Shown piece by piece: positions 1 to 64,000 of a stretch of 64,000 nucleotides of DNA. Position numbers and translations under genes: made by a program. The notes below the pieces were generated by a model that worked only from the letters and a program-made list of their open reading frames with translations, was not told where the DNA came from and ran no database searches. Source of the DNA: Chondrocystis sp. NIES-4102 (GTDB taxonomy: Bacteria > Cyanobacteriota > Cyanobacteriia > Cyanobacteriales > Xenococcaceae). The number at the start of each line of letters is the position of its first letter. Position 1 is the stretch's first letter. The stretch spans positions 2,480,001 to 2,544,000 of the forward strand of contig AP018281.1 of NCBI GenBank assembly GCA_002368355.1, read 5' to 3'.

Positions 1-39
1 TTTTCAACTCCATGACTTCTTTAGGTTGTCGCCTGCAAT

Positions 40-460
40 AACGGACAATTTGGGTGATTATCGGTTATTGGTGGTAGTAGGTAGGAGTCAGGAGGTAGCC
101 CTAAAGGATAAGCTATGTCTACGACAGCTACGCAACCGCAAATCCCACAAGGGGACAATGTAGGTAGTAGGTAGATCCTAGGGGCTACTAAGGATTGAGT
201 AACGAGTCAGGAGAAGCTAAAAGCTAAAAAATAATAGATATTATCGATTAAATTATTAATTAATCAAATAAAAAACGTTCCTTAATTATTTATGGCAATA
301 CCAGATAAAGTTAGGACATTTTTTTACTGATATCTACTAACTACTAACTACTACCTACTATCGTCACGTTCGCGCTTTGGTCGCCAAAGCAAGCGTGCGC
401 TCAGGGACGCTTTCCGCGCCTACTACCTACTACCTACTACCCAATCACCCTAACTGTCCT
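40..460. repeat. intergenic heptamer repeat cluster
   Basis: This gene-free stretch holds short tandem repeats of TAGTAGG (left, about 70-90 and 160-174) and the same heptamer in reverse orientation, CCTACTA (right, about 336-360 and 418-442). GAGTCAG and AGCTAAA heptamers lie near 198-228. A 45-nt module (100-144) recurs exactly at 39692-39736. The outer ends are similar in inverted orientation (GGACAATTTGGGTGATT near 43 against AATCACCCTAACTGTCC near 441), so the whole block looks like an inverted structure of about 0.4 kb. A hairpin GCTTTGG/CCAAAGC lies near 373-389. No gene is seen in 1-507. Confidence 0.8.
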
Positions 461-507
461 AATCTAATTTTGTACATTTATATTACTGACATAATACTTA
501 ATTCAAT

Positions 508-536
508 AAAAAAAGGCGGGTAGATCCCACCTCATA
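508..536 (-). terminator. rho-independent terminator of ndhH
   Basis: Read on the minus strand, GGTGGG and CCCGCC pair around the loop ATCTA (515-531), followed by a run of at least six T. It lies 24 bases beyond the ndhH stop, which suits a simple intrinsic terminator. Confidence 0.75.
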
Positions 537-559
537 AAAATAAGCTCAAATGCGATTAC

Positions 560-1744
560 TTAACGATCAACTGAACCCATAATAATATCAACACTACCAA
601 GAATCGGCATAATATCAGCTAATTTCACTCCTTTGAGCAATTCTGGTAATATTTGCAAATTATTAAAGTCAGGAGCGCGAATTTTCCAACGCCAAGGAAA
701 GACATTATCATTACCAACAATAAATATCCCTAATTCGCCTTTGCCACTTTCAAGACGAACATAATGTTCTCCTGCAGGAATTTTAAAAGTAGGTGCAACT
801 TTTTTAGCTACATACTGATATTCAAAGTCATTCCACTGCGACTTACGACCATCCGCTAGGCGTTTTGCCTCTAAGTTTTCATAAGCACCACCAGGAATAG
901 CTTTTAGTGCTTGACGAATAATCTTAACTGATTCTCGCATTTCACGGACTCGAACTAAGTAGCGAGCAAAACAATCCCCTGCTGTTTCCCACTGAACATC
1001 CCAATCAAAATCATCGTAACATTCATAGTGGTCTACTTTACGCAAGTCCCATTTAACGCCAGAAGCTCTTAACATCGGCCCTGATAAACCCCAGTTAATT
1101 GCTTGATCACGACTAATAGTACCTACTCCTTCTACACGACGGCGGAAAATTGGGTTATTAGTAATTAATTTTTCATATTCATCGACTTTAGGATCAAAAT
1201 AATCACAAAAATCTTCACATTTATCAATCCACCCGTAGGGTAAATCTACCGAGACACCACCAATACGGAAATAGTTATTATTAACTAATCTTTGACCAGT
1301 AGCAGCTTCCCATAGATCGTAGATTAACTCACGTTCACGGAAAATGTAGAAAAAGGGAGTTTGCGCTCCAACATCTGCCATAAACGGCCCTAACCACAAT
1401 AAATGATTAGCAATGCGGTTTAACTCTAGCATAATCACCCGAATATACTGAGCGCGTTTTGGTACTTCAATACCTGCCAGTTTTTCAGGTGCATTTACAG
1501 TAATTGCTTCATTAAACATTCCAGCAGCATAGTCCCAACGACTTACATAAGGAACATACATAACGCTGGTGCGACTTTCTGCAATTTTTTCCATTCCGCG
1601 ATGAAGATAACCAATTACGGGTTCGCAATCGATTACATCTTCCCCATCTAAAGTTACAATCAGACGTAAAACGCCGTGCATTGAGGGATGGTGCGGCCCC
1701 ATGTTCAGGATCATGGGTTCGGTTCTAGTTTCTATCTGTGCCAT
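560..1744 (-). CDS. ndhH: NAD(P)H-quinone oxidoreductase subunit H
   Basis: This is the 49-kDa-type subunit of the photosynthetic NDH-1 complex, which moves electrons from ferredoxin to plastoquinone in cyclic electron flow and respiration. It sits in the peripheral arm at the thylakoid membrane. The protein has 394 residues, the usual cyanobacterial length. It opens with the family signature [15 protein letters not shown] and includes [23 protein letters not shown] and the C-terminal DIIMGSVDR. It stands alone, with a terminator just downstream; the other NDH-1 gene here, ndhM, lies 3 kb away. Start at the ATG of [10 protein letters not shown]. The identification is secure. Confidence 0.97.
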
Positions 1745-1987
1745 AAATCAGCAATATTTCTTTGATTAAGAAATTTATTTTCCCTGCTACTATTAGTTAT
1801 CTATCTTATCGAGTTTCTGAACCTGATACGCACTCCTAGGTCAAAACTTCCCTGATTAATCGCTTGTTTTGCTCGGTTAAGTTTAAAATTTACAAGCAAT
1901 TTATAAGAAAGTTAATGATTGTTAAAGATTCTGTACCAAGTTTCTATTATGATAATTGATGAAAATCTTTAAGCGTGCATCAGGGCA

Positions 1988-3268
1988 ATGGTAGTTATTG
2001 AAGATAGAGTCACTTCTCTTTTAGAACCCTTTCAACGTTTCGGGGTAAATCTAGGTTTAGAAAGAATTAAAAAGCTACTAGCAGCCCTTGGTAATCCTCA
2101 AGAACAAGTCCCAATTATTCATGTCGCAGGTAGTAATGGCAAAGGTTCTGTCTGTGCTTATTTAGCATCTATATTGACTGAGGCAGGGTATCGGGTTGGA
2201 CGCTACACATCCCCTCATTTAGTAGATTGGACGGAAAGAATTCAATTAAATGGTAGAGCGATCGCTCCTTCTACTTTAGTTAGCATTATCCAAGATATTC
2301 AGGCTGTTATTGATCCAGATAGCGAAAGTCCCACTCAGTTTGAAGTAATTACCGCAGCAGCTTGGGTTTATTTTGCTCGTGAGCAAGTAGATGTGGCAGT
2401 TATAGAAGTGGGGTTAGGTGGTAGATTAGATGCTACTAACGTTTGCTCACGCCCTTTGGCTAGTATTATTACTTCTCTAAGTATGGAACATTGGCAACGT
2501 TTGGGCCCCACCCTGGCTGATATTGCTTGGGAAAAGGCAGGTATCATTAAACCTGATTGTCCCGTTATTGTCGGTCAAATACCCCCCGCAGCCCATGAAG
2601 TTGTCGCAGCTAGAGCGCAAGAATTAAACGCTCCTATTACTTGGGTAGAATCAGCTAAACCAGTTAATCTGGCTTTTAATAGTGATGTAAACTGGGCAAA
2701 ATACCAGGATTTAGAATACCCTTTACCTTTATTAGGGGATGTTCAGCTAAATAATTCGGCAAGTGCGATCGCTACTATTAAACTGCTACAACAGCAGGGA
2801 TGGTCTATACCTGACTTAGCTATTCAAACGGGAATGAATAAGACTCGTTGGTTAGGAAGACTACAATGGACTAACTGGAAAAATACTTCTTTCTTAATTG
2901 ATGGCGCGCATAACCCCGCAGCAGCGATCGCTTTAAGAAAATATGTTGATACCCTCCCTCAGCCTATAGTTTGGGTGATGGGAATGTTATCTACTAAAGA
3001 TCATCAAGATATTTTTCAGGCTTTACTCAGACCCCAAGATGAATTACATTTAGTCCCAGTTCCTGGACATAGTACTGCTGATCCACAAGAGTTAGCAACC
3101 TTAGCTCAAGAAGTTTGTCCCCTTTTAAGTAAGTGCCAAACCTACGACGATATTTTTATGGCTCTCGATAGTACCCTAGCTTCATCAGAGTCTAAAACAG
3201 TAGTTTTGTGTGGGTCTTTGTATTTAATTGGTTACTTTTTTCAAAACTCGAAGACAAAAGTTAGGTAG
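1988..3268 (+). CDS. folC: bifunctional folylpolyglutamate/dihydrofolate synthase
   Basis: FolC adds glutamate to dihydropteroate or folates using ATP, in the cytoplasmic folate pathway. The 426-residue protein has the Mur-ligase-like features HVAGSNGKGSVCAYLASIL (P-loop, about residues 44-62), GRYTSPHLVDWTERI, EVGLGGRLDATNV and IDGAHNPAA. The ATG at 1988 has a purine-rich CAGGG a few bases upstream. The last codons run into a TAGTAGG repeat: the final arginine and the stop codon are made from repeat sequence. The gene diverges from ndhH. Confidence 0.95.
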   Translation: MVVIEDRVTSLLEPFQRFGVNLGLERIKKLLAALGNPQEQVPIIHVAGSNGKGSVCAYLASILTEAGYRVGRYTSPHLVDWTERIQLNGRAIAPSTLVSIIQDIQAVIDPDSESPTQFEVITAAAWVYFAREQVDVAVIEVGLGGRLDATNVCSRPLASIITSLSMEHWQRLGPTLADIAWEKAGIIKPDCPVIVGQIPPAAHEVVAARAQELNAPITWVESAKPVNLAFNSDVNWAKYQDLEYPLPLLGDVQLNNSASAIATIKLLQQQGWSIPDLAIQTGMNKTRWLGRLQWTNWKNTSFLIDGAHNPAAAIALRKYVDTLPQPIVWVMGMLSTKDHQDIFQALLRPQDELHLVPVPGHSTADPQELATLAQEVCPLLSKCQTYDDIFMALDSTLASSESKTVVLCGSLYLIGYFFQNSKTKVR

Positions 3269-3535
3269 TAGGTAGTAGGGGTTGAGACAGAAGTTAATCA
3301 ATAAAAAGTAACGAGTTTGGAGTCTGGAGGAATTAACAGCTAAGAGCTAAGAGCCACCCTAACTATTTAGCTGTGCGTCAAAGCGGTGCATCGCAACATT
3401 TGCCGTGAGACGGCAAAAAATGGTCTTGGGGAGGGGCTGTCATCTGAGGTCTCCTCAGATGTTTATACGCCCTGTGGTTTCCCTCATGAGCGAATGCACC
3501 AAGAAGCTAATAGTCTAATAGCTAAAATATAAGAC
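3258..3535. repeat. heptamer repeats and palindrome-bounded module
   Basis: The spacer after folC begins with TAGTAGG repeats (3258-3280), then GAGTCTGGAG-like and AGCTAAGAGCTAAGAGC sequence. The module 3385-3500 is bounded by GGTGCAT and ATGCACC. It contains two perfect hairpins, TTTGCCGT-GAG-ACGGCAAA (3399-3417) and CATCTGAGG-TCT-CCTCAGATG (3441-3461), and the segment GGTTTCCCTC. A shorter relative of the module is at 31537-31582. No gene is seen. Confidence 0.75.
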
Positions 3536-3561
3536 ATCCTAAACACAACGACACCAATATA

Positions 3562-4578
3562 TTATGGTGTATTCCAGATGCGTTGATGATAATCTTCTAA
3601 TTTGGCATAAGGATCATTAGAGCTATGATCATGGTGATGATGATCGTGTCCGTGTCCGTGTCCATGTCCATGATGATGATCGTGTCCGTGTCCATCCAAA
3701 GCAGCCAGACGAAACTTACACATCTCACAATTCATACTAACTTGACCCAATTGCGCCTCAATTTCCCTTTCTCTAATTATCTGTAACAATTCAGGAGCAA
3801 TACCCATTTCAGGTAAACAATTAAAATCAATTTGAGGAAATTTTGCTGCTTGTTGGGCGGTAATTTGAAAAATCTTTTCCATCAAAGTACCTGTAAACAA
3901 GAAATAAGGCAAAACAATGACACGTTTGGGTTGATAAAGATAAGCTCGCTCAAAGCCAATATCAAGACGAGGGTGAGTAATACCAATAAAACAGGTTTCT
4001 ACAGTCTTATACCCACTACCTTCCCAAATAATACGAGCTAGTTTATAAACATCGCCATTGGCATCAGGATCGCTAGAGCCACGACCAACGAATAATAATA
4101 CAGTATCAGCACGAGAAATATTATGAGGATTATATTCTGGCTGATCCAATTGTGCCAAGCGATCGCGCCATAGATCGATAATTTTAGGGGTAATACCGAA
4201 ATGACGACCATAATTAAACTTTAGCTGGGGATATAATAAACGCGATCGATCTAATTCATTGGTAACGTCAAACTTATTATGTCTTGCAGCAAACAATAAA
4301 ATCGGTAAAGCTGTAATTTCTGTATAACCTTGTTCGACACAAGCTGCTACTCCTTCCTGAATAGATGGCTCTGTCAATTCTAAAAAACAGGGAATTACAG
4401 GACGAGAAGGATCTAACTTTTGATATTCTGTTACAAAATCGATAAAAGTTTGTCTACCTCGATCATTGCGCGTCCCGTGACCTATAGCAAGTAAGGGTCG
4501 AGTGTAGGGTAAAGCAGGAAGGGTGAGTGAATTAAAATTTGATTGAGCAAACGAACCAGTAGAATGAGTAATAACCAT
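3562..4578 (-). CDS. cbiX: sirohydrochlorin cobaltochelatase, CbiX long type
   Basis: This enzyme inserts cobalt (or possibly iron) into sirohydrochlorin, at the branch between cobalamin and siroheme synthesis. Of 338 residues, the N-terminal half carries [10 protein letters not shown] (33-42) and the second half [12 protein letters not shown] (165-176), the two CbiX/SirB repeats. Near the C-terminus is an MXCXXC motif (M282, C284, C287), known from Bacillus megaterium CbiX to hold an iron-sulfur centre. A histidine-rich tail (about 297-318) follows and probably binds metal. A cobalamin riboswitch directly upstream supports a role in cobalamin synthesis over siroheme. The ATG at 4578 follows a GAGGT ribosome site. 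Confidence 0.92.
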
Positions 4579-4605
4579 CTGTACCTCGCAGATCTGTAAA
4601 TTCGG

Positions 4606-4735
4606 TTTTTATTCATCGGTGGGCATTCTGACTAAGAGATGTAATTAACAGCATCTCATCACAGTTGCGGGACAGTGTTGGATTTACACCAAACTTTCCC
4701 CATTACTTCTAATGATTGTTTCCCATTAGAACCGA
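4606..4735 (-). promoter_or_regulatory. cobalamin riboswitch
   Basis: On the minus strand this leader contains the conserved core in order: TAATGGGGAAA, GGTGTAAATCC, ACTGTCCCGCAACTGTGA, then a hairpin GATGAGATGCTGTT..ACATCTC, and AGTCAGAATGCCC. These are the hallmarks of the adenosylcobalamin-sensing riboswitch. It ends about 30 bases before the chelatase start, so it probably controls ribosome access, though a terminator mechanism cannot be excluded. Confidence 0.93.
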
Positions 4736-4806
4736 TATTTTCCCATCATACTGTTAAGTCTGGCTGAGTAAATCAGGAATTAAGCTAAAGATTTAGCAAT
4801 TGATCC

Positions 4807-5163
4807 TTAAAAATATTTACCTTCAGTATCTGGGCTTTCCATACGTGGTAGACCCATACTATAGTTGCGTACCCTAGCACCTAGGTTATAATTAATTTCA
4901 CCCTTCATTAACAAAGAACGAATAAAGTGTTCTAGGTCTGAACCTATACGACGGAGATTATACTCACTCAAATCTTGGTCGTTATTTTCTTCTACATATT
5001 CATCAAATTTTCTATACACTTTTTGTAGTGCTTCTTCACTCCAGTTAAACTCATTATCAGGGTCAACATCTAGAGTCAGAACCTTATCGCTAGGAACTAA
5101 TTCATTATCTTTTACTTCGGCACTATAAATGCGGATATGACGGGTAGTGGATTTTACAAGCAT
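4807..5163 (-). CDS. ndhM: NAD(P)H-quinone oxidoreductase subunit M
   Basis: NdhM is a small, cyanobacteria/plastid-specific subunit of the NDH-1 peripheral arm. The 118-residue protein matches the family throughout: STTRHIRIYSAEVKDNELVP at the start, LTLDVDPDNEFNW, the central YNLRRIGSDLEHFIRSLL, and the C-terminal YSMGLPRMESPDTEGKYF. It lies between ppa and the cobalamin riboswitch on the same strand, and the 87-base gap from ppa allows co-transcription. Nothing is unusual in its sequence. Confidence 0.95.
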   Translation of the reverse strand: MLVKSTTRHIRIYSAEVKDNELVPSDKVLTLDVDPDNEFNWSEEALQKVYRKFDEYVEENNDQDLSEYNLRRIGSDLEHFIRSLLMKGEINYNLGARVRNYSMGLPRMESPDTEGKYF

Positions 5164-5250
5164 AATAAAACTGATTCAAAGATTATTTTTTACCTTGGTA
5201 TTGGTAGGGAAAATTGTTAAAACTCGCCTACCAAATATAATCATGCTAAT

Positions 5251-5760
5251 TTATTTATAAGCTTTGACGCATTCCTCAACCAAGGGGTTAACTGCATCAA
5301 CGTCTTTCCAGCCCAAAATTTCTGTAACTTTCTTCTCTAAATTTTTATAAGTTCTGAAAAACTCGGCAATCTCTTCTAAACGGTGAGGAGCAATATCTTT
5401 AATAGATTTAACCTCATTGTAACGAGGATCTTCGACTGGTACACAGAGAATTTTCTCATCGCGATCGCCACCGTCAATCATCTCTAACATCCCAATAGGT
5501 CTTGCAGCAATAACACAGCCAGCAAAAGTTGGTTCATCCATCAACACCATTCCATCTAAAGGATCGCCATCATCAGCTAAAGTATTGGGAACAAAACCAT
5601 AGTCATAAGGATACTTGACTGACGCAAAAAGAACACGATCTAAAGCAAAAGCGTTCATGTCTTTATCGAATTCGTATTTATTTTTACTTCCACCAGGAAT
5701 TTCAATTAAAACATTAATTACACCAGGTTTTGGCTGTGCTGGGATAAGGGATAAATCCAT
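5251..5760 (-). CDS. ppa: inorganic pyrophosphatase
   Basis: This is a soluble family I pyrophosphatase that hydrolyses pyrophosphate to phosphate and pulls biosynthetic reactions forward. Its 169 residues are the usual bacterial length. Visible motifs are [35 protein letters not shown] (metal-binding aspartates) and [20 protein letters not shown]. It is followed on the same strand by ndhM. The ATG at 5760 is the natural start of [13 protein letters not shown]. Confidence 0.96.
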
Positions 5761-6120
5761 GAAATTCTCCGAATCTTAATCTGTTAACTTAAAAGTAAGA
5801 AATTTATACTCAAGAGTGATCATACTTCTGTGAGGATAATGATTTATTAAGTTTTTGATGCTTAATATCATCGTCATCAAGCATTTTACCTGATTAAGAA
5901 ACTAAATCTCGATTTTTATTGCGGTCGCGTCCCCCCTAACCTTTGGTTAACAATTCATTGAATTAAAATAACTTGGATGCTTATATCAGATTTATTGCAC
6001 AAATTATTGTGGACTGGGTATAAAAAAACTCTATTATTAATACGGTTTAAGTTTAAATTTATCCCTTAGAGTTATTTATTGATACAGTAAGAATAACCAC
6101 AGTATGTATATCTAAGAATA
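5761..6120. other. spacer with nothing recognised
   Basis: This AT-rich divergent spacer lies between ppa and the pterin dehydratase gene. I see no plausible gene, repeat or structured RNA in it. It presumably holds both promoters, but no convincing promoter pair can be singled out. Confidence 0.5.
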
Positions 6121-6468
6121 ATGACAGAACTTTTAGAGCAAAAATGCGTTCCCTGCACGGGTAGTTTACCACCAGCCACAGAAGCAGAAATCAATACCTA
6201 TAAACAGCAGATACCTGAGTGGGAAGTAATTACTGAAAATGGAGAATTACATCTACAAAGGGTTTATGAATTTCCTGATTTCCAAACAGCCTTAGCTTTT
6301 ACTAACTCAGTAGGGGAAATTGCCGAAGAACAAGGACATCATCCAGCCTTATTAACAGAATGGGGCAAAGTGACTTTAACTTGGTGGACTCACGCCGTTA
6401 ATGGACTTCATCAGAATGACTTTATTATGGCAGCAAAAAGCGATGCCCTACGAGCAAAGATTAAATAG
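6121..6468 (+). CDS. 4a-hydroxytetrahydrobiopterin dehydratase
   Basis: This is a pterin-4-alpha-carbinolamine dehydratase, which recycles oxidised pterin cofactor. The 115-residue protein has the family core: the central QGHHPALLTEWGKVTLTWWT and the following HAVNGLHQNDFIMAAK, supplying the HH, W and H residues of the active site. A cyanobacterial N-terminal extension with two cysteines (KCVPCTG) precedes the domain. It is convergent with the next gene; the 18-base gap leaves no room for a terminator. Confidence 0.93.
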   Translation: MTELLEQKCVPCTGSLPPATEAEINTYKQQIPEWEVITENGELHLQRVYEFPDFQTALAFTNSVGEIAEEQGHHPALLTEWGKVTLTWWTHAVNGLHQNDFIMAAKSDALRAKIK

Positions 6469-6486
6469 TTTATAGTTAGTACTCAA

Positions 6487-7887
6487 TTACTTATCCAACA
6501 ACTTTAGTTGCTGATTAATTCGAGTTTGGACTGTTTGTAATTCTCTTAAATTATTTAATTTACCACTATCAAAGCAGGCGTTAATTCTTCTTAGGGTTTT
6601 TTCTAATTGTTGAGCAAGATGCAAAGCCTGTTCACCGATTTTATTCAATTGTTGCTGTTCATAATCTTTTAAAGACTCGGCGCGCAAAATTTGAATAATT
6701 ACCTTTTCCTGTTGATTTTGTAATTTAAACTCCAAGCGTAATAAAATTCTCTCAAGCTCGTAAAACCTTTCTATAACAACTTTGTGAGGTTGAGCAGTAA
6801 TTTCTCCGCTAACTCGTGACATTCTCTTAATTTCGTCAATTAAAGAGCAAAAAAGAGGTAGAGGGATTTGATCTAAAGAAGATTGAACTACCTGATTTCG
6901 ATAGGCAAAAATACTACCGCGATCGCTATAGCGAGTAAGCTGTAATTGTTCTGTATGATATTTGAAAGTCTGTTCTAAAAGCTTATGCCACGATAACTGG
7001 GGTAATAATTCTGGTAAAAAATCCTTGGTTTGAGGTTCTAGTTCGATGATTACTTCTTCCTGATTTTCCTCCACCTCATTAATAATTGCCAATAAATCCA
7101 ATACTTGCTCTGGTTGTGAGGTTTCTTGCGCCAATAATTGAGCAGGATCACCACCAATAACCGTAGGCTTATCATCTAAATTGAAATTACGACTTTGAGG
7201 ACGAGTTGCTTCTTGTGGGATTTCATAGACAGTTGGGGTAGCATCCTGATTTCGTTTTCCTGATGGGTGTGGGGTTAAATCTAAATCCCTCAGAAAATCC
7301 AAGTCCGCAGGTAAATCAGGTAATTTTTGCTGAGGTTGATTAACACTAACTTCCTCAGTTGTAATAATAGTTGGGGCAGAGTCTTGTAATCTTCTAGAAT
7401 TTATAGGTGTAGACCCTAACTCAGATTCAATTACAGTTTTATTCTCATCGGTTGTAATAATAGTTGGGGCAGAGTCTTGTAATCTTCTAGAATTTATAGG
7501 TGTGGGCGCAGGCTCAGATTCAATTACAGTTTTATTCTCATCAATTCTTTGGGCTTTGGCTGGGTGTTGAAAATTCTGAGGATAATTAGCCAAAATAATC
7601 TGATGGGTTGCAAGATCAATTAATTTTAGATTTAGTTGATACTTAAAAACCTTGGCGATCGAATTAACAAATTTTAATGACTCCTCATTCCTAGGATCTA
7701 GCATTCCTAAAGTTAAATTACTACCTTGTAGCTGTATGGGTAAAACTTGGTAATGCCGACAGGAATCTATAGGAAATACTGTATCTATTAGATGAAAAAT
7801 CTCTTTACTGTTAGCAAGACAATCTGCGAACATTGCCGTTTGCAACTGCTCATCAGAGTTAAAATCATTATTAAATGGAGACATCAC
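6487..7887 (-). CDS. unknown protein with MshEN/GspE-N-like start and tandem repeat
   Basis: I do not recognise a function for this 466-residue protein. Residues about 15-105 (DTVFPIDSCRHYQVLPIQLQ, LTLGMLDPRNEESLKFVN) resemble the N-terminal domain of type II secretion/pilus ATPases, a fold that can bind cyclic-di-GMP, but no ATPase domain follows. The middle (about 110-260) is low in structure and holds two nearly identical 31-residue units (DNA 7358-7450 and 7451-7543). The C-terminal 150 residues are helical and charged, probably coiled coil. No signal peptide or membrane segment is seen. A role linked to pili is only a guess. Confidence 0.75.
   Translation of the reverse strand: MMSPFNNDFNSDEQLQTAMFADCLANSKEIFHLIDTVFPIDSCRHYQVLPIQLQGSNLTLGMLDPRNEESLKFVNSIAKVFKYQLNLKLIDLATHQIILANYPQNFQHPAKAQRIDENKTVIESEPAPTPINSRRLQDSAPTIITTDENKTVIESELGSTPINSRRLQDSAPTIITTEEVSVNQPQQKLPDLPADLDFLRDLDLTPHPSGKRNQDATPTVYEIPQEATRPQSRNFNLDDKPTVIGGDPAQLLAQETSQPEQVLDLLAIINEVEENQEEVIIELEPQTKDFLPELLPQLSWHKLLEQTFKYHTEQLQLTRYSDRGSIFAYRNQVVQSSLDQIPLPLFCSLIDEIKRMSRVSGEITAQPHKVVIERFYELERILLRLEFKLQNQQEKVIIQILRAESLKDYEQQQLNKIGEQALHLAQQLEKTLRRINACFDSGKLNNLRELQTVQTRINQQLKLLDK
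7358..7543 (-). repeat. 93-bp tandem duplication inside a gene
   Basis: Two in-frame copies of a 93-base unit (7358-7450 and 7451-7543) differ at only a few positions around 7411-7420 and 7504-7512. Each encodes SRRLQDSAPTIITT and ENKTVIES. The near identity points to a recent slippage duplication that keeps the frame. Confidence 0.9.
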
Positions 7888-8020
7888 GCCCTAACTTAGA
7901 AGTTTAGTAATAAAGAGACAATATAATTAATCTGGCAAGATCAATAATCTTAAATTACCCAATTTCCCCTCTAAGATTAGCAACAGGACTTAATTATGTG
8001 AGGAAGTATTAGGGATTTGG

Positions 8021-8152
8021 GTAGTAGGTAGTAGGTAGTAGGTGGTAGGTGGTAGGTAGTAGGTAGTAGGTAGTAGGTAGTAGGGGTTGAGTTACTAATT
8101 AAAAATCTAAAAGCCCAAAGCTAAAAGCTAAAGAGTCTGATAATAGGTAGTA
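8021..8152. repeat. TAGTAGG heptamer array
   Basis: This is the longest uninterrupted heptamer array in the window: about ten to eleven units of TAGTAGG (some TGGTAGG) at 8021-8095, followed by GGTTGAG and an AGCTAAA segment to about 8140. The rest of the 7888-8398 spacer is AT-rich and presumably holds the mrp promoter. No gene is seen in it. Confidence 0.88.
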
Positions 8153-8398
8153 ATGATCAGTGAAAAGCTAGTAAAAAAGAAAATAAACCCTTTCTAATAT
8201 TGTTAATCATTTCCTGCTTACCCTGGAAACAAGACAAGGTGTATCCTATGCCACTTAATATAAAATTACTGTGATCACTTAAGCATCAGATCATCAAAAT
8301 TGCGGACATTAACCCTTTACCTTGATAATTATAAGTAGGTAACAATACTTGGTTGTCAATTATACAAATTGCCATATTGCTTGGGAGTGAAAAAAATA

Positions 8399-9460
8399 AT
8401 GTTGGATACCAAATCAGTTTTAGAGGCTTTGCGTCCTGTACAAGATCCTGAACTGCAAAAAAGCCTCGTGGAATTAAACATGATCCGCAATGTCACCGTA
8501 GAAGGGGGACAAGTTAGTTTTACTTTGGTTTTAACTACTCCTGCTTGCCCATTGAGGGAATTTATTGTTGAAGACTGTCAAATTGCAGTGAAAAAATTAC
8601 CAGGAGTTGAGCAAGTAAATGTTGAAGTAACTGCCGAAACTCCACAACAAAAGTCTTTACCCGATCGCACTTCTGTTACTGGAATTAAAAACATTATTGC
8701 TATTTCTAGTGGTAAAGGTGGTGTTGGTAAAAGTTCTGTTGCAGTTAATGTGGCGGTTGCTTTAGCTGCTAAAGGGTCGAAAGTGGGACTATTGGATGCT
8801 GATATTTATGGGCCGAATGCTCCTAATATGTTTGGTTTAGCTGATGCCAAAATTGCCGTTAAACAAGGTAGTCAAGGAGAAATTTTAGAACCTGCATTTA
8901 ATCATGGTGTTAAATTGGTTTCTATGGCATTTTTGATCGATCCAGATCAACCTGTAATTTGGCGTGGGCCGATGCTTAATGGTATTATTCGTCAGTTTCT
9001 TTATCAGGTGGAGTGGGGAGAACTGGATTATTTAATTGTTGATATGCCCCCTGGTACAGGTGATGCTCAATTAACTATGGCTCAAGCTGTTCCTATGGCT
9101 GGGGCTGTAATTGTAACCACTCCCCAGACTGTATCTTTAATTGATGCTCGACGTGGTTTAAAGATGTTTCAACAGTTGGGAGTTAATTTACTCGGCATTG
9201 TGGAAAATATGAGTTATTTTATTCCACCAGATATGCCTGATAAAACTTATGATTTATTTGGTTCAGGTGGGGGAGAAAAAACCGCACAAGAATTGAATGT
9301 TCCTTTATTAGGTTGTGTGCCATTAGAAATTGCTCTAAGGGAAGGGGGCGATCGCGGTGTTCCTATTGTTCTTTCCCACCCAGACTCGGCTTCTGCTAAG
9401 GCTTTATTTGCGATCGCTCAACAGATTGCTGCTAAGGTTTCTGTGGCTGCTTTGGCTTAA
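8399..9460 (+). CDS. mrp: Mrp/ApbC family iron-sulfur carrier ATPase
   Basis: This P-loop ATPase of the Mrp/NBP35 family loads iron-sulfur clusters onto target proteins. Residues 1-90 are a MIP18-like domain (LRPVQDPELQKSLVELNMI, TTPACPLREF). The ATPase follows, with SGKGGVGKSSVAVNVA and DADIYGPNAP. I chose the ATG at 8399 because GGGAG precedes it and MLDTKSVLEALRPVQDPEL is the family start; an earlier in-frame start at 8369 adds ten residues. The CxxC pair usual in bacterial Mrp proteins after NMSYF is absent, as I recall it is in other cyanobacterial members. Confidence 0.93.
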   Translation: MLDTKSVLEALRPVQDPELQKSLVELNMIRNVTVEGGQVSFTLVLTTPACPLREFIVEDCQIAVKKLPGVEQVNVEVTAETPQQKSLPDRTSVTGIKNIIAISSGKGGVGKSSVAVNVAVALAAKGSKVGLLDADIYGPNAPNMFGLADAKIAVKQGSQGEILEPAFNHGVKLVSMAFLIDPDQPVIWRGPMLNGIIRQFLYQVEWGELDYLIVDMPPGTGDAQLTMAQAVPMAGAVIVTTPQTVSLIDARRGLKMFQQLGVNLLGIVENMSYFIPPDMPDKTYDLFGSGGGEKTAQELNVPLLGCVPLEIALREGGDRGVPIVLSHPDSASAKALFAIAQQIAAKVSVAALA

Positions 9461-9746
9461 GTTTAATAGTTATGCCAGAGATATAAGCTATGGCAATTGA
9501 TATTTGTTTGATGCAAAGAGATTTCGCTCGATGTCTATATCTATTCTTCGGTTGTTATAAATAGATATTTAAATCAGCATATTTTAGATAACAATACAGC
9601 TATTGATCTTCTAGTTTAACTATCCCGACTGCAAGCCTTAATTATGGCAGTAACGGTTAGCGTCGGGTACTTGACTAGTAGATGGTAGCAAAAAATAGAC
9701 TGAAGTTAGGATTTAAACTTATACCAGATTATCTTTCTCTCTTTAT

Positions 9747-10562
9747 TTAATAATTAGCAGGTAGCCAAGCGTACATTCCTAGTTGACAACACTCTTGAAA
9801 GCCCAATCTTTGATAAATGTTTTTACCCATAACAGAAGCTTGTAATATAGCAACTTTATATCCTAACTTTTGAGCATCTTTTAAAGCAGTTTGAGTTATG
9901 TTTGTCGCAATTCCTTTTCCTCTTGCTGCGGGTAAGGTTGTAACAAAGTAAATTCCTGCAACTCCCGCATTTAAATATAAAGCAGAGATAGCAACAGGGG
10001 TATTTTGCCACAAAGCCAGATAACGGATATATCCTGGCGACTCCATAGCTAAACTAGCCTCCAATGGTAAAATTTCATCCAGTAATGTTAAAGGGACATT
10101 AAAACCAACCGCAGCAATCTCTAGCCAACTTTTTAGCGTATTTAGATCATTAACTCGGATAATTTTTATATCTTTAAGCTGTTGCTGACTATCCAAATTA
10201 GATAAATCAATTGCCATACCTGGAAACTCACCCAAATACATCAATCCTTTAGCTTCCAAATACAAACCAAGATCCGTAGGCTGCGTACTAGGACTTGTCC
10301 ACCAGCAAAAAGGTATTCTTTTAGGGATAAAATGTTCAAAAACCTGAGCGATCGCTGATTCTACTTGATCAACTGTTAGTTGAGCGTATACAACCTGATT
10401 ATATAAAACTGAATTAATCCCTGTGACAAAATAAACAAGATTGGAAGCTGTATATAATTGTGCTAAATTTGAGCGACCGTAATTACTCCAGTAAGAAAAT
10501 AGATTCGCTTCTAAAGCTGTGACAATCTTATTAATGTCATTAATGCGGATAACTTCAACCAT
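9747..10562 (-). CDS. GNAT family N-acetyltransferase
   Basis: The 271-residue protein has an acetyltransferase domain in its C-terminal half: YFVTTLPAARGKGIATNITQ is the acetyl-CoA-binding motif A, followed by GYKVAILQASVMGKNIYQRL and GFQECCQLGMYAW. The N-terminal half shows no familiar motif and may be a degenerate second GNAT domain. The substrate is unknown. It ends a two-gene minus-strand group: wecB's stop lies only 21 bases upstream of its start. Confidence 0.85.
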   Translation of the reverse strand: MVEVIRINDINKIVTALEANLFSYWSNYGRSNLAQLYTASNLVYFVTGINSVLYNQVVYAQLTVDQVESAIAQVFEHFIPKRIPFCWWTSPSTQPTDLGLYLEAKGLMYLGEFPGMAIDLSNLDSQQQLKDIKIIRVNDLNTLKSWLEIAAVGFNVPLTLLDEILPLEASLAMESPGYIRYLALWQNTPVAISALYLNAGVAGIYFVTTLPAARGKGIATNITQTALKDAQKLGYKVAILQASVMGKNIYQRLGFQECCQLGMYAWLPANY

Positions 10563-10583
10563 CTATAAAATTATAAGATGCAA

Positions 10584-11702
10584 TCAACTTAATAAAAAAT
10601 CTTGCACAATTTGGGCAATTCTAATAGCAGCCTGACCATCTCCAAAGGGATTAATTGCTGTTGCCATTTGTTGATAAATTGCTGGATCTTCTAACAATTG
10701 GCTAGTCTCCTTAACTATCGAGTCGCAACTAGTACCAATTAACTTAGCTGTACCTGCTGCAACTGCTTCAGGTCTTTCTGTCGTCTCCCTTAATACTAAA
10801 ACAGGTTTACCTAAACTAGGTGCTTCCTCCTGCAAACCTCCCGAATCTGTTAATAATAAATGACAACGAGCGATCGCGCCCACAAGTTCTGGATAATCTA
10901 AAGGTTCGGTTAAAAAGACTCTAGGGTGACTACCTAATGCTGCTTGAATTGGTTGACGCACTGTAGGATTACGATGTAATGGTAATAGTATGGCAGTATC
11001 AGGAAAACGTTCTAAAATAGTTTTAAACCCTATTAAGATATCCGTTAGTGGTTCACCCCAATTTTCCCGACGATGTACGGTAGCCAGTAATACTCGATAT
11101 TCATTCCAGTTTAAATTAGGTATGGGACATTCGGGTTTACTTTCTGCTACTGTTAAGAGTGCATCAATTACTGTATTTCCTGTATGGTGAACTTCCCCTG
11201 TAACTCCCGATTTTTCTAAATTTTTGACAGCTAATGTAGTGGGTGCAAAGTGAAATTGGGCAATTTGGGAAATTAAGCGACGATTTGCTTCTTCTGGATA
11301 AGGATTATATAAATTATCAGTACGTAAACCTGCTTCCACGTGACCTATAGGAATTTGCTGATAGAAGGCTGCTAGGGCTGCGGAAAAAGCTGTTGTTGTA
11401 TCTCCCTGAACTAAAATTAACTGCGGTTGAATGGTGGTAAAAATCTTTTCTAACCCTTGTAAACTGTCACAAGTAATATTAGTTAGAGTTTGTTGCGGTC
11501 TCATTATGGCTAAATCGTAGTCGGCTTTCAAGTCAAATAACTCCATGACTCGATCTACCATTTCTCTGTGTTGTCCTGTGAGAATTAAATGGGTTTTTAT
11601 CTGATCAAGATAACTAAATTGCTTAATGACTGGAGCTAACTTAATTGCTTCAGGACGAGTTCCTAAAATTACGGCGATCGCGAATTGAGTTGATGTCGTC
11701 AT
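10584..11702 (-). CDS. wecB: UDP-N-acetylglucosamine 2-epimerase (non-hydrolysing)
   Basis: WecB converts UDP-GlcNAc to UDP-ManNAc for surface polysaccharides. The 372 residues carry ILGTRPEAIKLAPVIKQF at the N-terminus, LTGQHREMV, HVEAGLRTDNLYNPYPEE, ATVHRRENWGEPL, and the C-terminal substrate loop DSGGLQEEAPSLGKPVLVLR followed by ETTERPEA. All match this family. It is followed closely by the GNAT gene on the same strand, which might modify an amino sugar in the same pathway (inference). Confidence 0.95.
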   Translation of the reverse strand: MTTSTQFAIAVILGTRPEAIKLAPVIKQFSYLDQIKTHLILTGQHREMVDRVMELFDLKADYDLAIMRPQQTLTNITCDSLQGLEKIFTTIQPQLILVQGDTTTAFSAALAAFYQQIPIGHVEAGLRTDNLYNPYPEEANRRLISQIAQFHFAPTTLAVKNLEKSGVTGEVHHTGNTVIDALLTVAESKPECPIPNLNWNEYRVLLATVHRRENWGEPLTDILIGFKTILERFPDTAILLPLHRNPTVRQPIQAALGSHPRVFLTEPLDYPELVGAIARCHLLLTDSGGLQEEAPSLGKPVLVLRETTERPEAVAAGTAKLIGTSCDSIVKETSQLLEDPAIYQQMATAINPFGDGQAAIRIAQIVQDFLLS

Positions 11703-11732
11703 ATAAATTAACTGTATTTACAGCAGTTAAAC

Positions 11733-11760
11733 AGAGAAAAACCCAGTATACACTGGGCTT
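11733..11760 (-). terminator. rho-independent terminator
   Basis: On the minus strand CCCAGT and ACTGGG pair around a four-base loop (11742-11757), followed by TTTTTCTC. It separates the 120-residue membrane protein gene from wecB. Confidence 0.75.
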
Positions 11761-11855
11761 CAGTCTTAAGCATTGACTATTGATAACTAAAAAGCGACCT
11801 TTTGATTATTTCCATTGAATACTAAGTCGCAATCTCTTTCTTTAGCTATTTATAT

Positions 11856-12218
11856 CTAATTGTTATCTATCTGACAAGTTAAAGGACAGGAGGCATATAT
11901 AGGACTATTAGCTAAATCACTTTTCTCATGTAGCCAGTTTAACCAACTTACTTGTTCTGGGTGAATTCCTTTAAAAGCTAGTACGGCAGCCCCAAATAAA
12001 ACGATCGCCATATTGAGGGTAAAAATGCTACCTGTGACCACTAAAACTGCACTAGCAGGAATAACTGTCTGTAAAATAATTGTTGCTAAAATACCAACTG
12101 TAACTATCAACGCACCAACAGGAAAACCAACTACCAACAAGCATACTGTTAGAGTAAAACTCCATAGTAAAAAGCTCTTCATCAAAGCAAAATAGCTATT
12201 CTTTTGTACTAATTCCAT
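11856..12218 (-). CDS. small membrane protein, unknown function
   Basis: This 120-residue protein has three predicted hydrophobic segments: about residues 14-35 (FLLWSFTLTVCLLVVGFPVG), 36-60 and 64-84. After them comes a short soluble tail, HPEQVSWLNWLHEKSD, with two cysteines near the end (CPLTC). I do not recognise the family, though small proteins of this type are common in cyanobacteria. It has its own downstream terminator and stands alone. Confidence 0.7.
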   Translation of the reverse strand: MELVQKNSYFALMKSFLLWSFTLTVCLLVVGFPVGALIVTVGILATIILQTVIPASAVLVVTGSIFTLNMAIVLFGAAVLAFKGIHPEQVSWLNWLHEKSDLANSPIYASCPLTCQIDNN

Positions 12219-12768
12219 TTTTTTAGATAACCCAACAACAACAATATAATCTGATATCTTTGAGCTAAAATCTTAGCTTTTCGTATCGTTACAGTTCAGT
12301 ATAAGAATAAGTAAGGATAAAAATTCATTTTATAAATATAATTTTACATTTCCTTGATCTTTAGTTTAATTTTAAGTACTACTTACTACTGTTTAACTTG
12401 TCGATCCCTATCCCCTTATCACATCTTTTAGCTCTTTTTCTCAATATCCTAGGTGAATACTTTAAATTACTAGATAATTCTAACCCACGAAAATTTTGCT
12501 ACATTCTATACCGAACAGGTATATATACTTAAATAATATATTACTCAATGTTAAGCATCAAAATACCCTAATTTTTTAGCTGCAATTAAATATATATTAA
12601 TACGTTTGTTTTAGTCATAAAATAATTAGCTAAATCCCGATCAACAGTTAATAATCCCCGAAGATTTAAGAATATTAGATAGTTGACAAAAGCCAAATTG
12701 TAATAAATCGAATAGGGGTGGGCATACTAAATCTAATCAAGATTACATTTTCAAATAACGAGATTAAA
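12219..12768. other. AT-rich spacer, nothing recognised
   Basis: This divergent spacer of about 550 bases upstream of the PilT-like gene is strongly AT-rich and has many short T and A runs. I see no gene, repeat family or clear structured RNA. It presumably carries the promoters of both neighbours. Confidence 0.5.
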
Positions 12769-14019
12769 ATGAATCAAAGAATAGGTTCACAACCATTACC
12801 ACCACCACCACCACCACCATCAAGCACTTTAGGTAGAACCAATAGTAATAGTCATATAACCGCTCCTAAAACCACAGAAATCCAAAATCCTAGTGTGCCA
12901 AGACCCCCTGCTACTAGTAATATGCAGGTCAAAAGTAATCGCCCTCAAAGGTCTGCGGGACAACCTTCTCTAGAACACATAATTAGAAAAGCTTATGATC
13001 AAGGATATTCCGATATCCATTTAGGGGTAGGGGAAGTACCAAGGATGCGCGATCGCGGAGAAATGGCTTTAGCAGACTATCCCAAGACCGATCTCAATAC
13101 TTTTATGAGTTGGATACATGAAGTATTAACCGATGAAGAAGTAGCGCAGTTTCAGCGAGAATTAGAATTTGATGGGGCGACTCAATACGAATTTGCCAGG
13201 GTAAGGATTAATATCTTTGACGCTTTGCAGGGCCCTGCTTTAGTAATGCGTTTAATTCCCTTAAAGATTTTGACTATGGAACAATTGGGTTTACCCCCTG
13301 TATTCCAAGACATTTCTGATGCTCATAAAGGCTTGATTTTAGTGACTGGGCCGACGGGTTCAGGTAAATCTACCACAATGGCAGCGATGGTAGACTACAT
13401 CAATAAAACACACGCCAAGCACATTATCACCATTGAAGACCCCATTGAATTTGTACATCAAAGTAAACGTTCCCTAATCAAACATAGGGAAGTAGGTATT
13501 AATACTCGCAAATTCGATAATGCGTTAAAAGCTGCATTAAGGGAAGATCCTGATATCATCTTAGTGGGGGAGATGCGCGATCGCGAAACTGTAAATACAG
13601 CCCTCAAAGCTGCGCAGACAGGTCACTTAGTAATGGGAACATTACACACCAATAGTGCAATTAAAACCATTGAAAGGATTTTAACTCTTTATAACGCGGA
13701 AGAACAAGATGCCATGCGTGTTGCTATTTCTGAATCATTAGTAGCTGTAATCTCTCAAGGATTATGTAGAACTACTGACGGTAAAAGAGCAGCTTATCAT
13801 GACATTATGGTTAATACCGAAACTGTTAGAGACTATATTAAACAGGGTAAGTATGACGAGATTCATACACTGATGCAAAATGGGGAGTTCGACGGTATGA
13901 TCACCACTAACCAGGCTTTATTTAGCCTTTATGAAGACGGTCGCATTACCGAAGAAACAGCCTTAGAAATGTCTCCTACTGCCAATGAAATGGCGATGAT
14001 GCTTCGAGGCAGAATTTAA
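12769..14019 (+). CDS. PilT-like type IV pilus retraction ATPase (PilT2-like)
   Basis: This is a hexameric secretion ATPase of the PilT group, which depolymerises type IV pili at the inner membrane. The sequence shows a proline run (eight) near the N-terminus, then LEHIIRKAYDQGYSDIHLGV, Walker A GPTGSGKSTT, Walker B DPDIILVGEMRD and the His box HLVMGTLHTNSA. The usual PilT AIRNLIRE motif appears as TVRDYIKQ, so this is probably the second cyanobacterial paralogue (PilT2), implicated in phototaxis in Synechocystis. I start at the ATG at 12769; a GTG at 12718 would add 17 residues. Confidence 0.88.
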   Translation: MNQRIGSQPLPPPPPPPSSTLGRTNSNSHITAPKTTEIQNPSVPRPPATSNMQVKSNRPQRSAGQPSLEHIIRKAYDQGYSDIHLGVGEVPRMRDRGEMALADYPKTDLNTFMSWIHEVLTDEEVAQFQRELEFDGATQYEFARVRINIFDALQGPALVMRLIPLKILTMEQLGLPPVFQDISDAHKGLILVTGPTGSGKSTTMAAMVDYINKTHAKHIITIEDPIEFVHQSKRSLIKHREVGINTRKFDNALKAALREDPDIILVGEMRDRETVNTALKAAQTGHLVMGTLHTNSAIKTIERILTLYNAEEQDAMRVAISESLVAVISQGLCRTTDGKRAAYHDIMVNTETVRDYIKQGKYDEIHTLMQNGEFDGMITTNQALFSLYEDGRITEETALEMSPTANEMAMMLRGRI

Positions 14020-14029
14020 AAGATAATAT

Positions 14030-14104
14030 ATAGTCTGTCGAGGAGTACGGATATAACCAGGCTCAATTGAAGAGTTATTATCCAAACCCAGCTTGACAGA
14101 CTAT
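14030..14104 (+). other. nested inverted repeats, possible structured RNA
   Basis: Ten-base perfect arms ATAGTCTGTC (14030-14039) and GACAGACTAT (14095-14104) enclose a second pair, GGATATAAC and GTTATTATCC, around a loop containing TCAATTGA. The result is a two-tier hairpin of about 75 nucleotides between the PilT-like and KaiB-like genes. No T-run follows, so it is not a standard terminator. Confidence 0.5.
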
Positions 14105-14153
14105 CATTTGGTATAAGCTCTAATCCATTAGGGAAATACTGCCAAATGTTATG

Positions 14154-14879
14154 ATGACTAATGTTATACCCAATATCTTTAAAGGTATTGCTTTATTTAC
14201 CCCAGGGGGCGATTTAATCTACGGCATCGACCCAAGTAAAAATACTCAGTGGCATAGTCATTTATGTTTAGGGTTACAAGAAAATTGGGGTTTAGTAGAT
14301 TCGCCTCATTTTTTAGTACCTGGATACACAGCAACCGTAGAACGTTGGCTAGATCCTCAAACCCAACAGATTAAGACGATCGCTGAAATTTATCCGAGTG
14401 TACAACGTTATATTCCTTTGTTGCAGGTATTATTTAACTTAGAACCTACAACTACTTGGCATCTTGCACCTTGGCTTGAAGAACATTGTAATCGTGCCAT
14501 CATTGAAACTTATCGAGCAAAATTTCCTCAATTATGGGAACAACGAGATTTAATTATTCGCCACGATCCGCTTGCAGTTTCTCAAATAACCATTTCCCCA
14601 CATTGTGATCCTGTAGGAAATTATGTTTTTCGCCTATTTATCTCTAGCGATAATCTCACTGCGGAAAAAACCCTAGGTAACGTTCATCAGCTTTTAGAAC
14701 AAGGTTTAGACCATCCCTACACATTAAAAGTAATTGATATCAAAAACAATCCCGAACAGGCAATAATTCATCAAATAGCATTAACTCCGACTCTAGTTAG
14801 AATAGAACCAAAACCAATCAAGCGCATAGTGGGGCAATTTGACGATATCCCCAGAATTTTAAGTATTATTAATTGCTAA
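14154..14879 (+). CDS. KaiB-like domain protein with unknown N-terminal domain
   Basis: The last 85 or so residues (from [20 protein letters not shown]) follow the KaiB thioredoxin-like pattern, including [13 protein letters not shown], the TPTLV segment with its conserved proline, and [10 protein letters not shown]. The first 155 residues ([20 protein letters not shown] onward) match nothing I recognise and have no membrane segment. There is no kinase domain, so this is not SasA. A clock link is inferred from the domain only. Two ATGs are adjacent (14151 and 14154). Its 3' end overlaps pyrB on the opposite strand by 11 bases. Confidence 0.8.
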
Positions 14880-15873
14880 TGCCGATTAAATATAACAATG
14901 CCATTCTCACTGCTACACCACTAGTTACTTGCTGAGAAATCAAACTTAAGTCAGGATCGTCCATCAAATCAGAAGTAATTTCCACACCACGATTAGTAGG
15001 GCCTGGGTGAAGAACTTTAACATGGGGTTGACAAAGTTGCAAGCGATCGCGCGTAATGCCAAACATTTGATGGTATTCCCGTAAACTCGGAATAAAATTA
15101 CCAGTCATACGTTCTTTTTGCAGCCGTAGGGTCATGACAAAATCGGCATTTTCTAAGGCGGGCTTAAGTTCCCAATGAAGATATAATTGCCCCTGATGAC
15201 TTTTATCAACCATTGCTAGAAACTCTTGAGGTAGTAATGTAGCAGGTGCTGCTAAATGAACTTCTGCCCCACAGGCGATCAGACTATAAATATTAGAACG
15301 AGCAACGCGAGAATGTAGAATATCCCCAACAATAGCTATCTTTTTCCCCTGTAGTAATTCTATACGGGGATTATCAGGATCTAAAACCGAAGTAATAGTT
15401 AATAAATCCAATAGTGCTTGGGAAGGATGTTGATGTAAACCGTCCCCTGCATTTAAAATAGTGACTCCTGAATTTAACCTATCCATTTCAAGAGCGATCG
15501 CTTGTGGGACTCCTGCTTGTTGATGGCGAATGACCATAATATCTGTCCCCATCGCTAAATAAGTCTTAGCTGTATCGAGAATAGTTTCGCCTTTTGTTAA
15601 AGAAGAAGTTCCTGGGGCAAAATTTAAAATATCAGCAGAAAGCCTTTTAGCTGCTAATTCAAAACTACTACGAGTACGGGTTGAGGGTTCAAAAAACATA
15701 TTAGTTACAACTCTACCCTGAAGTGCTGGGACTTTTTTAGTTCTACCAGCTAGCACCTTTTGGAAACTAACAGCCGTCTGTAACACCGTTTGATATTCGG
15801 CAACGGTAAAATCAACCAAAGAAAGGATATGTCGTCTTGTCCAGGTAGTCGTGATCATAGCTGTTAACATCAA
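14869..15873 (-). CDS. pyrB: aspartate carbamoyltransferase catalytic subunit
   Basis: PyrB condenses carbamoyl phosphate with aspartate in pyrimidine synthesis. The 334 residues show the carbamoyl-phosphate site [51 protein letters not shown] and the C-terminal [11 protein letters not shown]. The length is normal for cyanobacteria. The start could be either of two in-frame ATGs within the first six codons. Its end overlaps the convergent KaiB-like gene by 11 bases. Confidence 0.95.
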
Positions 15874-16035
15874 ATAGTTAACGGTGATAATTAATTTAGC
15901 AAAGCATACAATAGGTTATCAGGTTATCAGTCTTTTCTCCAGTATGTTGAGTCATTGAGTTGTACTTGGCTGATAGGTCTTATTATGTATATATTTAAGA
16001 GTCTTTGTGGCTAGTAAACTTATTTACAAAACCTT

Positions 16036-16743
16036 ATGTCAGAAAAACAACAGTTATTATTAGTAGACGATGAGCCTGGTATCAGAGAATCTGTGCAAGC
16101 ATATTTAGAAGATAATGAAGGATGGACTGTTACTGTCGCCAGTAATGCCGAGGAAGCTTTACAGACAATTGAGGCACAAATACCTGATTTAATTATCTCT
16201 GATATTATGATGCCCCAAGTAAACGGATATCAGTTTTTGCACAAGCTGCGCGAAGATCCACGCTATCGTTCTATTCCTGTAGTTTTTTTAACCGCTAGAG
16301 GGATGACTAGCGATCGCATTCAAGGTTATGAAGCTGGTTGTGATGCTTATTTGTCTAAGCCTTTTGACCCTGAAGAGTTGGAAGCTATTGTTAGGAATTT
16401 ATTGTCTAAAAATAAACCTGCAGGCAGTAGCAATGATAGTAGTACAGAATTGGAAAAGATTGCTCGGGAATTGGTAGAAATTAAAGCTAAGTTAGATGAT
16501 AAATTAACTGGTAGTGGTGGTATTAGTGTTACTCCTTCGCCGATTAAAATTGATTTGACCCCCAGAGAACAAAGTGTTTTAGATTTAGTTGCTCAGGGTT
16601 TAATGAACAAGGAAATAGCTCGCGAATTAACGACAAGCGTGAGAAATGTTGAAAAATATGTTAGTCGTTTGTTTGGTAAGACAGGCACTAATAGTCGTAC
16701 GGAATTAGTACGTTTTGCTCTACAACATGGTTTGACGCAATAG
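16036..16743 (+). CDS. LuxR/NarL-type response regulator
   Basis: This 235-residue two-component regulator has a receiver domain (about 1-125) with the acidic pocket LLVDDEPG, the phosphoacceptor aspartate in LIISDIMMP, and the conserved lysine in LSKPFDPEEL. A helical linker follows, then a LuxR helix-turn-helix (about 172-232: LTPREQSVLDLVAQGLMNKE, VRNVEKYVSRLFGKTGTNSR). It resembles the Ycf29-type regulators of cyanobacteria and red-algal plastids. No histidine kinase is adjacent, so its partner is unknown. Confidence 0.88.
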   Translation: MSEKQQLLLVDDEPGIRESVQAYLEDNEGWTVTVASNAEEALQTIEAQIPDLIISDIMMPQVNGYQFLHKLREDPRYRSIPVVFLTARGMTSDRIQGYEAGCDAYLSKPFDPEELEAIVRNLLSKNKPAGSSNDSSTELEKIARELVEIKAKLDDKLTGSGGISVTPSPIKIDLTPREQSVLDLVAQGLMNKEIARELTTSVRNVEKYVSRLFGKTGTNSRTELVRFALQHGLTQ

Positions 16744-16775
16744 ATTATTTTGTCATAATTCGGCTGTGTTGTGTT

Positions 16776-16997
16776 GGGGTAGTTTTTAGCTTTTAGCTTT
16801 TAGCTTGTTACTCTTTATTTACTACCTCCTGACTACTGAATATTAACTTTTAGTTACTTATTACTCGTACCTACTACCTACTACCTACTACCTGCTACCT
16901 ACTACCTACATTGTCCCCTTGTGGGATTAGCTCCGCTTATCCTTATTTGACTCCCCTCTCCTGACTCCTGACTCCCCTCTCCTGACTCCTGACAATA
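16776..16997. repeat. intergenic heptamer repeat cluster (reverse orientation)
   Basis: In order on the plus strand: TAGCTTT heptamers (16784-16806), CCTACTA heptamers (about 16869-16909), the module ATTGTCCCCTTGTGGGATTA (16910-16929), GCTTATCC, and CTCCTGA heptamers (about 16955-16992). Read on the minus strand this gives the same three heptamers found elsewhere in the window. The rest of the 16744-17073 gap is AT-rich upstream sequence of the next gene. Confidence 0.85.
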
Positions 16998-17073
16998 TAT
17001 AACCACATTGAGTTTTCAATAGTTATACTAAGTCAGATAAAATTAAATTTTAAAAAATCTTTGTTTAGGTATT

Positions 17074-17622
17074 ATGACAAATTATTTAGGAGCATTTTTA
17101 CCTCCCATTGCCTTTGATAGTTTATTCTCTACTCAAGGGGTTATGGTGATGCTTTTGGTTGCATATGCAGGGGCTATGTGGATGTTTCTTAGTAGTGCGC
17201 CTAAAGTTTATACAATTATGGTGTCTAATTTAAGTAATGCCCAGCAGTTTTATGAGGGTTTATTAGAGCTACCCGCAGCCGATGTGCCTTTACATTACTA
17301 CTATAATTACGAACAGGCAATGGGTGCAGGAGGACTTGATCCGCTTTATATGTCTACTACTACTAATGCAGCTTTAACTGCTACAGAAGGATTATGGTAT
17401 CAACTTAAAAAAAATACCCAAATTCATGTGATCGCTGGTGCTAGCGGTGGTTATAAGGATCGTCAGCGTCATGTTTGTTTTGATCGCGATTGTTTAGAAA
17501 TGTTATTGTTGCGTATTCAGTCACGACGTTTAAAATATAAAATTCGACGCGATCGCCCTTTGAATTTTTTGGTTAAGGATTTTGATAACCGTACTATTGA
17601 AATAGCCGAAGTTTCTAATTAG
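17074..17622 (+). CDS. membrane-anchored VOC/glyoxalase-like protein
   Basis: This 182-residue protein has one hydrophobic segment near the N-terminus (about residues 22-42, VMVMLLVAYAGAMWMFL). A soluble domain follows whose pattern (VYTIMVSNLSNAQQFYEGLL, then RHVCFDRDCLEMLLLRI and NFLVKDFDNRTIEIAE) suggests a vicinal-oxygen-chelate fold. Metal ligands are not obvious, so an enzymatic role is uncertain. It appears to be a conserved cyanobacterial protein of unknown role. Confidence 0.7.
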   Translation: MTNYLGAFLPPIAFDSLFSTQGVMVMLLVAYAGAMWMFLSSAPKVYTIMVSNLSNAQQFYEGLLELPAADVPLHYYYNYEQAMGAGGLDPLYMSTTTNAALTATEGLWYQLKKNTQIHVIAGASGGYKDRQRHVCFDRDCLEMLLLRIQSRRLKYKIRRDRPLNFLVKDFDNRTIEIAEVSN

Positions 17623-17638
17623 TATTCCCTAAGACAAT

Positions 17639-17690
17639 CAGTTACCAGTTATCACGACTAAACAAGACTGATAGCTGATAACTGAATCTT
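17639..17690. terminator. imperfect long hairpin between convergent genes
   Basis: Sixteen-base arms CAGTTACCAGTTATCA (17639-17654) and TGATAGCTGATAACTG (17669-17684) pair at 13 positions, followed by a T-rich AATCTTTCTTTT. It lies between the VOC-like gene and the convergent petN pair, so it may end transcripts from either side. Confidence 0.55.
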
Positions 17691-17694
17691 TCTT

Positions 17695-17838
17695 TTAAAC
17701 TCCACCGCTTTTATCTCGGCTTTGACGACGACGATCGCGCCATTGAACTACAGAGAGATAGAATATTCCTAAACTCAATAGTCCTAAAATGCCAATAGCA
17801 ACTAAAAACAGTGTATTGAGTAATGCGTTTGTTTCCAC
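17695..17838 (-). CDS. 47-residue single-span membrane protein after petN
   Basis: A GTG start three bases after the petN stop opens a 47-codon frame. It has a single hydrophobic span (LLNTLFLVAIGILGLLSLGI) and a basic tail (YLSVVQWRDRRRQSRDKSGG). The tight coupling to petN and the sequence style suggest a photosynthetic-membrane subunit. The shape, one span ending in YL and WRDRRR, resembles what I recall of the small NDH-1 subunit NdhP, but I cannot confirm this. Confidence 0.65.
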   Translation of the reverse strand: METNALLNTLFLVAIGILGLLSLGIFYLSVVQWRDRRRQSRDKSGGV

Positions 17839-17841
17839 AAT

Positions 17842-17931
17842 TTAGAATCCGTTACGACCCCAGACAACCATAGCAATCGACCATGTGAATAAAGCTAGCA
17901 TAGTAACCCAGCCTAATGTCAAAATATCCAT
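17842..17931 (-). CDS. petN: cytochrome b6f complex subunit VIII (PetN)
   Basis: This 29-residue single-span subunit of the cytochrome b6f complex helps assemble and stabilise the complex in the thylakoid membrane. The reading [12 protein letters not shown], then [15 protein letters not shown], matches the near-invariant PetN sequence. It is too short for ordinary gene finding. It is followed three bases later by a 47-codon membrane-protein gene, so the two are probably co-transcribed. Confidence 0.95.
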
Positions 17932-18017
17932 ATTAGTATTTTTGTTTTGAAATATGTATTTAATGCAAGCAACATAAACCCTATCATACTTCTTTAGTGG
18001 TCTTTTGTGGTGGGTCT

Positions 18018-18458
18018 ATGCCTAGTTTAGTTACGGAAAGAATTGAATCGGTAAAAGCAGGATTAATTGGCGCGGTTGGAAGTGCGATCGCTGAATTTCT
18101 GGTAATTTTAGCCCGCAGTTTAATTATCCCTTTGGTAATCAATCATAATCAGGAAATCATAGCTATAGATAGTCTTGAATGTCTATTGCAGTTAGCTATT
18201 GGTGCTATTGGTGGTTTTTTGTTTGGAGTTACCTATCGTTATATTATTCGTGATGATCAAAATTTTCATCTCAATGATGGTGCAGTGCTAGCTTTTGGCT
18301 TGGTGCGAGGATTAGCCTTAGTTGAAAGCAATTTTTATTTGGCTGGGTTATTATCATTAGTTGTTTTAGTAATGCAAAGTATTATTTGTTTTGCGATCGC
18401 ACGTTTTATTTTAGATTTGGCAATTGCTCGTAAACTTGTTAAACCTTTTAAGGGGTAA
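18018..18458 (+). CDS. hydrophobic membrane protein upstream of ABC genes
   Basis: From the ATG at 18018 this is a 146-residue protein with about three or four hydrophobic stretches (KAGLIGAVGSAIAEFLVILA, LLQLAIGAIGGFLFGVTYRY, LALVESNFYLAGLLSLVVLV). I do not recognise it. It lies 22 bases upstream of the ABC ATPase gene on the same strand and so may belong to that operon. An earlier GTG at 17997 would add seven residues. Confidence 0.7.
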   Translation: MPSLVTERIESVKAGLIGAVGSAIAEFLVILARSLIIPLVINHNQEIIAIDSLECLLQLAIGAIGGFLFGVTYRYIIRDDQNFHLNDGAVLAFGLVRGLALVESNFYLAGLLSLVVLVMQSIICFAIARFILDLAIARKLVKPFKG

Positions 18459-18480
18459 CTGCTAACTGATAACTGCCATT

Positions 18481-19446
18481 ATGTCCCAACTGATGATCGA
18501 AGTTGAACATTTGAGTAAAATTTATGGTTCAACTATAGCTATCAAGGATATTCATTTTACCGTAGCCCCAGGAGAAGTTATCGGCTTTTTAGGCTCAAAC
18601 GGCGCAGGTAAAACGACGACAATGAGGATTTTGGCAGGGTATTTACCAGCCACTACAGGTACAGCCAAAATTGCAGGTTATGATGTTCATCGTCACTCTA
18701 TGCAGGTGCGTCGTCAAATTGGATATTTACCTGAAACTCCACCTTTGTATCCAGATATGACTGTTAAGGGGTTTTTGAACTTTGTAGCAAAAATTAAAGG
18801 TATTAGATCTAGCGATCGCCGTCGCCAGGTGGAAAAGGCAATGGCTCGTTGTCAGTTGCTAGAAAAAGCTGATATAGCCATCCGTAAGCTTTCTAAAGGG
18901 TATCGCCAAAGGGTTGGTATTGCTCAAGCAATTGTTCATGAACCCCCTGTAATTATTTTAGATGAGCCGACTGTGGGTTTAGATCCACTACAAATTATTG
19001 AAGTAAGGAATTTGATTAAAAGTTTGGCTGGGGAACATACTATTATTCTTTCTACCCATATTTTGCCCGAAGCGAGTATGATTTGCGATCGCGTTATTAT
19101 TATTAATCGTGGCGAAGTTATTACAACTAATACCCCTAAGGATTTGCAAGCTCAATTGATGGGTAATTGTATTTATGAAATTGAAGTTTCTGGGGAAATA
19201 GAGCCGATCTTACCCTTACTATCTAAGGTTGTGGGAGTAGAATACGTTAACAACACTATCTTAGATAATGGCTCACGCTATTTAATTAATGTTACTTGTC
19301 AACCTAATACTGAACCAGGTAAAGATCTCGCATCCCTAATTATTAATCAAGGTTTGAGTTTACACGAATTACGTCGCACTCGTCCTAGTTTGGAAGATAT
19401 TTTTTTGGAGTTGACCACAGAAGAAGCTTTAAATGATAATTTCTAA
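18481..19446 (+). CDS. ABC transporter ATP-binding protein (GldA-like)
   Basis: The 321-residue ATPase has Walker A GSNGAGKTT, the Q-loop region GYLPETPPLYPDMTV, the signature LSKGYRQRVGIAQAI, Walker B VIILDEPTVGLDP and the H-loop STHILPE. A C-terminal extension (about 220-321) is typical of DrrA/GldA-type ATPases. With the permease (14-base overlap) and the GldG-like protein downstream, it forms an ABC-2 system. Related systems serve gliding in Bacteroidetes; here the substrate is unknown. Confidence 0.92.
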   Translation: MSQLMIEVEHLSKIYGSTIAIKDIHFTVAPGEVIGFLGSNGAGKTTTMRILAGYLPATTGTAKIAGYDVHRHSMQVRRQIGYLPETPPLYPDMTVKGFLNFVAKIKGIRSSDRRRQVEKAMARCQLLEKADIAIRKLSKGYRQRVGIAQAIVHEPPVIILDEPTVGLDPLQIIEVRNLIKSLAGEHTIILSTHILPEASMICDRVIIINRGEVITTNTPKDLQAQLMGNCIYEIEVSGEIEPILPLLSKVVGVEYVNNTILDNGSRYLINVTCQPNTEPGKDLASLIINQGLSLHELRRTRPSLEDIFLELTTEEALNDNF

Positions 19447-20227
19447 TATTATTGCCATCATTCAAAAAGAATTACATACTTATTTTGCTTCCCCTCTAGC
19501 TTATTTAGTAGCTACGGTTTTTTGGTTTATTTCTGGTTTGTTTTTAGTCTACATTCTTCTTAGTCAACAGGGAATTATTCAACAGGTAGCCATAAGTGAG
19601 CAAACGGGAATAGCTATAGGTGCAGTGGATGTTGCAACGGAATTTTTAACTTCTTTTTTGGCTATTTTAAGTTCTTTATCTCTCTTTATTTTACCCATTT
19701 TATCGATGGGGCTTTATACCGAGGAAAGGAAAAGGGGAACATTAGAACTATTAGCTACCTCACCTATTACAAATTGGGTAGTAGCATCAGGTAAGTTGCT
19801 GGCGGTTTTATGTTTATTTATCTTTATGATTTTACCGTCATTAATTTGTGAAGCGATCGCCTTTAGTGCTGCTCAACCCCCTATTGCCCCTGCTGTTCCT
19901 CTTTTGGCTCATTTGGGCTTGTTTTTACTCGCTGCTGCTTTGCTTTCTTTGGGTATGTTTATTTCTTCCCTAACTACTAGTACTATTTTGGCAGCTATTT
20001 TAACTTTCGGATTAATTTTATTTTTCTGGATGTTTGAAATAATTGCTAATAATTTATCTGGTAATTTTAGGGAATATTTACAAGATATTTCTTTACTCGA
20101 TAGTTACAATAACTTAGTTCAAGGAATAATTAATACTAGCGACATCATCTTATTTTTAAGTTATATATTTTTAGGTATATTTTTAACTGCCCAATCCATT
20201 GATTTATTACGTTCCAATCGTCAATAA
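19433..20227 (+). CDS. ABC-2 type permease (GldF-like)
   Basis: This 264-residue membrane protein has about six hydrophobic segments and starts inside the end of the ATPase gene, so the two are translationally coupled. TEERKRGTLELLATSPITNW is the characteristic cytoplasmic motif of ABC-2 permeases of the GldF/NosY type. The GldG-like partner follows 150 bases later. Confidence 0.9.
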   Translation: MIISNIIAIIQKELHTYFASPLAYLVATVFWFISGLFLVYILLSQQGIIQQVAISEQTGIAIGAVDVATEFLTSFLAILSSLSLFILPILSMGLYTEERKRGTLELLATSPITNWVVASGKLLAVLCLFIFMILPSLICEAIAFSAAQPPIAPAVPLLAHLGLFLLAAALLSLGMFISSLTTSTILAAILTFGLILFFWMFEIIANNLSGNFREYLQDISLLDSYNNLVQGIINTSDIILFLSYIFLGIFLTAQSIDLLRSNRQ

Positions 20228-20231
20228 AATT

Positions 20232-20310
20232 ATAAGCTGTTACGCATTTAAATTACTGGTTGAGAAAGGAGTCAGGAGAGGGTAGAAAGGATAAGGGGGT
20301 AAACCTGATT
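20232..20310 (+). repeat. repeat fragment inside ABC operon
   Basis: The 150-base gap between permease and GldG-like genes contains AAGCTGTTACGCATTTAA, then GGTTGAGAAAGGAGTCAGGA. This is nearly the same as 39653-39692, where the sequence leads into GAGTCAG heptamers. AGGATAAGGGGGT follows. It looks like a mobile or expanding intergenic repeat that has entered an operon. Confidence 0.7.
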
Positions 20311-20377
20311 TTATAAAAGAATAGTATGCAATTTAAATACGCTCTTAGCTTAACTAGATGTTCAATAATATTTAACC

Positions 20378-21850
20378 ATGAACAAAATACTTTTATTACT
20401 AATTGCTATTACTTTATTAGTCGCTGGCATAGTAATACTAATCATTACTGCAAAATGGTCAATCATTCCGTTAATTTTTATCTTTTTAGGCATGATAATT
20501 TTAACTATTAATTTTTGGTCGTGGGGCAAAAGAGCAACAATAAAAAGCGAAACGATATCAACTATTATTTTAGTAATACTGATTTTAGGAATAATCAACA
20601 TTTTAGCCAGTCGCTATAATATTCGTTGGGATGCCACAGAAAACCAAATCTTCACCTTATCCAAACAATCCCAAACAATTGTTACCCAATTAAAACAACC
20701 ACTAAAAGTACTAATATTCGACAGCAATATTAACCCAGAAATAGAACAATTACTTCAAAATTACCGTCGCTATAACCAACAATTCCAATTCCAATTTATC
20801 AATCCTCAACAAGAAATTAGTCTGGCTCAACAATTTGGAGTGCAATCTTTAGGGGAAATATATTTACAATATGGTGAAAAAAAAGAAAAACTCTTATTAG
20901 AACAACCCTTATCTGAAACCGAACTAACCAATGGCATCGAAAAAATCCAACGCGATCGCATTATTAATATCTATTTTCTGCAAGGACATGGAGAAGCATC
21001 TTTAGAACTAGTAGAAGGTGGAGTAGCACAAGCAATAACCAACCTAGAAAATAAAGGCAATAAAATACAACCATTAAATATAGTAACCAGTGGCACAATT
21101 CCCAGTGATGCCAACTTAATTATTATTGCTGGGGCGACTAGGAAACTACTAACGGCGGAAGTTACAAGCATACAAAACTATTTAGATACAGGTGGTCATT
21201 TATTACTTCTACTTTCTCCTAATACCGATTTGGGAATCGATAGTTTATTGCAAACATGGGGCATAGAATTAGATGATCGTCTAATCGTAGATGGATCTGG
21301 TGCAGGTAAAATTATGGGTTTTGGGGCTGGGGTGGCAATAGTTACTAATTATGGCAAACATCCAATTACAGCTAATTTTGCTAATGGAATCTCCCTTTTC
21401 CCCGAATCTCGACCGATTAAAAACAAAATAATTCAAGGGGTGCAAACCACTCCTCTAGCTATTACCAACCAGCAAACTTGGGCAGAAAACGATTTAAGCA
21501 GTGAAGAAATAACTTTCGATCCCAATCAAGATTTATCGGGCCCATTTAATATAGCGATCGCTCTTGATCGTACATCACCATCACCTGCTCGTCTAGTTAT
21601 TTTTGGTAGTTCCACTTTTATTACTAATGGTTGGTTTGAACAACAGTTAAATGGTGATATTTTTCTCAATGCCGTTAGTTGGTTAGTTACCGAAGACAAA
21701 CAAACCCTAACAATTCGTCCCAAGGATGCTGCTAACCGTCGTCTTAATTTAAGTTCAGCACAGGGAACAATGATTAAACTGATTGCTGTGGTAATTATGC
21801 CTTTACTTGCTTTATTTACGGCTGGAGTCTTATGGTGGCAACGTCGTTAA
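20378..21850 (+). CDS. GldG-family ABC auxiliary protein
   Basis: The 490-residue protein has two N-terminal membrane spans (about 4-25 and 29-48), a large extracytoplasmic region, and a C-terminal span (about 468-487) ending in WWQRR. The region contains LSKQSQTIVTQLKQPLKVLI, YFLQGHGEASL and LLLLSPNTDLGIDSLLQTWG, as in the ABC-type uncharacterised transport family (GldG/IFT52-like). It completes the ATPase-permease-auxiliary set upstream. Confidence 0.85.
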   Translation: MNKILLLLIAITLLVAGIVILIITAKWSIIPLIFIFLGMIILTINFWSWGKRATIKSETISTIILVILILGIINILASRYNIRWDATENQIFTLSKQSQTIVTQLKQPLKVLIFDSNINPEIEQLLQNYRRYNQQFQFQFINPQQEISLAQQFGVQSLGEIYLQYGEKKEKLLLEQPLSETELTNGIEKIQRDRIINIYFLQGHGEASLELVEGGVAQAITNLENKGNKIQPLNIVTSGTIPSDANLIIIAGATRKLLTAEVTSIQNYLDTGGHLLLLLSPNTDLGIDSLLQTWGIELDDRLIVDGSGAGKIMGFGAGVAIVTNYGKHPITANFANGISLFPESRPIKNKIIQGVQTTPLAITNQQTWAENDLSSEEITFDPNQDLSGPFNIAIALDRTSPSPARLVIFGSSTFITNGWFEQQLNGDIFLNAVSWLVTEDKQTLTIRPKDAANRRLNLSSAQGTMIKLIAVVIMPLLALFTAGVLWWQRR

Positions 21851-21933
21851 TTTGTAGTATATAGTGAAAATATTATCTTTTTATGTAATGACGAATTGAT
21901 ATTATACCCACTTTAGAAAGACGAGATTACTTG

Positions 21934-23640
21934 ATGCAAATTCATATTTATGCCAAACAAGGAAATATTGCAGGAGTTGCCTTAGAGCTAGCTAATGGGG
22001 TTAATGTCGATTGTATAGATAAGCATAGAGCTTATACACCATTAATGTATGCAGTAGATAGTTCCAATGCTGATATAGATCTGGTGCAATTTTTAGTAGA
22101 AAATGGTGCGAATGTTAATTATATTGGGGAAGACGAGTATCGAAGCCAAACAAATGTCCTGAGTTTAGCTGTACAGTCAGGAAACATAAATAAAATAAAA
22201 TATCTTTTGGATGCAGGAGCTAATATTAATTATCAAAGAGATGCTGGCTATGATGCGCTAATCGATGCTACACATGGTAGAGATATTGTTAACGATGAAA
22301 ATTTACTAGCAATCTTAAAGTTATTAATAAACAAGGGTGCAAAAACCAATGGTATCTCCTCTTATGGAGAGACAGCACTTAAAACAGTGTCGAGGGTTGG
22401 AAGATTCGATGCTGTTAGCTTATTATTAGCTGCTGGTGCAGATTACCAACAATTAAAATGGACAAAATTAATGCAGGCTATAGTATTTAACAGTGTAAAA
22501 GCAGTTAAAAGCTTGCTTATTTCAGGAGTTGATCTTCAAGTTCTTGATCATTGTCAAAGAACTCCATTGCTTCTAAGTATTCAGGTTGGGGATTTAAACA
22601 AAGTAAAACTAATTTTAGCATCAGATGCCGATAAAAGCGATCGCGGACTTGGAGGATATACTGCCTTAATATATGCCATTAGAAATAATAGAGTAGAAGT
22701 TTTACAATGGTTAATTAAAGAAGGATTCGATTTTGAAGCTACAGATGATTATGGTACAACGCCCTTAATAGAAGCAGCAGAATATAGTGCTACTGATTGT
22801 GTACGTCTGCTTTTAGAAGCTGGTGCAAATCCAGCTAAAGTAAATTGTTATGACAGTAATGCTATTAAAGAAGCTAACAACCTTGCAATTGTAAAAATGC
22901 TAGTTGATGCAGGGGAAGATTTAAGTAAGATTAATTATGAAATGCGAAGATTACTAACAGGAATAAGCGACAATGAACTGGAAGTATCTCGAGAACAATA
23001 TTTCATCGGCAAATATCGCCAGTTTGGCAAAAAGAATCCAGAAATTATGGAAATTGATTTTTGGAAAGCAATGATTCGCTGCGGTTTTTCCGCATGGGGT
23101 GCTAAAGATCGTTTTGATGATATCAATATTATAGATAAACCCATATGGTGTTCTGCTCGCATGGGTAGAACGATTACACAATTACCAGATGGAAGAATTG
23201 TTGAAATTGCTGGTGATCATGAAGATTCCTATGATGAAGATTTTTGTATATATAACGATGTAGTAGTTTATGATGGCAAGGGTAATTTTCAGATATTTGG
23301 TTATCCCGAAGATGTTTTTCCTCCTACCGACTTTCACTCTGCCACGTTAGTTGGGGAATACATTTATATTATTGGTAGTATAGGTTATTACAATCAAAGA
23401 ATTTTCAATGAAACTCCAGTTTACCGATTACATATTCAATCATTCAAAATAGAAAAAGTTGCAACGACTGGATCTGCGCCTGGATGGATTAGTAGGCATA
23501 AAGCACTATATATAGAACCATCAACAATATATATTAGTGGTGGAGAAGTCTATTGTTTGGTGAATAATAAAAAAAAATATGTTGATAACTTGTTAACTTA
23601 CAGTCTAGATTTAATAACTTCGCATTGGACTATAGTTTAA
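21934..23640 (+). CDS. ankyrin-repeat protein with Kelch-like C-terminal domain
   Basis: Residues 1 to about 340 are ankyrin repeats, seen in motifs such as YTPLMYAVDSSNADIDLVQF, GETALKTV, GYTALIYAIRNNRVEVLQWL and GTTPLIEAAEYSATDCVRLL. A linker (EQYFIGKYRQFGKKNPEIME) precedes a C-terminal domain with LPDGRIVEIAGDHEDSYDED, FGYPEDVFPPTDFHSATLVG, YIYIIGSIGYY and APGWISRHKA, which reads like Kelch propeller blades. No enzyme motif or signal peptide is seen. It probably mediates protein binding. The ATG at 21934 is preferred over the TTG before it. Confidence 0.82.
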   Translation: MQIHIYAKQGNIAGVALELANGVNVDCIDKHRAYTPLMYAVDSSNADIDLVQFLVENGANVNYIGEDEYRSQTNVLSLAVQSGNINKIKYLLDAGANINYQRDAGYDALIDATHGRDIVNDENLLAILKLLINKGAKTNGISSYGETALKTVSRVGRFDAVSLLLAAGADYQQLKWTKLMQAIVFNSVKAVKSLLISGVDLQVLDHCQRTPLLLSIQVGDLNKVKLILASDADKSDRGLGGYTALIYAIRNNRVEVLQWLIKEGFDFEATDDYGTTPLIEAAEYSATDCVRLLLEAGANPAKVNCYDSNAIKEANNLAIVKMLVDAGEDLSKINYEMRRLLTGISDNELEVSREQYFIGKYRQFGKKNPEIMEIDFWKAMIRCGFSAWGAKDRFDDINIIDKPIWCSARMGRTITQLPDGRIVEIAGDHEDSYDEDFCIYNDVVVYDGKGNFQIFGYPEDVFPPTDFHSATLVGEYIYIIGSIGYYNQRIFNETPVYRLHIQSFKIEKVATTGSAPGWISRHKALYIEPSTIYISGGEVYCLVNNKKKYVDNLLTYSLDLITSHWTIV

Positions 23641-23954
23641 GCTCGTAAAAATAGCATAACATAAGCCAGCACACAATTTTATTCACTGTATTGATCCAAA
23701 GTTAATATAATAATTACATATTAAGAAATAAGTTTAATTTTTATACAATATTACTTAAAACTATAGTTAAGTTTATAGTAAATAATAATCTTGCTCGTTT
23801 TTGATATTGGCTTTAATTTTATAGTTTTAATCTTTATTTTTACTTGATAGGTAATTTATCCTACATTTAAACTTACTATCTTATTTAAAACTCGATTGAA
23901 TTTTGACATTTTTATTTTAATATCGTTATAGTAAATACCTAGCTTACCGTAAAC

Positions 23955-24092
23955 ATCTGGACTGGAGTAATCAACAATTTAACGATAATATTACTCTTTG
24001 CAGCAATTATAAATAAAAATCATAAATTAAAGCTCGATGCGCTTCTCTCTAAACTGGTTAGTTGCGGAGAATTTTAACTAGAGCAGGATTGG
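23955..24092 (+). pseudogene. decayed copy of the pheT promoter and 5' end
   Basis: This segment aligns with 26578-26752, the upstream region and first codons of pheT. Shared stretches are CAACAATTT, AATTATAAATAAA, TCTCTCTAAACTGGTTA and GGAGAATTTTAACTA.AGCAGGATT. Relative to pheT it lacks about 37 bases just after codon 8, so it cannot encode a product. The rest of the 23641-24193 gap is AT-rich with no recognised gene. The copy faces the same way as pheT and lies 2.6 kb upstream of it. Confidence 0.85.
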
Positions 24093-24193
24093 TTATTCTC
24101 CTCATCTAAAACTTGATTTAAAGCTGACATTGTATGTAACTTTTTTAATGTATTTTTTTATTTTTAATTAGTAACTTTATGATATGAATAGAC

Positions 24194-24592
24194 TTATAAA
24201 AAAACCGCAGGAGTGACATTAAACTTCTTCGCTAAAGCCTTAATTTGTCTAATATTTAATTCTCGTTTCCCGTTAATTATTTCCGATACAACTCCCTGTG
24301 ATCCAATTTCTGGTAAATCAGATTGAGATAAAGAATATTCATCCATAAAATGAAGTAGCATATCTACACCGCTACAATCTGGAATTGGATAATGTTGTTG
24401 TTCATAAGCTTCAATTAAAATGCCTAATGTATCTAGAAAACTATAAAGAGGATGCGCGGTATTTGTGCCGATTTCATCGATTAAGTTATTTAACCTTTCA
24501 ACTGCTTGATCGTATTCCAAATCATTACTAATAATTAGATATGGGGCAATTTCTACCCACTGTTGTTTGATTTCTGGTGTAATTATACTCAA
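24194..24592 (-). CDS. higA: HigA-like antitoxin
   Basis: This 132-residue helix-turn-helix protein resembles HigA antitoxins: MLLHFMDEYSLSQSDLPEIG, then VVSEIINGKRELNIRQIKAL and AKKFNVTPAVFL. It would bind its own promoter and neutralise a HigB toxin. Translation starts at a TTG (24592-24590) that overlaps the TGA stop of the upstream HigB frame, a typical toxin-antitoxin coupling. The toxin frame is broken, so this is probably an orphan antitoxin. Confidence 0.85.
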   Translation of the reverse strand: MSIITPEIKQQWVEIAPYLIISNDLEYDQAVERLNNLIDEIGTNTAHPLYSFLDTLGILIEAYEQQHYPIPDCSGVDMLLHFMDEYSLSQSDLPEIGSQGVVSEIINGKRELNIRQIKALAKKFNVTPAVFL

Positions 24593-24790
24593 GATTTCCA
24601 GTCTCCTCTGTCGTATTCTTGATGGGTTAATATATAGCGAATGTAAATTTGGCTGCGGTTAAAGTGAACAGAGGCAATGATCCGATATTTATTTCCTCCA
24701 ATATTGAAAACAATCAAATAACCTACTTTCTTTGGGGCATTAACTATTTAACGCTCTTTATACTCTTGGCGGAATTATTGATAAATTAGA
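24589..24790 (-). pseudogene. higB: 5'-truncated HigB-like toxin remnant
   Basis: On the minus strand the frame reads VNAPKKVGYLIVFNIGGNKY, then RIIASVHFNRSQIYIRYILT and HQEYDRGDWKS before a stop. This is the C-terminal half of a HigB mRNA interferase. An in-frame TAA lies just upstream (24750-24748) and another stop farther on, and no start codon can give the N-terminal half. The catalytic C-terminal core is present, but a full toxin cannot be made. Confidence 0.8.
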
Positions 24791-24891
24791 AATAAAAGTT
24801 GGAAAGTGATATTTAATAGGCAATATAGCTCTTACTGAAACATTTTTTATCTCTTAAATTTTTATTTACCCTACGAACGCGCGATCGCACT

Positions 24892-25728
24892 TCAATCATT
24901 AAGATAATGGTACACAAGATTAAACCTGTCACTACTATGATTAAGAATACAAGCGTATCTATTTCTTAACATTGCACCATAAGAATTCTGAGCATCTACA
25001 TTGCCCGTAACATAGTAAATCCCATTCGTAACCTTTATTGTACTACTACTACTAAATACAGCAGTTGAAGGAGATTTTAACGATGGTCTAATCCCACCTT
25101 CTTCACATAGTTGTTTGAGGTTATTTACCTTATCATTTGAAGCTGGAGTAGAAGTGTCAAAAATTTTCTGTGTGTTTGCTCTGCCTAAAGTTATTGTTAA
25201 AAGATTACAAGTTGAATATAACAAGTCAGTAATAGAACTATTAGACTGAGGAGAAATACAAAAACCCTTTGGATTAGTTTCTTCTCTTTCTTTTTCCCAT
25301 TTTTGTTCTAGGCGTTCCTGGCGAGCGTTAATTTCTTTTCTTTCTTGCTCCCACTGGGTATCTCTCAGTTTACTTTGAGCAACATTGCATTGCTCGTAAC
25401 TTTCTTCAAGTCTATTATATTTATAAGAGCCATATTTTAAATTATGGCTAATCTTCAGCCAAATAGATAAACAAGATTCATCTAATGATTCTTTAGCTTT
25501 TTGAAAAGGATCGTCATAGCTACTACTACCTGAATTTTCAGGTATAACTCTAAAATTACCATCAGCATTTATACCAAAACATTCTGTTTTACCTGTGTTT
25601 GGATTAACCCAATAATTACTGCAACCTGTTTGTTGTGAAAAAGCTGAAGAAGTCGAAAAGGAATTAATCGCGCCTATTAAAGCCAAGCCTACACTTTTAG
25701 ACAAAATTGTAGATTTCTTAGAAATCAT
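24892..25728 (-). CDS. secreted protein of unknown function
   Basis: This 278-residue protein has a signal peptide (KKSTILSKSVGLALIGAINS, cleavage likely near SSAFS-QQ). A charged helical middle (about 115-150, with repeated QERK, QERLEQKWEKERE) may form a coiled coil. Several cysteines lie in the mature part. I do not recognise a family. It sits between the HigA antitoxin and the HEPN-like gene on the same strand, inside the region bounded by the two pheT 5' copies. Confidence 0.6.
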   Translation of the reverse strand: MISKKSTILSKSVGLALIGAINSFSTSSAFSQQTGCSNYWVNPNTGKTECFGINADGNFRVIPENSGSSSYDDPFQKAKESLDESCLSIWLKISHNLKYGSYKYNRLEESYEQCNVAQSKLRDTQWEQERKEINARQERLEQKWEKEREETNPKGFCISPQSNSSITDLLYSTCNLLTITLGRANTQKIFDTSTPASNDKVNNLKQLCEEGGIRPSLKSPSTAVFSSSSTIKVTNGIYYVTGNVDAQNSYGAMLRNRYACILNHSSDRFNLVYHYLND

Positions 25729-25828
25729 AATATTAAAATTGTTTTACATACATAGCATTATTTAATTCTTATATTATTTTTGAATATATAAAAATACTGT
25801 GATCTAGTACAATAACTTGAGGTAATAG

Positions 25829-26458
25829 TTATTCGCTTCTAGTAAATTCTTTTAAAGCTTTATCCAAATAGGTACTAAATTCTATGTCCATAAACGACAA
25901 AAGAAATTGATGGAGTAAATCACATATTTCAACTACTATATTTGGATTAACTTGATTAGCATTAGGAGAAAGCCAACCATGAGCAAAAATATGTCTAATT
26001 GCAGATGCCAAATATGTAATATTACAAGGATCTTGATTGAGATAATTATTAAGTTCTGATTTATGAATAGAGTTTACTCGTTTATATATAAAGTTATAAA
26101 AACGAGATTCTCTATCAATGGCTCTTATTTGATTTAGTATGTCATTTGCTCTTCGAGCATCTAATATTTCTCTAAGATTATTTTGTTGAATACCTGTAAT
26201 TATCATAAATGTCTCAAATGCTGACCAAGTTAACATTACACGGCACAAGGCACTATATCCGTTATTAGTAACTTCTGAATAACCGTCAAAACATACTTCT
26301 TTGAAGCAATTTGCTGCCCTGAAACGCGCTGCAAAACGGTTTATATTTCCGTGTTCACCTACAAATCCAGATAATTCTGTTTGATTATTGCAATAATATT
26401 CGCAATAATTTGACCATTTTGTGGGATATCCTTTGGAACTTCCAATCATAATTGTCAT
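25829..26458 (-). CDS. helical protein with HEPN-like R-x4-H motif
   Basis: I do not recognise this 209-residue, mostly helical protein. Residues 155-160 read RHIFAH, matching the R-x4-6-H active-site pattern of HEPN ribonucleases, and an upstream helix holds FETFMIITGI. This is a weak assignment from one motif. It may instead belong to a non-catalytic helical family. It lies in the accessory block between the pheT remnant and pheT, with the broken higBA pair. Confidence 0.6.
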   Translation of the reverse strand: MTIMIGSSKGYPTKWSNYCEYYCNNQTELSGFVGEHGNINRFAARFRAANCFKEVCFDGYSEVTNNGYSALCRVMLTWSAFETFMIITGIQQNNLREILDARRANDILNQIRAIDRESRFYNFIYKRVNSIHKSELNNYLNQDPCNITYLASAIRHIFAHGWLSPNANQVNPNIVVEICDLLHQFLLSFMDIEFSTYLDKALKEFTRSE

Positions 26459-26662
26459 AAATACTGTATTTTAAACTTGTTTTATAGCTAATTACACCTT
26501 ATTACAGACAATACTGTGTATGATTGTGATCACTAAATTTCAACTCAACAAAAATGCCATTACTTTGTGATTACGCTTCATCTCAACCATCAGCAAGCAA
26601 CAATTTGACGCTAAAATACTCGATGGGGTAATTATAAATAAAATCATAAACAAAAGGCAGTA

Positions 26663-29095
26663 ATGCGCGTCTCTCTAAACTGGTTAAAAGAATTAGTCGA
26701 TATCAATATGTCTCCTGAAGAGTTGGGGAGAATTTTAACTATAGCAGGATTTGAATTAGAAGAATTAGTAGATTTAGGTGCAAATGCAGAGGGGGTAGTA
26801 GTTGGGAAGGTATTAGAGCGATCGCAACATCCTAATGCGGATAAACTGAGTGTCTGTAAAGTTGATGTGGGTGCAGATCAGCCTTTAAATATTGTCTGTG
26901 GCGCAGCAAATGTGCGATCGGATATTTTTGTACCTGTTGCTACAGTTGGAACTTATTTACCTGCTATTGATTTGAAACTCAAGCCGACTAAACTGCGCGG
27001 TGAACCTTCGGAAGGGATGATTTGTTCTTTAACTGAATTGGGTTTAGAAAAGGAGTCTGAAGGGATACATATATTCTCAAAGGATGATCTAAAACCTGGG
27101 GATGATGTACGCCCTTTATTGGGTTTAAATGATGTTATTTTAGATTTGGCGACAACAGCCAACCGTGCGGATGCTTTGAGTATGGTAGGTATTGCTAGGG
27201 AGGTTGCAGCCTTAACTGGTGCTAAAGTTAGATTACCTCAAGTTAAGCAACAGAATCCTCAGGGCGATCGCTCTTTGACTATAGATATTCAATCCACCGC
27301 CTGTATGGCATACATTGGTACAGTAGTGGAGGGAGTAAAGATTGCACCTTCCCCAGACTGGTTAAAGTGGCGACTAGAAGCTGCTGGGATACGTCCAATT
27401 AATAATGTGGTGGATATTACTAACTATATTTTATTGGAATGGGGACAACCTCTTCATGCTTTCGATCGCGAAAAGTTAAAACAAGTTGCAGGTAGTGATA
27501 ATTTAAATATCGGAGTGCGTTTTGCAACGTCCGAGGAAAAGTTAAAAACTCTCGATCAACAACAGCGAGATTTAGCCAAAGATAATCTTTTAATTACTGT
27601 TAATGATCAACCCATAGCTTTAGGGGGAGTCATGGGGGGTGAAGAGACAGAAGTTGATGACAATACCACTAATATTGTTTTGGAAGCAGCATTATTTGAA
27701 CCTGTGGCTATTCGTCGTTCATCTCGCGCCCAAAGCCTACGCAGTGAAGCATCTACCCGTTATGAAAGGGGTGTAAATCAAGTTGAATTAGAATCTGCAA
27801 GTTCAAGAGCGATCGCCCTATTGCAAGAATTGGCTGGCGGTATTCCTGTCTCTCAAGCTATTGCAGATCAGCGTGTAGATCATACTAGCGGTAAGGGTAT
27901 TGAATTGCGTTTGAGTCGCATACATCAGATTTTGGGTACAGTTAATCAAGATAATGGTGTAGGTTATATTGAAGCTGGCGATGTTGAATCAATTTTAGGC
28001 GCATTAGGCTGTAATTTAGAGCAAAGCCCAGAAAAAGAGAATACCTGGGTTGTCAAAGTTCCTCCCTACCGTTATCGCGATTTAGAGCGTGAAATTGACC
28101 TTATTGAAGAAGTCGCCCGTCTCTATGGTTATGATCGCTTCTGTGATACTCTACCTGATAAAACTGAACCTGGTTATCTTTCCCCTGAATATGCAATTAA
28201 AAATAAACTTCGTGCTGTCTTACGGGGTGTCGGCTTAACGGAAGTTGTGCAGTATTCTTTAGTAAAACCGACAGGTAAAGAGATTAAGCTAGCTAATCCC
28301 CTATTTGCGGAATATTCTGCCTTGCGTGCCGATTTATTCTCAGGTTTACTCGAAGCTTTTGTGTATAATCAGTCTCAGGGTAATGGCGCACTTAACGCCT
28401 TTGAAATTGAACGGGTGTTTTACCAAGATGGCGAACAATTACAAGAAAGGGATGCTGTTGCAGGTATTATGGGGGGTAATATCACCTCTGAGGGGATGTG
28501 GGTTAATGGTGGCAAAGGTACACCAATGACTTGGTATGATGCTAAAGGTATCTTGGAAAATGTCTTTAGTAATTTAGGGATAGCCGTTGAATATCGCCCC
28601 ACCAGTGAGGAAACAAGACTGCATCCAGGGCGCACAGCCGAACTATGGTTGCAAGGTAAATCTTTGGGTATTTTCGGACAAATTCATCCACAACTTGCAC
28701 AACAGCGTGACTTGAGTAATCAAGTTTATTTATTTGAACTAGATTTTAGTCTGCTACAAAAAGCCTTAGATCGTGATGCGATAGTTACTCCCAAATTCCA
28801 AGCCTATTCTACCTATCCAGGTTCAGATCGAGATTTAGCTTTCTTTGCACCTTTAGATTTATCCGTTGCTGAAATTACTAAAGCTATGACTAAAGCAGGG
28901 GGTAAACTATTACAAAAAGTAGAAATCTTTGATGAGTATAAGGGTAAAAATGTTCCCCAAGGACAACGCAGTTTAGCTTTTAATTTAGTATATCAGGCAA
29001 GCGATCGCACTCTAACGGATCAGGATGTTGAGCCTGTACACCAAAAAGTTCGCGATACCTTAATTAAAAAGTTTGATGTAACATTGCGTAGTTAA
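26663..29095 (+). CDS. pheT: phenylalanine-tRNA ligase beta subunit
   Basis: PheT is the large subunit of the tetrameric enzyme that charges tRNA-Phe. The 810 residues contain the B1 start [20 protein letters not shown], the tRNA-binding EMAP-like domain ([20 protein letters not shown]), the B3/B4 editing core ([20 protein letters not shown]), the B5 core ([12 protein letters not shown]) and the anticodon-binding domain at the C-terminus ([24 protein letters not shown]). pheS is not in this window, which is normal in cyanobacteria. A decayed copy of its 5' end lies 2.6 kb upstream. Confidence 0.97.
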
Positions 29096-29117
29096 AATTA
29101 GTTATTAAATAACAAAA

Positions 29118-29160
29118 GATCTTAAGGCTTAACTGATTATGGTTAGGCTTTTTTTATTTA
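29118..29160 (+). terminator. terminator of pheT
   Basis: AAGGCTTAAC and GTTAGGCTT form a stem with one bulge and one G-T pair around a short loop, followed by TTTTTTT, about 25 bases after the pheT stop. Confidence 0.7.
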
Positions 29161-29168
29161 AATAAATA

Positions 29169-29738
29169 TTATATTAATAAGTAATTCTGTATACCAGCAA
29201 ATAATCTTTCAGGGTTAATATCATAATTTTTTTTTGCCCATAACTTAAATATATTTAAAAAACAATACAATTCTTTTTTTGCTTCTAATAATTCATAATC
29301 AAATTCTTGTTGTGTAAACATAATAGTATTATGATGATTTAATTTTCCTTCATTACTCCAAAGAATTATATTTTCATCTTTAAACTCAAACCAAGGAGAT
29401 GGATCATGTCCCATCCAAGGAGAAATTTTACGTTTGACATCTTTAACTATATTAATCCAATCTTGAAAATCAGCACAACAAGATGCACCAATAGAAACAT
29501 CATTAGTTTTAAATAATAATCCTCCTGCTAAAGCTAATTCACCTTTAATAAATAAAGCGTCAACAAATTGGGAATCTAAAGATAATTGATTAAAAGACAA
29601 GAAAGAGCCAATAAATATATCTATATCGTTTAAATTTGAATTGCTAGTCATTTCTACAAGACTATTATTACTAAGACGATTGCTCAGTAAACTACCAGTA
29701 TTACAGTAAAAAGATTCTATTACAAAACAAAATCTCAT
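29169..29738 (-). CDS. unknown soluble protein
   Basis: The 189-residue protein has a central segment WMGHDPSPWFEFKDENIILW and a C-terminal helical part (FTQQEFDYELLEAKKELYCF, LNIFKLWAKKNYD). I recall similar patterns in scattered uncharacterised bacterial proteins but no function. The true start may be the internal ATG of MTSNSNLNDIDIF, about 29 codons in, since the first 29 residues look atypical. It is convergent with pheT, in an AT-rich neighbourhood. Confidence 0.6.
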   Translation of the reverse strand: MRFCFVIESFYCNTGSLLSNRLSNNSLVEMTSNSNLNDIDIFIGSFLSFNQLSLDSQFVDALFIKGELALAGGLLFKTNDVSIGASCCADFQDWINIVKDVKRKISPWMGHDPSPWFEFKDENIILWSNEGKLNHHNTIMFTQQEFDYELLEAKKELYCFLNIFKLWAKKNYDINPERLFAGIQNYLLI

Positions 29739-30335
29739 TTGCCTAGTAATTTAAACTAATTGCCTAAATTTAATTTATATTATATTACATTGCTTCAATG
29801 ATATATTTTAAATATTAATATAAGTAACTAATTATTTTAAAGACCATATATATACTATCTACTCAAATCTCATAAAAATAATTTTTTGCTGAAAGCTTAG
29901 TTAATATAATATTTTATAAACCCCTTCTTCTTGAATTATATTCTGTATTGTTAAAGGATAAGAATACTATAGATTACTTATCAGTTTGCTAAACAAGTTC
30001 AATCAAATATTTCGCAGTTTAAATTCTGTTGTTAATCATAATATTATATTAATAAATCTGTAAAATTATTTGGTTTGCGAAAAATATATAAAATTAATTA
30101 TTTTTACATATATATAAAAATTAATTATAAAACTTTTAAATAAATTAAATTCTATAATTCATGGATTTATATCTTATATTTAACAAAATAAAATAACCAT
30201 CAGCAGCTTACCCTATTAATAATATGTTATAAAAACTAAGAGTATCAGCCAACACTTTTAATAGTTCATCTTACGCCGAAAAAACTACGATTAGGAACAT
30301 TCAACACTTATCAAAAAATAATGCTGATTATCATT
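29739..30335. other. very AT-rich spacer, no gene recognised
   Basis: These 600 bases are unusually A+T-rich even for this genome and contain many stops in all frames. I see no repeats of the heptamer families and no structured RNA. It could be the eroded remains of an inserted segment, but nothing recognisable is left. Confidence 0.5.
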
Positions 30336-30764
30336 TTATATACCTGTAGAACCGAAACCACCAATACCTCTAGTAGTATTATCTAATTGCTGAACTATTG
30401 TTAGTTTTGGCTGAATGATAGAGGCGATAACCATTTGGGCAATTTTCATCCCAGGAATAACTTGAAATGGTTGTTTACCAAGATTAATCAAAATAATACC
30501 GATTTCCCCACGATAGCCAGCATCAATTGTTCCAGGAGAATTTAAAACAGTGATAGAATACTTTAATGCAAGTCCACTTCGAGGACGAATTTGAGCTTCT
30601 GTACCAAGAGGTAGAGCGATCGCAATGCCAGTAGGAATTAATTTAGTTTCCCCTGGTAAAATAGTAGTAGAGGCGATCGCAAATAAATCTAAGCCTGCAT
30701 CTTCCGCATGACTATAACTAGGAATTATTGCAGAATCATCAAGTTTTAAAATTTTAATTTCCAT
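30336..30764 (-). CDS. dut: dUTP diphosphatase
   Basis: This trimeric enzyme hydrolyses dUTP to dUMP and keeps uracil out of DNA. All five motifs are visible in 142 residues: [39 protein letters not shown], a motif 4 region with [11 protein letters not shown], and the C-terminal arm [12 protein letters not shown]. It is divergent from comF with a 70-base gap. Confidence 0.96.
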
Positions 30765-30834
30765 TTATTACCTTCAGTAAAAAAATCAATCATCTAAGTT
30801 TAGAGACTCTGGGAATTTTGGGCAAACTAGGTAT

Positions 30835-31500
30835 ATGCTAAAACAACTACTCTCAGTCTTTTTAGAATCTCATTGTCCTTTTTGTCAGCGCGCTACACCA
30901 GAGTTGCTTTGTAACTACTGTAGAAAAAAACTTATTAGTCATCAATTTACAGTAAATGCAAATCAAACTTGGCGAGGAGATCTACCATTGTTTGCTTGGG
31001 GAAAATACGATGGACAACTAAAAAGAGCGATCGCTTTGATGAAATATAATCAACAACCAGACATTGGTAAAATACTGGCAGAATTATTAGCTCAAGCTTG
31101 GTTAACTTATGGTTTAATTGATCCATCCCAGAAAATTAGCGTAATTCCCATACCTTTATCATCTCAAAAAAGGAAAAGTCGAGGTTTTAACCAAGCAGAA
31201 ATAATTGCTCGAAGTTTTTGTGATTTAACTGGCTATAAGTTAACTTATAAAACTTTGTTGCGAATTAAAGATACTCAAGCTATGTTTAATTTAAGTCCTG
31301 AAGCTAGAACTATTAATATACAAGGTGCATTTAAATTAGGCAAAAAGTTACCTAAATATCCTGTTCTACTATTAGATGATATCTATACCTTGGGCAATAC
31401 TGTTAACGAAGCTGCTAAAGTTTTACGTCAGCATGAGATAAAAGTTATCGGTACAGTTGTAGTGGCTAAAACTATTTATCGGGGATTAGTTACAAGTTAG
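30835..31500 (+). CDS. comF: ComF family phosphoribosyltransferase-like protein
   Basis: ComF proteins take part in natural transformation, linked to handling of incoming single-stranded DNA. The 221 residues start with a zinc-finger-like cysteine set (CPFCQRATPELLCNYC), then RKSRGFNQAEIIARSF, and end with the phosphoribosyltransferase-type loop PVLLLDDIYTLGNTVNEAA. The length is typical. The spacer directly after its stop begins with heptamer repeats. With the PilT-like ATPase, it hints at transformation ability, but no other competence genes are here. Confidence 0.9.
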   Translation: MLKQLLSVFLESHCPFCQRATPELLCNYCRKKLISHQFTVNANQTWRGDLPLFAWGKYDGQLKRAIALMKYNQQPDIGKILAELLAQAWLTYGLIDPSQKISVIPIPLSSQKRKSRGFNQAEIIARSFCDLTGYKLTYKTLLRIKDTQAMFNLSPEARTINIQGAFKLGKKLPKYPVLLLDDIYTLGNTVNEAAKVLRQHEIKVIGTVVVAKTIYRGLVTS

Positions 31501-31610
31501 GAATTAGGTAGTAGGTAGGAGTCAGGAGTCAGGAGCGATGCAGCGCGCAGAAAAGGGGGTTTCCCTCGTATTGGACTGCATCAAGAAGTCAGGAGAAGCT
31601 AAAATAAAGA
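31501..31610. repeat. heptamers and short palindrome-bounded module
   Basis: TAGTAGG and GAGTCAG heptamers (31505-31535) lead into a module bounded by GATGCAG (31537-31543) and CTGCATC (31576-31582). The module contains GGGTTTCCCTC and is followed by AAGAAGTCAGGAGAAGCTAAA. It is a shorter relative of the module at 3385-3500, which also has GGTTTCCCTC and is followed by AAGAAG. Confidence 0.75.
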
Positions 31611-31708
31611 TTTTCTTAACTAAATTCAGAGTTATTATATATAAATCTAATAGCCCAAAGCTAAAGAAGGAATCAAATAATTTTTGAATTCACACTCTTT
31701 CCTTTTTT

Positions 31709-33049
31709 ATGAATAAAAATACCTATGAAGTTGTTATTATTGGTGCTGGGGTTTGTGGCACAGCTTTACTATATACCCTGAGTAAATATAGTAATATTCG
31801 TAAAATTGCTTTAATTGAAAAGGAAGCTGATGTAGCTTTAATTAATTCCTCTACAAATAGTAACAGTCAAACTCTACATTTTGGTGATATAGAAACTAAT
31901 TATACTTTAGCTAAAGCTACTAAAGTAAAGGCTGGGGCTAACTTAGTAAAAAATTATCTTTTAACTTACGATCGCTCTCACAAAATACATACTAAATATC
32001 ATAAATTAGTCTTAGGTGTTGGTAAAAAGCAAGTCGAACAATTGACTAAAAGATATCAAGAATTTAAACAACTTTTTCCTGATTTAAAACTTCTAAATGA
32101 TAAGGAAATAGCAGCCAAAGAACCAAAGGTTTGGGAGGGTAGGGCAACGACTGAACCTATTATTGCTTTGTTTACAGAAGAAGGATATACTATAGATTTT
32201 AATCAGCTTGCTAAATCTTTTTTAAGTAAAGCAATAGAAAATTCAAAGATAGAAATAGATTGTTTGTTTAATACTAAAGTTAAGCAAATATCTCAAGAAA
32301 ATGATATATATACAATTGCAACTAATAATAAAATAATAAAAGCAAAAGTAGTGATAGTTGCCACAGGCGCGCACAGTTTACTATTTGCTAAATCCTTAGG
32401 TTATGGTTTAAATTATGCTCTACTAAGTGTTGCTGGTAGTTTTTATTTCGCTCCTCAATTACTCAATGGTAAGGTATATACAGTTCAACGGGAAAAATTA
32501 CCTTTTGCAGCTATTCATGGCGATCCTGAAGTTCATAATCAAGCGATCGCTCGTTTCGGTCCAACTGCTAAAGTCTTACCTATGTTAGAACGCCATAATT
32601 ATTATACTGTTTTGGAGTATTTTAAAACCGCAGGTTTAAGCGTAAAAGCAATTGTTAGTTTTCTCAAGATTTTATCTGATCCGATTATCTTGAAATATAT
32701 TCTTCTCAATTTTTGTTATGATTTCCCCCTAATAGGCAAACTATTATTTATTCAAGAAGTAAAAAAAATTATCCCTTCAATTAAATTAAAAGATCTTACC
32801 TATGCTAAAGGTTATGGTGGAATTCGTCCTCAAGTAGTCAATCTTAATACTCAAGCTTTGGAAATGGGCGAAGCAAAAATCACTGGCGATCGCATTATTT
32901 TTAATATTACTCCTTCTCCTGGGGCATCTACTTGTTTACAAAATGCCTTAGATGACACAAGCAAAATTATCGAATTTTTAGGTAATAATTATCAGTTCAA
33001 TCGTCAGCAATTTTTAGCAGATTTAGCTAATGATTTACTTATAAAGTAA
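31709..33049 (+). CDS. mqo: FAD-dependent oxidoreductase, malate:quinone oxidoreductase-like
   Basis: The 446-residue flavoprotein starts with the dinucleotide-binding motif VVIIGAGVCGTALLYTLSKY. It carries SNSQTLHFGDIETNYTLAKA, a segment I associate with malate:quinone oxidoreductases, and near the end YAKGYGGIRPQVVN and NITPSPGASTCLQNA. Mqo oxidises malate to oxaloacetate and reduces membrane quinone. The neighbouring downstream gene is sdhB, also a quinone-linked TCA-cycle component. A 2-hydroxyglutarate oxidase is the main alternative. Confidence 0.82.
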   Translation: MNKNTYEVVIIGAGVCGTALLYTLSKYSNIRKIALIEKEADVALINSSTNSNSQTLHFGDIETNYTLAKATKVKAGANLVKNYLLTYDRSHKIHTKYHKLVLGVGKKQVEQLTKRYQEFKQLFPDLKLLNDKEIAAKEPKVWEGRATTEPIIALFTEEGYTIDFNQLAKSFLSKAIENSKIEIDCLFNTKVKQISQENDIYTIATNNKIIKAKVVIVATGAHSLLFAKSLGYGLNYALLSVAGSFYFAPQLLNGKVYTVQREKLPFAAIHGDPEVHNQAIARFGPTAKVLPMLERHNYYTVLEYFKTAGLSVKAIVSFLKILSDPIILKYILLNFCYDFPLIGKLLFIQEVKKIIPSIKLKDLTYAKGYGGIRPQVVNLNTQALEMGEAKITGDRIIFNITPSPGASTCLQNALDDTSKIIEFLGNNYQFNRQQFLADLANDLLIK

Positions 33050-33410
33050 GTTCAAGGATTAATCATTATCTCTGCTATTCTTATCTATAAACTCTATAAA
33101 TATCCCTAGAGCTTAAACAGAATTAATTAACAATTAACTGCTTGACTAATACTAAATTTAAGTTATCAATGGATAATTAAAAATTAGTTGAGCTAGTCTA
33201 ATACTTTTCAACAATCTATCTATAGGGGCGATCCTCAATTAACTAAGCAAACATTAGCCTAAAATTAAATATGGTAATGCCATATCTCAAACATTGCCTG
33301 GAAAGATAAAAATACTAAAATACCCATCTAAAAGCTAAATCAGTCCTAAGTCTCTCTTTATTTTTGCGCCCTCAGTATAAAATCACCAACTCAAACTATT
33401 ACTTAATTAT
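33050..33410. other. spacer before sdhB, nothing recognised
   Basis: This 360-base AT-rich spacer lies between the mqo-like gene and sdhB. I find no gene or repeat array. The distance suggests that sdhB has its own promoter. Confidence 0.5.
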
Positions 33411-34151
33411 ATGAAACTTAAACTAAAAATTTGGCGACAACCTAATCCCCAAACCCCAGGCAAACTAGAAGAATATACTGTAGATAATGCCCATCCAAGT
33501 ATGTCTTTTCTTGAATTATTAGACGTTTTAAACGAACAACTAATTAAAAATAATCAAGATCCTGTAGCGTTTGATAGCGACTGTGGTGAAGGAATTTGTG
33601 GCTCTTGTGGTTTAATGATTAACGGTGTGGCACATGGAGAACAAAAACAAACTGCTGTTTGTCAGCTACATCTAAGAAGTTTTAAAGATGGGGATACAAT
33701 TACTGTAGAACCTTGGCGTGCTAAAGCCTTTCCTCTAATTAAAGATTTAGTTGTCGATCGCTCGGCATTTGATCGCATAATGGCTGCTGGTGGTTATATT
33801 TCCGTCAATACAGGTGCAGCCCCCGATGCAAATTCTCTCCCTGTAATAAAAGACAATAGCGATCGCGCTTTTGATTATGCTGCTTGTATCGGTTGTGGTG
33901 CTTGTGTAGCAGCTTGTCCTAATGCCTCCGCTTCCCTCTTTACCGCAGCTAAAGTATCCCACCTATCTCTACTCCCCCAAGGACATCCTGAACGTCAGCA
34001 ACGAGTACTCAATATGACTGCCCAAATGGCATTAGAAGGCTTCGGAGACTGTTCTAATCATGGTGAATGTACTGCTGTTTGTCCTAAAGGTATTTCTTTA
34101 GATGCGATCGCTTCTATGCGTCGGGAATATATTAAAGCCGTTTTTAGTTAG
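33411..34151 (+). CDS. sdhB: succinate dehydrogenase/fumarate reductase iron-sulfur subunit
   Basis: SdhB passes electrons from the flavoprotein to the membrane quinone. Its 246 residues hold the [2Fe-2S] cysteines C58, C63, C66 and C84 ([16 protein letters not shown]) and two further cluster motifs with C159, C162, C165, C169 ([12 protein letters not shown]) and C214, C220, C224 ([12 protein letters not shown]). The spacing resembles B-type fumarate-reductase/SdhB of the long-linker class. sdhA is not in this window, as is usual in cyanobacteria where sdh genes are scattered. Confidence 0.94.
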
Positions 34152-34159
34152 TTAAATAA

Positions 34160-34300
34160 TAGACAGGAGTCAGACAGGGGGAGGTAGGAGGTATAAGTCT
34201 GGAAAGGGGGAGTCTGGAGAAGCTAAAAGCTATCAAACACGGATTAGCTGCGCGTCAGAGCTAAGAGCGTATTGCTAATAACTAAAAATCTCCTACCACT
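34160..34300. repeat. degenerate heptamer cluster
   Basis: GGAGTCAGACAGGGGGAGGTAGGAGG and similar degenerate heptamers (about 34165-34215) precede AAGCTAAAAGCTATCAAACA, GGATTAGCTGCGCGTCAGAG and GCGTATTGCTAA. The last block recurs in inverted orientation at about 44610-44660. Confidence 0.65.
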
Positions 34301-34327
34301 ATCTACTATCAATATAAGTTTTTTTAC

Positions 34328-34367
34328 TTGACAAGTCATAGTCGTTATGAGTATGATTTACATAACG
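34328..34367 (+). promoter_or_regulatory. promoter and inverted-repeat operator of peroxiredoxin
   Basis: TTGACA (34328-34333) and TATGAT (34352-34357), 18 bases apart, form a good sigma-70-type promoter. A perfect inverted repeat, CGTTATG (34343-34349) and CATAACG (34361-34367), overlaps the -10 element, so a repressor bound there would block transcription. A peroxide-responsive Fur-family repressor such as PerR is a candidate, judged from the regulated gene only. Confidence 0.65.
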
Positions 34368-34416
34368 TTACTTATCATGAGTACGAAACCATAAAGTAAG
34401 GAGTAAATAAAACTAA

Positions 34417-34944
34417 ATGAGAGACACAGTACCAAGCGTAGTATTTAAAACTAGAGTACGAGACGAAGCTGTTGAAGGACCCAACCCTTTCCGTTGGCAT
34501 GATCTAACAACAGAAGACATTTTTAAAGGTAAAAAAGTTATCGTATTTTCTCTTCCTGGCGCGTTCACTCCTACTTGTTCTTCCACTCACCTACCAGGAT
34601 ACGAACAACACTACGAAGAATTTAAAGAATTAGGTGTAGATTCAATCGTCTGTGTATCAGTTAATGATGCGTTTGTAATGTTCCAGTGGGGTAAACAACA
34701 GGGAGTTAAAAACGTCTTCTTGCTTCCCGATGGTAATGGTGAATTCACCAAAGAAATGGGGATGTTAGTTAAGAAAGATAACCTAGGTTTTGGAATGCGT
34801 TCTTGGCGTTATTCCATGTTTGTAAACGACATGAAGATCGAAAAAATCTTTACTGAAGCTGATTTTGGCGATAACTGCCCCACAGATCCTTTTGAAGTTT
34901 CTGATGCTGATACCATGTTGGCATACTTAAAAGGTAAAGAATAA
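34417..34944 (+). CDS. type II peroxiredoxin
   Basis: This 175-residue thiol peroxidase belongs to the Prx5/PrxII group, which reduces hydrogen and organic peroxides using glutathione/glutaredoxin or thioredoxin. The catalytic cysteine is C54 in [15 protein letters not shown]; another cysteine (C79) lies in SIVCVSVND. The length is typical. It heads a group with Dps and glutathione reductase, all oxidative-stress functions. The ATG at 34417 follows AGTAAGGAG. Confidence 0.93.
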
Positions 34945-35114
34945 AGCCTCTAGGGTTACTGTAAGAAACTCATAAATTGCAAGTGGAGGGTGTATTAAAA
35001 GTACACTACCTCTGCTTATTAATTATCACTTGTCAGCTTAAATCTCAATATTATTAATTTTATTGATCAAGATTAAACTTCCCAACTAAAAAACCAATTA
35101 AGGAGAGATATATC

Positions 35115-35615
35115 ATGGTATCAACCATTTCCAAACAACAACTGCGTAATAGTCGTATCGATTTACCTGAAGATATTCGGTCTAAAATTGTTGAAATTCT
35201 AAACAAAACTCTTGCAGCCACTTTAGATCTAAAAACCCAAACCAAACAGGCACATTGGAACGTCAAAGGCATGGACTTTTATCAGTTACATCAACTATTT
35301 GACGAGATGGCAACAGAATTAGAAGAATATGTTGATATGGTTGCCGAAAGAGTAACAGCCCTAGGTGGTGTGGCAATGGGAACAGCCCGTATTGCTGCTG
35401 CGGAGTCTGTTTTACCAGAATACATTTTGGATGCTGTATCAGGGAAAGATCATGTGACTGCCCTAGCCGATCGCTTTGGTATATATGCTAAACACGTGCG
35501 TGAAGCAATTGATCAAACAGATGAATTAGGTGATGCGGATACCGCCGATCTTTATACTGAGATATCCCGTACTATAGATAAGCGTTTATGGTTCTTGGAA
35601 GCACACTTAGTATAA
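35115..35615 (+). CDS. dps: Dps family ferritin-like protein
   Basis: Dps forms a dodecamer that oxidises ferrous iron with peroxide and protects DNA. The 166 residues hold the intersubunit ferroxidase ligands in TKQAHWNVKGMDFYQLHQLF and DEMATELEEYVDMVAERV. The ATG at 35115 follows AAGGAGAGATA. It lies 170 bases after the peroxiredoxin gene; a hairpin (GGAGGGTGTA with TACACTACCTC, about 34985-35012) lies between them, without a T-run. Confidence 0.93.
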   Translation: MVSTISKQQLRNSRIDLPEDIRSKIVEILNKTLAATLDLKTQTKQAHWNVKGMDFYQLHQLFDEMATELEEYVDMVAERVTALGGVAMGTARIAAAESVLPEYILDAVSGKDHVTALADRFGIYAKHVREAIDQTDELGDADTADLYTEISRTIDKRLWFLEAHLV

Positions 35616-35744
35616 TAAATCCCACATATCAAGTCGTAAGAAGAAAGTAAATAGCCTATCTTCGGTATAAGTAATGGTGTCTATCGAACCTTTAGGTAAC
35701 ATTCCGCTTAAACTGTAAGGTAGGCATTTTACATATAAGCAATT

Positions 35745-36026
35745 ATGACAGATACAAAAGGTGCAGATGCAGTAGATCAAGCGATCGCTCAAGGTTTAGA
35801 TTTAGATGGTTCTCCTATTGCTGAAAATAAATTAGCACTATATAACAAAGTGATGGGTTTTGAAGCAGGAAGACAAAGAAGTGGGGTAACTAATACCATG
35901 CGATCGCGCATTGTCAGAATTGGGGCAAAACATCTACCTCAAGAGGAATTAAACCAAATGTTATTGGATGCGGATTTTCCTGCTTTAAAGGATAAAGAAA
36001 TTGCCTTTTATTATGGCGGAAAATAA
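35745..36026 (+). CDS. small conserved cyanobacterial-type protein, unknown
   Basis: This soluble 93-residue protein has AENKLALYNKVMGFEAGRQR, then SGVTNTMRSRIVRIGAKHLP and ending AFYYGGK. I cannot name a function. It lies between dps and gor on the same strand and may belong to the same stress-related neighbourhood, though gaps of 130 and 446 bases make a single operon unlikely. Confidence 0.7.
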   Translation: MTDTKGADAVDQAIAQGLDLDGSPIAENKLALYNKVMGFEAGRQRSGVTNTMRSRIVRIGAKHLPQEELNQMLLDADFPALKDKEIAFYYGGK

Positions 36027-36472
36027 TTGAAAATTAACTGCAACATAAGAAATAGATATTAAACTTTGGGTAGTATTTATTCTTGTGTCTTAAAATGTAT
36101 AATTTATCAACTTTTAGTCCTTCTATCTTCATTTAAAATTGGAGTAGGAGGAACAAAGTTTAAAAATTAATTCCCAGATGTCCTTAAAGATCGACTTTGG
36201 TTAAATAGTTGAATATTATAGTTTGAGGTAATTAGAAATCTTTGTTTCAATTTATTTCCACTCACTCTAAAACCCTTTAAACTAAAAAATAAAGCTTCAG
36301 CTACTACGATCGCAACAGTAATCATCTGTATATATCTGTGGACTTTCTCAATCCCTCAAATTAGTCTTATTAGTAATATAAATTTGGGAAAAAGTTAATG
36401 GTGCTTTCTCTGCCTCTAATTTATTCTATGGGCATAAATAAAATAGCTATTCAACCAGGAGTATAGAAAATA
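36027..36472. other. spacer before glutathione reductase, nothing recognised
   Basis: I see no gene, tandem repeat or clear RNA structure in these 446 bases. It has one GATCGC-type half of HIP1 and is otherwise AT-rich. It presumably contains the gor promoter. Confidence 0.5.
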
Positions 36473-37831
36473 ATGAGTTACGATTATGATTTATTTGTCA
36501 TTGGTGCAGGTTCAGGAGGTATAGCCACCGCCAGACGTGCAGCCCAACATGGCGCAAAAGTAGGAATTGTGGAAAATGATCGTTTAGGTGGAACTTGTGT
36601 TAACCGTGGTTGTGTGCCTAAAAAGTTAATGGTGTATGCTTCCCATTTTCCTGATGCTTTTGAAGAGTCGGCAGGATATGGTTGGACTGTGGGAGAAAGC
36701 AGCTTTGATTGGCATAAAATGATTACTGCGGTTAATAATGAAGTTGACCGTCTCAATGGCATCTATAAAAAGATGTTGGATGATTCTAAAGTTACAATTT
36801 ACGAAGGTACTGGTAAGTTTATAGATTCCCATACAATAGAAATTGGCGATCAAAAAGTTACTGCCGAAAAGATTTTAATTGCGGTGGGTGGTAAACCTGT
36901 AAAACCAGATCTTACTGGAATAGAACACGCCATCACTTCTAGGGAAATTTTCCATCTTACAGAACAACCCAAACGTATTGTAATTATTGGTGGGGGTTAT
37001 ATCGCGGTAGAATTTGCCTGTATTCTCAACGGTTTAGGTTCAGAAGTTACAGTAGTAATTCGCGGTGAAAAGATCCTTAAAGGATTTGATGAAGATATCC
37101 GTGATGAAATTCAAACAGCAATGCAAAATCATGGTATTAAAATTATTACAAACTGTGATAGCGATCGCCTGAAGTTTGAGAAAACCGATACAGGTTTAAA
37201 AGTTACTATCCCAACTAAGGATGATCAAGAAACTGTTATTATTGCCGATGCTGCAAGTTTGGCTGCTACAGGTAGAAAACCTGATTTAAAGAATTTAGGT
37301 TTAGAAAATACTCAGGTAGAAGTAGTAGATGGTGCTGTGGCAGTTGATGAATATAATAAAACCGCAGAAGATCATATTTATGCTTTGGGTGACTGTACAG
37401 ATCGCATTAACCTAACTCCTGTGGCTATTAATGAAGGTAGAGCCTTTGCAGATACTCACTTTGGCGGACAATCGCGTAAAATGAGCTATGAAAATATCCC
37501 AACTGCGGTATTTACCACCCCCGAAGCAGCTACTGTGGGTTTAACTGAAGAAGAAGCCAAAGAAAAATATGGTGATGCAGTTAAGGTTTATCGTAGTAAA
37601 TTCCGTCCCATGTACTATACCTTGCCCGATAAACAGGAAAAAACCCTAATGAAACTAATTGTTGATACCAATAGCAATAAAGTCGTTGGGGCGCATATGG
37701 TAGGAGATCATGCAGCCGAAATTATCCAGGGTGTAGCGATCGCTGTTAAAATGGGCGCGACTAAAGCTGATTTTGATGCCACAGTTGGTATTCATCCTAG
37801 TTCGGCGGAAGAATTTGTAACTATGCGCTAG
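36473..37831 (+). CDS. gor: glutathione-disulfide reductase
   Basis: Gor reduces oxidised glutathione with NAD(P)H. The 452-residue flavoprotein has the FAD motif IGAGSGGIATARRAAQHGAK, the redox-active pair C42/C47 in GGTCVNRGCVPKKLM, a second nucleotide motif IVIIGGGYIAVEFACILNGL, and the C-terminal catalytic histidine in GIHPSSAEEFVTMR. The ATG at 36473 follows AGGAGTATAGAAAATA. It completes an oxidative-stress group with the peroxiredoxin, which may use glutathione. Confidence 0.95.
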   Translation: MSYDYDLFVIGAGSGGIATARRAAQHGAKVGIVENDRLGGTCVNRGCVPKKLMVYASHFPDAFEESAGYGWTVGESSFDWHKMITAVNNEVDRLNGIYKKMLDDSKVTIYEGTGKFIDSHTIEIGDQKVTAEKILIAVGGKPVKPDLTGIEHAITSREIFHLTEQPKRIVIIGGGYIAVEFACILNGLGSEVTVVIRGEKILKGFDEDIRDEIQTAMQNHGIKIITNCDSDRLKFEKTDTGLKVTIPTKDDQETVIIADAASLAATGRKPDLKNLGLENTQVEVVDGAVAVDEYNKTAEDHIYALGDCTDRINLTPVAINEGRAFADTHFGGQSRKMSYENIPTAVFTTPEAATVGLTEEEAKEKYGDAVKVYRSKFRPMYYTLPDKQEKTLMKLIVDTNSNKVVGAHMVGDHAAEIIQGVAIAVKMGATKADFDATVGIHPSSAEEFVTMR

Positions 37832-37889
37832 TTTTTAATATCGCGATACAAGATTAGTTTGGGATAATTCAGGTGATGCTCGGCTCTTT

Positions 37890-38066
37890 TATGGATAGGT
37901 AGTAGGTAGTGGGTAGTGGGGAAGGAGTAATCCCACAAGGGGACAATGAGAGTAACGAGTCTGGTAGTAGGAGTAGTAGTTAAAGCCCAAAGCTAAAAGC
38001 TACCCTAAAGGGTTAGCTGCGCGTCAAAGCTAAGAGCTAAAAGCTAAAAGCTAAAAGCTAAAAACA
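37890..38066. repeat. intergenic heptamer repeat cluster
   Basis: TAGTAGG/TAGTGGG units (37897-37920), then AATCCCACAAGGGGACAATG (37929-37948), TAGTAGGAGTAGTAG, AGCCCAAAGCTAAAAGCTAC, GGGTTAGCTGCGCGTCAAAG, and a clean AGCTAAA array (about 38031-38062). All three ingredient types of the family appear here. The rest of the 37832-38230 gap holds no gene I recognise. Confidence 0.85.
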
Positions 38067-38230
38067 TCCCGTAATTATCTACTACTAATAACTTACATAA
38101 AACCAAAAAATAGTGTCGTCCAACTCTATGATCCACTGTTAAAGTGCGTAACCATAAATGTCGGGCGACACCTTATTAGTCTGTTAAATAAATATTGGTA
38201 AATACCGCTATTTATATATCTGATTTTGTC

Positions 38231-38527
<297 letters not shown>

Positions 38528-38681
38528 TCAAGGGCTAGTTTACCCTATAGGAATATTCTCACTCGGCAAAAGACCAGATAACTTTAAATTCTGTTACAAC
38601 TGGCGGTCGTTGTTTGCTGATTTATTGAATAAATTTAATATTTCTTAAGTTAAAGAGCTAAAATTCTTTGCAGTTGAAAAT

Positions 38682-39545
38682 TTATCTAAGACTTTTAAGG
38701 GCTGCAATCAAACTTTGACAAGTATTGACTAGAAAATCCAAGTCTAAAGTATCAATAGTGTCGCTAGCTTGATGATAGTGAGGATTTCGCAGCATTGCCG
38801 TATCTGTGACCATAATAGCGCGATATTTTTCTTGCCAAAAGGAATAATGATCACTAAATCCTGTAACAGGTACTAATTTACCACTACTAGGATCGGGTAA
38901 TATTTCACAAGGAGTACCATGTTGCTTCATTTTCCGACTCAAATGGAATAAATCACCCAGGGCGGATAGGTTACCAACTAAAGCAATAAAATTAGCGCGA
39001 TCGCTATACAATGGTTTAATTAAATCTGGATAGGTTTGGGTATATCGTTCTTGTTTACAATATCCCAGCATTTCTAAGGATAACATTAGTCGTAATTTTG
39101 CCTGGCTTTGTTTTAACTCTTTAGCATAAGCACTACTTCCAACTAAGCCATATTCTTCTAAATCAAAAGCAACTAATCTTACAGGATATTTTATAGGATT
39201 ATTGGTAAAAACCTCAGCCAATTCTAATAGTACTGCGACTCCCGTAGCATTGTCGTCTGCTCCAGGACTACCTATGACACCATCATAATGCGCCCCGATT
39301 AAAATAGGCGGTCGGCTTGAGGTGTTAGTACCCTTGATGTCTAAAATTAGATTTTGATGTATTTTATCTTTAAATTTAAATTCATGATTGGTCACTACAC
39401 CCCACTGACTTAAAGAGTAACGAATATATTCTCTAACAAAGAAATGTCCCCCAGAAGCTATATAGGGATCTCTTTCTCTTACTATTTGGGTGAGATGATT
39501 ATATAGTCTTGTCTTTAATTGATCGAAGGGTTGGGGGTTAGTCAT
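38682..39545 (-). CDS. M28 family zinc peptidase
   Basis: The 287-residue protein has aminopeptidase motifs: PILIGAHYDGVIGSPGADDN (zinc ligands H and D), VRLVAFDLEEYGLVGS (glutamates), SLEMLGYC and the final histidine in FSDHYSFWQ. There is no signal peptide, so it should be cytoplasmic. Its substrate is unknown. It stands alone, with repeat sequences upstream. Confidence 0.9.
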   Translation of the reverse strand: MTNPQPFDQLKTRLYNHLTQIVRERDPYIASGGHFFVREYIRYSLSQWGVVTNHEFKFKDKIHQNLILDIKGTNTSSRPPILIGAHYDGVIGSPGADDNATGVAVLLELAEVFTNNPIKYPVRLVAFDLEEYGLVGSSAYAKELKQSQAKLRLMLSLEMLGYCKQERYTQTYPDLIKPLYSDRANFIALVGNLSALGDLFHLSRKMKQHGTPCEILPDPSSGKLVPVTGFSDHYSFWQEKYRAIMVTDTAMLRNPHYHQASDTIDTLDLDFLVNTCQSLIAALKSLR

Positions 39546-39649
39546 AGTAATAATGTTAAGTTAATAATTTTGCGATCGCGCAATAGCAATATGTATTTTT
39601 ATTAAGATATTTGCTCTATTTTTTATTACTTACTATCTTTAATATTACT

Positions 39650-39795
39650 AATAAGCTGTTACGCATTTAAGTTATTGGTTGAGACAGGAGTCCTAAAGGA
39701 TAAGCTATGTCTACGACAGCTACGCAACCGCAAATCAGGAGTCAGGAGTCAGGAGTCAGGTAATGAGTAAAGCTAAAAACTCAAGCTAAAAGCCC
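39650..39795. repeat. intergenic repeat cluster with 45-nt shared module
   Basis: AAGCTGTTACGCATTTAAG (39653 on) resembles 20233. It is followed by the 45-nt module 39692-39736, identical to 100-144, which can fold as AGCT..GTC/GACAGCT. Then come three to four GAGTCAG heptamers (39736-39760) and AGCTAAA units. Confidence 0.85.
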
Positions 39796-39824
39796 CAATT
39801 TTAAATACAGCCATCATATAAATA

Positions 39825-41801
39825 CTAAAATCTCAACTGTAGATTAAGTTTAAAATACATTTTTCTATCATTTTCTTGAATTATTTTCCCGTATCTATGT
39901 CTTGTTGTAGAAGGTGTATCGAGTTTAATATTATTAAATAAATATGACTTTAAAGTTTCTATATCTATAATATGAAATGCAACTTGTTCTCCAGAATTTT
40001 TAACTACGATTATACCGTTAGCTTCATAACAGCCATCCCATTTACTGCCTGGGAAAAATCCTAATAAATTATCTATTAAAAGTTTTTTGACTTTACTAAT
40101 TAAAAAGTTTTTATCTTCATACCCCAGTTCACTAATCACATTAGTATTTTCATCAAGGTAATCGATAATTTTAGTTAGAGATGAAATTCTATGTTTATAA
40201 AAAATCAAAAGAATACAGCCGATAAGATTAGGCATCAAAAAATCTACCATTTTTAAGTTATATTCCATTGCTTTTTTTTCTGGCGCAAGATACTTAAAAG
40301 TCCCACCATTTTTTTCTATAGCTTTAATTCTATCGGTTAATTTTGTTTTAGTGTTAATAGCATTAATTATATCTACTTGCTCTTTAGGTAAATTTTCTAT
40401 TTCAAAAATAAAATTAGTATTTCCTGAAGCATTAAGTAACGTAGGTTTACTTCCTAAATAAGATTTTATGCCAAATCCCTCATTTTCCTTGACGTAAAGT
40501 TGATGCTCGATATCCAAGCAAATATCTGATTTCTGAGTACTTGTTCCCCCTTTTATTAGAGTTAATCCCAAATTATTTTGGAGAACTTCAAATTCAGGAA
40601 TTGTAAAAGTCCCCTTACCTGCTTTTATTTGCTTAATTAAATTATTGATAACTTCACTATTAATTAGTTGAGCAATATTTATCTTTTCTACACTTCCTAC
40701 ATCCTTGTTAATAATCTCCACTTCACTTTTACCAATTAACCTAAAATCACGATTAATCTTATTACCAGTAACTTTTGTGACCTTTAAATAATTACTTGTA
40801 GGATTTAAATATTGATCAGCTAATAAAAGATGCTGCTCAGATAAAATTCTAATAAACGTTAATAACTCCGACCACTCACCCTTATTTTTCGTCTTTTTCA
40901 TCTCTGGTTGCTGACATTCCAAATTATCCATATAGGCAATAAGATTCCTTCCCACAGCCTCAATTGCATTAACCGCTACACTATTTCCTAACTGTTTAAT
41001 AGCTTGAGTAGCACTTACGGGAAATTCAAAATTGTCGGGAAAACCTTGCATCTTTCTCCCTTGAATATAAGTTAATTGTTTAACTTCACCATCAACTAAA
41101 TAGGAATCCCAATTACGACGATCATTAATATTAGAACCACGCCCACCTACTCTTAAAGTAAAGCCAATTTCTCGACTACAAACACCACCCCAAACATCAC
41201 TCATGTTAAATTTTAGAGGTAATTTATCGGGAAATTTAAAACTTTTATTAATACCTTCGTCACGAAAACCAATAATAAAAATTCTAGGTCTTAATTGTGG
41301 TAATCCATAATCAGAAGCTTTAACAATTTGATAGTAAAAAGAATAACCCAAATCAGATTCTAAAACCTTACGAATTAACTTAAAAGTTTGACCATGATCA
41401 TGATTAACTAATCCCTGAACATTTTCTAAAAAATAAGCCTTTGGTCGTTTAACTTCTAAAATATCCGCAATATTAAAAAATAAATTACCTCGTTCAGAAT
41501 CATGTAAATCATCAAAGCCTCTTTTATAACCAGCTTGACTAAAAGGTTGGCAGGGAAAACCAGCACATAAAACATCAAAATCAGGGATTTCATCAGGAAC
41601 AATTCCCCTGATATCACTATTAAATAAACCTGCTTGAAATAATTGAGGGGAAAGATTTTTAAAATTATGAATGTAAGTTTGCCTCGCATATTGATCAATT
41701 TCAGAAGCAAAAACACACTCTCCCCCCAAAGCGTGCATTGCTAAATGAAATCCACCAATTCCTGCAAATAAATCAATGAATTTAAATTTAGATAGTGTCA
41801 C
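39825..41801 (-). CDS. C5-cytosine methyltransferase fused to HpaII-type restriction endonuclease
   Basis: This single 658-residue chain holds both halves of a type II restriction-modification system. Residues 1-290 are a C5-cytosine methyltransferase: FIDLFAGIGGFHLAMHALGG (AdoMet site), catalytic C84 in GFPCQPFSQAG, ENV at 126-128, RPRIFIIGFRD, a short target-recognition region (about 185-250), and MQGFP...QLGNSVAV. Residues 307-658 resemble the HpaII endonuclease family: KGEWSELLTFIRIL at its start, candidate catalytic D426 and K446 (GFGIKSYLGSKPTLLNASG) and TNFIFEIE. HpaII cuts CCGG. The gene begins 19 bases after thiO-thiG. Confidence 0.88.
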   Translation of the reverse strand: MTLSKFKFIDLFAGIGGFHLAMHALGGECVFASEIDQYARQTYIHNFKNLSPQLFQAGLFNSDIRGIVPDEIPDFDVLCAGFPCQPFSQAGYKRGFDDLHDSERGNLFFNIADILEVKRPKAYFLENVQGLVNHDHGQTFKLIRKVLESDLGYSFYYQIVKASDYGLPQLRPRIFIIGFRDEGINKSFKFPDKLPLKFNMSDVWGGVCSREIGFTLRVGGRGSNINDRRNWDSYLVDGEVKQLTYIQGRKMQGFPDNFEFPVSATQAIKQLGNSVAVNAIEAVGRNLIAYMDNLECQQPEMKKTKNKGEWSELLTFIRILSEQHLLLADQYLNPTSNYLKVTKVTGNKINRDFRLIGKSEVEIINKDVGSVEKINIAQLINSEVINNLIKQIKAGKGTFTIPEFEVLQNNLGLTLIKGGTSTQKSDICLDIEHQLYVKENEGFGIKSYLGSKPTLLNASGNTNFIFEIENLPKEQVDIINAINTKTKLTDRIKAIEKNGGTFKYLAPEKKAMEYNLKMVDFLMPNLIGCILLIFYKHRISSLTKIIDYLDENTNVISELGYEDKNFLISKVKKLLIDNLLGFFPGSKWDGCYEANGIIVVKNSGEQVAFHIIDIETLKSYLFNNIKLDTPSTTRHRYGKIIQENDRKMYFKLNLQLRF

Positions 41802-41820
41802 TACAAAACAGATACATTAA

Positions 41821-43797
41821 CTAATTAATTGTGCCTGTAAGAGGTGAACTTGCACTAGCATATTGCTTAACAGGAATTCTACCAGCCAAATAAGCGAGTC
41901 TGCCTGCTTCTGTAGCCAAACCGATCGCCCGTGCCATTGCTACAGGATTTTGAGCCAGAGCGATCGCACTATTAACCAGTAAAGCATCCGCCCCCATCTC
42001 CATAGCTAAAGCAGCCTCACTTGGTGTACCTATCCCAGCATCCACCACCACTGGCACATTGGCTTCTTCGATGATAATAGCAATATTAGCTGCATTATTA
42101 ATCCCTTGTCCCGAACCTATAGGTGAACCCAAAGGCATCACCGTCGCACACCCAACTTCTTCTAAACGTTTGGCTAGTAGAGGATCAGCATTGATATAGG
42201 GTAAAACGGCAAACCCTTCCTTAACTAATTGTTCGGCTGCTTGTAATGTGCCAATGGGATCGGGAAGAAGATATTTCGCATCGGGAATAACTTCGAGTTT
42301 AATAAAATTATTATCCTCCTGTCCTAACAACTTTGCCATTTCGCGACCCAAACGGGCAACCCTTACCGCTTCTTCCGCCGTTTGACACCCTGCGGTGTTA
42401 GGTAACATCCAAATTTTACTCCAGTCTATTGCTTCTGCTAATCCTTCATGCCCTGGGGCTTTAGTTTGGACTCTTCTAACTGCAACTGTAATGATCTCAC
42501 AACCACTAGCAATTACGCTTTGCTGCATGGCTTCCAAACTCGGATATTTACCTGTGCCAGTCATCAAACGAGAATTAAAAGTACGTCCTGCGATCGTTAA
42601 TTTTTTAGGATCGGCAATTATAGTAGCTGAGGCGGTTAAAGAAGTCTGAGAGTTGGATTTGGGTAATGATAATTTTTGCGTATTACTAGTAGAATTCATA
42701 TTACTGGGTTGATGATTAAAACGTTGATAACTAAAAGCAGTTAATAGAGGATCAAATTGCTGGTTCAAGATTAAATCACTAATAAGGGTAGCCGTGATCG
42801 GGGCAAGTAAAATCCCATTGCGATAATGTCCTGTTGCCAAAAATAAGTTCTCACAAGCACTCTGTCCCAATATTGGTAACTCATCAGGAGTGCCAGGACG
42901 AAAACCCCACCATAACTCTTCAATTTGCCAATTAGCTACTTCAGGATACAATTCAATAGCTTTAGCAAGTAGATTTTGAATACCTTGAGGTGTATTAAAA
43001 GGAGAAAAGCCAACCTCTTCTACTGTTGCACCAATAACTAATCTGCCATCTTGTCGAGGTACAAGATAAATATTATCTCCATACAATACCCGTTGCAGAG
43101 GATAGGGCTGATGAAGCTTTTGGGGCATTTTAAGAGCTAACATCTGTCCTTTAACAGGACGCACAGGCAAGGGTAACAGTTGATTTGCCCATGATCCTGC
43201 TGCTAAAACATAACTATCGGCAGTTAAATTACCGAAATCAGTTAAAACCCCGTCAACCCGTCCTTGTCGCTGTTGAATTGCCCTAACCTTAACCCCTTCT
43301 TTAATCTCCACCTGCAAAGTTTGGGCAGCTTGTAAGAGCGATCGCATTAAACAACGATTATCTACTTGACCATCTTCTGCATACCACCAACCACCTACAA
43401 TGTTACTTCCTAACCCAGGTTGATATAAACTAATAGCAAGCTTATCCAACCAGACAGCATCATGAGTGTTAACAGGTATTGATTCTATGGGGCGAGTAAC
43501 AGGGGCAAGAATACCACAAGGTAAATACCCAGTTTCAACTCCCGTCAACTCTTCCAACTTTTGTGTCCATTGAGGATATAGCCAACGAGATCTTAAACAC
43601 AGATCAAGCATGGGAGACGAGGAAATTTTTTCTGCCATTGGTGCTAACATTCCTGCTGCTGCGTGGGATGCTGCCTGCATAAAATCTTGACTGATCACAG
43701 TTACCTTAAGGCTTTGATCCCGTTGTTTTAATTCAACAGCGATCGCTAGCCCCATTACTCCACCACCAATAATTAGAATTTCTCTTGCTTTTTTCAT
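41821..43797 (-). CDS. thiO-thiG: glycine oxidase ThiO fused to thiazole synthase ThiG
   Basis: This bifunctional enzyme serves thiamin synthesis. ThiO (about 1-365) oxidises glycine to the imine that ThiG (about 395-658) joins with deoxyxylulose phosphate and ThiS sulfur to form the thiazole. The FAD motif [15 protein letters not shown] lies at the N-terminus, and [11 protein letters not shown] ends ThiO. ThiG shows [11 protein letters not shown], the Schiff-base lysine in [29 protein letters not shown], and [20 protein letters not shown]. The fusion is common in cyanobacteria. A linker of about 30 residues rich in S, T and N joins the two. Confidence 0.95.
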
Positions 43798-43920
43798 CTA
43801 CCTAACCCCCTGCCTAATACTGTAACGTGAAACCCCATATATAATTATTCACTCTAGATTAGTTCACCCACACTCACATAAAATTAGATTAATGATTATT
43901 GTTAATTTCGCAAGTGTTCG

Positions 43921-44571
43921 ATGATTCCTAGAAGATACGCCAAATTAAAACAAGTTCTCGATCTAAGACAACCCGACTTAACGGTTTTAACTGAAAATGT
44001 CCATAAGGCTCATAATATTTCAGCTATTATTCGTACTTGCGATGCGGTGGGAGTTTTCGCCCTACACGCAGTCAATAATCATAGTACCCTCCCTATTTAT
44101 TCCCAAGTTACCCAGGGGAGCGAAAAGTGGGTTAAGCTTCATACCCATTTTAATATTCAAGCTGGCATAGAGTATCTTCAACAGCAAAATCATCGAGTCT
44201 ATGCTGCTCATCTCAGCGATACAGCTATGGACTATCGGCAGGTAGATTATACCAAACCCACAGCTATTCTTTTAGGTACAGAAAAGTGGGGGGTAAGCAA
44301 GGAAGCAGCCAATTTAGTAGATGGACATATTATCATACCCATGCAAGGAATGGTTCAATCCCTCAATGTCTCCGTTGCTAATGCGATTATTTTATATGAA
44401 GCCCAACGGCAAAGATTAGCTGCTGGTATGTATCAAAGAGTGCGTTTAGATCCTCAAACCTATAATACTGTACTTTTTGAGTGGAGTTATCCTGAAGTAG
44501 CTGCAATTTATCGTCGCCAAGGTAAACCCTATCCACAGTTGGGGCAAGAAGGCGAACTTTTACTTAATTGA
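43921..44571 (+). CDS. trmH: tRNA (guanosine(18)-2'-O)-methyltransferase
   Basis: TrmH methylates the ribose of G18 in the D-loop of tRNAs. The 216 residues have the SPOUT-fold motifs: LTVLTENVHKAHNISAIIRT (motif 1 arginine), AILLGTEKWGVSKEA, and the knot motif IIPMQGMVQSLNVSVANAI. It is divergent from thiO-thiG with a 123-base gap. Confidence 0.95.
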   Translation: MIPRRYAKLKQVLDLRQPDLTVLTENVHKAHNISAIIRTCDAVGVFALHAVNNHSTLPIYSQVTQGSEKWVKLHTHFNIQAGIEYLQQQNHRVYAAHLSDTAMDYRQVDYTKPTAILLGTEKWGVSKEAANLVDGHIIIPMQGMVQSLNVSVANAIILYEAQRQRLAAGMYQRVRLDPQTYNTVLFEWSYPEVAAIYRRQGKPYPQLGQEGELLLN

Positions 44572-44604
44572 TCATTGGGAGTTATGGCAATATTGGGCAA
44601 TTTT

Positions 44605-44695
44605 AAGATCTTAGCAATACGCTCTGACACGCAGATAATTCCTGCTTGATAGCTTTTATCTTTATTTACTACCTCCTACCTACTATTATCTCCCA
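44605..44695. repeat. inverted relative of intergenic repeat modules
   Basis: Read on the minus strand this gives TAGTAGGTAGGAGGTAGTAA, AAAGCTATCAA, GTGTCAGAGCGTATTGCTAA. This parallels 34180-34285. The remainder of the 44572-45082 gap is AT-rich and contains the NtcA-type site. Confidence 0.65.
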
Positions 44696-44824
44696 AGCTT
44701 ATAAATATTCATGGAATAAATAAGACTTTTCCCATAACCACTTAAATCGCAATTGCTATATATGCAATAAAAGTATTGAATTTATGTAAAAAATACATTA
44801 TTTTCCTAGTTCATAGATAATTTT

Positions 44825-44838
44825 GTAACGAAATATAC
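44825..44838 (+). promoter_or_regulatory. NtcA-type binding site upstream of nitrate permease gene
   Basis: GTA (44825-44827), eight bases, TAC (44836-44838) exactly fits the GTA-N8-TAC consensus of NtcA, the cyanobacterial nitrogen regulator. It lies about 245 bases upstream of the nitrate permease gene. A TATGAC hexamer about 25 bases downstream could be the -10 element. The context (nitrate genes) strengthens the call. Confidence 0.7.
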
Positions 44839-45082
44839 GATATAACTATTTTTTAAATGTAACTATGACTCAGGATAAACAGATATTACAGAAGAAAAGT
44901 AATTTATTTATTGCACATAAATCAAAAACAATACAAGAATTTAAGTAAAAATTATAGATTTAGTTATTAGGCAAATTCATAACGCTTTAATAGCAAATAT
45001 TTATAGTTAGATAAAAATTTAAAGACTTGTTTTTTAAGTTTGCCAAAAAATGCACAATATAAATAGATAAGGAAGGTAAATA

Positions 45083-46642
45083 ATGCTTGGAGAAATGTGG
45101 CAATTCCAAGGTAGATATAAAATTCTGCATATAACTTGGTTTGCATTCTTTTTAACGTTTGTAGTTTGGTTTAATTTGCCTCCCTTGGCTACTACAGTGC
45201 AAGAGGATATGGGGTTAACAGGGGAACAAATAAAAACCTTAGCAATATGCAACGTTGCCCTAACAGTGCCAGCAAGAATTATTATTGGGATGCTGTTAGA
45301 TAAATTTGGCCCAAGATTAACCTATTCACTACTATTAATGTATGCAGCAATACCCTGTATGATGTTTGCCTCTGCTCAAAACTTTAGTCATTTAGTAATT
45401 TCTCGTTTACTAATGGGTATTGTGGGGGCTGGTTTTGTAATTGGTATTCGCATGGTGGCAGAGTGGTTTCCCCCCAAAGAAATCGGTTTAGCAGAAGGGA
45501 TATATGGTGGTTGGGGTAACTTTGGTTCTGCTTTTTCCGCCTTTACCTTAGCAATGTTTGCTGGATGGTTATCGTTTGGCGCACCAGGTTCAGCATTAAA
45601 TTGGCGGGCTGCGATCGCTATAACAGGAATTATTGCTGCCGTTTATGGTGTATTTTATTCTATGAATGCTAAAGATACGCCCCCAGGTAAGGTTTATCGT
45701 CGCCCAAAAAGTGCTAGGGGTTTGGAAGTTACCACTAAAAAAGACTTTGGATTTTTGCTACTGATGAATATACCTTTAACAGGTATTTTGATGGTGGTAG
45801 CCTGGCGTTTAATGAAGCTTAAGTTATATGGCACAGGGGTAATGTATGTTATTTGGTTAGCCTTACTCGGTTTATATTTATTTCAAGCTTATAACTGCTG
45901 GGTGGTTAACAAAGACTTGATAGCAGGGAAAAAACGTTATCCTGCCGAAGATCGCTATAACTTTTTGCAAGTAGCTATTTTAGAACTTACTTACTTTGTT
46001 AATTTTGGTTCAGAATTGGCGGTGGTTTCTATGCTTCCTGCCTTTTTTGAAAATACATTTGACTTATCTAAAGCAGCAGCAGGGATGATTGCTTCTTGCT
46101 ATGCCTTTATGAATTTAGCTGCACGTCCTGGTGGGGGCTTGATTTCTGATAAATTAGGTAGTCGTAAACTAACTATGACTGTCTTAACTGGTTGTATGGG
46201 TATTGGTTATCTGCTAATGAGTATGGTAACTAATGGTTGGTTTTTACCTGCTGCAATCATTTTAACAATGGCTTGTTCCTTCTTTGTCCAAGCTGGGGAA
46301 GGTTCTACCTTTGCAATTGTACCCTTAATTAAACGTCGAGTTACTGGACAGATTGCAGGTAATGTTGGGGCTTATGGTAACGTTGGGGCTGTGGCTTATC
46401 TAACTATCTTCAGTTTATTACCAACATGGCTTGGGGGTGGAATAGATCCAAATCCTGCGATCGAAGCCCAAGCAAATACTTCCTTTTTCCAAGTAATGGG
46501 AGTAGCAGCCCTTATAGTTGCAGGTTTATGTTTTGTAGTTTTAAAAGAACCTAAAAACTCCTTTGGCAATGCCCATCACGGAGAGGAAGAGGAAGAACAA
46601 GAAACAGCTAATCAATCAGTTTTAGAACCTGAAAATATTTAG
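45083..46642 (+). CDS. nrtP: nitrate/nitrite MFS permease, NarK/NrtP family
   Basis: This 519-residue major facilitator protein of about twelve spans brings in nitrate and nitrite. Family signs include FNLPPLATTVQEDMGLTGEQ, the MFS motif GMLLDKFGPRLTYSL, the nitrate signature GWGNFGSAFSAF, and AGEGSTFAIVPLIKRRVTGQ, then IAGNVGAYGNVGAVAY. The acidic tail (GEEEEEQETANQ) is cytoplasmic. narB follows 313 bases later. NrtP in place of the NrtABCD transporter is common in marine cyanobacteria. No nirA is present here. Confidence 0.94.
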   Translation: MLGEMWQFQGRYKILHITWFAFFLTFVVWFNLPPLATTVQEDMGLTGEQIKTLAICNVALTVPARIIIGMLLDKFGPRLTYSLLLMYAAIPCMMFASAQNFSHLVISRLLMGIVGAGFVIGIRMVAEWFPPKEIGLAEGIYGGWGNFGSAFSAFTLAMFAGWLSFGAPGSALNWRAAIAITGIIAAVYGVFYSMNAKDTPPGKVYRRPKSARGLEVTTKKDFGFLLLMNIPLTGILMVVAWRLMKLKLYGTGVMYVIWLALLGLYLFQAYNCWVVNKDLIAGKKRYPAEDRYNFLQVAILELTYFVNFGSELAVVSMLPAFFENTFDLSKAAAGMIASCYAFMNLAARPGGGLISDKLGSRKLTMTVLTGCMGIGYLLMSMVTNGWFLPAAIILTMACSFFVQAGEGSTFAIVPLIKRRVTGQIAGNVGAYGNVGAVAYLTIFSLLPTWLGGGIDPNPAIEAQANTSFFQVMGVAALIVAGLCFVVLKEPKNSFGNAHHGEEEEEQETANQSVLEPENI

Positions 46643-46741
46643 TCTAATTTCAGCAATATATAAGGCAGGATTAATTATTTTTATTTCCGCAGGTATGTTG
46701 TAGTTAAACCTAATAATTAAAAACTCAGTTAGCTTTTGGGT

Positions 46742-46775
46742 GTTGAGAGAATGAGGCTTGTCTCAACATTTTTAT
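46742..46775 (+). terminator. terminator after nitrate permease gene
   Basis: GTTGAGA (46742-46748) and TCTCAAC (46761-46767) pair around a 12-base loop, followed by ATTTTTATCTTTT. The remaining spacer up to narB (46643-46955) shows nothing else recognisable. Confidence 0.65.
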
Positions 46776-46955
46776 CTTTTACCCAGTAGCAAAGATCAGC
46801 AATTAGCTACCAGCCTATCTAGTATTCTACATAACAGTAATTGCCCAAGATTAGTAGATATAAAGGTGAAAAACTAAACTTAAATCTATTTAACTCTCTA
46901 ACAGTAATACACATAAATAAATAACGATAAATCATATAACCAGGAGATATATACT

Positions 46956-49292
46956 GTGAGCGAAGCGATTAAAACCTTGTGTCCCTATTGCGGGGTTGGC
47001 TGTGGTTTAGAAGTTCTACCTCCAGCCCAGTCGGGAAAAGCAACCAATCGAGATAGTCAAGGAAATCTTCTCTGGCAAGTGCGGGGCGATCGCTCTCATC
47101 CTTCTAGTTTGGGTAAAGTATGTGTCAAAGGTGGTACTATCACAGAATCGATCGATAAAAACCGCCTAAAATATCCGATGATGCGCTCTGCTTTAGATCA
47201 AGAGTTTCAACGTGTTAGTTGGGATGAGGCTTTAGATCGGATAGTAACTCGTATTCAAGAAGTTAGAGAAATACAAGGGTCTGATGGCATATGTATGTAT
47301 GGATCAGGACAGTTTCAGACTGAAGATTATTATATTGCCCAAAAGCTACTCAAAGGTTGTTTAGGGACTAATAATTTTGACGCTAATTCTCGTCTATGTA
47401 TGTCATCTGCTGTAGCTGGTTATATACAAAGTTTTGGCTCAGATGGCCCCCCTGCTTGTTATGATGATTTGGAATTAACTGATTGTGCTTTTTTAATTGG
47501 CACAAACACTGCTGAGTGTCACCCCATTGTTTATAACCGTTTGCGGATGCACCACAAGAAAAACCGCAAAGTAAAAATGATTGTTGTCGATCCTCGGGAA
47601 ACTAAAACCGCTAAGGATGCAGATTTACACTTAGCTATTCAACCTGGTACAGATATGGATCTGCTCAATGGTATAGCTCATCTATTATTGCGTTGGGGAT
47701 CTTTAGATACCTACTTTATAGATGAATGTACCCAAGGTTTTGGGAAATTTGCCCAATTAATACAAGATTACCCTCCCGAATTAGTTGCCCGTCGTTGTGG
47801 CATCAGCGTCGAACAATTGGAAACTGCAGCCCGCTATTGGGCGCAAGCGGATAGAGTTTTGTCTCTATGGTCGATGGGGGTTAACCAATCTTCCGAAGGG
47901 ACAGCCAAAGTACGTACTTTGATTAATCTTCACTTAATGACTGGCAATATCGGCAAACCAGGGGCGGGCCCATTTTCCCTCACAGGACAACCCAATGCAA
48001 TGGGAGGTAGGGAAGCAGGAGGATTAGCCCATATTCTCCCTGGTTATCGAGTGATTAGTAACCCTCAACACCGAGCGGAGGTAGAACAAGCCTGGCAACT
48101 GCCAAGGGGTAGTATTAGCCCTTATCCTGGTAAAGATGCTTGGAGTATGATTACTGGTTTGGAAACGGGGGAAGTGGGCTTACTTTGGGTGGCTGCTACC
48201 AATCCTGCGGTGAGTATGCCTGATTTAGAAAGAACTAAAAAAGCCTTGTTGCGATCGCCTTTGACGATTGTGCAAGATGCTTATTACCCGATGGAAACCG
48301 CCACCTATGCCCACATCCTCTTACCCGCAGCCCAATGGGGAGAAAAAACAGGAACTATGACTAATTCTGAACGGGTGGTTACTCTTTGTCAGCAATTTCG
48401 TCCCCCTGTAGGTGAGGCTCGACCTGACTGGGCTATCTTTGCTGAAGTTGGTCGTCGTTTGGGTTTTACTAAAGAGTTTGATTTTGCCAATTCTGCCGAA
48501 GTGTATCAGGAATTTGTCCAGTTAACCGTAGGTCGCCCTTGCGATCTTAGTGGTTTAACTCATGGTAGATTACGCCAACAAGGCCCAATTCAATGGCCCT
48601 GCCCCTTGGAATCCCCAGACCAGCTAGAATTAAATGAAACAGCTTTAGTTTGTCAAACTGACGGCAATACGGATCAGATAGAGGAATCTAAAGTAGGTTT
48701 TTTTTCTAACTTATTTAGGAAGGAGCAAACCCCCGTAGCTAAAAGATTGTATACCGATGGTGTGTTTAATACTCCAGATGGTAGAGCCAAGTTTGCAGCT
48801 TTCCATTCTCGCGGATTGGCAGAACCTCTTGATCCAGACTATCCCTTAGTTCTAACTGTTGGTCGTCTCTACGAACATTGGCATACTATGACGCGGACTG
48901 GGCGGATTGATAAAATTATGAAAAAACAACCTCAACCATTTATAGAAATTCACCCTAAAGATGCCTCTAGATTAGGGATTGAACCAGAAATGATGGTAGA
49001 AGTGCGATCGCGCCGAGGTCGAGCCTGTTTTGCTGCTAAAATCACCACTGCTATTGTCCCTGGAACGGTCTTTGTACCCATGCACTGGGGCGCATTATGG
49101 ACAGATAACGGTGAAGCAAATTCCCTCACTCATCCTCAATCCTGTCCTATCTCTCTACAACCTGAATTAAAAGCTTGTGCAGTTAATATAACTCCCGTTA
49201 ACAGCCTTTCTTCTTTGAATACTTCCATACCAGAAGCCCAGAATACTAATTTAAATTATCAAGATGAGCGCAAAACTGTTCGTAGTTTTTAA
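46956..49292 (+). CDS. narB: assimilatory nitrate reductase
   Basis: NarB reduces nitrate to nitrite with reduced ferredoxin in the cytoplasm. The 778-residue molybdopterin enzyme carries the N-terminal [4Fe-4S] cysteines C9, C12, C16 and C56 ([20 protein letters not shown]), a molybdenum-site cysteine in [12 protein letters not shown], and the C-terminal Mo-cofactor domain ([30 protein letters not shown]). It starts at a GTG 7 bases after CAGGAGATA. It acts with the permease upstream. Confidence 0.95.
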
Positions 49293-49352
49293 CTTCTCCT
49301 CCTTCTTGCCAAAACCTTTATAATAAAGATATATGAATAAATATTAATTATT

Positions 49353-49604
49353 ATGAAGTTGCCAGACTTAGATACTCAAACTATTGACCGCGTAGTAGAA
49401 ATGGCTTGGGAAGATCGCACTCCCTTTGCAGCGATCGAAACTCAATTCGGTTTAAAAGAGAAAGAAGTTATTACATTAATGCGTAGAGAAATGAAGCCAT
49501 CGAGCTTTAAAATGTGGCGTGAGCGAGTTACAGGTCGTAAAACCAAGCACCTAGTCCAAAGGGAATTTTTAGTAGGACGGTTTCGCTGTAAAGAGCAGAA
49601 ATAG
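49353..49604 (+). CDS. DUF2805/TIGR03643-type small protein
   Basis: This 83-residue basic protein has a helix-turn-helix-like look: MAWEDRTPFAAIETQFGLKE, VITLMRREMKPSSFKMWRER and KTKHLVQREFLVGRFRC. The pattern matches the short conserved family DUF2805, whose function is unknown. It follows narB by 60 bases and could be co-transcribed. Confidence 0.82.
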   Translation: MKLPDLDTQTIDRVVEMAWEDRTPFAAIETQFGLKEKEVITLMRREMKPSSFKMWRERVTGRKTKHLVQREFLVGRFRCKEQK

Positions 49605-49831
49605 ACTTAGTATTAAGCTGGCGTTGCCTAATTGATGTATGATTTTTGAAATATTTATACCTTCTTAGATAAAAAAGCTAAGAGTTCATAACAGAATTAT
49701 TTTTTACCCTCATACTTTTAATTACCAACGCCGTTATCTTTACTCAGACTATGTATCAGGTTTTCTATCAAGACAAAGTTTTTTAACTGCTTCTAGCAAT
49801 TTAAAATTGTCACCTATCAAACTAAGATTGC

Positions 49832-51007
49832 TTAACTTTGCCAATATTTATAAGCAGTGTAAGCCATAGTAACCACCCCTGTAATGATAGCTTCCTCATC
49901 CACTTCAAACTTTGGATGGTGTAGAGGATAATTATTTTTATTCTCATATCCCACTCCCAAGCGAAACATACAACCAGGAGCTTTTTCTAAATATACTGAA
50001 AAATCTTCAGCCCCCAAAGAAGGCTCAGGTAAGATTTGCACACTTTCATCACCCCAAGCCTCACGAGTTGCTGCTTCCACTATTTGGGTTAACTTAGGAT
50101 CATTCTGTACTGAAGGAACACCGCGACGATAGTCTACTTTATATTTTGCTCCAAAGGTTTGACAAATACCTTTAACAATATCCTCAATCCATTGTGGTAA
50201 ATTAGCATGGCTTTGGGGATGAAGCGATCGCACTGTGCCCAACATCCGTACACGATCTGCAATAACGTTATGCGCCCTACCACCTTCGATTTTGCCAATG
50301 GATAAGACAATGGGATGTAGAGGATTTTGAGTGCGACTAATTGACTGCTGGAGGGTTGTAATTACTTGCGCAGCAATCCATATAGCATCGATCGCCTGAT
50401 GAGGACGTGCGCCATGTCCTGATTCTCCCTCAATAATAATTTCTAATTCATCAGCAGCAGAAGTCAACGCCCCATAGCGAATACCAATCTGACGAGCAGG
50501 AATAGAAGGAAATACATGAACACCATAAATCGCATCCACTTCTTCAATTGCTCCATCTTTAACCATCCATCTAGCACCTTGGGCTATTTCTTCGGCTGGT
50601 TGGAATAAAAACCTTACCCTACCAGGCAAAGGTTGGGATAACTGAGATAAAACCATTGCTGTCCCCAAACCAAGGGTAGAATGGACATCATGACCGCAGG
50701 CGTGCATCACCCCAGGATTACGTGAAGCAAAATCTAATGAGATTAATTCTTGAATTGGCAGTGCATCCATATCCGTACGAATGGCTAAAGTACGGCGATC
50801 GCTCTGTGACCCTGTTAATTCTCCAACTACACCTGTTTTACCAACTGCTTCTTTAACGCTAAGTCCATAGGAAGATAGTACCCCTGCAATATAGGCAGAA
50901 GTCTGATATTCTTCCCCACTTAATTCTGGGTGAGCATGAAGATGACGACGGATTTCAATTAGTCGTGGAGCAAAATTTTGAGCAATATTTTTTATTTCAG
51001 AGAGCAT
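49832..51007 (-). CDS. M20 family amidohydrolase
   Basis: This 391-residue metal-dependent hydrolase resembles N-acyl-amino-acid and IAA-amino-acid hydrolases. It shows RRHLHAHPELSGEEYQT, the metal-site IRTDMDALPI, MHACGHDVHSTLG, FQPAEEIAQGARWMVKDG, and LGAEDFSVYLEKAPG. Its natural substrate is unknown. A paralogue lies at 57458-58723. Confidence 0.9.
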   Translation of the reverse strand: MLSEIKNIAQNFAPRLIEIRRHLHAHPELSGEEYQTSAYIAGVLSSYGLSVKEAVGKTGVVGELTGSQSDRRTLAIRTDMDALPIQELISLDFASRNPGVMHACGHDVHSTLGLGTAMVLSQLSQPLPGRVRFLFQPAEEIAQGARWMVKDGAIEEVDAIYGVHVFPSIPARQIGIRYGALTSAADELEIIIEGESGHGARPHQAIDAIWIAAQVITTLQQSISRTQNPLHPIVLSIGKIEGGRAHNVIADRVRMLGTVRSLHPQSHANLPQWIEDIVKGICQTFGAKYKVDYRRGVPSVQNDPKLTQIVEAATREAWGDESVQILPEPSLGAEDFSVYLEKAPGCMFRLGVGYENKNNYPLHHPKFEVDEEAIITGVVTMAYTAYKYWQS

Positions 51008-51167
51008 TTAATTAAAAAGGCGATATCGTACTTGTTTCTTAGAAGTTAGAGTAATCTCAGACTCCAATAGATACTCAAGTACTACTATTTATCTACTGAT
51101 TTAATAATTAGCCAATAGTTAGTTTAAAAAAAATCCAACTTCTAGATTTAACTATCTTTTTTAAATT

Positions 51168-51893
51168 TTATTCTTGGTCTACTATAACTACAGTAATGTT
51201 ATCAGATCCACCAGCAGCTTTGGCAGCTTTAATTAATTCTTCAGCAGTGGTCTGACAAGACTGGTAATTAGCTAAAGCAGATTCGATCTCAGTATCAGAA
51301 ACTTCTTCTGTTAAACCATCACTACAAATCAATATACGATCCCCAGACTTCATCTCCAATTCTTGAATGTCGATCTGCTGCAAATCTTCCCTACCCAAAC
51401 ACTGAGATAATACGTGTCTCCAAGGATGTATCTTCGCTTGTTCTACAGCAATTTCACCCTTTTTAAGAGCCATTCCCACCCAGGTATGATCATCAGTAAT
51501 CTGCTCTAATGTTGAGCTACGGAAACGATATAAACGAGAATCCCCGACATGAGCGCACCAAGGTTGTTCTTCTCGAAATATTAAAACTACTACAGTTGTC
51601 CCCATATCCCTTCTTTCGGGATGAACTTGTTGGTCTTTTACAATACCTATGTTTGCAGCTTTTATTGCCTCTTCTAAGAGTAATTGTGAGGGCATGGGGG
51701 AATCCCAATGTTGGTTTAGATAAGCTTGAATTACTTCTGTTGCTATCCTACTAGCCTCCTGTCCACCAGCGTGTCCTCCCATACCATCAGCTACTATGAA
51801 GTAACGACCATTATCGTTATCAACATAATAACTATCTTGGTTGGCTGTTCTTACAACCCCTGTATCCGTAAGACCTATAAAGTGACGCTTCAT
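51168..51893 (-). CDS. PP2C-family serine/threonine phosphatase
   Basis: This 241-residue metal-dependent phosphatase has the bacterial PP2C (Stp1/PrpC) motifs: TDTGVVRTANQDSYYVD, IVADGMGGHAGGQEASRIA, AHVGDSRLYRFRS, ITDDHTWVG, ILICSDGLTEEVSD and GGSDNITVVIV. It has no membrane span. It likely reverses serine/threonine protein phosphorylation. No classical kinase adjoins it, but the ABC1 kinase-like gene lies next upstream on the same strand, 81 bases away. Confidence 0.94.
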   Translation of the reverse strand: MKRHFIGLTDTGVVRTANQDSYYVDNDNGRYFIVADGMGGHAGGQEASRIATEVIQAYLNQHWDSPMPSQLLLEEAIKAANIGIVKDQQVHPERRDMGTTVVVLIFREEQPWCAHVGDSRLYRFRSSTLEQITDDHTWVGMALKKGEIAVEQAKIHPWRHVLSQCLGREDLQQIDIQELEMKSGDRILICSDGLTEEVSDTEIESALANYQSCQTTAEELIKAAKAAGGSDNITVVIVDQE

Positions 51894-51974
51894 AAACAGT
51901 TAATCAGTATACTGGTAACACCAAAGATAGGATTGAAAACCTAAAAAACTACGTGACAGCCTAATATATCTTTT

Positions 51975-53744
51975 TTAATACATACGGTCAATACGATCAA
52001 GACGATTTAATAATCGCAATAATGCCCAACCAGGTAATAAAGACACAGTAGCAGCTACACCAGCCAAAATCTCATATCCTCCAACCAACAGCATAGTTGC
52101 ACAAATTAACAATGCGCTTAACAGTACAGTATAGTTTGTACCGAGTTGAATGGCACTTAAGCGACGCATCACCCGTTCCGATTCTATTGAACGAACACGT
52201 ACACGTAAATCGCCCCTTTCCAATTTATCTATAGTATCGTCGATTCGTCTAGGTAAACCCAAGGCAGTTGACCCTACCTGGGCTGCTTGTCTACCTATTT
52301 CATCAAAAATAGTACTACGGTTTGAACCATTATTACTAGTCATAAGTTTCATTGCATAAGGTTGAGCAACTTCCATAAAATTAAATTCGGGATCTAAACC
52401 CTTACCCACACCCTCTAAAGTAGAAAAAGCGCGCATCACAAAAGTAAAGGTAGCAGGGAAGCGAAAGGGTTGACCATAGGCAATTTCATATAAATCTTCG
52501 CTAATAGCGTCTACTGATTGCTCTTCAAAGGGCTTGTCCATAAAATTATCCAGCATAAACTGAATTGAACGACGCACTGAAGCCATATCACCTGTTGGAA
52601 CTAATGCACCCAGGTTGATTAATGAGTTTACTACGGCATCCGAATTTTTTTGGGCTATCCCCATCAATGTATCCATTAAGCCTTCACGAATATTACTTTC
52701 GATCTGCCCCATCATCCCAAAATCATAAAAAATTAAAGCTCCATCGGAATTTACTGCCAAATTACCTGGATGAGGATCTGCATGGAAAAAACCACCATTA
52801 AGAATTTGCTGAAGATAAGCTTTTGCCCCTAATCTTGCTAACACTTTGCGATCCAACCCAGCAGCTTCTATTGCTTCATAGTGACTAATTTTGATTCCAG
52901 GTAGATATTCTAAAGTTAAAACTCTAGGAGAGGCATATTTCCAGTATACACGGGGAACACAAACCCAGTCTTCTCCCCGAAAGTTACGGCGAAAAGTATC
53001 TGCATTACGCCCTTCGTTGATATACTCCGTTTCTTCCCACAAAATGCGACAACACTCGTCATAAATTCCTAACCAGTCGCGGTTTTCGCCCCACTTGGGA
53101 TGATTTTGAAAATAGCGAGCAATCTGACGTAAAATAGCTAAATCTACGGTAAATAACTGTTTTAAGCCTGGTCTTTGGACTTTTACCACTACCTCTTCAC
53201 CACTATGTAGTTTAGCTTTATGTACCTGTCCTAAACTGGCAGCAGCTAGAGGGGTAGGATCAAAACTGGCAAATAATTTGTCAATTGGTTTACCTAAGTC
53301 TTCGGCTATAATCTCTTCTACAAGCTCATAAGCAAAAGCAGGCACTCTATCTTGTAATTTAGTGAGTTCTTCGACATACTCAGCAGGAAAAAGATCAGCG
53401 CGGGTAGAAAATAATTGACCGACTTTAATAAAAGTTGGCCCTAATTCTAAAAAGCTTTCGCGAATCCAAATAGCTTGTGCTTTACGTCTAGCTGCTAATT
53501 TGCTTTCTGTAAAACCGTTAAGATAAGTCCACTTACGATTATTGCGCCAAATTTTAAATAGGAAACTTAAGACAAATACCCAAATATCCAATCGACGACG
53601 ATTAACAGAGTATTTAGGGCGATTCCAACGGTAAGATTTGGCAGATAACATTGGTCTAGTTTCTTTCCCAGGGGAAGTCATGGCTGAAACAGACTGGTTT
53701 GAATTGTTGTTTAGGGAATTTGGCTGGGGCAAAACGGCAGACAC
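51975..53744 (-). CDS. ABC1/UbiB-type atypical kinase-like protein
   Basis: The 589-residue protein has the UbiB/AarF family core: ELGPTFIKVGQLFSTRADLF (KxGQ motif), PLAAASLGQVHKAKLHSGEE (Ala-rich loop), VVKVQRPGL, and FFHADPHPGNLAVNSDGALI with FYDFGMMGQI. Two hydrophobic segments lie at the C-terminus (about 535-575). Members regulate isoprenoid-quinone synthesis; cyanobacteria and plastids have several. Its exact target is unknown. Confidence 0.92.
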   Translation of the reverse strand: MSAVLPQPNSLNNNSNQSVSAMTSPGKETRPMLSAKSYRWNRPKYSVNRRRLDIWVFVLSFLFKIWRNNRKWTYLNGFTESKLAARRKAQAIWIRESFLELGPTFIKVGQLFSTRADLFPAEYVEELTKLQDRVPAFAYELVEEIIAEDLGKPIDKLFASFDPTPLAAASLGQVHKAKLHSGEEVVVKVQRPGLKQLFTVDLAILRQIARYFQNHPKWGENRDWLGIYDECCRILWEETEYINEGRNADTFRRNFRGEDWVCVPRVYWKYASPRVLTLEYLPGIKISHYEAIEAAGLDRKVLARLGAKAYLQQILNGGFFHADPHPGNLAVNSDGALIFYDFGMMGQIESNIREGLMDTLMGIAQKNSDAVVNSLINLGALVPTGDMASVRRSIQFMLDNFMDKPFEEQSVDAISEDLYEIAYGQPFRFPATFTFVMRAFSTLEGVGKGLDPEFNFMEVAQPYAMKLMTSNNGSNRSTIFDEIGRQAAQVGSTALGLPRRIDDTIDKLERGDLRVRVRSIESERVMRRLSAIQLGTNYTVLLSALLICATMLLVGGYEILAGVAATVSLLPGWALLRLLNRLDRIDRMY

Positions 53745-53895
53745 TGGGTTTTTAACGAAATTTTAACTGTGATGTTATTCGGTTAAGTAAAATTAACTAA
53801 TTTTAATATTAGCGACTTATGGCTAAAAAAAGTCGCATTTCCTTAACTACTGCCAAATTAATTTATAACCGATGGAAGAATTAATGCAACTGATT

Positions 53896-54261
53896 CTAAT
53901 TACGGTGTTTTTTTAATTCGGATCTTAAAGTAGCTATTTCAGCCCTTAATTGATCGAGCATTGCCTGTAGATCTGCTGAATTAGCACTATTGATATCAAT
54001 CTTAACAGTGGTAGAAGTGCTGGGTCTACTGGGGGTTGGAGTAGTATAGGTATAAGAAGTAGTAGTAGAAGTGCTGCTATTAGCTGCTTGTTCGGCTCGT
54101 AACTGTACTTCTTCAATAAATTGTCTTAAGTTTTCCCTTTGTTCAGCATCGAATTTACCCAAATCACTCATAATATTGGTGAATGACTCTTCTAGCTTTT
54201 CACTAAAGACTTGCGCTAAGGCTCTACCTAAAAAGAAGGCGTTGGTAACAGGATTATTCAT
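53896..54261 (-). CDS. small conserved protein with coiled-coil end
   Basis: This 121-residue protein has [20 protein letters not shown] and [16 protein letters not shown] in the N-terminal half. A low-complexity serine/threonine linker (about 70-95) follows, then a C-terminal heptad-like [21 protein letters not shown] recall similar proteins in cyanobacteria and plants without an agreed function. It stands between the ABC1 gene and the divergent BON/OmpA-like gene. Confidence 0.75.
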
Positions 54262-54477
54262 AAGAAAAAATTTTTAAGGCTTTAGTAACAAATTATATCT
54301 CTATTATTTAAGGGTATTATCTAACCCCGACGCAATTGTTGGTAGATAAAAATATTGCTAAAGCATATAAATTAGGGATTTTGAGTTAAATCTATAAACC
54401 ATATACTTTTTCATCTATATCTTTACAATAATTTGAATCTTCTACTATTGTTAAAGAGAGATACAGTAAAATTACAT

Positions 54478-56751
54478 ATGAGTTTATTTGCTGAAAATTT
54501 TGCATCTTTGCCTAAGAATTTTAGCTCCCCTGACCCCGATTCAGATGCAATTAATAATTTATTGAATCTTATTTTAACTTCAGAATTTGAGGAAGAAACT
54601 GAGAAGACTATCAGCGAAGAAGCGACGATCGCTGAATCTGAAGAAGTTCAGGATGATAACTCAACTAATCAAGTTGATAACGATCAAAAACCAAAAGTTG
54701 AGGTGGTTAACCACGAAAAAGCTCCCATTGTGCCTGAAAAACTAGAATCTGAGACTTTTTTGTTCGAGGGAACTATACCAATGGAAGAAACCATATCTAA
54801 ATTTGAAAACTTACAGACTAGTCTAGATACATCAGTAAATCAGTCAAATAATCCTACTGATGCTGAGGCTTATGCCGATAACTTAGAGTTAATAGAGTTA
54901 GTCAATACTTTAATTCCTTTATTGGTTGAGCTTGTTCAATGTAAAATTACAGACTCTCAAGAAGCAATTATTCAAGCCCTTAATCCTCAAATATCTCAAC
55001 TGATTGAACAGCATTTTGTTAAAGATGCCCCAAAAATGGCTAAAGCGATCGCGCCTATTCTTCCCTCTGCTATTACTGAAAAGATTAATTTAGATCCTGA
55101 AGCTATAGCCAAGGCGATCGCGCCTGAAATTGCTCTTGCTATTAAAGAACAAATTCGTTTGGATGAGGATGCTATTGCTACTACCCTAGGGCCTCAAATG
55201 GGTAAATCTATCAAAACACAAATACAGTTGGAACGGGATGCAATGGTAGATGCACTTTACCCTGTAATTGGTAGCACCATTTCTAAATATATGGTGGAAG
55301 TAGTTCAAGATATCAATAGCAAGGTGGAAAATGCGCTGAGTTTTGAAGGAGTTCAACGCAAAATTAAAGCCAAAATGCAGGGGGTTTCTGAAGCGGAATT
55401 AATTTTTCATGAATCTGTAGGTTATCAGGTATTGGCTGTATTTTTAATTAATAAGGATTCTGGGGTAGTAATTCAAGAGGTACAAAAGGACGAAGAAAAG
55501 CATCTCAATTCCGATCTGATTGCAGGGATGTTAACCGCAATACGCAGTTTTGCTAACGATTGTATTGCTTCAGGTTCGGAGTTAGACGCTATTGATTATG
55601 GTGATTGGCAAATTCCGATTGAAGTCGCAGGGTATTGTTATCTGGCTGTGGTGGTGCGGGGTGAACCTTCTAAGAAGTTTAGAACCAAAATTCGTGATGT
55701 TTTGGGGGATATTGTCCTCAAGCATGGTCAAATTATCCAGGATTATGAAGGGAATATGGCAACTGTTCCCTTGGAAATTAAATTTATGTTGGAAGAATTG
55801 ATTGGAGTTGAAACCAATAAACCACATAAATCCGCCTCTCCTGCAACTCTTTTGTGGTTATTAGCTTTTATCTTAAGTATGATTTTAGTTCCTTGGGGTT
55901 TAGTTAATCACCGTGCTAGGTTGGCACAACAAGTAGAATCTACCGTTACTACTCAACTTGATGCTGCACCCGAATTATCTGTATATCGTTTAGAACCATT
56001 TGTGCGTAAAGGTATACTCACGGTAAAAGGAAGAGTGCCAAGTCAAGATCTTCAGCAGCAAGCAACCACAATTATCCAAGCAATTGCTACGAAAAACAAT
56101 TTAAAATTAGATAATCAGATTTTAGCCGTTAATGTCCCCACTGATCCTAAAATGACTCGTGCTGAAATACAGAGGCTTACCCGTTTATTTAATCAGCAAA
56201 GCGACACCCTAATTGATACTGATTATCAAGCATCAGTAGTTACGGTCAGAGGATTTATTTTAAACCCAACACAACAACAGACTATCAGCAAAGCCCTACA
56301 ACAAATACCTGAAGTTAAACAAATAATTTGGCAAACCAGCGATCGCCTACCCTCTATAGATCAGCAGATTATCTTTCCTCTCAATAATACTAAAGTTGAT
56401 TTAAAGGCAAATCAGCATAAAATTAAACTAATTAGTCAGTTTTTGAAGCAATATCCCCAGCTAAACTTAAAATTAGTCGCTAATTGGGATCGACAAGGTT
56501 CGCTTTCTATTAATCAGAAATTAGCTGAGGAACGTTGTAATGGCGTAAAAACAGCCTTGGTGAATCAAGGTGTCGATGCTAGGAGGCTTACACATGATTG
56601 TGCTAATGATGTTGTTAATAATACTCAGCAATCACTCCCCACTCCAACTGGTCTATCTAATATAACCCTTGGTCAAAATGATACCCCACTTATAGAAGCT
56701 CAACGCTATGTCAAATTTGAGCCGTTCATTCCCAAGAATCAATTTAATTAG
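54478..56751 (+). CDS. membrane protein with BON-like and OmpA-like C-terminal domains
   Basis: From the ATG at 54478 the protein has 757 residues. An acidic disordered start is followed by helical repeats (KAIAPILPSAITEKINLDPE, AIAKAIAPEIALAIKEQIRL) and a cytoplasmic domain (about 300-440) with VGYQVLAVFLINKDSGVVIQ. A single membrane span follows (about 457-477, TLLWLLAFILSMILVPWGLV). Two BON-like segments (LSVYRLEPFVRKGILTVKGR; SVVTVRGFILNPTQQQ) and an OmpA-like peptidoglycan-binding region (IIFPLNNTKVDLKANQHKIK, LAEERCNGVKTALVNQGVDA) end the chain. It may tie the cell wall to the cytoplasmic GTPase encoded 81 bases downstream (inference). Confidence 0.78.
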   Translation: MSLFAENFASLPKNFSSPDPDSDAINNLLNLILTSEFEEETEKTISEEATIAESEEVQDDNSTNQVDNDQKPKVEVVNHEKAPIVPEKLESETFLFEGTIPMEETISKFENLQTSLDTSVNQSNNPTDAEAYADNLELIELVNTLIPLLVELVQCKITDSQEAIIQALNPQISQLIEQHFVKDAPKMAKAIAPILPSAITEKINLDPEAIAKAIAPEIALAIKEQIRLDEDAIATTLGPQMGKSIKTQIQLERDAMVDALYPVIGSTISKYMVEVVQDINSKVENALSFEGVQRKIKAKMQGVSEAELIFHESVGYQVLAVFLINKDSGVVIQEVQKDEEKHLNSDLIAGMLTAIRSFANDCIASGSELDAIDYGDWQIPIEVAGYCYLAVVVRGEPSKKFRTKIRDVLGDIVLKHGQIIQDYEGNMATVPLEIKFMLEELIGVETNKPHKSASPATLLWLLAFILSMILVPWGLVNHRARLAQQVESTVTTQLDAAPELSVYRLEPFVRKGILTVKGRVPSQDLQQQATTIIQAIATKNNLKLDNQILAVNVPTDPKMTRAEIQRLTRLFNQQSDTLIDTDYQASVVTVRGFILNPTQQQTISKALQQIPEVKQIIWQTSDRLPSIDQQIIFPLNNTKVDLKANQHKIKLISQFLKQYPQLNLKLVANWDRQGSLSINQKLAEERCNGVKTALVNQGVDARRLTHDCANDVVNNTQQSLPTPTGLSNITLGQNDTPLIEAQRYVKFEPFIPKNQFN

Positions 56752-56832
56752 AAACTAATAGACCAGTTGCTTATATTTTAAGAAGCACGTAAATTATTAT
56801 ATTTCATTGATTCCGCTAAGCGGTATTAGCCC

Positions 56833-57360
56833 ATGCCTGTAATTACCAAAAAAATTTGTTTACTAGGTGATTTTAATGTTGGAAAAACTAGCTTAATCAG
56901 ACGTTTTGTAGAAGATAAATTTAGTGACCAATATTTATCAACCGTAGGAGTTAAAGTATCTCGCAAATTGGTAGATTTACCCAACAATCAAGATATCGAT
57001 CAAGTTAATCTTTTAGTTTGGGATTTAGAAGGTCAAACAAAATTTAAATCTATTACACCTAGTTATCTTAAGGGTGCTAGTGGTTCAATTATTGTTGCCG
57101 ATCTAACTCGTTCTAATACTTTAAATAATTTGAATCAGCATATTGAATTATTTTTGAAAATTAACCCCCAGGCTATTATTAAAATTGCCTTGAATAAAGC
57201 AGATTTAATACCCACAGAAAAATTAACTAAGCTATTAGAAATTTATGGTTGTTGTAACTATCAACAAGTTATTAAAACCTATCAAACCTCTGCTAAAACA
57301 GGAGATGGAGTTGCTGATTTGTTTCAAGAGTTGGCTATGAGTATATCAAATATAGCTTAA
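56833..57360 (+). CDS. Ras/Rab-like small GTPase
   Basis: The 175 residues form one GTPase domain: G1 GDFNVGKTSLIRRF, a switch I region DQYLSTVGVKVSRK, G3 WDLEGQTKFKSITPSYLKGA, G4 NKADLI and G5 TSAKTGDGV. The Ras-like WDTAGQ is WDLEGQ here, still fitting DxxGQ. It lacks a C-terminal lipidation cysteine. It follows the BON/OmpA-like gene in the same direction and may work with its cytoplasmic domain. Confidence 0.88.
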   Translation: MPVITKKICLLGDFNVGKTSLIRRFVEDKFSDQYLSTVGVKVSRKLVDLPNNQDIDQVNLLVWDLEGQTKFKSITPSYLKGASGSIIVADLTRSNTLNNLNQHIELFLKINPQAIIKIALNKADLIPTEKLTKLLEIYGCCNYQQVIKTYQTSAKTGDGVADLFQELAMSISNIA

Positions 57361-57389
57361 AAGATTAGTTGCTTGACAATTCGGATAGA

Positions 57390-57450
57390 TTATAGAGTAG
57401 GAGTCAGGTAGTGGGGGTTTGGATAGTAGGTATTAGAGATCAGTTAAAGG
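57390..57450. repeat. short degenerate heptamer cluster
   Basis: AGAGTAGGAGTCAGGTAGTG, then GGGGTTTGGATAGTAGGTAT and AAAGGCTAAACTC: degenerate pieces of all three heptamers within 60 bases, between convergent genes. Confidence 0.6.
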
Positions 57451-57457
57451 CTAAACT

Positions 57458-58723
57458 CTAAACCATGTCCCGTGAGTTATCTCGTAAAAACTGTTCAACA
57501 AAACGAACAAATATTTCTACTCCCATACCCAAAACAGTTTCATCAAAATCAAAGCGAGGATGATGATGAGGATATGCTAGACCTTTACTAGGATTTGCTG
57601 AACCCAAGAAAAAATAGCAACCTGGAACTTGCTCTAGAAAGAAAGACATATCCTCTCCTCCCATAGTTTGACATTCTGGCACAACACCTAATGGAGTTTC
57701 TACCACCTCCTGTGCAATAGAACTTACCAAACGAGCGATCGCAGGGTCATTAATTGTCGGAGGATATAATTGCCAATGTTCAAGTCGATAGTCTGCACCA
57801 TACATTTGACAAACACCTGCAATAATTGATTTTAATCTTTGGGCAATTAAGGTTTGCAGTTGAGGATTAAAATAGCGAATTGTACCACTTAATTTGGCAC
57901 TATCAGCGATGACATTTAGAGCCGTACCTGCTTGAAATTCACCCACAGTAACCACCGCAGCATCTAAAGGATTAACATTACGCGAAACAATAGTTTGCAA
58001 AGCATTGACTATTTGACTGGCAACTACGATAGAATCTACGGTTTGATCAGGCATTGCACCATGACCCCCTTTACCTAAAATCTCACAGCGAAAACATTCA
58101 ACTGCTGCCATTAATGCGCCACTACGCACCCCTACTGTACCTACAGGTAGATTATTCCAAAGATGTAACCCAATGATGGCATCAACATCAGGATTTTCCA
58201 ATACCCCAGCTTCAATCATCGGTTTTGCCCCCCCAGGGCCTTCTTCTGCTGGTTGGAAGATAATTTTTACCGTACCTTGCCAATTATCTTTATGCTGGGA
58301 TAAATAATATGCTGTGCCTAAAGCGATCGCTACATGACCATCATGTCCGCAGGCGTGCATTTTTCCTTCATGCACAGAGCGATAGGATACTTCGTTAGCT
58401 TCCTGAATTGGTAAAGCATCCATATCTGCCCGAATGGCTAAAACTTTACCTGGATAATTACTATTGATGGTGGCGACAATTCCTGTTTGAGCAATCTCTA
58501 CTTGATGGGGAATCTGCCATTGTTGCAGTTTTTGCTTGATAAATTCGGCGGTTATTTGTTCTTGGAAACCTAGTTCTGGTTTTTGATGAAGCTGACGTCG
58601 CCATTCTACTAAATTAGATTGTAGATTACGTATTTGTAAACGGATTTTAGTTAGATCAACTGATTGAGCTTCTGTAATTGTAAAGACCATATTGTCAAAT
58701 CTAGGTACTATTTTTTCTCTCAA
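57458..58723 (-). CDS. M20 family amidohydrolase (paralogue)
   Basis: This 421-residue hydrolase of the N-acyl-amino-acid amidohydrolase group shows RRQLHQKPELGFQEQITAEF, IRADMDALPIQEANEV, MHACGHDGHVAIALGTAYYL, FQPAEEGPGGAKPMIEAGVL and MGGEDMSFFLEQVPGC. The first 20-25 residues may be an extension. It is a diverged paralogue of the gene at 49832-51007. Confidence 0.9.
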   Translation of the reverse strand: MREKIVPRFDNMVFTITEAQSVDLTKIRLQIRNLQSNLVEWRRQLHQKPELGFQEQITAEFIKQKLQQWQIPHQVEIAQTGIVATINSNYPGKVLAIRADMDALPIQEANEVSYRSVHEGKMHACGHDGHVAIALGTAYYLSQHKDNWQGTVKIIFQPAEEGPGGAKPMIEAGVLENPDVDAIIGLHLWNNLPVGTVGVRSGALMAAVECFRCEILGKGGHGAMPDQTVDSIVVASQIVNALQTIVSRNVNPLDAAVVTVGEFQAGTALNVIADSAKLSGTIRYFNPQLQTLIAQRLKSIIAGVCQMYGADYRLEHWQLYPPTINDPAIARLVSSIAQEVVETPLGVVPECQTMGGEDMSFFLEQVPGCYFFLGSANPSKGLAYPHHHPRFDFDETVLGMGVEIFVRFVEQFLRDNSRDMV

Positions 58724-58861
58724 AACCTAGACGAATAGAGTTAGGAGAGGCAGTTTGTGTAAGTTTAACTCATCTTAACAAATAAGCAGAAATTTTTTTT
58801 TCACCAAAGGTTGCAAAATTACTATAAAGTTTGCTACATTAGTTAAGCACTCAGGAAGTGA

Positions 58862-58934
58862 GCCAGGATAGCTCAGGTGGTAGAGCAGAGGACTGAAAAT
58901 CCTCGTGTCGGCAGTTCAAGTCTGCCTCCCGGCA
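58862..58934 (+). tRNA. tRNA-Phe (anticodon GAA)
   Basis: The 73-nucleotide sequence folds as a cloverleaf: acceptor GCCAGGA/TCCCGGC, D stem GCTC/GAGC, anticodon arm GAGGA-CTGAAAA-TCCTC with anticodon GAA, variable GTGTC, T arm GGCAG-TTCAAGT-CTGCC, discriminator A. CCA is not encoded. The acceptor has an A4-C69 mismatch where the usual cyanobacterial gene, as I recall it, has T69. The same C creates the only CCGG I found in the window. An open frame starting at 58905 inside the tRNA is not a gene. Confidence 0.93.
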
Positions 58935-60273
58935 TTGGAAATTAGAAAAATTGCAGATGTTTTTCGTGGCGGTTCTCCAGATTCAAAAGACGATGCAAAA
59001 TGTTTTAGAGGCAACATTCCTTGGATTATGATTGCAGACCTTAACAAATCTCTAAATAAGTATATTTCTCAAACAACAGACACGGCTACTGATGCTGGCG
59101 TACAAAAAAGCAACACTTATTCTTTCAAATAGTGCAACTGTTTGCGTACCCAAAATATTAGCTGTAGATGTTGGCTATCTTTTATCTTTATTAATTTTTC
59201 TGTTTTATTAGTCCTAAAATAATTGATAAATATAAACAAGGAGTAATACAAATTAATTTAAACATTGCTATTGTTAGCAATATAGATCTTTTGCTACTAT
59301 CTCTCAAACAACACAAACGCATCGTAGCCAAAATAGAAGCCCTACAAACAAGAAGAAACCTAGTAAAAGAACAACTACAACCAATTAAACTTCTACTAGA
59401 TCAATTCCGTCAATCTGTTTTAGCTCCTGCTTTTCGTGGTGATTTAACTAAAGACTGGTGCGAACAAAACACAAATGTTGAACCTGCTTCAAAATTAATT
59501 ACATCTAATTATAAAGCCTCAAATAAATTACCTATCAGTTGGTGTGAAGCTTTAGTAAAAGATGTGGTTGAAAATTTGAAATATTGAACAGCCAAAAAAT
59601 ATACCGATGAAATAAAAGGAATACCTGTGTTGTTAATGGAGCTATATGCTATTTAAATTTAAAATATGCAGAACTACCTAATAAAAATTTTGACATATTA
59701 AGACTGCTCCCTGGGGATATATTGATGATTATGTCAAATAGCAGTATATCTTCAGTTGGTAGAACAGCTATTATTAATAAACGTGAGCGTAATTTTGCCT
59801 ATACTGGATATTTAATTAGATTAAAACATAGTAAAAATTTGCTTGCTCCAAAATATTTAAATTTATAGTTTTATAATTAGGATATTAGATTATATAGAGA
59901 AATTATTCTACGTTAAACAAGTGGAATAGACAAGATTAATAACGATTAAACAAAGAAATTAATTATTTCTCTGGCATCCCTTCAAGCACAAAAATCAATA
60001 ATCCGCAGTATCGAATCTCTCTTTAAACTAGCAAACAATATTGAACAACAATATCAATAAACAGAAACCTAACTAGAAACCCTCAACAAATCCATCTTAG
60101 CTAAAGCATTCCGAGGCAAATTAGTAGCCCAACATCCTGATGTTCAACCTGCATCGGTATTATTAGAAAGAATAAAAGCAGCAGGAGAAAAAACAACAGC
60201 TAAAAAATATAATATTGATATTAAAATAAATAGTAAAAAGCTAGAACAACAGTTATATATATCTGGAATCTGA
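58935..60273 (+). pseudogene. hsdS: broken type I restriction specificity gene (hsdS) fragments
   Basis: Beginning directly after the tRNA, scattered frames match HsdS. 58935-59132: IRKIADVFRGGSPDSKDDAK and GNIPWIMIADLNKS (target-recognition start). 59291-59587: TRRNLVKEQLQPIKLLLDQF and LAPAFRGDLTKDW (conserved helices). 59635-59868: LRLLPGDILMIMSNSSISSV and GRTAIINKRERNFAYTGYLI (second target-recognition domain). About 59985-60273: LNKSILAKAFRGKLVAQHPD and ASVLLERIKAAGEKT (C-terminal end), with two in-frame stops. Frameshifts and stops make it non-functional. Two C-terminal-type segments suggest more than one ancestral copy. Confidence 0.85.
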
Positions 60274-60317
60274 ACAATAAAATTCATTTGAGTCAATACT
60301 TAAAGCATCATATAATA

Positions 60318-60836
60318 TTAGCAAAATTGATAATTCCAGGGTAAGCTACCCGAACTGTCCCCCATGCTCATATTTAGACACTCTCTTTTTTTTGTAGTTC
60401 CATCTTTTTGAATTGCATGATCGATTATCCAATCAGTATGAGCAAGTCCGAAGGAAACTTCTGCTAAATTACCACAATTTTTAACTAAATTATCAGCCCA
60501 ATTATGTTGAAGTTGCGTAGAATTTAAAATATTATATGCTATGTTATTGTTTTTTGAATTATAGTTATTTAGAGAAATATAGTAATCGTTATTAGGAGAG
60601 TAATTCATTTGTCCAAAAGTAAATGATAAAGACCCATCTCTTGGAGTAGGATTACCTATACGATAGTTATTTGCTGAATTGTTAACTGAAACATTGACAG
60701 AAGTACCGTGGCTATATGCTTCTTCTATAACTTTATTTATTGTTAAAGAACAATTGTAAACTGATTGTGCATTAACCGTAGATATGGGAAAATTGTAAGT
60801 TAGTAAAGGTACTAAGAATAAAAATTTAGTAGACAT
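60318..60836 (-). CDS. small secreted protein, unknown
   Basis: From the ATG at 60836 this is a 172-residue protein with a signal peptide (STKFLFLVPLLTYNFPISTV, likely cut after NAQ). The mature part is rich in asparagine and serine (SVNVSVNNSANNYRIG, YYISLNNYNSKNNN) with cysteines near the N- and C-termini. I do not recognise the family. It lies between the hsdS wreckage and the tRNA-like remnant, so it may be cargo of the same insertion. Confidence 0.55.
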   Translation of the reverse strand: MSTKFLFLVPLLTYNFPISTVNAQSVYNCSLTINKVIEEAYSHGTSVNVSVNNSANNYRIGNPTPRDGSLSFTFGQMNYSPNNDYYISLNNYNSKNNNIAYNILNSTQLQHNWADNLVKNCGNLAEVSFGLAHTDWIIDHAIQKDGTTKKRECLNMSMGDSSGSLPWNYQFC

Positions 60837-61657
60837 ATTTATTGTTACAAAGACTTTAATTAAATAGTATCTTTTAGAATAAATATTATCTGTGATTTGC
60901 ATTCAGGAGCTTGAAAGATTAGTTATTGTTCTTAAAAAAACATATTTATCTATTCATTACCCAAGAGTAAGTTAAATATATCAATATAAATAAATTAAGT
61001 GATTATTAGATAGTAGTTATACCCGAGGAATTACCTATAGAGATAAAGCATTTTCACAAAATTGATTTGCTACCCTTGTTCTCAATTTGTCATTAATAAT
61101 TTAATATTTGAGTTAAAAATTACATATCTATATAGTGCATTTTATTATTGATGCTAATCATCACTCAATAACACTATGAGCTATTGATCTGCCTATCGAT
61201 TAATAATTGTGAGAAAGTGGAGCAATTTATTGTAGGTTTATCTCAATCTTTTCTTAAGGTAAATAAAATATCAAAATAACATTAATCTAAAGAAAAATTG
61301 GGGAGAGAAAATATAGCGATCGCTATAAATTATATTTTACAGTAGTTTAAATAAAATTAAGTGAAGGACTTAAAAGCCTGGTGTTGGTAGTTAAAGTTTG
61401 CCTTCCAGCCTTGAAAATGATTAAAGTATAGTTATTCTTGTATCAAGTACTATATAATAATTCTCGAAAACCACGACAGACTTGTGACATTTTTAAGCTC
61501 ACGATCGCAATGCACCGCTTCTATGGATATTTTAGCCTGTTCATAAACTTAATTGGTATTGTTGATCTTTGCAGCTAATGCTTAAAAATTAATATAACTT
61601 GATTAACTTTTAATCTATACCATTAAATAGCGATCACTATTTATCAATGTTCACCCT
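60837..61657. other. AT-rich spacer containing tRNA-like remnant
   Basis: About 800 bases with no convincing gene. It contains a decayed copy of the 3' half of tRNA-Phe (61366-61418, listed separately), and near 61508 ATGCACCGCTT, which echoes in reverse the palindromic module at 3381-3391. Otherwise I see only AT-rich sequence. Confidence 0.5.
61366..61418 (+). pseudogene. decayed partial copy of tRNA-Phe (candidate attachment site)
   Basis: These 53 bases align without gaps to 58890-58942 (anticodon arm to just past the tRNA end), 42 of 53 identical. Shared blocks include GGACT, GTGT, AAGT and TGCCT. Most differences are C-to-T or G-to-A changes. The same orientation 2.5 kb downstream of the intact tRNA is the layout left by an element integrated at a tRNA 3' end. 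Confidence 0.8.
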
Positions 61658-62146
61658 ATGCTTGTTAAAAATAAGACTAAACAATTTTTCTTAGGTTTAA
61701 TAGCGGTTACACCTACTATAATTATTGTCAATTGGTTGTTTCCAGTCAAATCAGCTTTAGCTAATTGTCAAGTTTCATCAACAGCAAAAGAAGTTATTGA
61801 TCTAACTAATAAAATACGGACAGAACATGGCTTAAATCGTCTCAAGACTAATTGCAAATTATCTCAAGCTGCTCAAGCCCACACCCTTGATATGATTTCT
61901 ATGGGAGAAATAAGCCATACTGGCTCTGATGGCTCTAGTTTAGCTACTCGCGCTGAAAAAGCGGAATATTCCTATTTAAATTTAGGCGAAAATGTCGCTC
62001 AAGGTCAAACAAGTCCCACCGAAGTCTTAAACTCCTGGATTAATAGTGATGGACATCGCGAAAATATACTTAATCCTAGTTTTACAGAGATTGGAGTCGG
62101 GTATGAAGATAATTATTGGACTCAAGTATTCGGTAGACCTAGATAG
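61658..62146 (+). CDS. secreted CAP-domain (SCP-like) protein
   Basis: The 162 residues begin with a signal peptide or anchor (FFLGLIAVTPTIIIVNWLFP, cleavage likely near ALA-NC). The CAP fold follows: VIDLTNKIRTEHGLNRLKTN, AAQAHTLDMISMGEISHTGS, NLGENVAQGQTSPTEVLNSW, INSDGHRENILNPSFTEIGV and GYEDNYWTQVFG. The histidines and glutamates of the CAP cavity (HTG, GEN, GHREN) are present. Bacterial members are extracellular with unclear function. Confidence 0.9.
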   Translation: MLVKNKTKQFFLGLIAVTPTIIIVNWLFPVKSALANCQVSSTAKEVIDLTNKIRTEHGLNRLKTNCKLSQAAQAHTLDMISMGEISHTGSDGSSLATRAEKAEYSYLNLGENVAQGQTSPTEVLNSWINSDGHRENILNPSFTEIGVGYEDNYWTQVFGRPR

Positions 62147-62274
62147 TTTTTTTAATTGTATTACAACAGTTAACTTAAGCGAATTTTAATTATTTATTTA
62201 ACTTATATTTACTTGCTACTGGGATATTAATCATCAGCTTGAGATAACTGTTGAACTAACTTTAAATTTAAACA

Positions 62275-63063
62275 ATGCCATTTCTAACGATCAAAGGTGT
62301 ATTTAATCCTCAAAGTGGTATTCTTGATGGCGACTCAGTTAGATTTCTGGCGGATGATGATGCTTTATTTGATCAATTGCAAGGAAGACTCAAATTTAAG
62401 CCTAATGGCGAAGTTCAACTACGATATGAAGCAATAGATGCTATAGAAAAGGCAGCCAGACAACCTTTTGCTGCCAATGCTACAAAACGCAACTTGAAAT
62501 TATTAGGCGGTAATGAAAATGGTTTGCCAGGATATATTTTATCTAGCCACACGGATAATAATGGTAGACCTGTTTGTTTTGTGTTTATCGGGGATACGCC
62601 CAATTTAGACGGCACAGAAATAATTCTTACACCCACAGCAGTTAGAAATAGTGTCAATTATCAATTACTAGCAGAAGGTTTTGTATATCCTCTGTTTTAT
62701 GACAAACTCTACAAAGAATTAAGAGACGAGATGGTAACAGCAGTAGAAGCTGCTAGGGAACAAAATCTGGGGTTATGGCAAGCAGATGTATCAAATAAAG
62801 GATTTATTATTCAACCACCAGTAGATTTAAGGGAATTAAGCCCTATTTTTCCTAAACTATGGCGCAGACTAGAAAGTTTTTACCGTCGTTTATCAAATCA
62901 AGATAAAACTGCGGATCAGTTTCTCGCATTTTTGGCACAAGGAAACGATGCTTTATTTACTATTCGGGATCAACGCTATATTAATTTTTCTAGTGCTTTG
63001 GAGTTGCAAGGAGACAAAATTAAATTGAATTATAAACCAGAGCAAATGGTTTTCCGCAGTTAG
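62275..63063 (+). CDS. thermonuclease (SNase)-like domain protein
   Basis: The 262-residue protein has the staphylococcal-nuclease-like pattern: GDSVRFLADD, LRYEAIDAIEKAARQPF, YQLLAEGFVYPLFYDKL, and AAREQNLGLWQADVSNKGF. The usual catalytic arginine and glutamate positions are not clearly kept (LRYEAIDA in place of LRLxGIDAPE), so activity is doubtful. No signal peptide is seen. The C-terminal 60 residues are unfamiliar. Confidence 0.75.
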   Translation: MPFLTIKGVFNPQSGILDGDSVRFLADDDALFDQLQGRLKFKPNGEVQLRYEAIDAIEKAARQPFAANATKRNLKLLGGNENGLPGYILSSHTDNNGRPVCFVFIGDTPNLDGTEIILTPTAVRNSVNYQLLAEGFVYPLFYDKLYKELRDEMVTAVEAAREQNLGLWQADVSNKGFIIQPPVDLRELSPIFPKLWRRLESFYRRLSNQDKTADQFLAFLAQGNDALFTIRDQRYINFSSALELQGDKIKLNYKPEQMVFRS

Positions 63064-63487
63064 ATAGAAATTGATAAATAGAAGAAGTATTATTACTTGG
63101 ATATTAAAGCCAGAAGTAGGGTAATTAGCTTAAATGGGTATGGTGATCGAGATACAGTAGCGGAGGCTTACTTCATCACACTTAGAATTTGCAATAGTTG
63201 AGAGACTAGAAGTACCGTTTACCAACGTAGTAAAAGGTAGACAAATAAAAAAATTGAACCTAAGCAACACTAGTTTAGGTTTTCTACGTTTAAGGTGCAA
63301 TGTGATCGATCTTCAACATCATAAATTATCTGAAAATCTATCAGCAGACTTGAGTCTACAACCTTGTCTTCTATTGTCGGCTAAAAACAATAAATTTATC
63401 CTGTTTACCTAGTTGACTTAAAAATCAAATATCGGTATGATATTTTTCATGTTGATTTAAAAATCAATTACTAAGGAGGAAAAAAAT
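63064..63487. promoter_or_regulatory. spacer with paired near-palindromes upstream of coiled-coil gene
   Basis: Two 16-base near-palindromes TTGAYTTAAAAATCAA lie at 63413-63428 and 63452-63467. A third inverted repeat between them, AAATATC-GGTAT-GATATTT (63426-63444), includes a TATGAT hexamer. This looks like an operator region or a folded leader just before the strong AAGGAGGA ribosome site at 63473. No gene is seen in 63064-63410. Confidence 0.5.
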
Positions 63488-64000
63488 ATGAATTATCTAA
63501 CAAACAATCAACAAGTTACACCGTCTACAGCCAAGGATGCGATCGCGATCGCTTTTAAGCAATTGTTAGATCAGTATCAACAGAATGAATATAAAATTGC
63601 CACAAAAGAGGAAGAAGCAGAAAAGGAAAAGAACAAGGAGTTATTAGAAAAAACTAGGAATTATACAGTTAATAATATTGTTAATGATCTGGCTGCTTTG
63701 CAGTTAAATTTTGGTGGTGTAATCAATCAATTGACCAATAACTTAACTACAGAAAGCGATAAATTAGAAGAATTAAAGAAAGCGATCGCAGTTGAATCTA
63801 AGTATTTGGAACAATTAAATCAAGTCCGTTTAGTTGCCGATGCTTTACACATTTTTGAACAGGAACATCAAGAAAAAATTGCTTCTTTAGAGATGGAAAC
63901 TCAATCAGAAAAAGAAATGATTGAGCAAGAAATGGTTCAGGTAAGAAAAGTATGGGAAAAGGAACAAATTCAATTTGAATATAAAGTAGCAGCAGCAGCA
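63488..64000 (+). CDS. long coiled-coil protein, truncated by window end
   Basis: The ATG at 63488 follows a strong AAGGAGGA site, and the frame stays open to the last base (171 codons seen). The sequence is almost wholly charged helix, e.g. ATKEEEAEKEKNKELLEKTR, ESDKLEELKKAIAVESKYLE, ASLEMETQSEKEMIEQEM, which predicts a long coiled coil. No signal peptide or membrane span appears in the part visible. The function cannot be told from this part. Confidence 0.8.
   Translation, partial: MNYLTNNQQVTPSTAKDAIAIAFKQLLDQYQQNEYKIATKEEEAEKEKNKELLEKTRNYTVNNIVNDLAALQLNFGGVINQLTNNLTTESDKLEELKKAIAVESKYLEQLNQVRLVADALHIFEQEHQEKIASLEMETQSEKEMIEQEMVQVRKVWEKEQIQFEYKVAAAA

What the first reader, a model, noticed from the sequence alone, without database searches (positions are those of the whole stretch)
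1..64000. CCGG is almost absent from the whole window
Reading all 64 kb for CCGG (its own complement) I found a single copy, 58929-58932. At this base composition about 60-70 would be expected by chance. GGCC, with the same composition, is present repeatedly (for example 1077, 2504 and 8811), and CGCG is common, so the deficit is specific. Long residence of a CCGG-cutting enzyme such as the fusion at 39825-41801 would explain it. The scan was by eye and may have missed a few sites.
Basis: partly seen in the sequence, partly recalled or inferred. Interest (0 to 1): 0.8.

Follow-up and report, generated by a model that had tools for sequence, protein, structure and literature searches.

The report
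Genome purged of one restriction site
The four-letter DNA word CCGG is almost erased from this cyanobacterium's genome outside its RNA genes, most likely because its lineage has long carried a gene that fuses a CCGG-cutting enzyme to its own protective methylase.

Summary
Confirmed and extended. CCGG occurs once in the window against 44 expected, and that copy lies in tRNA-Phe. Fourteen other chromosomal stretches (280 kb) hold 14 copies, 11 of them in one rRNA operon. The deficit is not specific: GGCC and several six-base palindromes are depleted too.

The gene at 39825-41801 joins a C5-methyltransferase to a full-length HpaII-family endonuclease. In its family, the 11 genomes with the gene (7 intact, 4 damaged or shortened) have CCGG observed/expected 0.00-0.14; the other 16, two with relics, 0.06-0.83. 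Avoidance is thus partly family-wide, strongest in carriers. One relative keeps a deletion scar of the gene at the same locus. All 20 genomes checked elsewhere with a full fusion frame are poor in CCGGTT; one is lowest of 61 in its family.

Codon data argue against methyl-cytosine decay. Best reading: selection during long residence of this fusion, plus traces after loss. Site avoidance is known; near-complete avoidance with a single-chain enzyme is unusual, because published analysis found none for Type IIC/G systems (PMC4687349).

The parts
1..64000 (.). Window depleted of CCGG (1 copy) and, less strongly, of GGCC (18 copies)
   Evidence: Counts against three compositional models
39825..41801 (-). 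Fusion gene, 658 aa: C5-cytosine methyltransferase plus HpaII-family endonuclease; no CCGG inside the gene
   Evidence: Pfam PF00145 and PF09561; count inside the gene 0
40923..41786 (-). Methyltransferase half (about residues 6-293) with motifs PCQ (82-84), ENV (125-127) and QxRxR (168-172), invariant in 25 fusions
   Evidence: motif names recalled
39828..40886 (-). Endonuclease half (residues 306-658), full PF09561 profile 1-359; D425 nearly invariant and K445 invariant, a plausible catalytic pair by my reading
41821..43797 (-). thiO-thiG fusion gene (thiOG), the syntenic neighbour that marks the insertion place; next to the fusion also in G019, and next to the deletion scar in G020
58862..58934 (+). 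tRNA-Phe gene that holds the only CCGG of the window
58929..58932 (+). The single CCGG, in the 3' arm of the tRNA acceptor stem

Best explanation
The missing CCGG is restriction-site avoidance. The fusion protein is inferred to methylate CCGG with its N-terminal half and to cut unmethylated CCGG with its C-terminal half. Sites left unmethylated for a while after replication or repair would be cut now and then, so during a long residence selection removed CCGG from protein genes and spacers by whatever substitution was available, and left copies mainly where RNA structure resists change (rRNA, tRNA). Several relatives that lack the gene today are still depleted; I read this as a trace of lost copies, shown directly for one relative (G020) by a deletion scar at the same locus. 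Shown: the depletion, the domains of the fusion, the association within the family and elsewhere, the scar, the substitution pattern. Inferred: enzymatic activity, CCGG specificity, self-cutting as the selective force, and loss (rather than another system) as the cause in the non-carriers.
For: CCGG 1 vs 44.0 in the window, lowest of 256 tetramers; 4 vs 231 in window plus 14 chromosomal stretches with rRNA masked. Fusion of PF00145 and full-length PF09561. Family: 11 genomes with the gene 0.00-0.14, 16 others 0.06-0.83, p=2e-4; within the genus 9 vs 4, p=0.017; control tetramers p 0.05-0.39. Whole-genome CCGGTT: 8 carriers 1.6-24.5 per Mb, 10 others 6.2-210, p=0.0015. Other genomes: 20 of 20 with a full fusion frame have 0.9-92.7 per Mb (19 of these 20 lie outside the own family); G254 lowest of 61 in its family, 13.0 vs median 799. 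DNA around 24 fusions: CCGG 23 vs 240.6, CGCG 318 vs 346.3. Scar at thiOG in G020. The 7 cyanobacterial fusions in the tree form one clade, 100/99. Avoidance in all three codon phases; C replaced more by A than by T.
Against: Relatives without the gene can be as depleted: G014 0.06, G010 0.07, G006 0.08. G052 and G173 of other families are very low in CCGGTT without a PF09561 match. In family f14 three non-carriers (46.5-47.5 per Mb) are as low as the lowest carrier (46.4). G246 has the endonuclease with a stop inside and no depletion (600 per Mb), and L055 has a separate methylase and distant endonuclease and 734 per Mb. Many other palindromes are avoided too, so a general process contributes. 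The statistics ignore phylogeny. No activity, specificity or methylation was measured.
Confidence: 0.7

Rival explanations
1. Lineage-wide avoidance caused by a different, older CCGG-specific restriction system, or by several systems with CCGG-containing sites; the fusion is a later arrival in an already purged genome.
For: G014, G010 and G006 lack the fusion yet stand at 0.06-0.08; most of the 16 family genomes without the gene are below 0.4. Many other restriction-type palindromes are avoided, so this lineage has met many systems.
Against: Genomes holding the fusion are the extreme in the family, and genomes with the fusion in unrelated groups are also low. No close match to the fusion's target-recognition region exists outside the 11 holders. 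The MspI family gave no match in 243 genomes, but its control also rang nowhere, so that says nothing.
Confidence: 0.2
2. Mutational decay: methylation of the inner C in CCGG raises C-to-T mutation and the sites decay to CTGG and CCAG without selection.
For: A C5-methyltransferase is present, and C5-methylated cytosines are known mutation hot spots (established knowledge).
Against: CTGG 0.88 and CCAG 0.90 of expectation in the own sample, no excess. Before Gly codons the missing NCC is replaced by A (+0.126) rather than T (+0.041), although in G009 T is the favoured third base there.
Confidence: 0.06
3. A base-composition or codon-usage effect with no link to restriction.
For: The genome is 36% G+C, and GGCC and other palindromes are also rare.
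Against: The maximal-order Markov model accounts for CCG and CGG and still expects 44; CGCG is near expectation; relative G009 has 0.83; avoidance holds in all three codon phases.
Confidence: 0.01

Closest known systems
Restriction-site avoidance in host genomes and traces of lost R-M systems (Rusinov et al. 2015, PMC4687349; passages and part 1 of 2 of the Discussion read)
   Same: Site of a resident system strongly under-represented; relatives that lost the system keep the deficit; long residence gives stronger avoidance.
   Different: That study saw no avoidance for Type IIC/G (single-chain) systems; here the system is single-chain and the avoidance is near-complete. It also reports CCGG over-represented in Helicobacter. 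Their statistic is Karlin's ratio; mine is a maximal-order Markov ratio.
HpaII-type Type IIP restriction-modification (PF09561 endonuclease plus C5-methyltransferase), including the functional mitochondrial pair of a katablepharid (PMC8099122; passages, abstract and section 6 read)
   Same: Same endonuclease family and same class of methyltransferase; in the mitochondrial case, too, the R-M region lacks CCGG.
   Different: There the endonuclease and methyltransferase are separate genes; here they are one open frame, methyltransferase first.
Type IIC R-M enzymes, and the engineered RM.Eco29kI fusion (PMC4081073 and PMC3039593; passages read)
   Same: Nuclease and methyltransferase activities on one polypeptide.
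   Different: Described Type IIC enzymes are mostly an N-terminal nuclease followed by a gamma-class methylation domain and cut away from their site; the Eco29kI fusion was made in the laboratory with the nuclease first. Here a C5-methyltransferase precedes an HpaII-family nuclease, in nature.

Membership tests
HpaII-type R-M (PF09561 plus C5-methyltransferase) | Full-length HpaII-family endonuclease domain | tested here: met
   PF09561 profile 1-359 of 359, 326 bits, cut-off 25
HpaII-type R-M (PF09561 plus C5-methyltransferase) | C5-methyltransferase with catalytic motifs | tested here: met
   PF00145; PCQ, ENV and QxRxR invariant in 25 fusions
HpaII-type R-M (PF09561 plus C5-methyltransferase) | Methylates and cuts CCGG | not testable with these tools
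   Inferred from family membership and from CCGG depletion
Orthodox Type II system | Endonuclease and methyltransferase as separate, independently acting proteins | tested here: not met
   One open frame of 658 codons; whether the halves act independently is unknown
Type IIC enzyme | Endonuclease and methyltransferase domains in one polypeptide | tested here: met
Type IIC enzyme | Mostly N-terminal nuclease with gamma-class methylation domain | tested here: not met
   Here a C5-methyltransferase comes first; described as the majority, not as obligatory, in PMC4081073
Type IIC/G enzyme | One recognition domain shared by nuclease and methyltransferase | not testable with these tools
   Both halves are full length, which suggests two recognitions; the model's recognition region is of low confidence
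Restriction-site avoidance | Site of a resident or lost system under-represented against a compositional model | tested here: met
   0.02 in the window; 4 vs 231 in the genome sample
Restriction-site avoidance | Deficit stronger in holders of the system than in relatives without it | tested here: met
   p=2e-4 in the family, with several depleted non-holders and no phylogenetic correction

The most novel reading that the evidence does not exclude
Joining methylase and nuclease in one chain does not spare the host: a natural C5-methylase/HpaII fusion, spread across several phyla, repeatedly purges its host genomes of CCGG, here almost down to the RNA genes, and the purge outlasts the gene. What spares hosts of ordinary Type IIC/G systems would then be their shared recognition domain, not the fusion as such.
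Probability: 0.45. Interest if true: 0.7.

Novelty: new variant of a known kind. Interest (0 to 1): 0.55.

Why it matters
Site avoidance is a main genomic sign that restriction enzymes harm their own hosts. Published work found it for two-protein Type II systems and not for single-chain ones, and offered both dependence on the methylase and shared recognition as reasons (PMC4687349). This fusion separates the two: one chain, apparently two recognitions, and low CCGG in genomes of several phyla. The family also offers intact, damaged, deleted and absent states of one gene, so the rate at which a purged word returns after loss could be measured.

Tried and rejected
m5C deamination was tested and disfavoured. 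A composition effect was rejected. MspI endonuclease as an alternative cutter gave 0 of 243 matches, but its control rang nowhere, so this says nothing. The roughly 700-aa methylase proteins of G014 and G004 were examined as a possible second CCGG system: the G004 one is a methylase plus HaeII-family endonuclease fusion; the G014 locus was cut at its edge and only the methylase was seen, and G014 has no HaeII match. A predicted structure (mean pLDDT 77.4, pTM 0.50) gave only matches of the C5-methyltransferase family in the 50 rows shown of 231 with E up to 0.001, and none for the endonuclease half among those rows; a sequence search of solved structures likewise matched only the methyltransferase half (49 of 49). 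A comparison of tRNA-Phe with relatives failed: the fetched loci hold no other intact copy. A relic of the fusion downstream of thiOG was looked for in nine further relatives and none was found at E up to 0.01. Literature: one search returned no paper; of the lists I saw titles and abstract beginnings and opened passages of PMC3039593, PMC4081073, PMC8099122 and PMC12707154; no natural C5-methylase/HpaII fusion was among what I saw. That is not proof of absence from print.
Full report
Observation. An exact count gives one CCGG in 64,000 bases, at 58929, against 44.0 expected under the maximal-order Markov model (69.6 by base composition), the lowest ratio of all 256 tetramers. The copy lies in the tRNA-Phe gene 58862-58934.

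Genome. The window lies in a 5.0 Mb genome of 7 contigs. Fourteen chromosomal stretches of 20 kb, spaced along the 4.5 Mb contig, hold 14 CCGG against 203 expected; 11 are in the one stretch with an rRNA operon. Stretches of the six smaller contigs (109,699 bases) hold 2 against 93. The 5.6 kb rRNA-operon region itself has 11 against 18.6 expected, so it is far less depleted. With rRNA masked, window plus chromosomal stretches (338,400 bases) hold 4 against 231: the tRNA copy, one in the frame of an rtcB gene that holds an intein domain, one in a phosphoribulokinase-family frame and one in an AcrB-type transporter frame. The whole-genome count of CCGGTT is 8, or 1.6 per Mb, the lowest per Mb among 243 genomes of the order as I read the table (own value computed).

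The gene. 39825-41801 (minus) encodes a C5-cytosine methyltransferase (PF00145) followed by a complete HpaII-family endonuclease (PF09561, profile 1-359 of 359). In 25 aligned fusions the methylase motifs PCQ, ENV and QxRxR are invariant; in the endonuclease half K445 is invariant and D425 nearly so, a plausible PD-(D/E)xK-type pair by my reading. By sequence and by the 50 structure rows shown, solved relatives cover only the methyltransferase half. Thirty-one loci in the genome collection encode relatives; their titles name Cyanobacteria, Bacteroidetes, several proteobacterial classes, Campylobacterales and Gracilibacteria. In 22 of the 31 (L025-L046) one open frame covers nearly the whole query; the alignment used 21 of these 22 (L032 left out), the window and three family members. 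In the tree of these 25 the 7 cyanobacterial fusions form one clade (100/99), while gamma, zeta and Bacteroidetes rows intermix, as with horizontal transfer.

Family comparison. All 27 held genomes of the family were searched; 13 have a PF09561 match. Seven have the full fusion in an open frame (G000, G007, G013, G019, G022, G023, G024). Four have damaged or shortened genes (G001, G016, G017, G018). Two have relics (G020, G021). In stretches from all 27 (40-340 kb each), CCGG observed/expected is 0.00-0.14 in the 11 with the gene and 0.06-0.83 in the other 16 (Mann-Whitney p=2e-4; within the genus 9 against 4, p=0.017; control tetramers GGCC, CGCG, GCGC, TCGA p 0.05-0.39). These p-values ignore phylogeny. 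Against the simple reading, G014, G010 and G006 lack the gene yet stand at 0.06-0.08, and G020, with only a relic, at 0.07; damaged copies (G001 0.00, G016 0.04, G017 0.05, G018 0.03) are as low as intact ones. Whole-genome CCGGTT for the 18 of 27 family members in the order sample agrees: 1.6-24.5 per Mb in 8 with the gene, 6.2-210 in 10 others (p=0.0015). Outside the 11 holders no genome has a close match to the fusion's target-recognition region; weaker matches cover only its conserved end.

Relics. The fusion lies just 3' of thiOG in the window and in G019. In G020 the same place holds codons 1-25 followed at once by codons 623-658, a deletion scar. In G021 codons 624-658 survive between two frames that I read as secA and an ABC-transporter gene (names from my reading of the translations). 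Downstream of thiOG in nine other relatives (G013-G018, G021, G022, G024) no trace was found; in G013 and G024 the fusion lies elsewhere. So the gene has been lost at least once in place while the depletion persisted.

Wider comparison. In 243 genomes of the order 14 have a PF09561 match; 10 of these 14 and 10 of the other 229 fall below 50 CCGGTT per Mb (9 of the 14 belong to the own family). Exceptions: G246, whose endonuclease frame holds a stop, has 600 per Mb like its genus (530-594 in the six others); G052 (75% complete) and G173 are very low without a match. In genus g21 the three carriers have 46, 61 and 87 per Mb, the two non-carriers 159 and 174; but in the same family f14 three non-carriers of other genera have 46.5-47.5. 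For 28 of the 31 loci (I left out L025, L027 and L048, of the own family; L026, also of that family, was kept and gave the counts of G013), 20 of 20 genomes with the full fusion frame have 0.9-92.7 CCGGTT per Mb (median 19.2). The genome with only the methylase half has 203, and one with a separate methylase and a distant endonuclease 734; the six split, shortened or contig-end copies range from 4 to 57. I have baselines from relatives for only one of these non-cyanobacterial lineages: in the family of the Methylococcales genome G254, G254 is lowest of 61 (13.0; median 799), and the other known carrier, G267, is seventh lowest (92.7); the other 59 were not tested for the gene. The DNA around 24 of the 25 aligned fusions (all but the window's) gives CCGG 23 against 240.6 and CGCG 318 against 346.3, with GGCC also low (147 against 459.3); the 25 genes themselves have CCGG 1 against 23.4.

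Mechanism. Avoidance is seen in all three codon phases of the own genome: NCC before GG 0.002 against 0.146 before other G-starting codons; CCG before G 0.001 against 0.073; CGG after C 0 of 295 against 0.084. In the first case the missing C is made up more by A (+0.126) than by T (+0.041), which is not what deamination of a methylated inner C predicts; in G009, which is hardly depleted, T is the favoured base there (small sample). CTGG and CCAG are not in excess (0.88 and 0.90). This favours selection against the site, presumably through cutting of incompletely methylated copies, over methylation-driven decay. It does not prove it.

Other sites. The own sample also avoids RGCGCY (1 against 70, summed over its members), CMGCKG (2 against 80), RCATGY (1 against 56), TTCGAA (0 against 32.9) and others. 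No HaeII-family endonuclease (RGCGCY, recalled) was found in the own genome, while 5 of 27 family genomes have a full or partial match (its 14 control genomes did not ring). These look like further present or past restriction systems.

Literature. Rusinov et al. 2015 (PMC4687349; passages and part 1 of 2 of the Discussion) describe avoidance as depending on length of residence, traces of lost systems, and no avoidance for Type IIC/G, which they ascribe to lower self-toxicity and faster change of specificity. A katablepharid mitochondrion holds a functional HpaII-type pair as two genes (PMC8099122). An engineered Eco29kI fusion kept both activities (PMC3039593; passages). What I saw from searches held no natural C5-methylase/HpaII fusion.

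Verdict. The kind of phenomenon is known; avoidance this complete with a single-chain enzyme, with the same tendency in unrelated hosts, is the unusual part.

Noticed in passing
window and own-genome stretches L056-L069: Besides CCGG the genome nearly lacks RGCGCY, CMGCKG, RCATGY, TTCGAA, GTGCAC and GGTACC, and GGCC is at 0.17-0.24 of expectation; no HaeII-family endonuclease was found in the own genome.
   Followed up: partly
L021:1405-3510 (G004): A second kind of natural fusion: C5-methyltransferase joined to a HaeII-family endonuclease in one open frame. G019 and G018 have HaeII-family frames close behind a methylase.
   Followed up: partly
58862-58934: The acceptor stem of tRNA-Phe has an unpaired A4/C69; a G at position 4 would restore the pair and create a second CCGG. 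Whether site avoidance cost the tRNA a base pair could not be checked for lack of relatives' copies.
   Followed up: partly
L128:989-1035 (G020): A 47-base 3' half of tRNA-Phe, identical to the window's, stands alone; it looks like an attachment-site scar of an integrative element.
   Followed up: no
L126:3365-3538 (G020) and L123:17298-17402 (G021): Two relics of the fusion at different loci both begin at about codons 621-624; why the same C-terminal 35 codons survive is unexplained.
   Followed up: no
L060:18001-19998: rtcB with an intein domain; the CCGG of that stretch lies just before the intein's C-terminal end, a possibly mobile insert in a purged genome.
   Followed up: no
G009: One family member has nearly normal CCGG (0.83; 210 CCGGTT per Mb) while GGCC stays at 0.17, so the two avoidances are independent.
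   Followed up: no
L048, L050, L052: Shortened fusions in single open frames (571, 525 and 524 aa) that seem to lack roughly residues 310-435, the start of the endonuclease half, in three different organisms.
   Followed up: no
G052 and G173: Two genomes of other families with very few CCGGTT (8 in 3.7 Mb, 72 in 4.6 Mb) and no PF09561 match; another CCGG system may act there.
   Followed up: no
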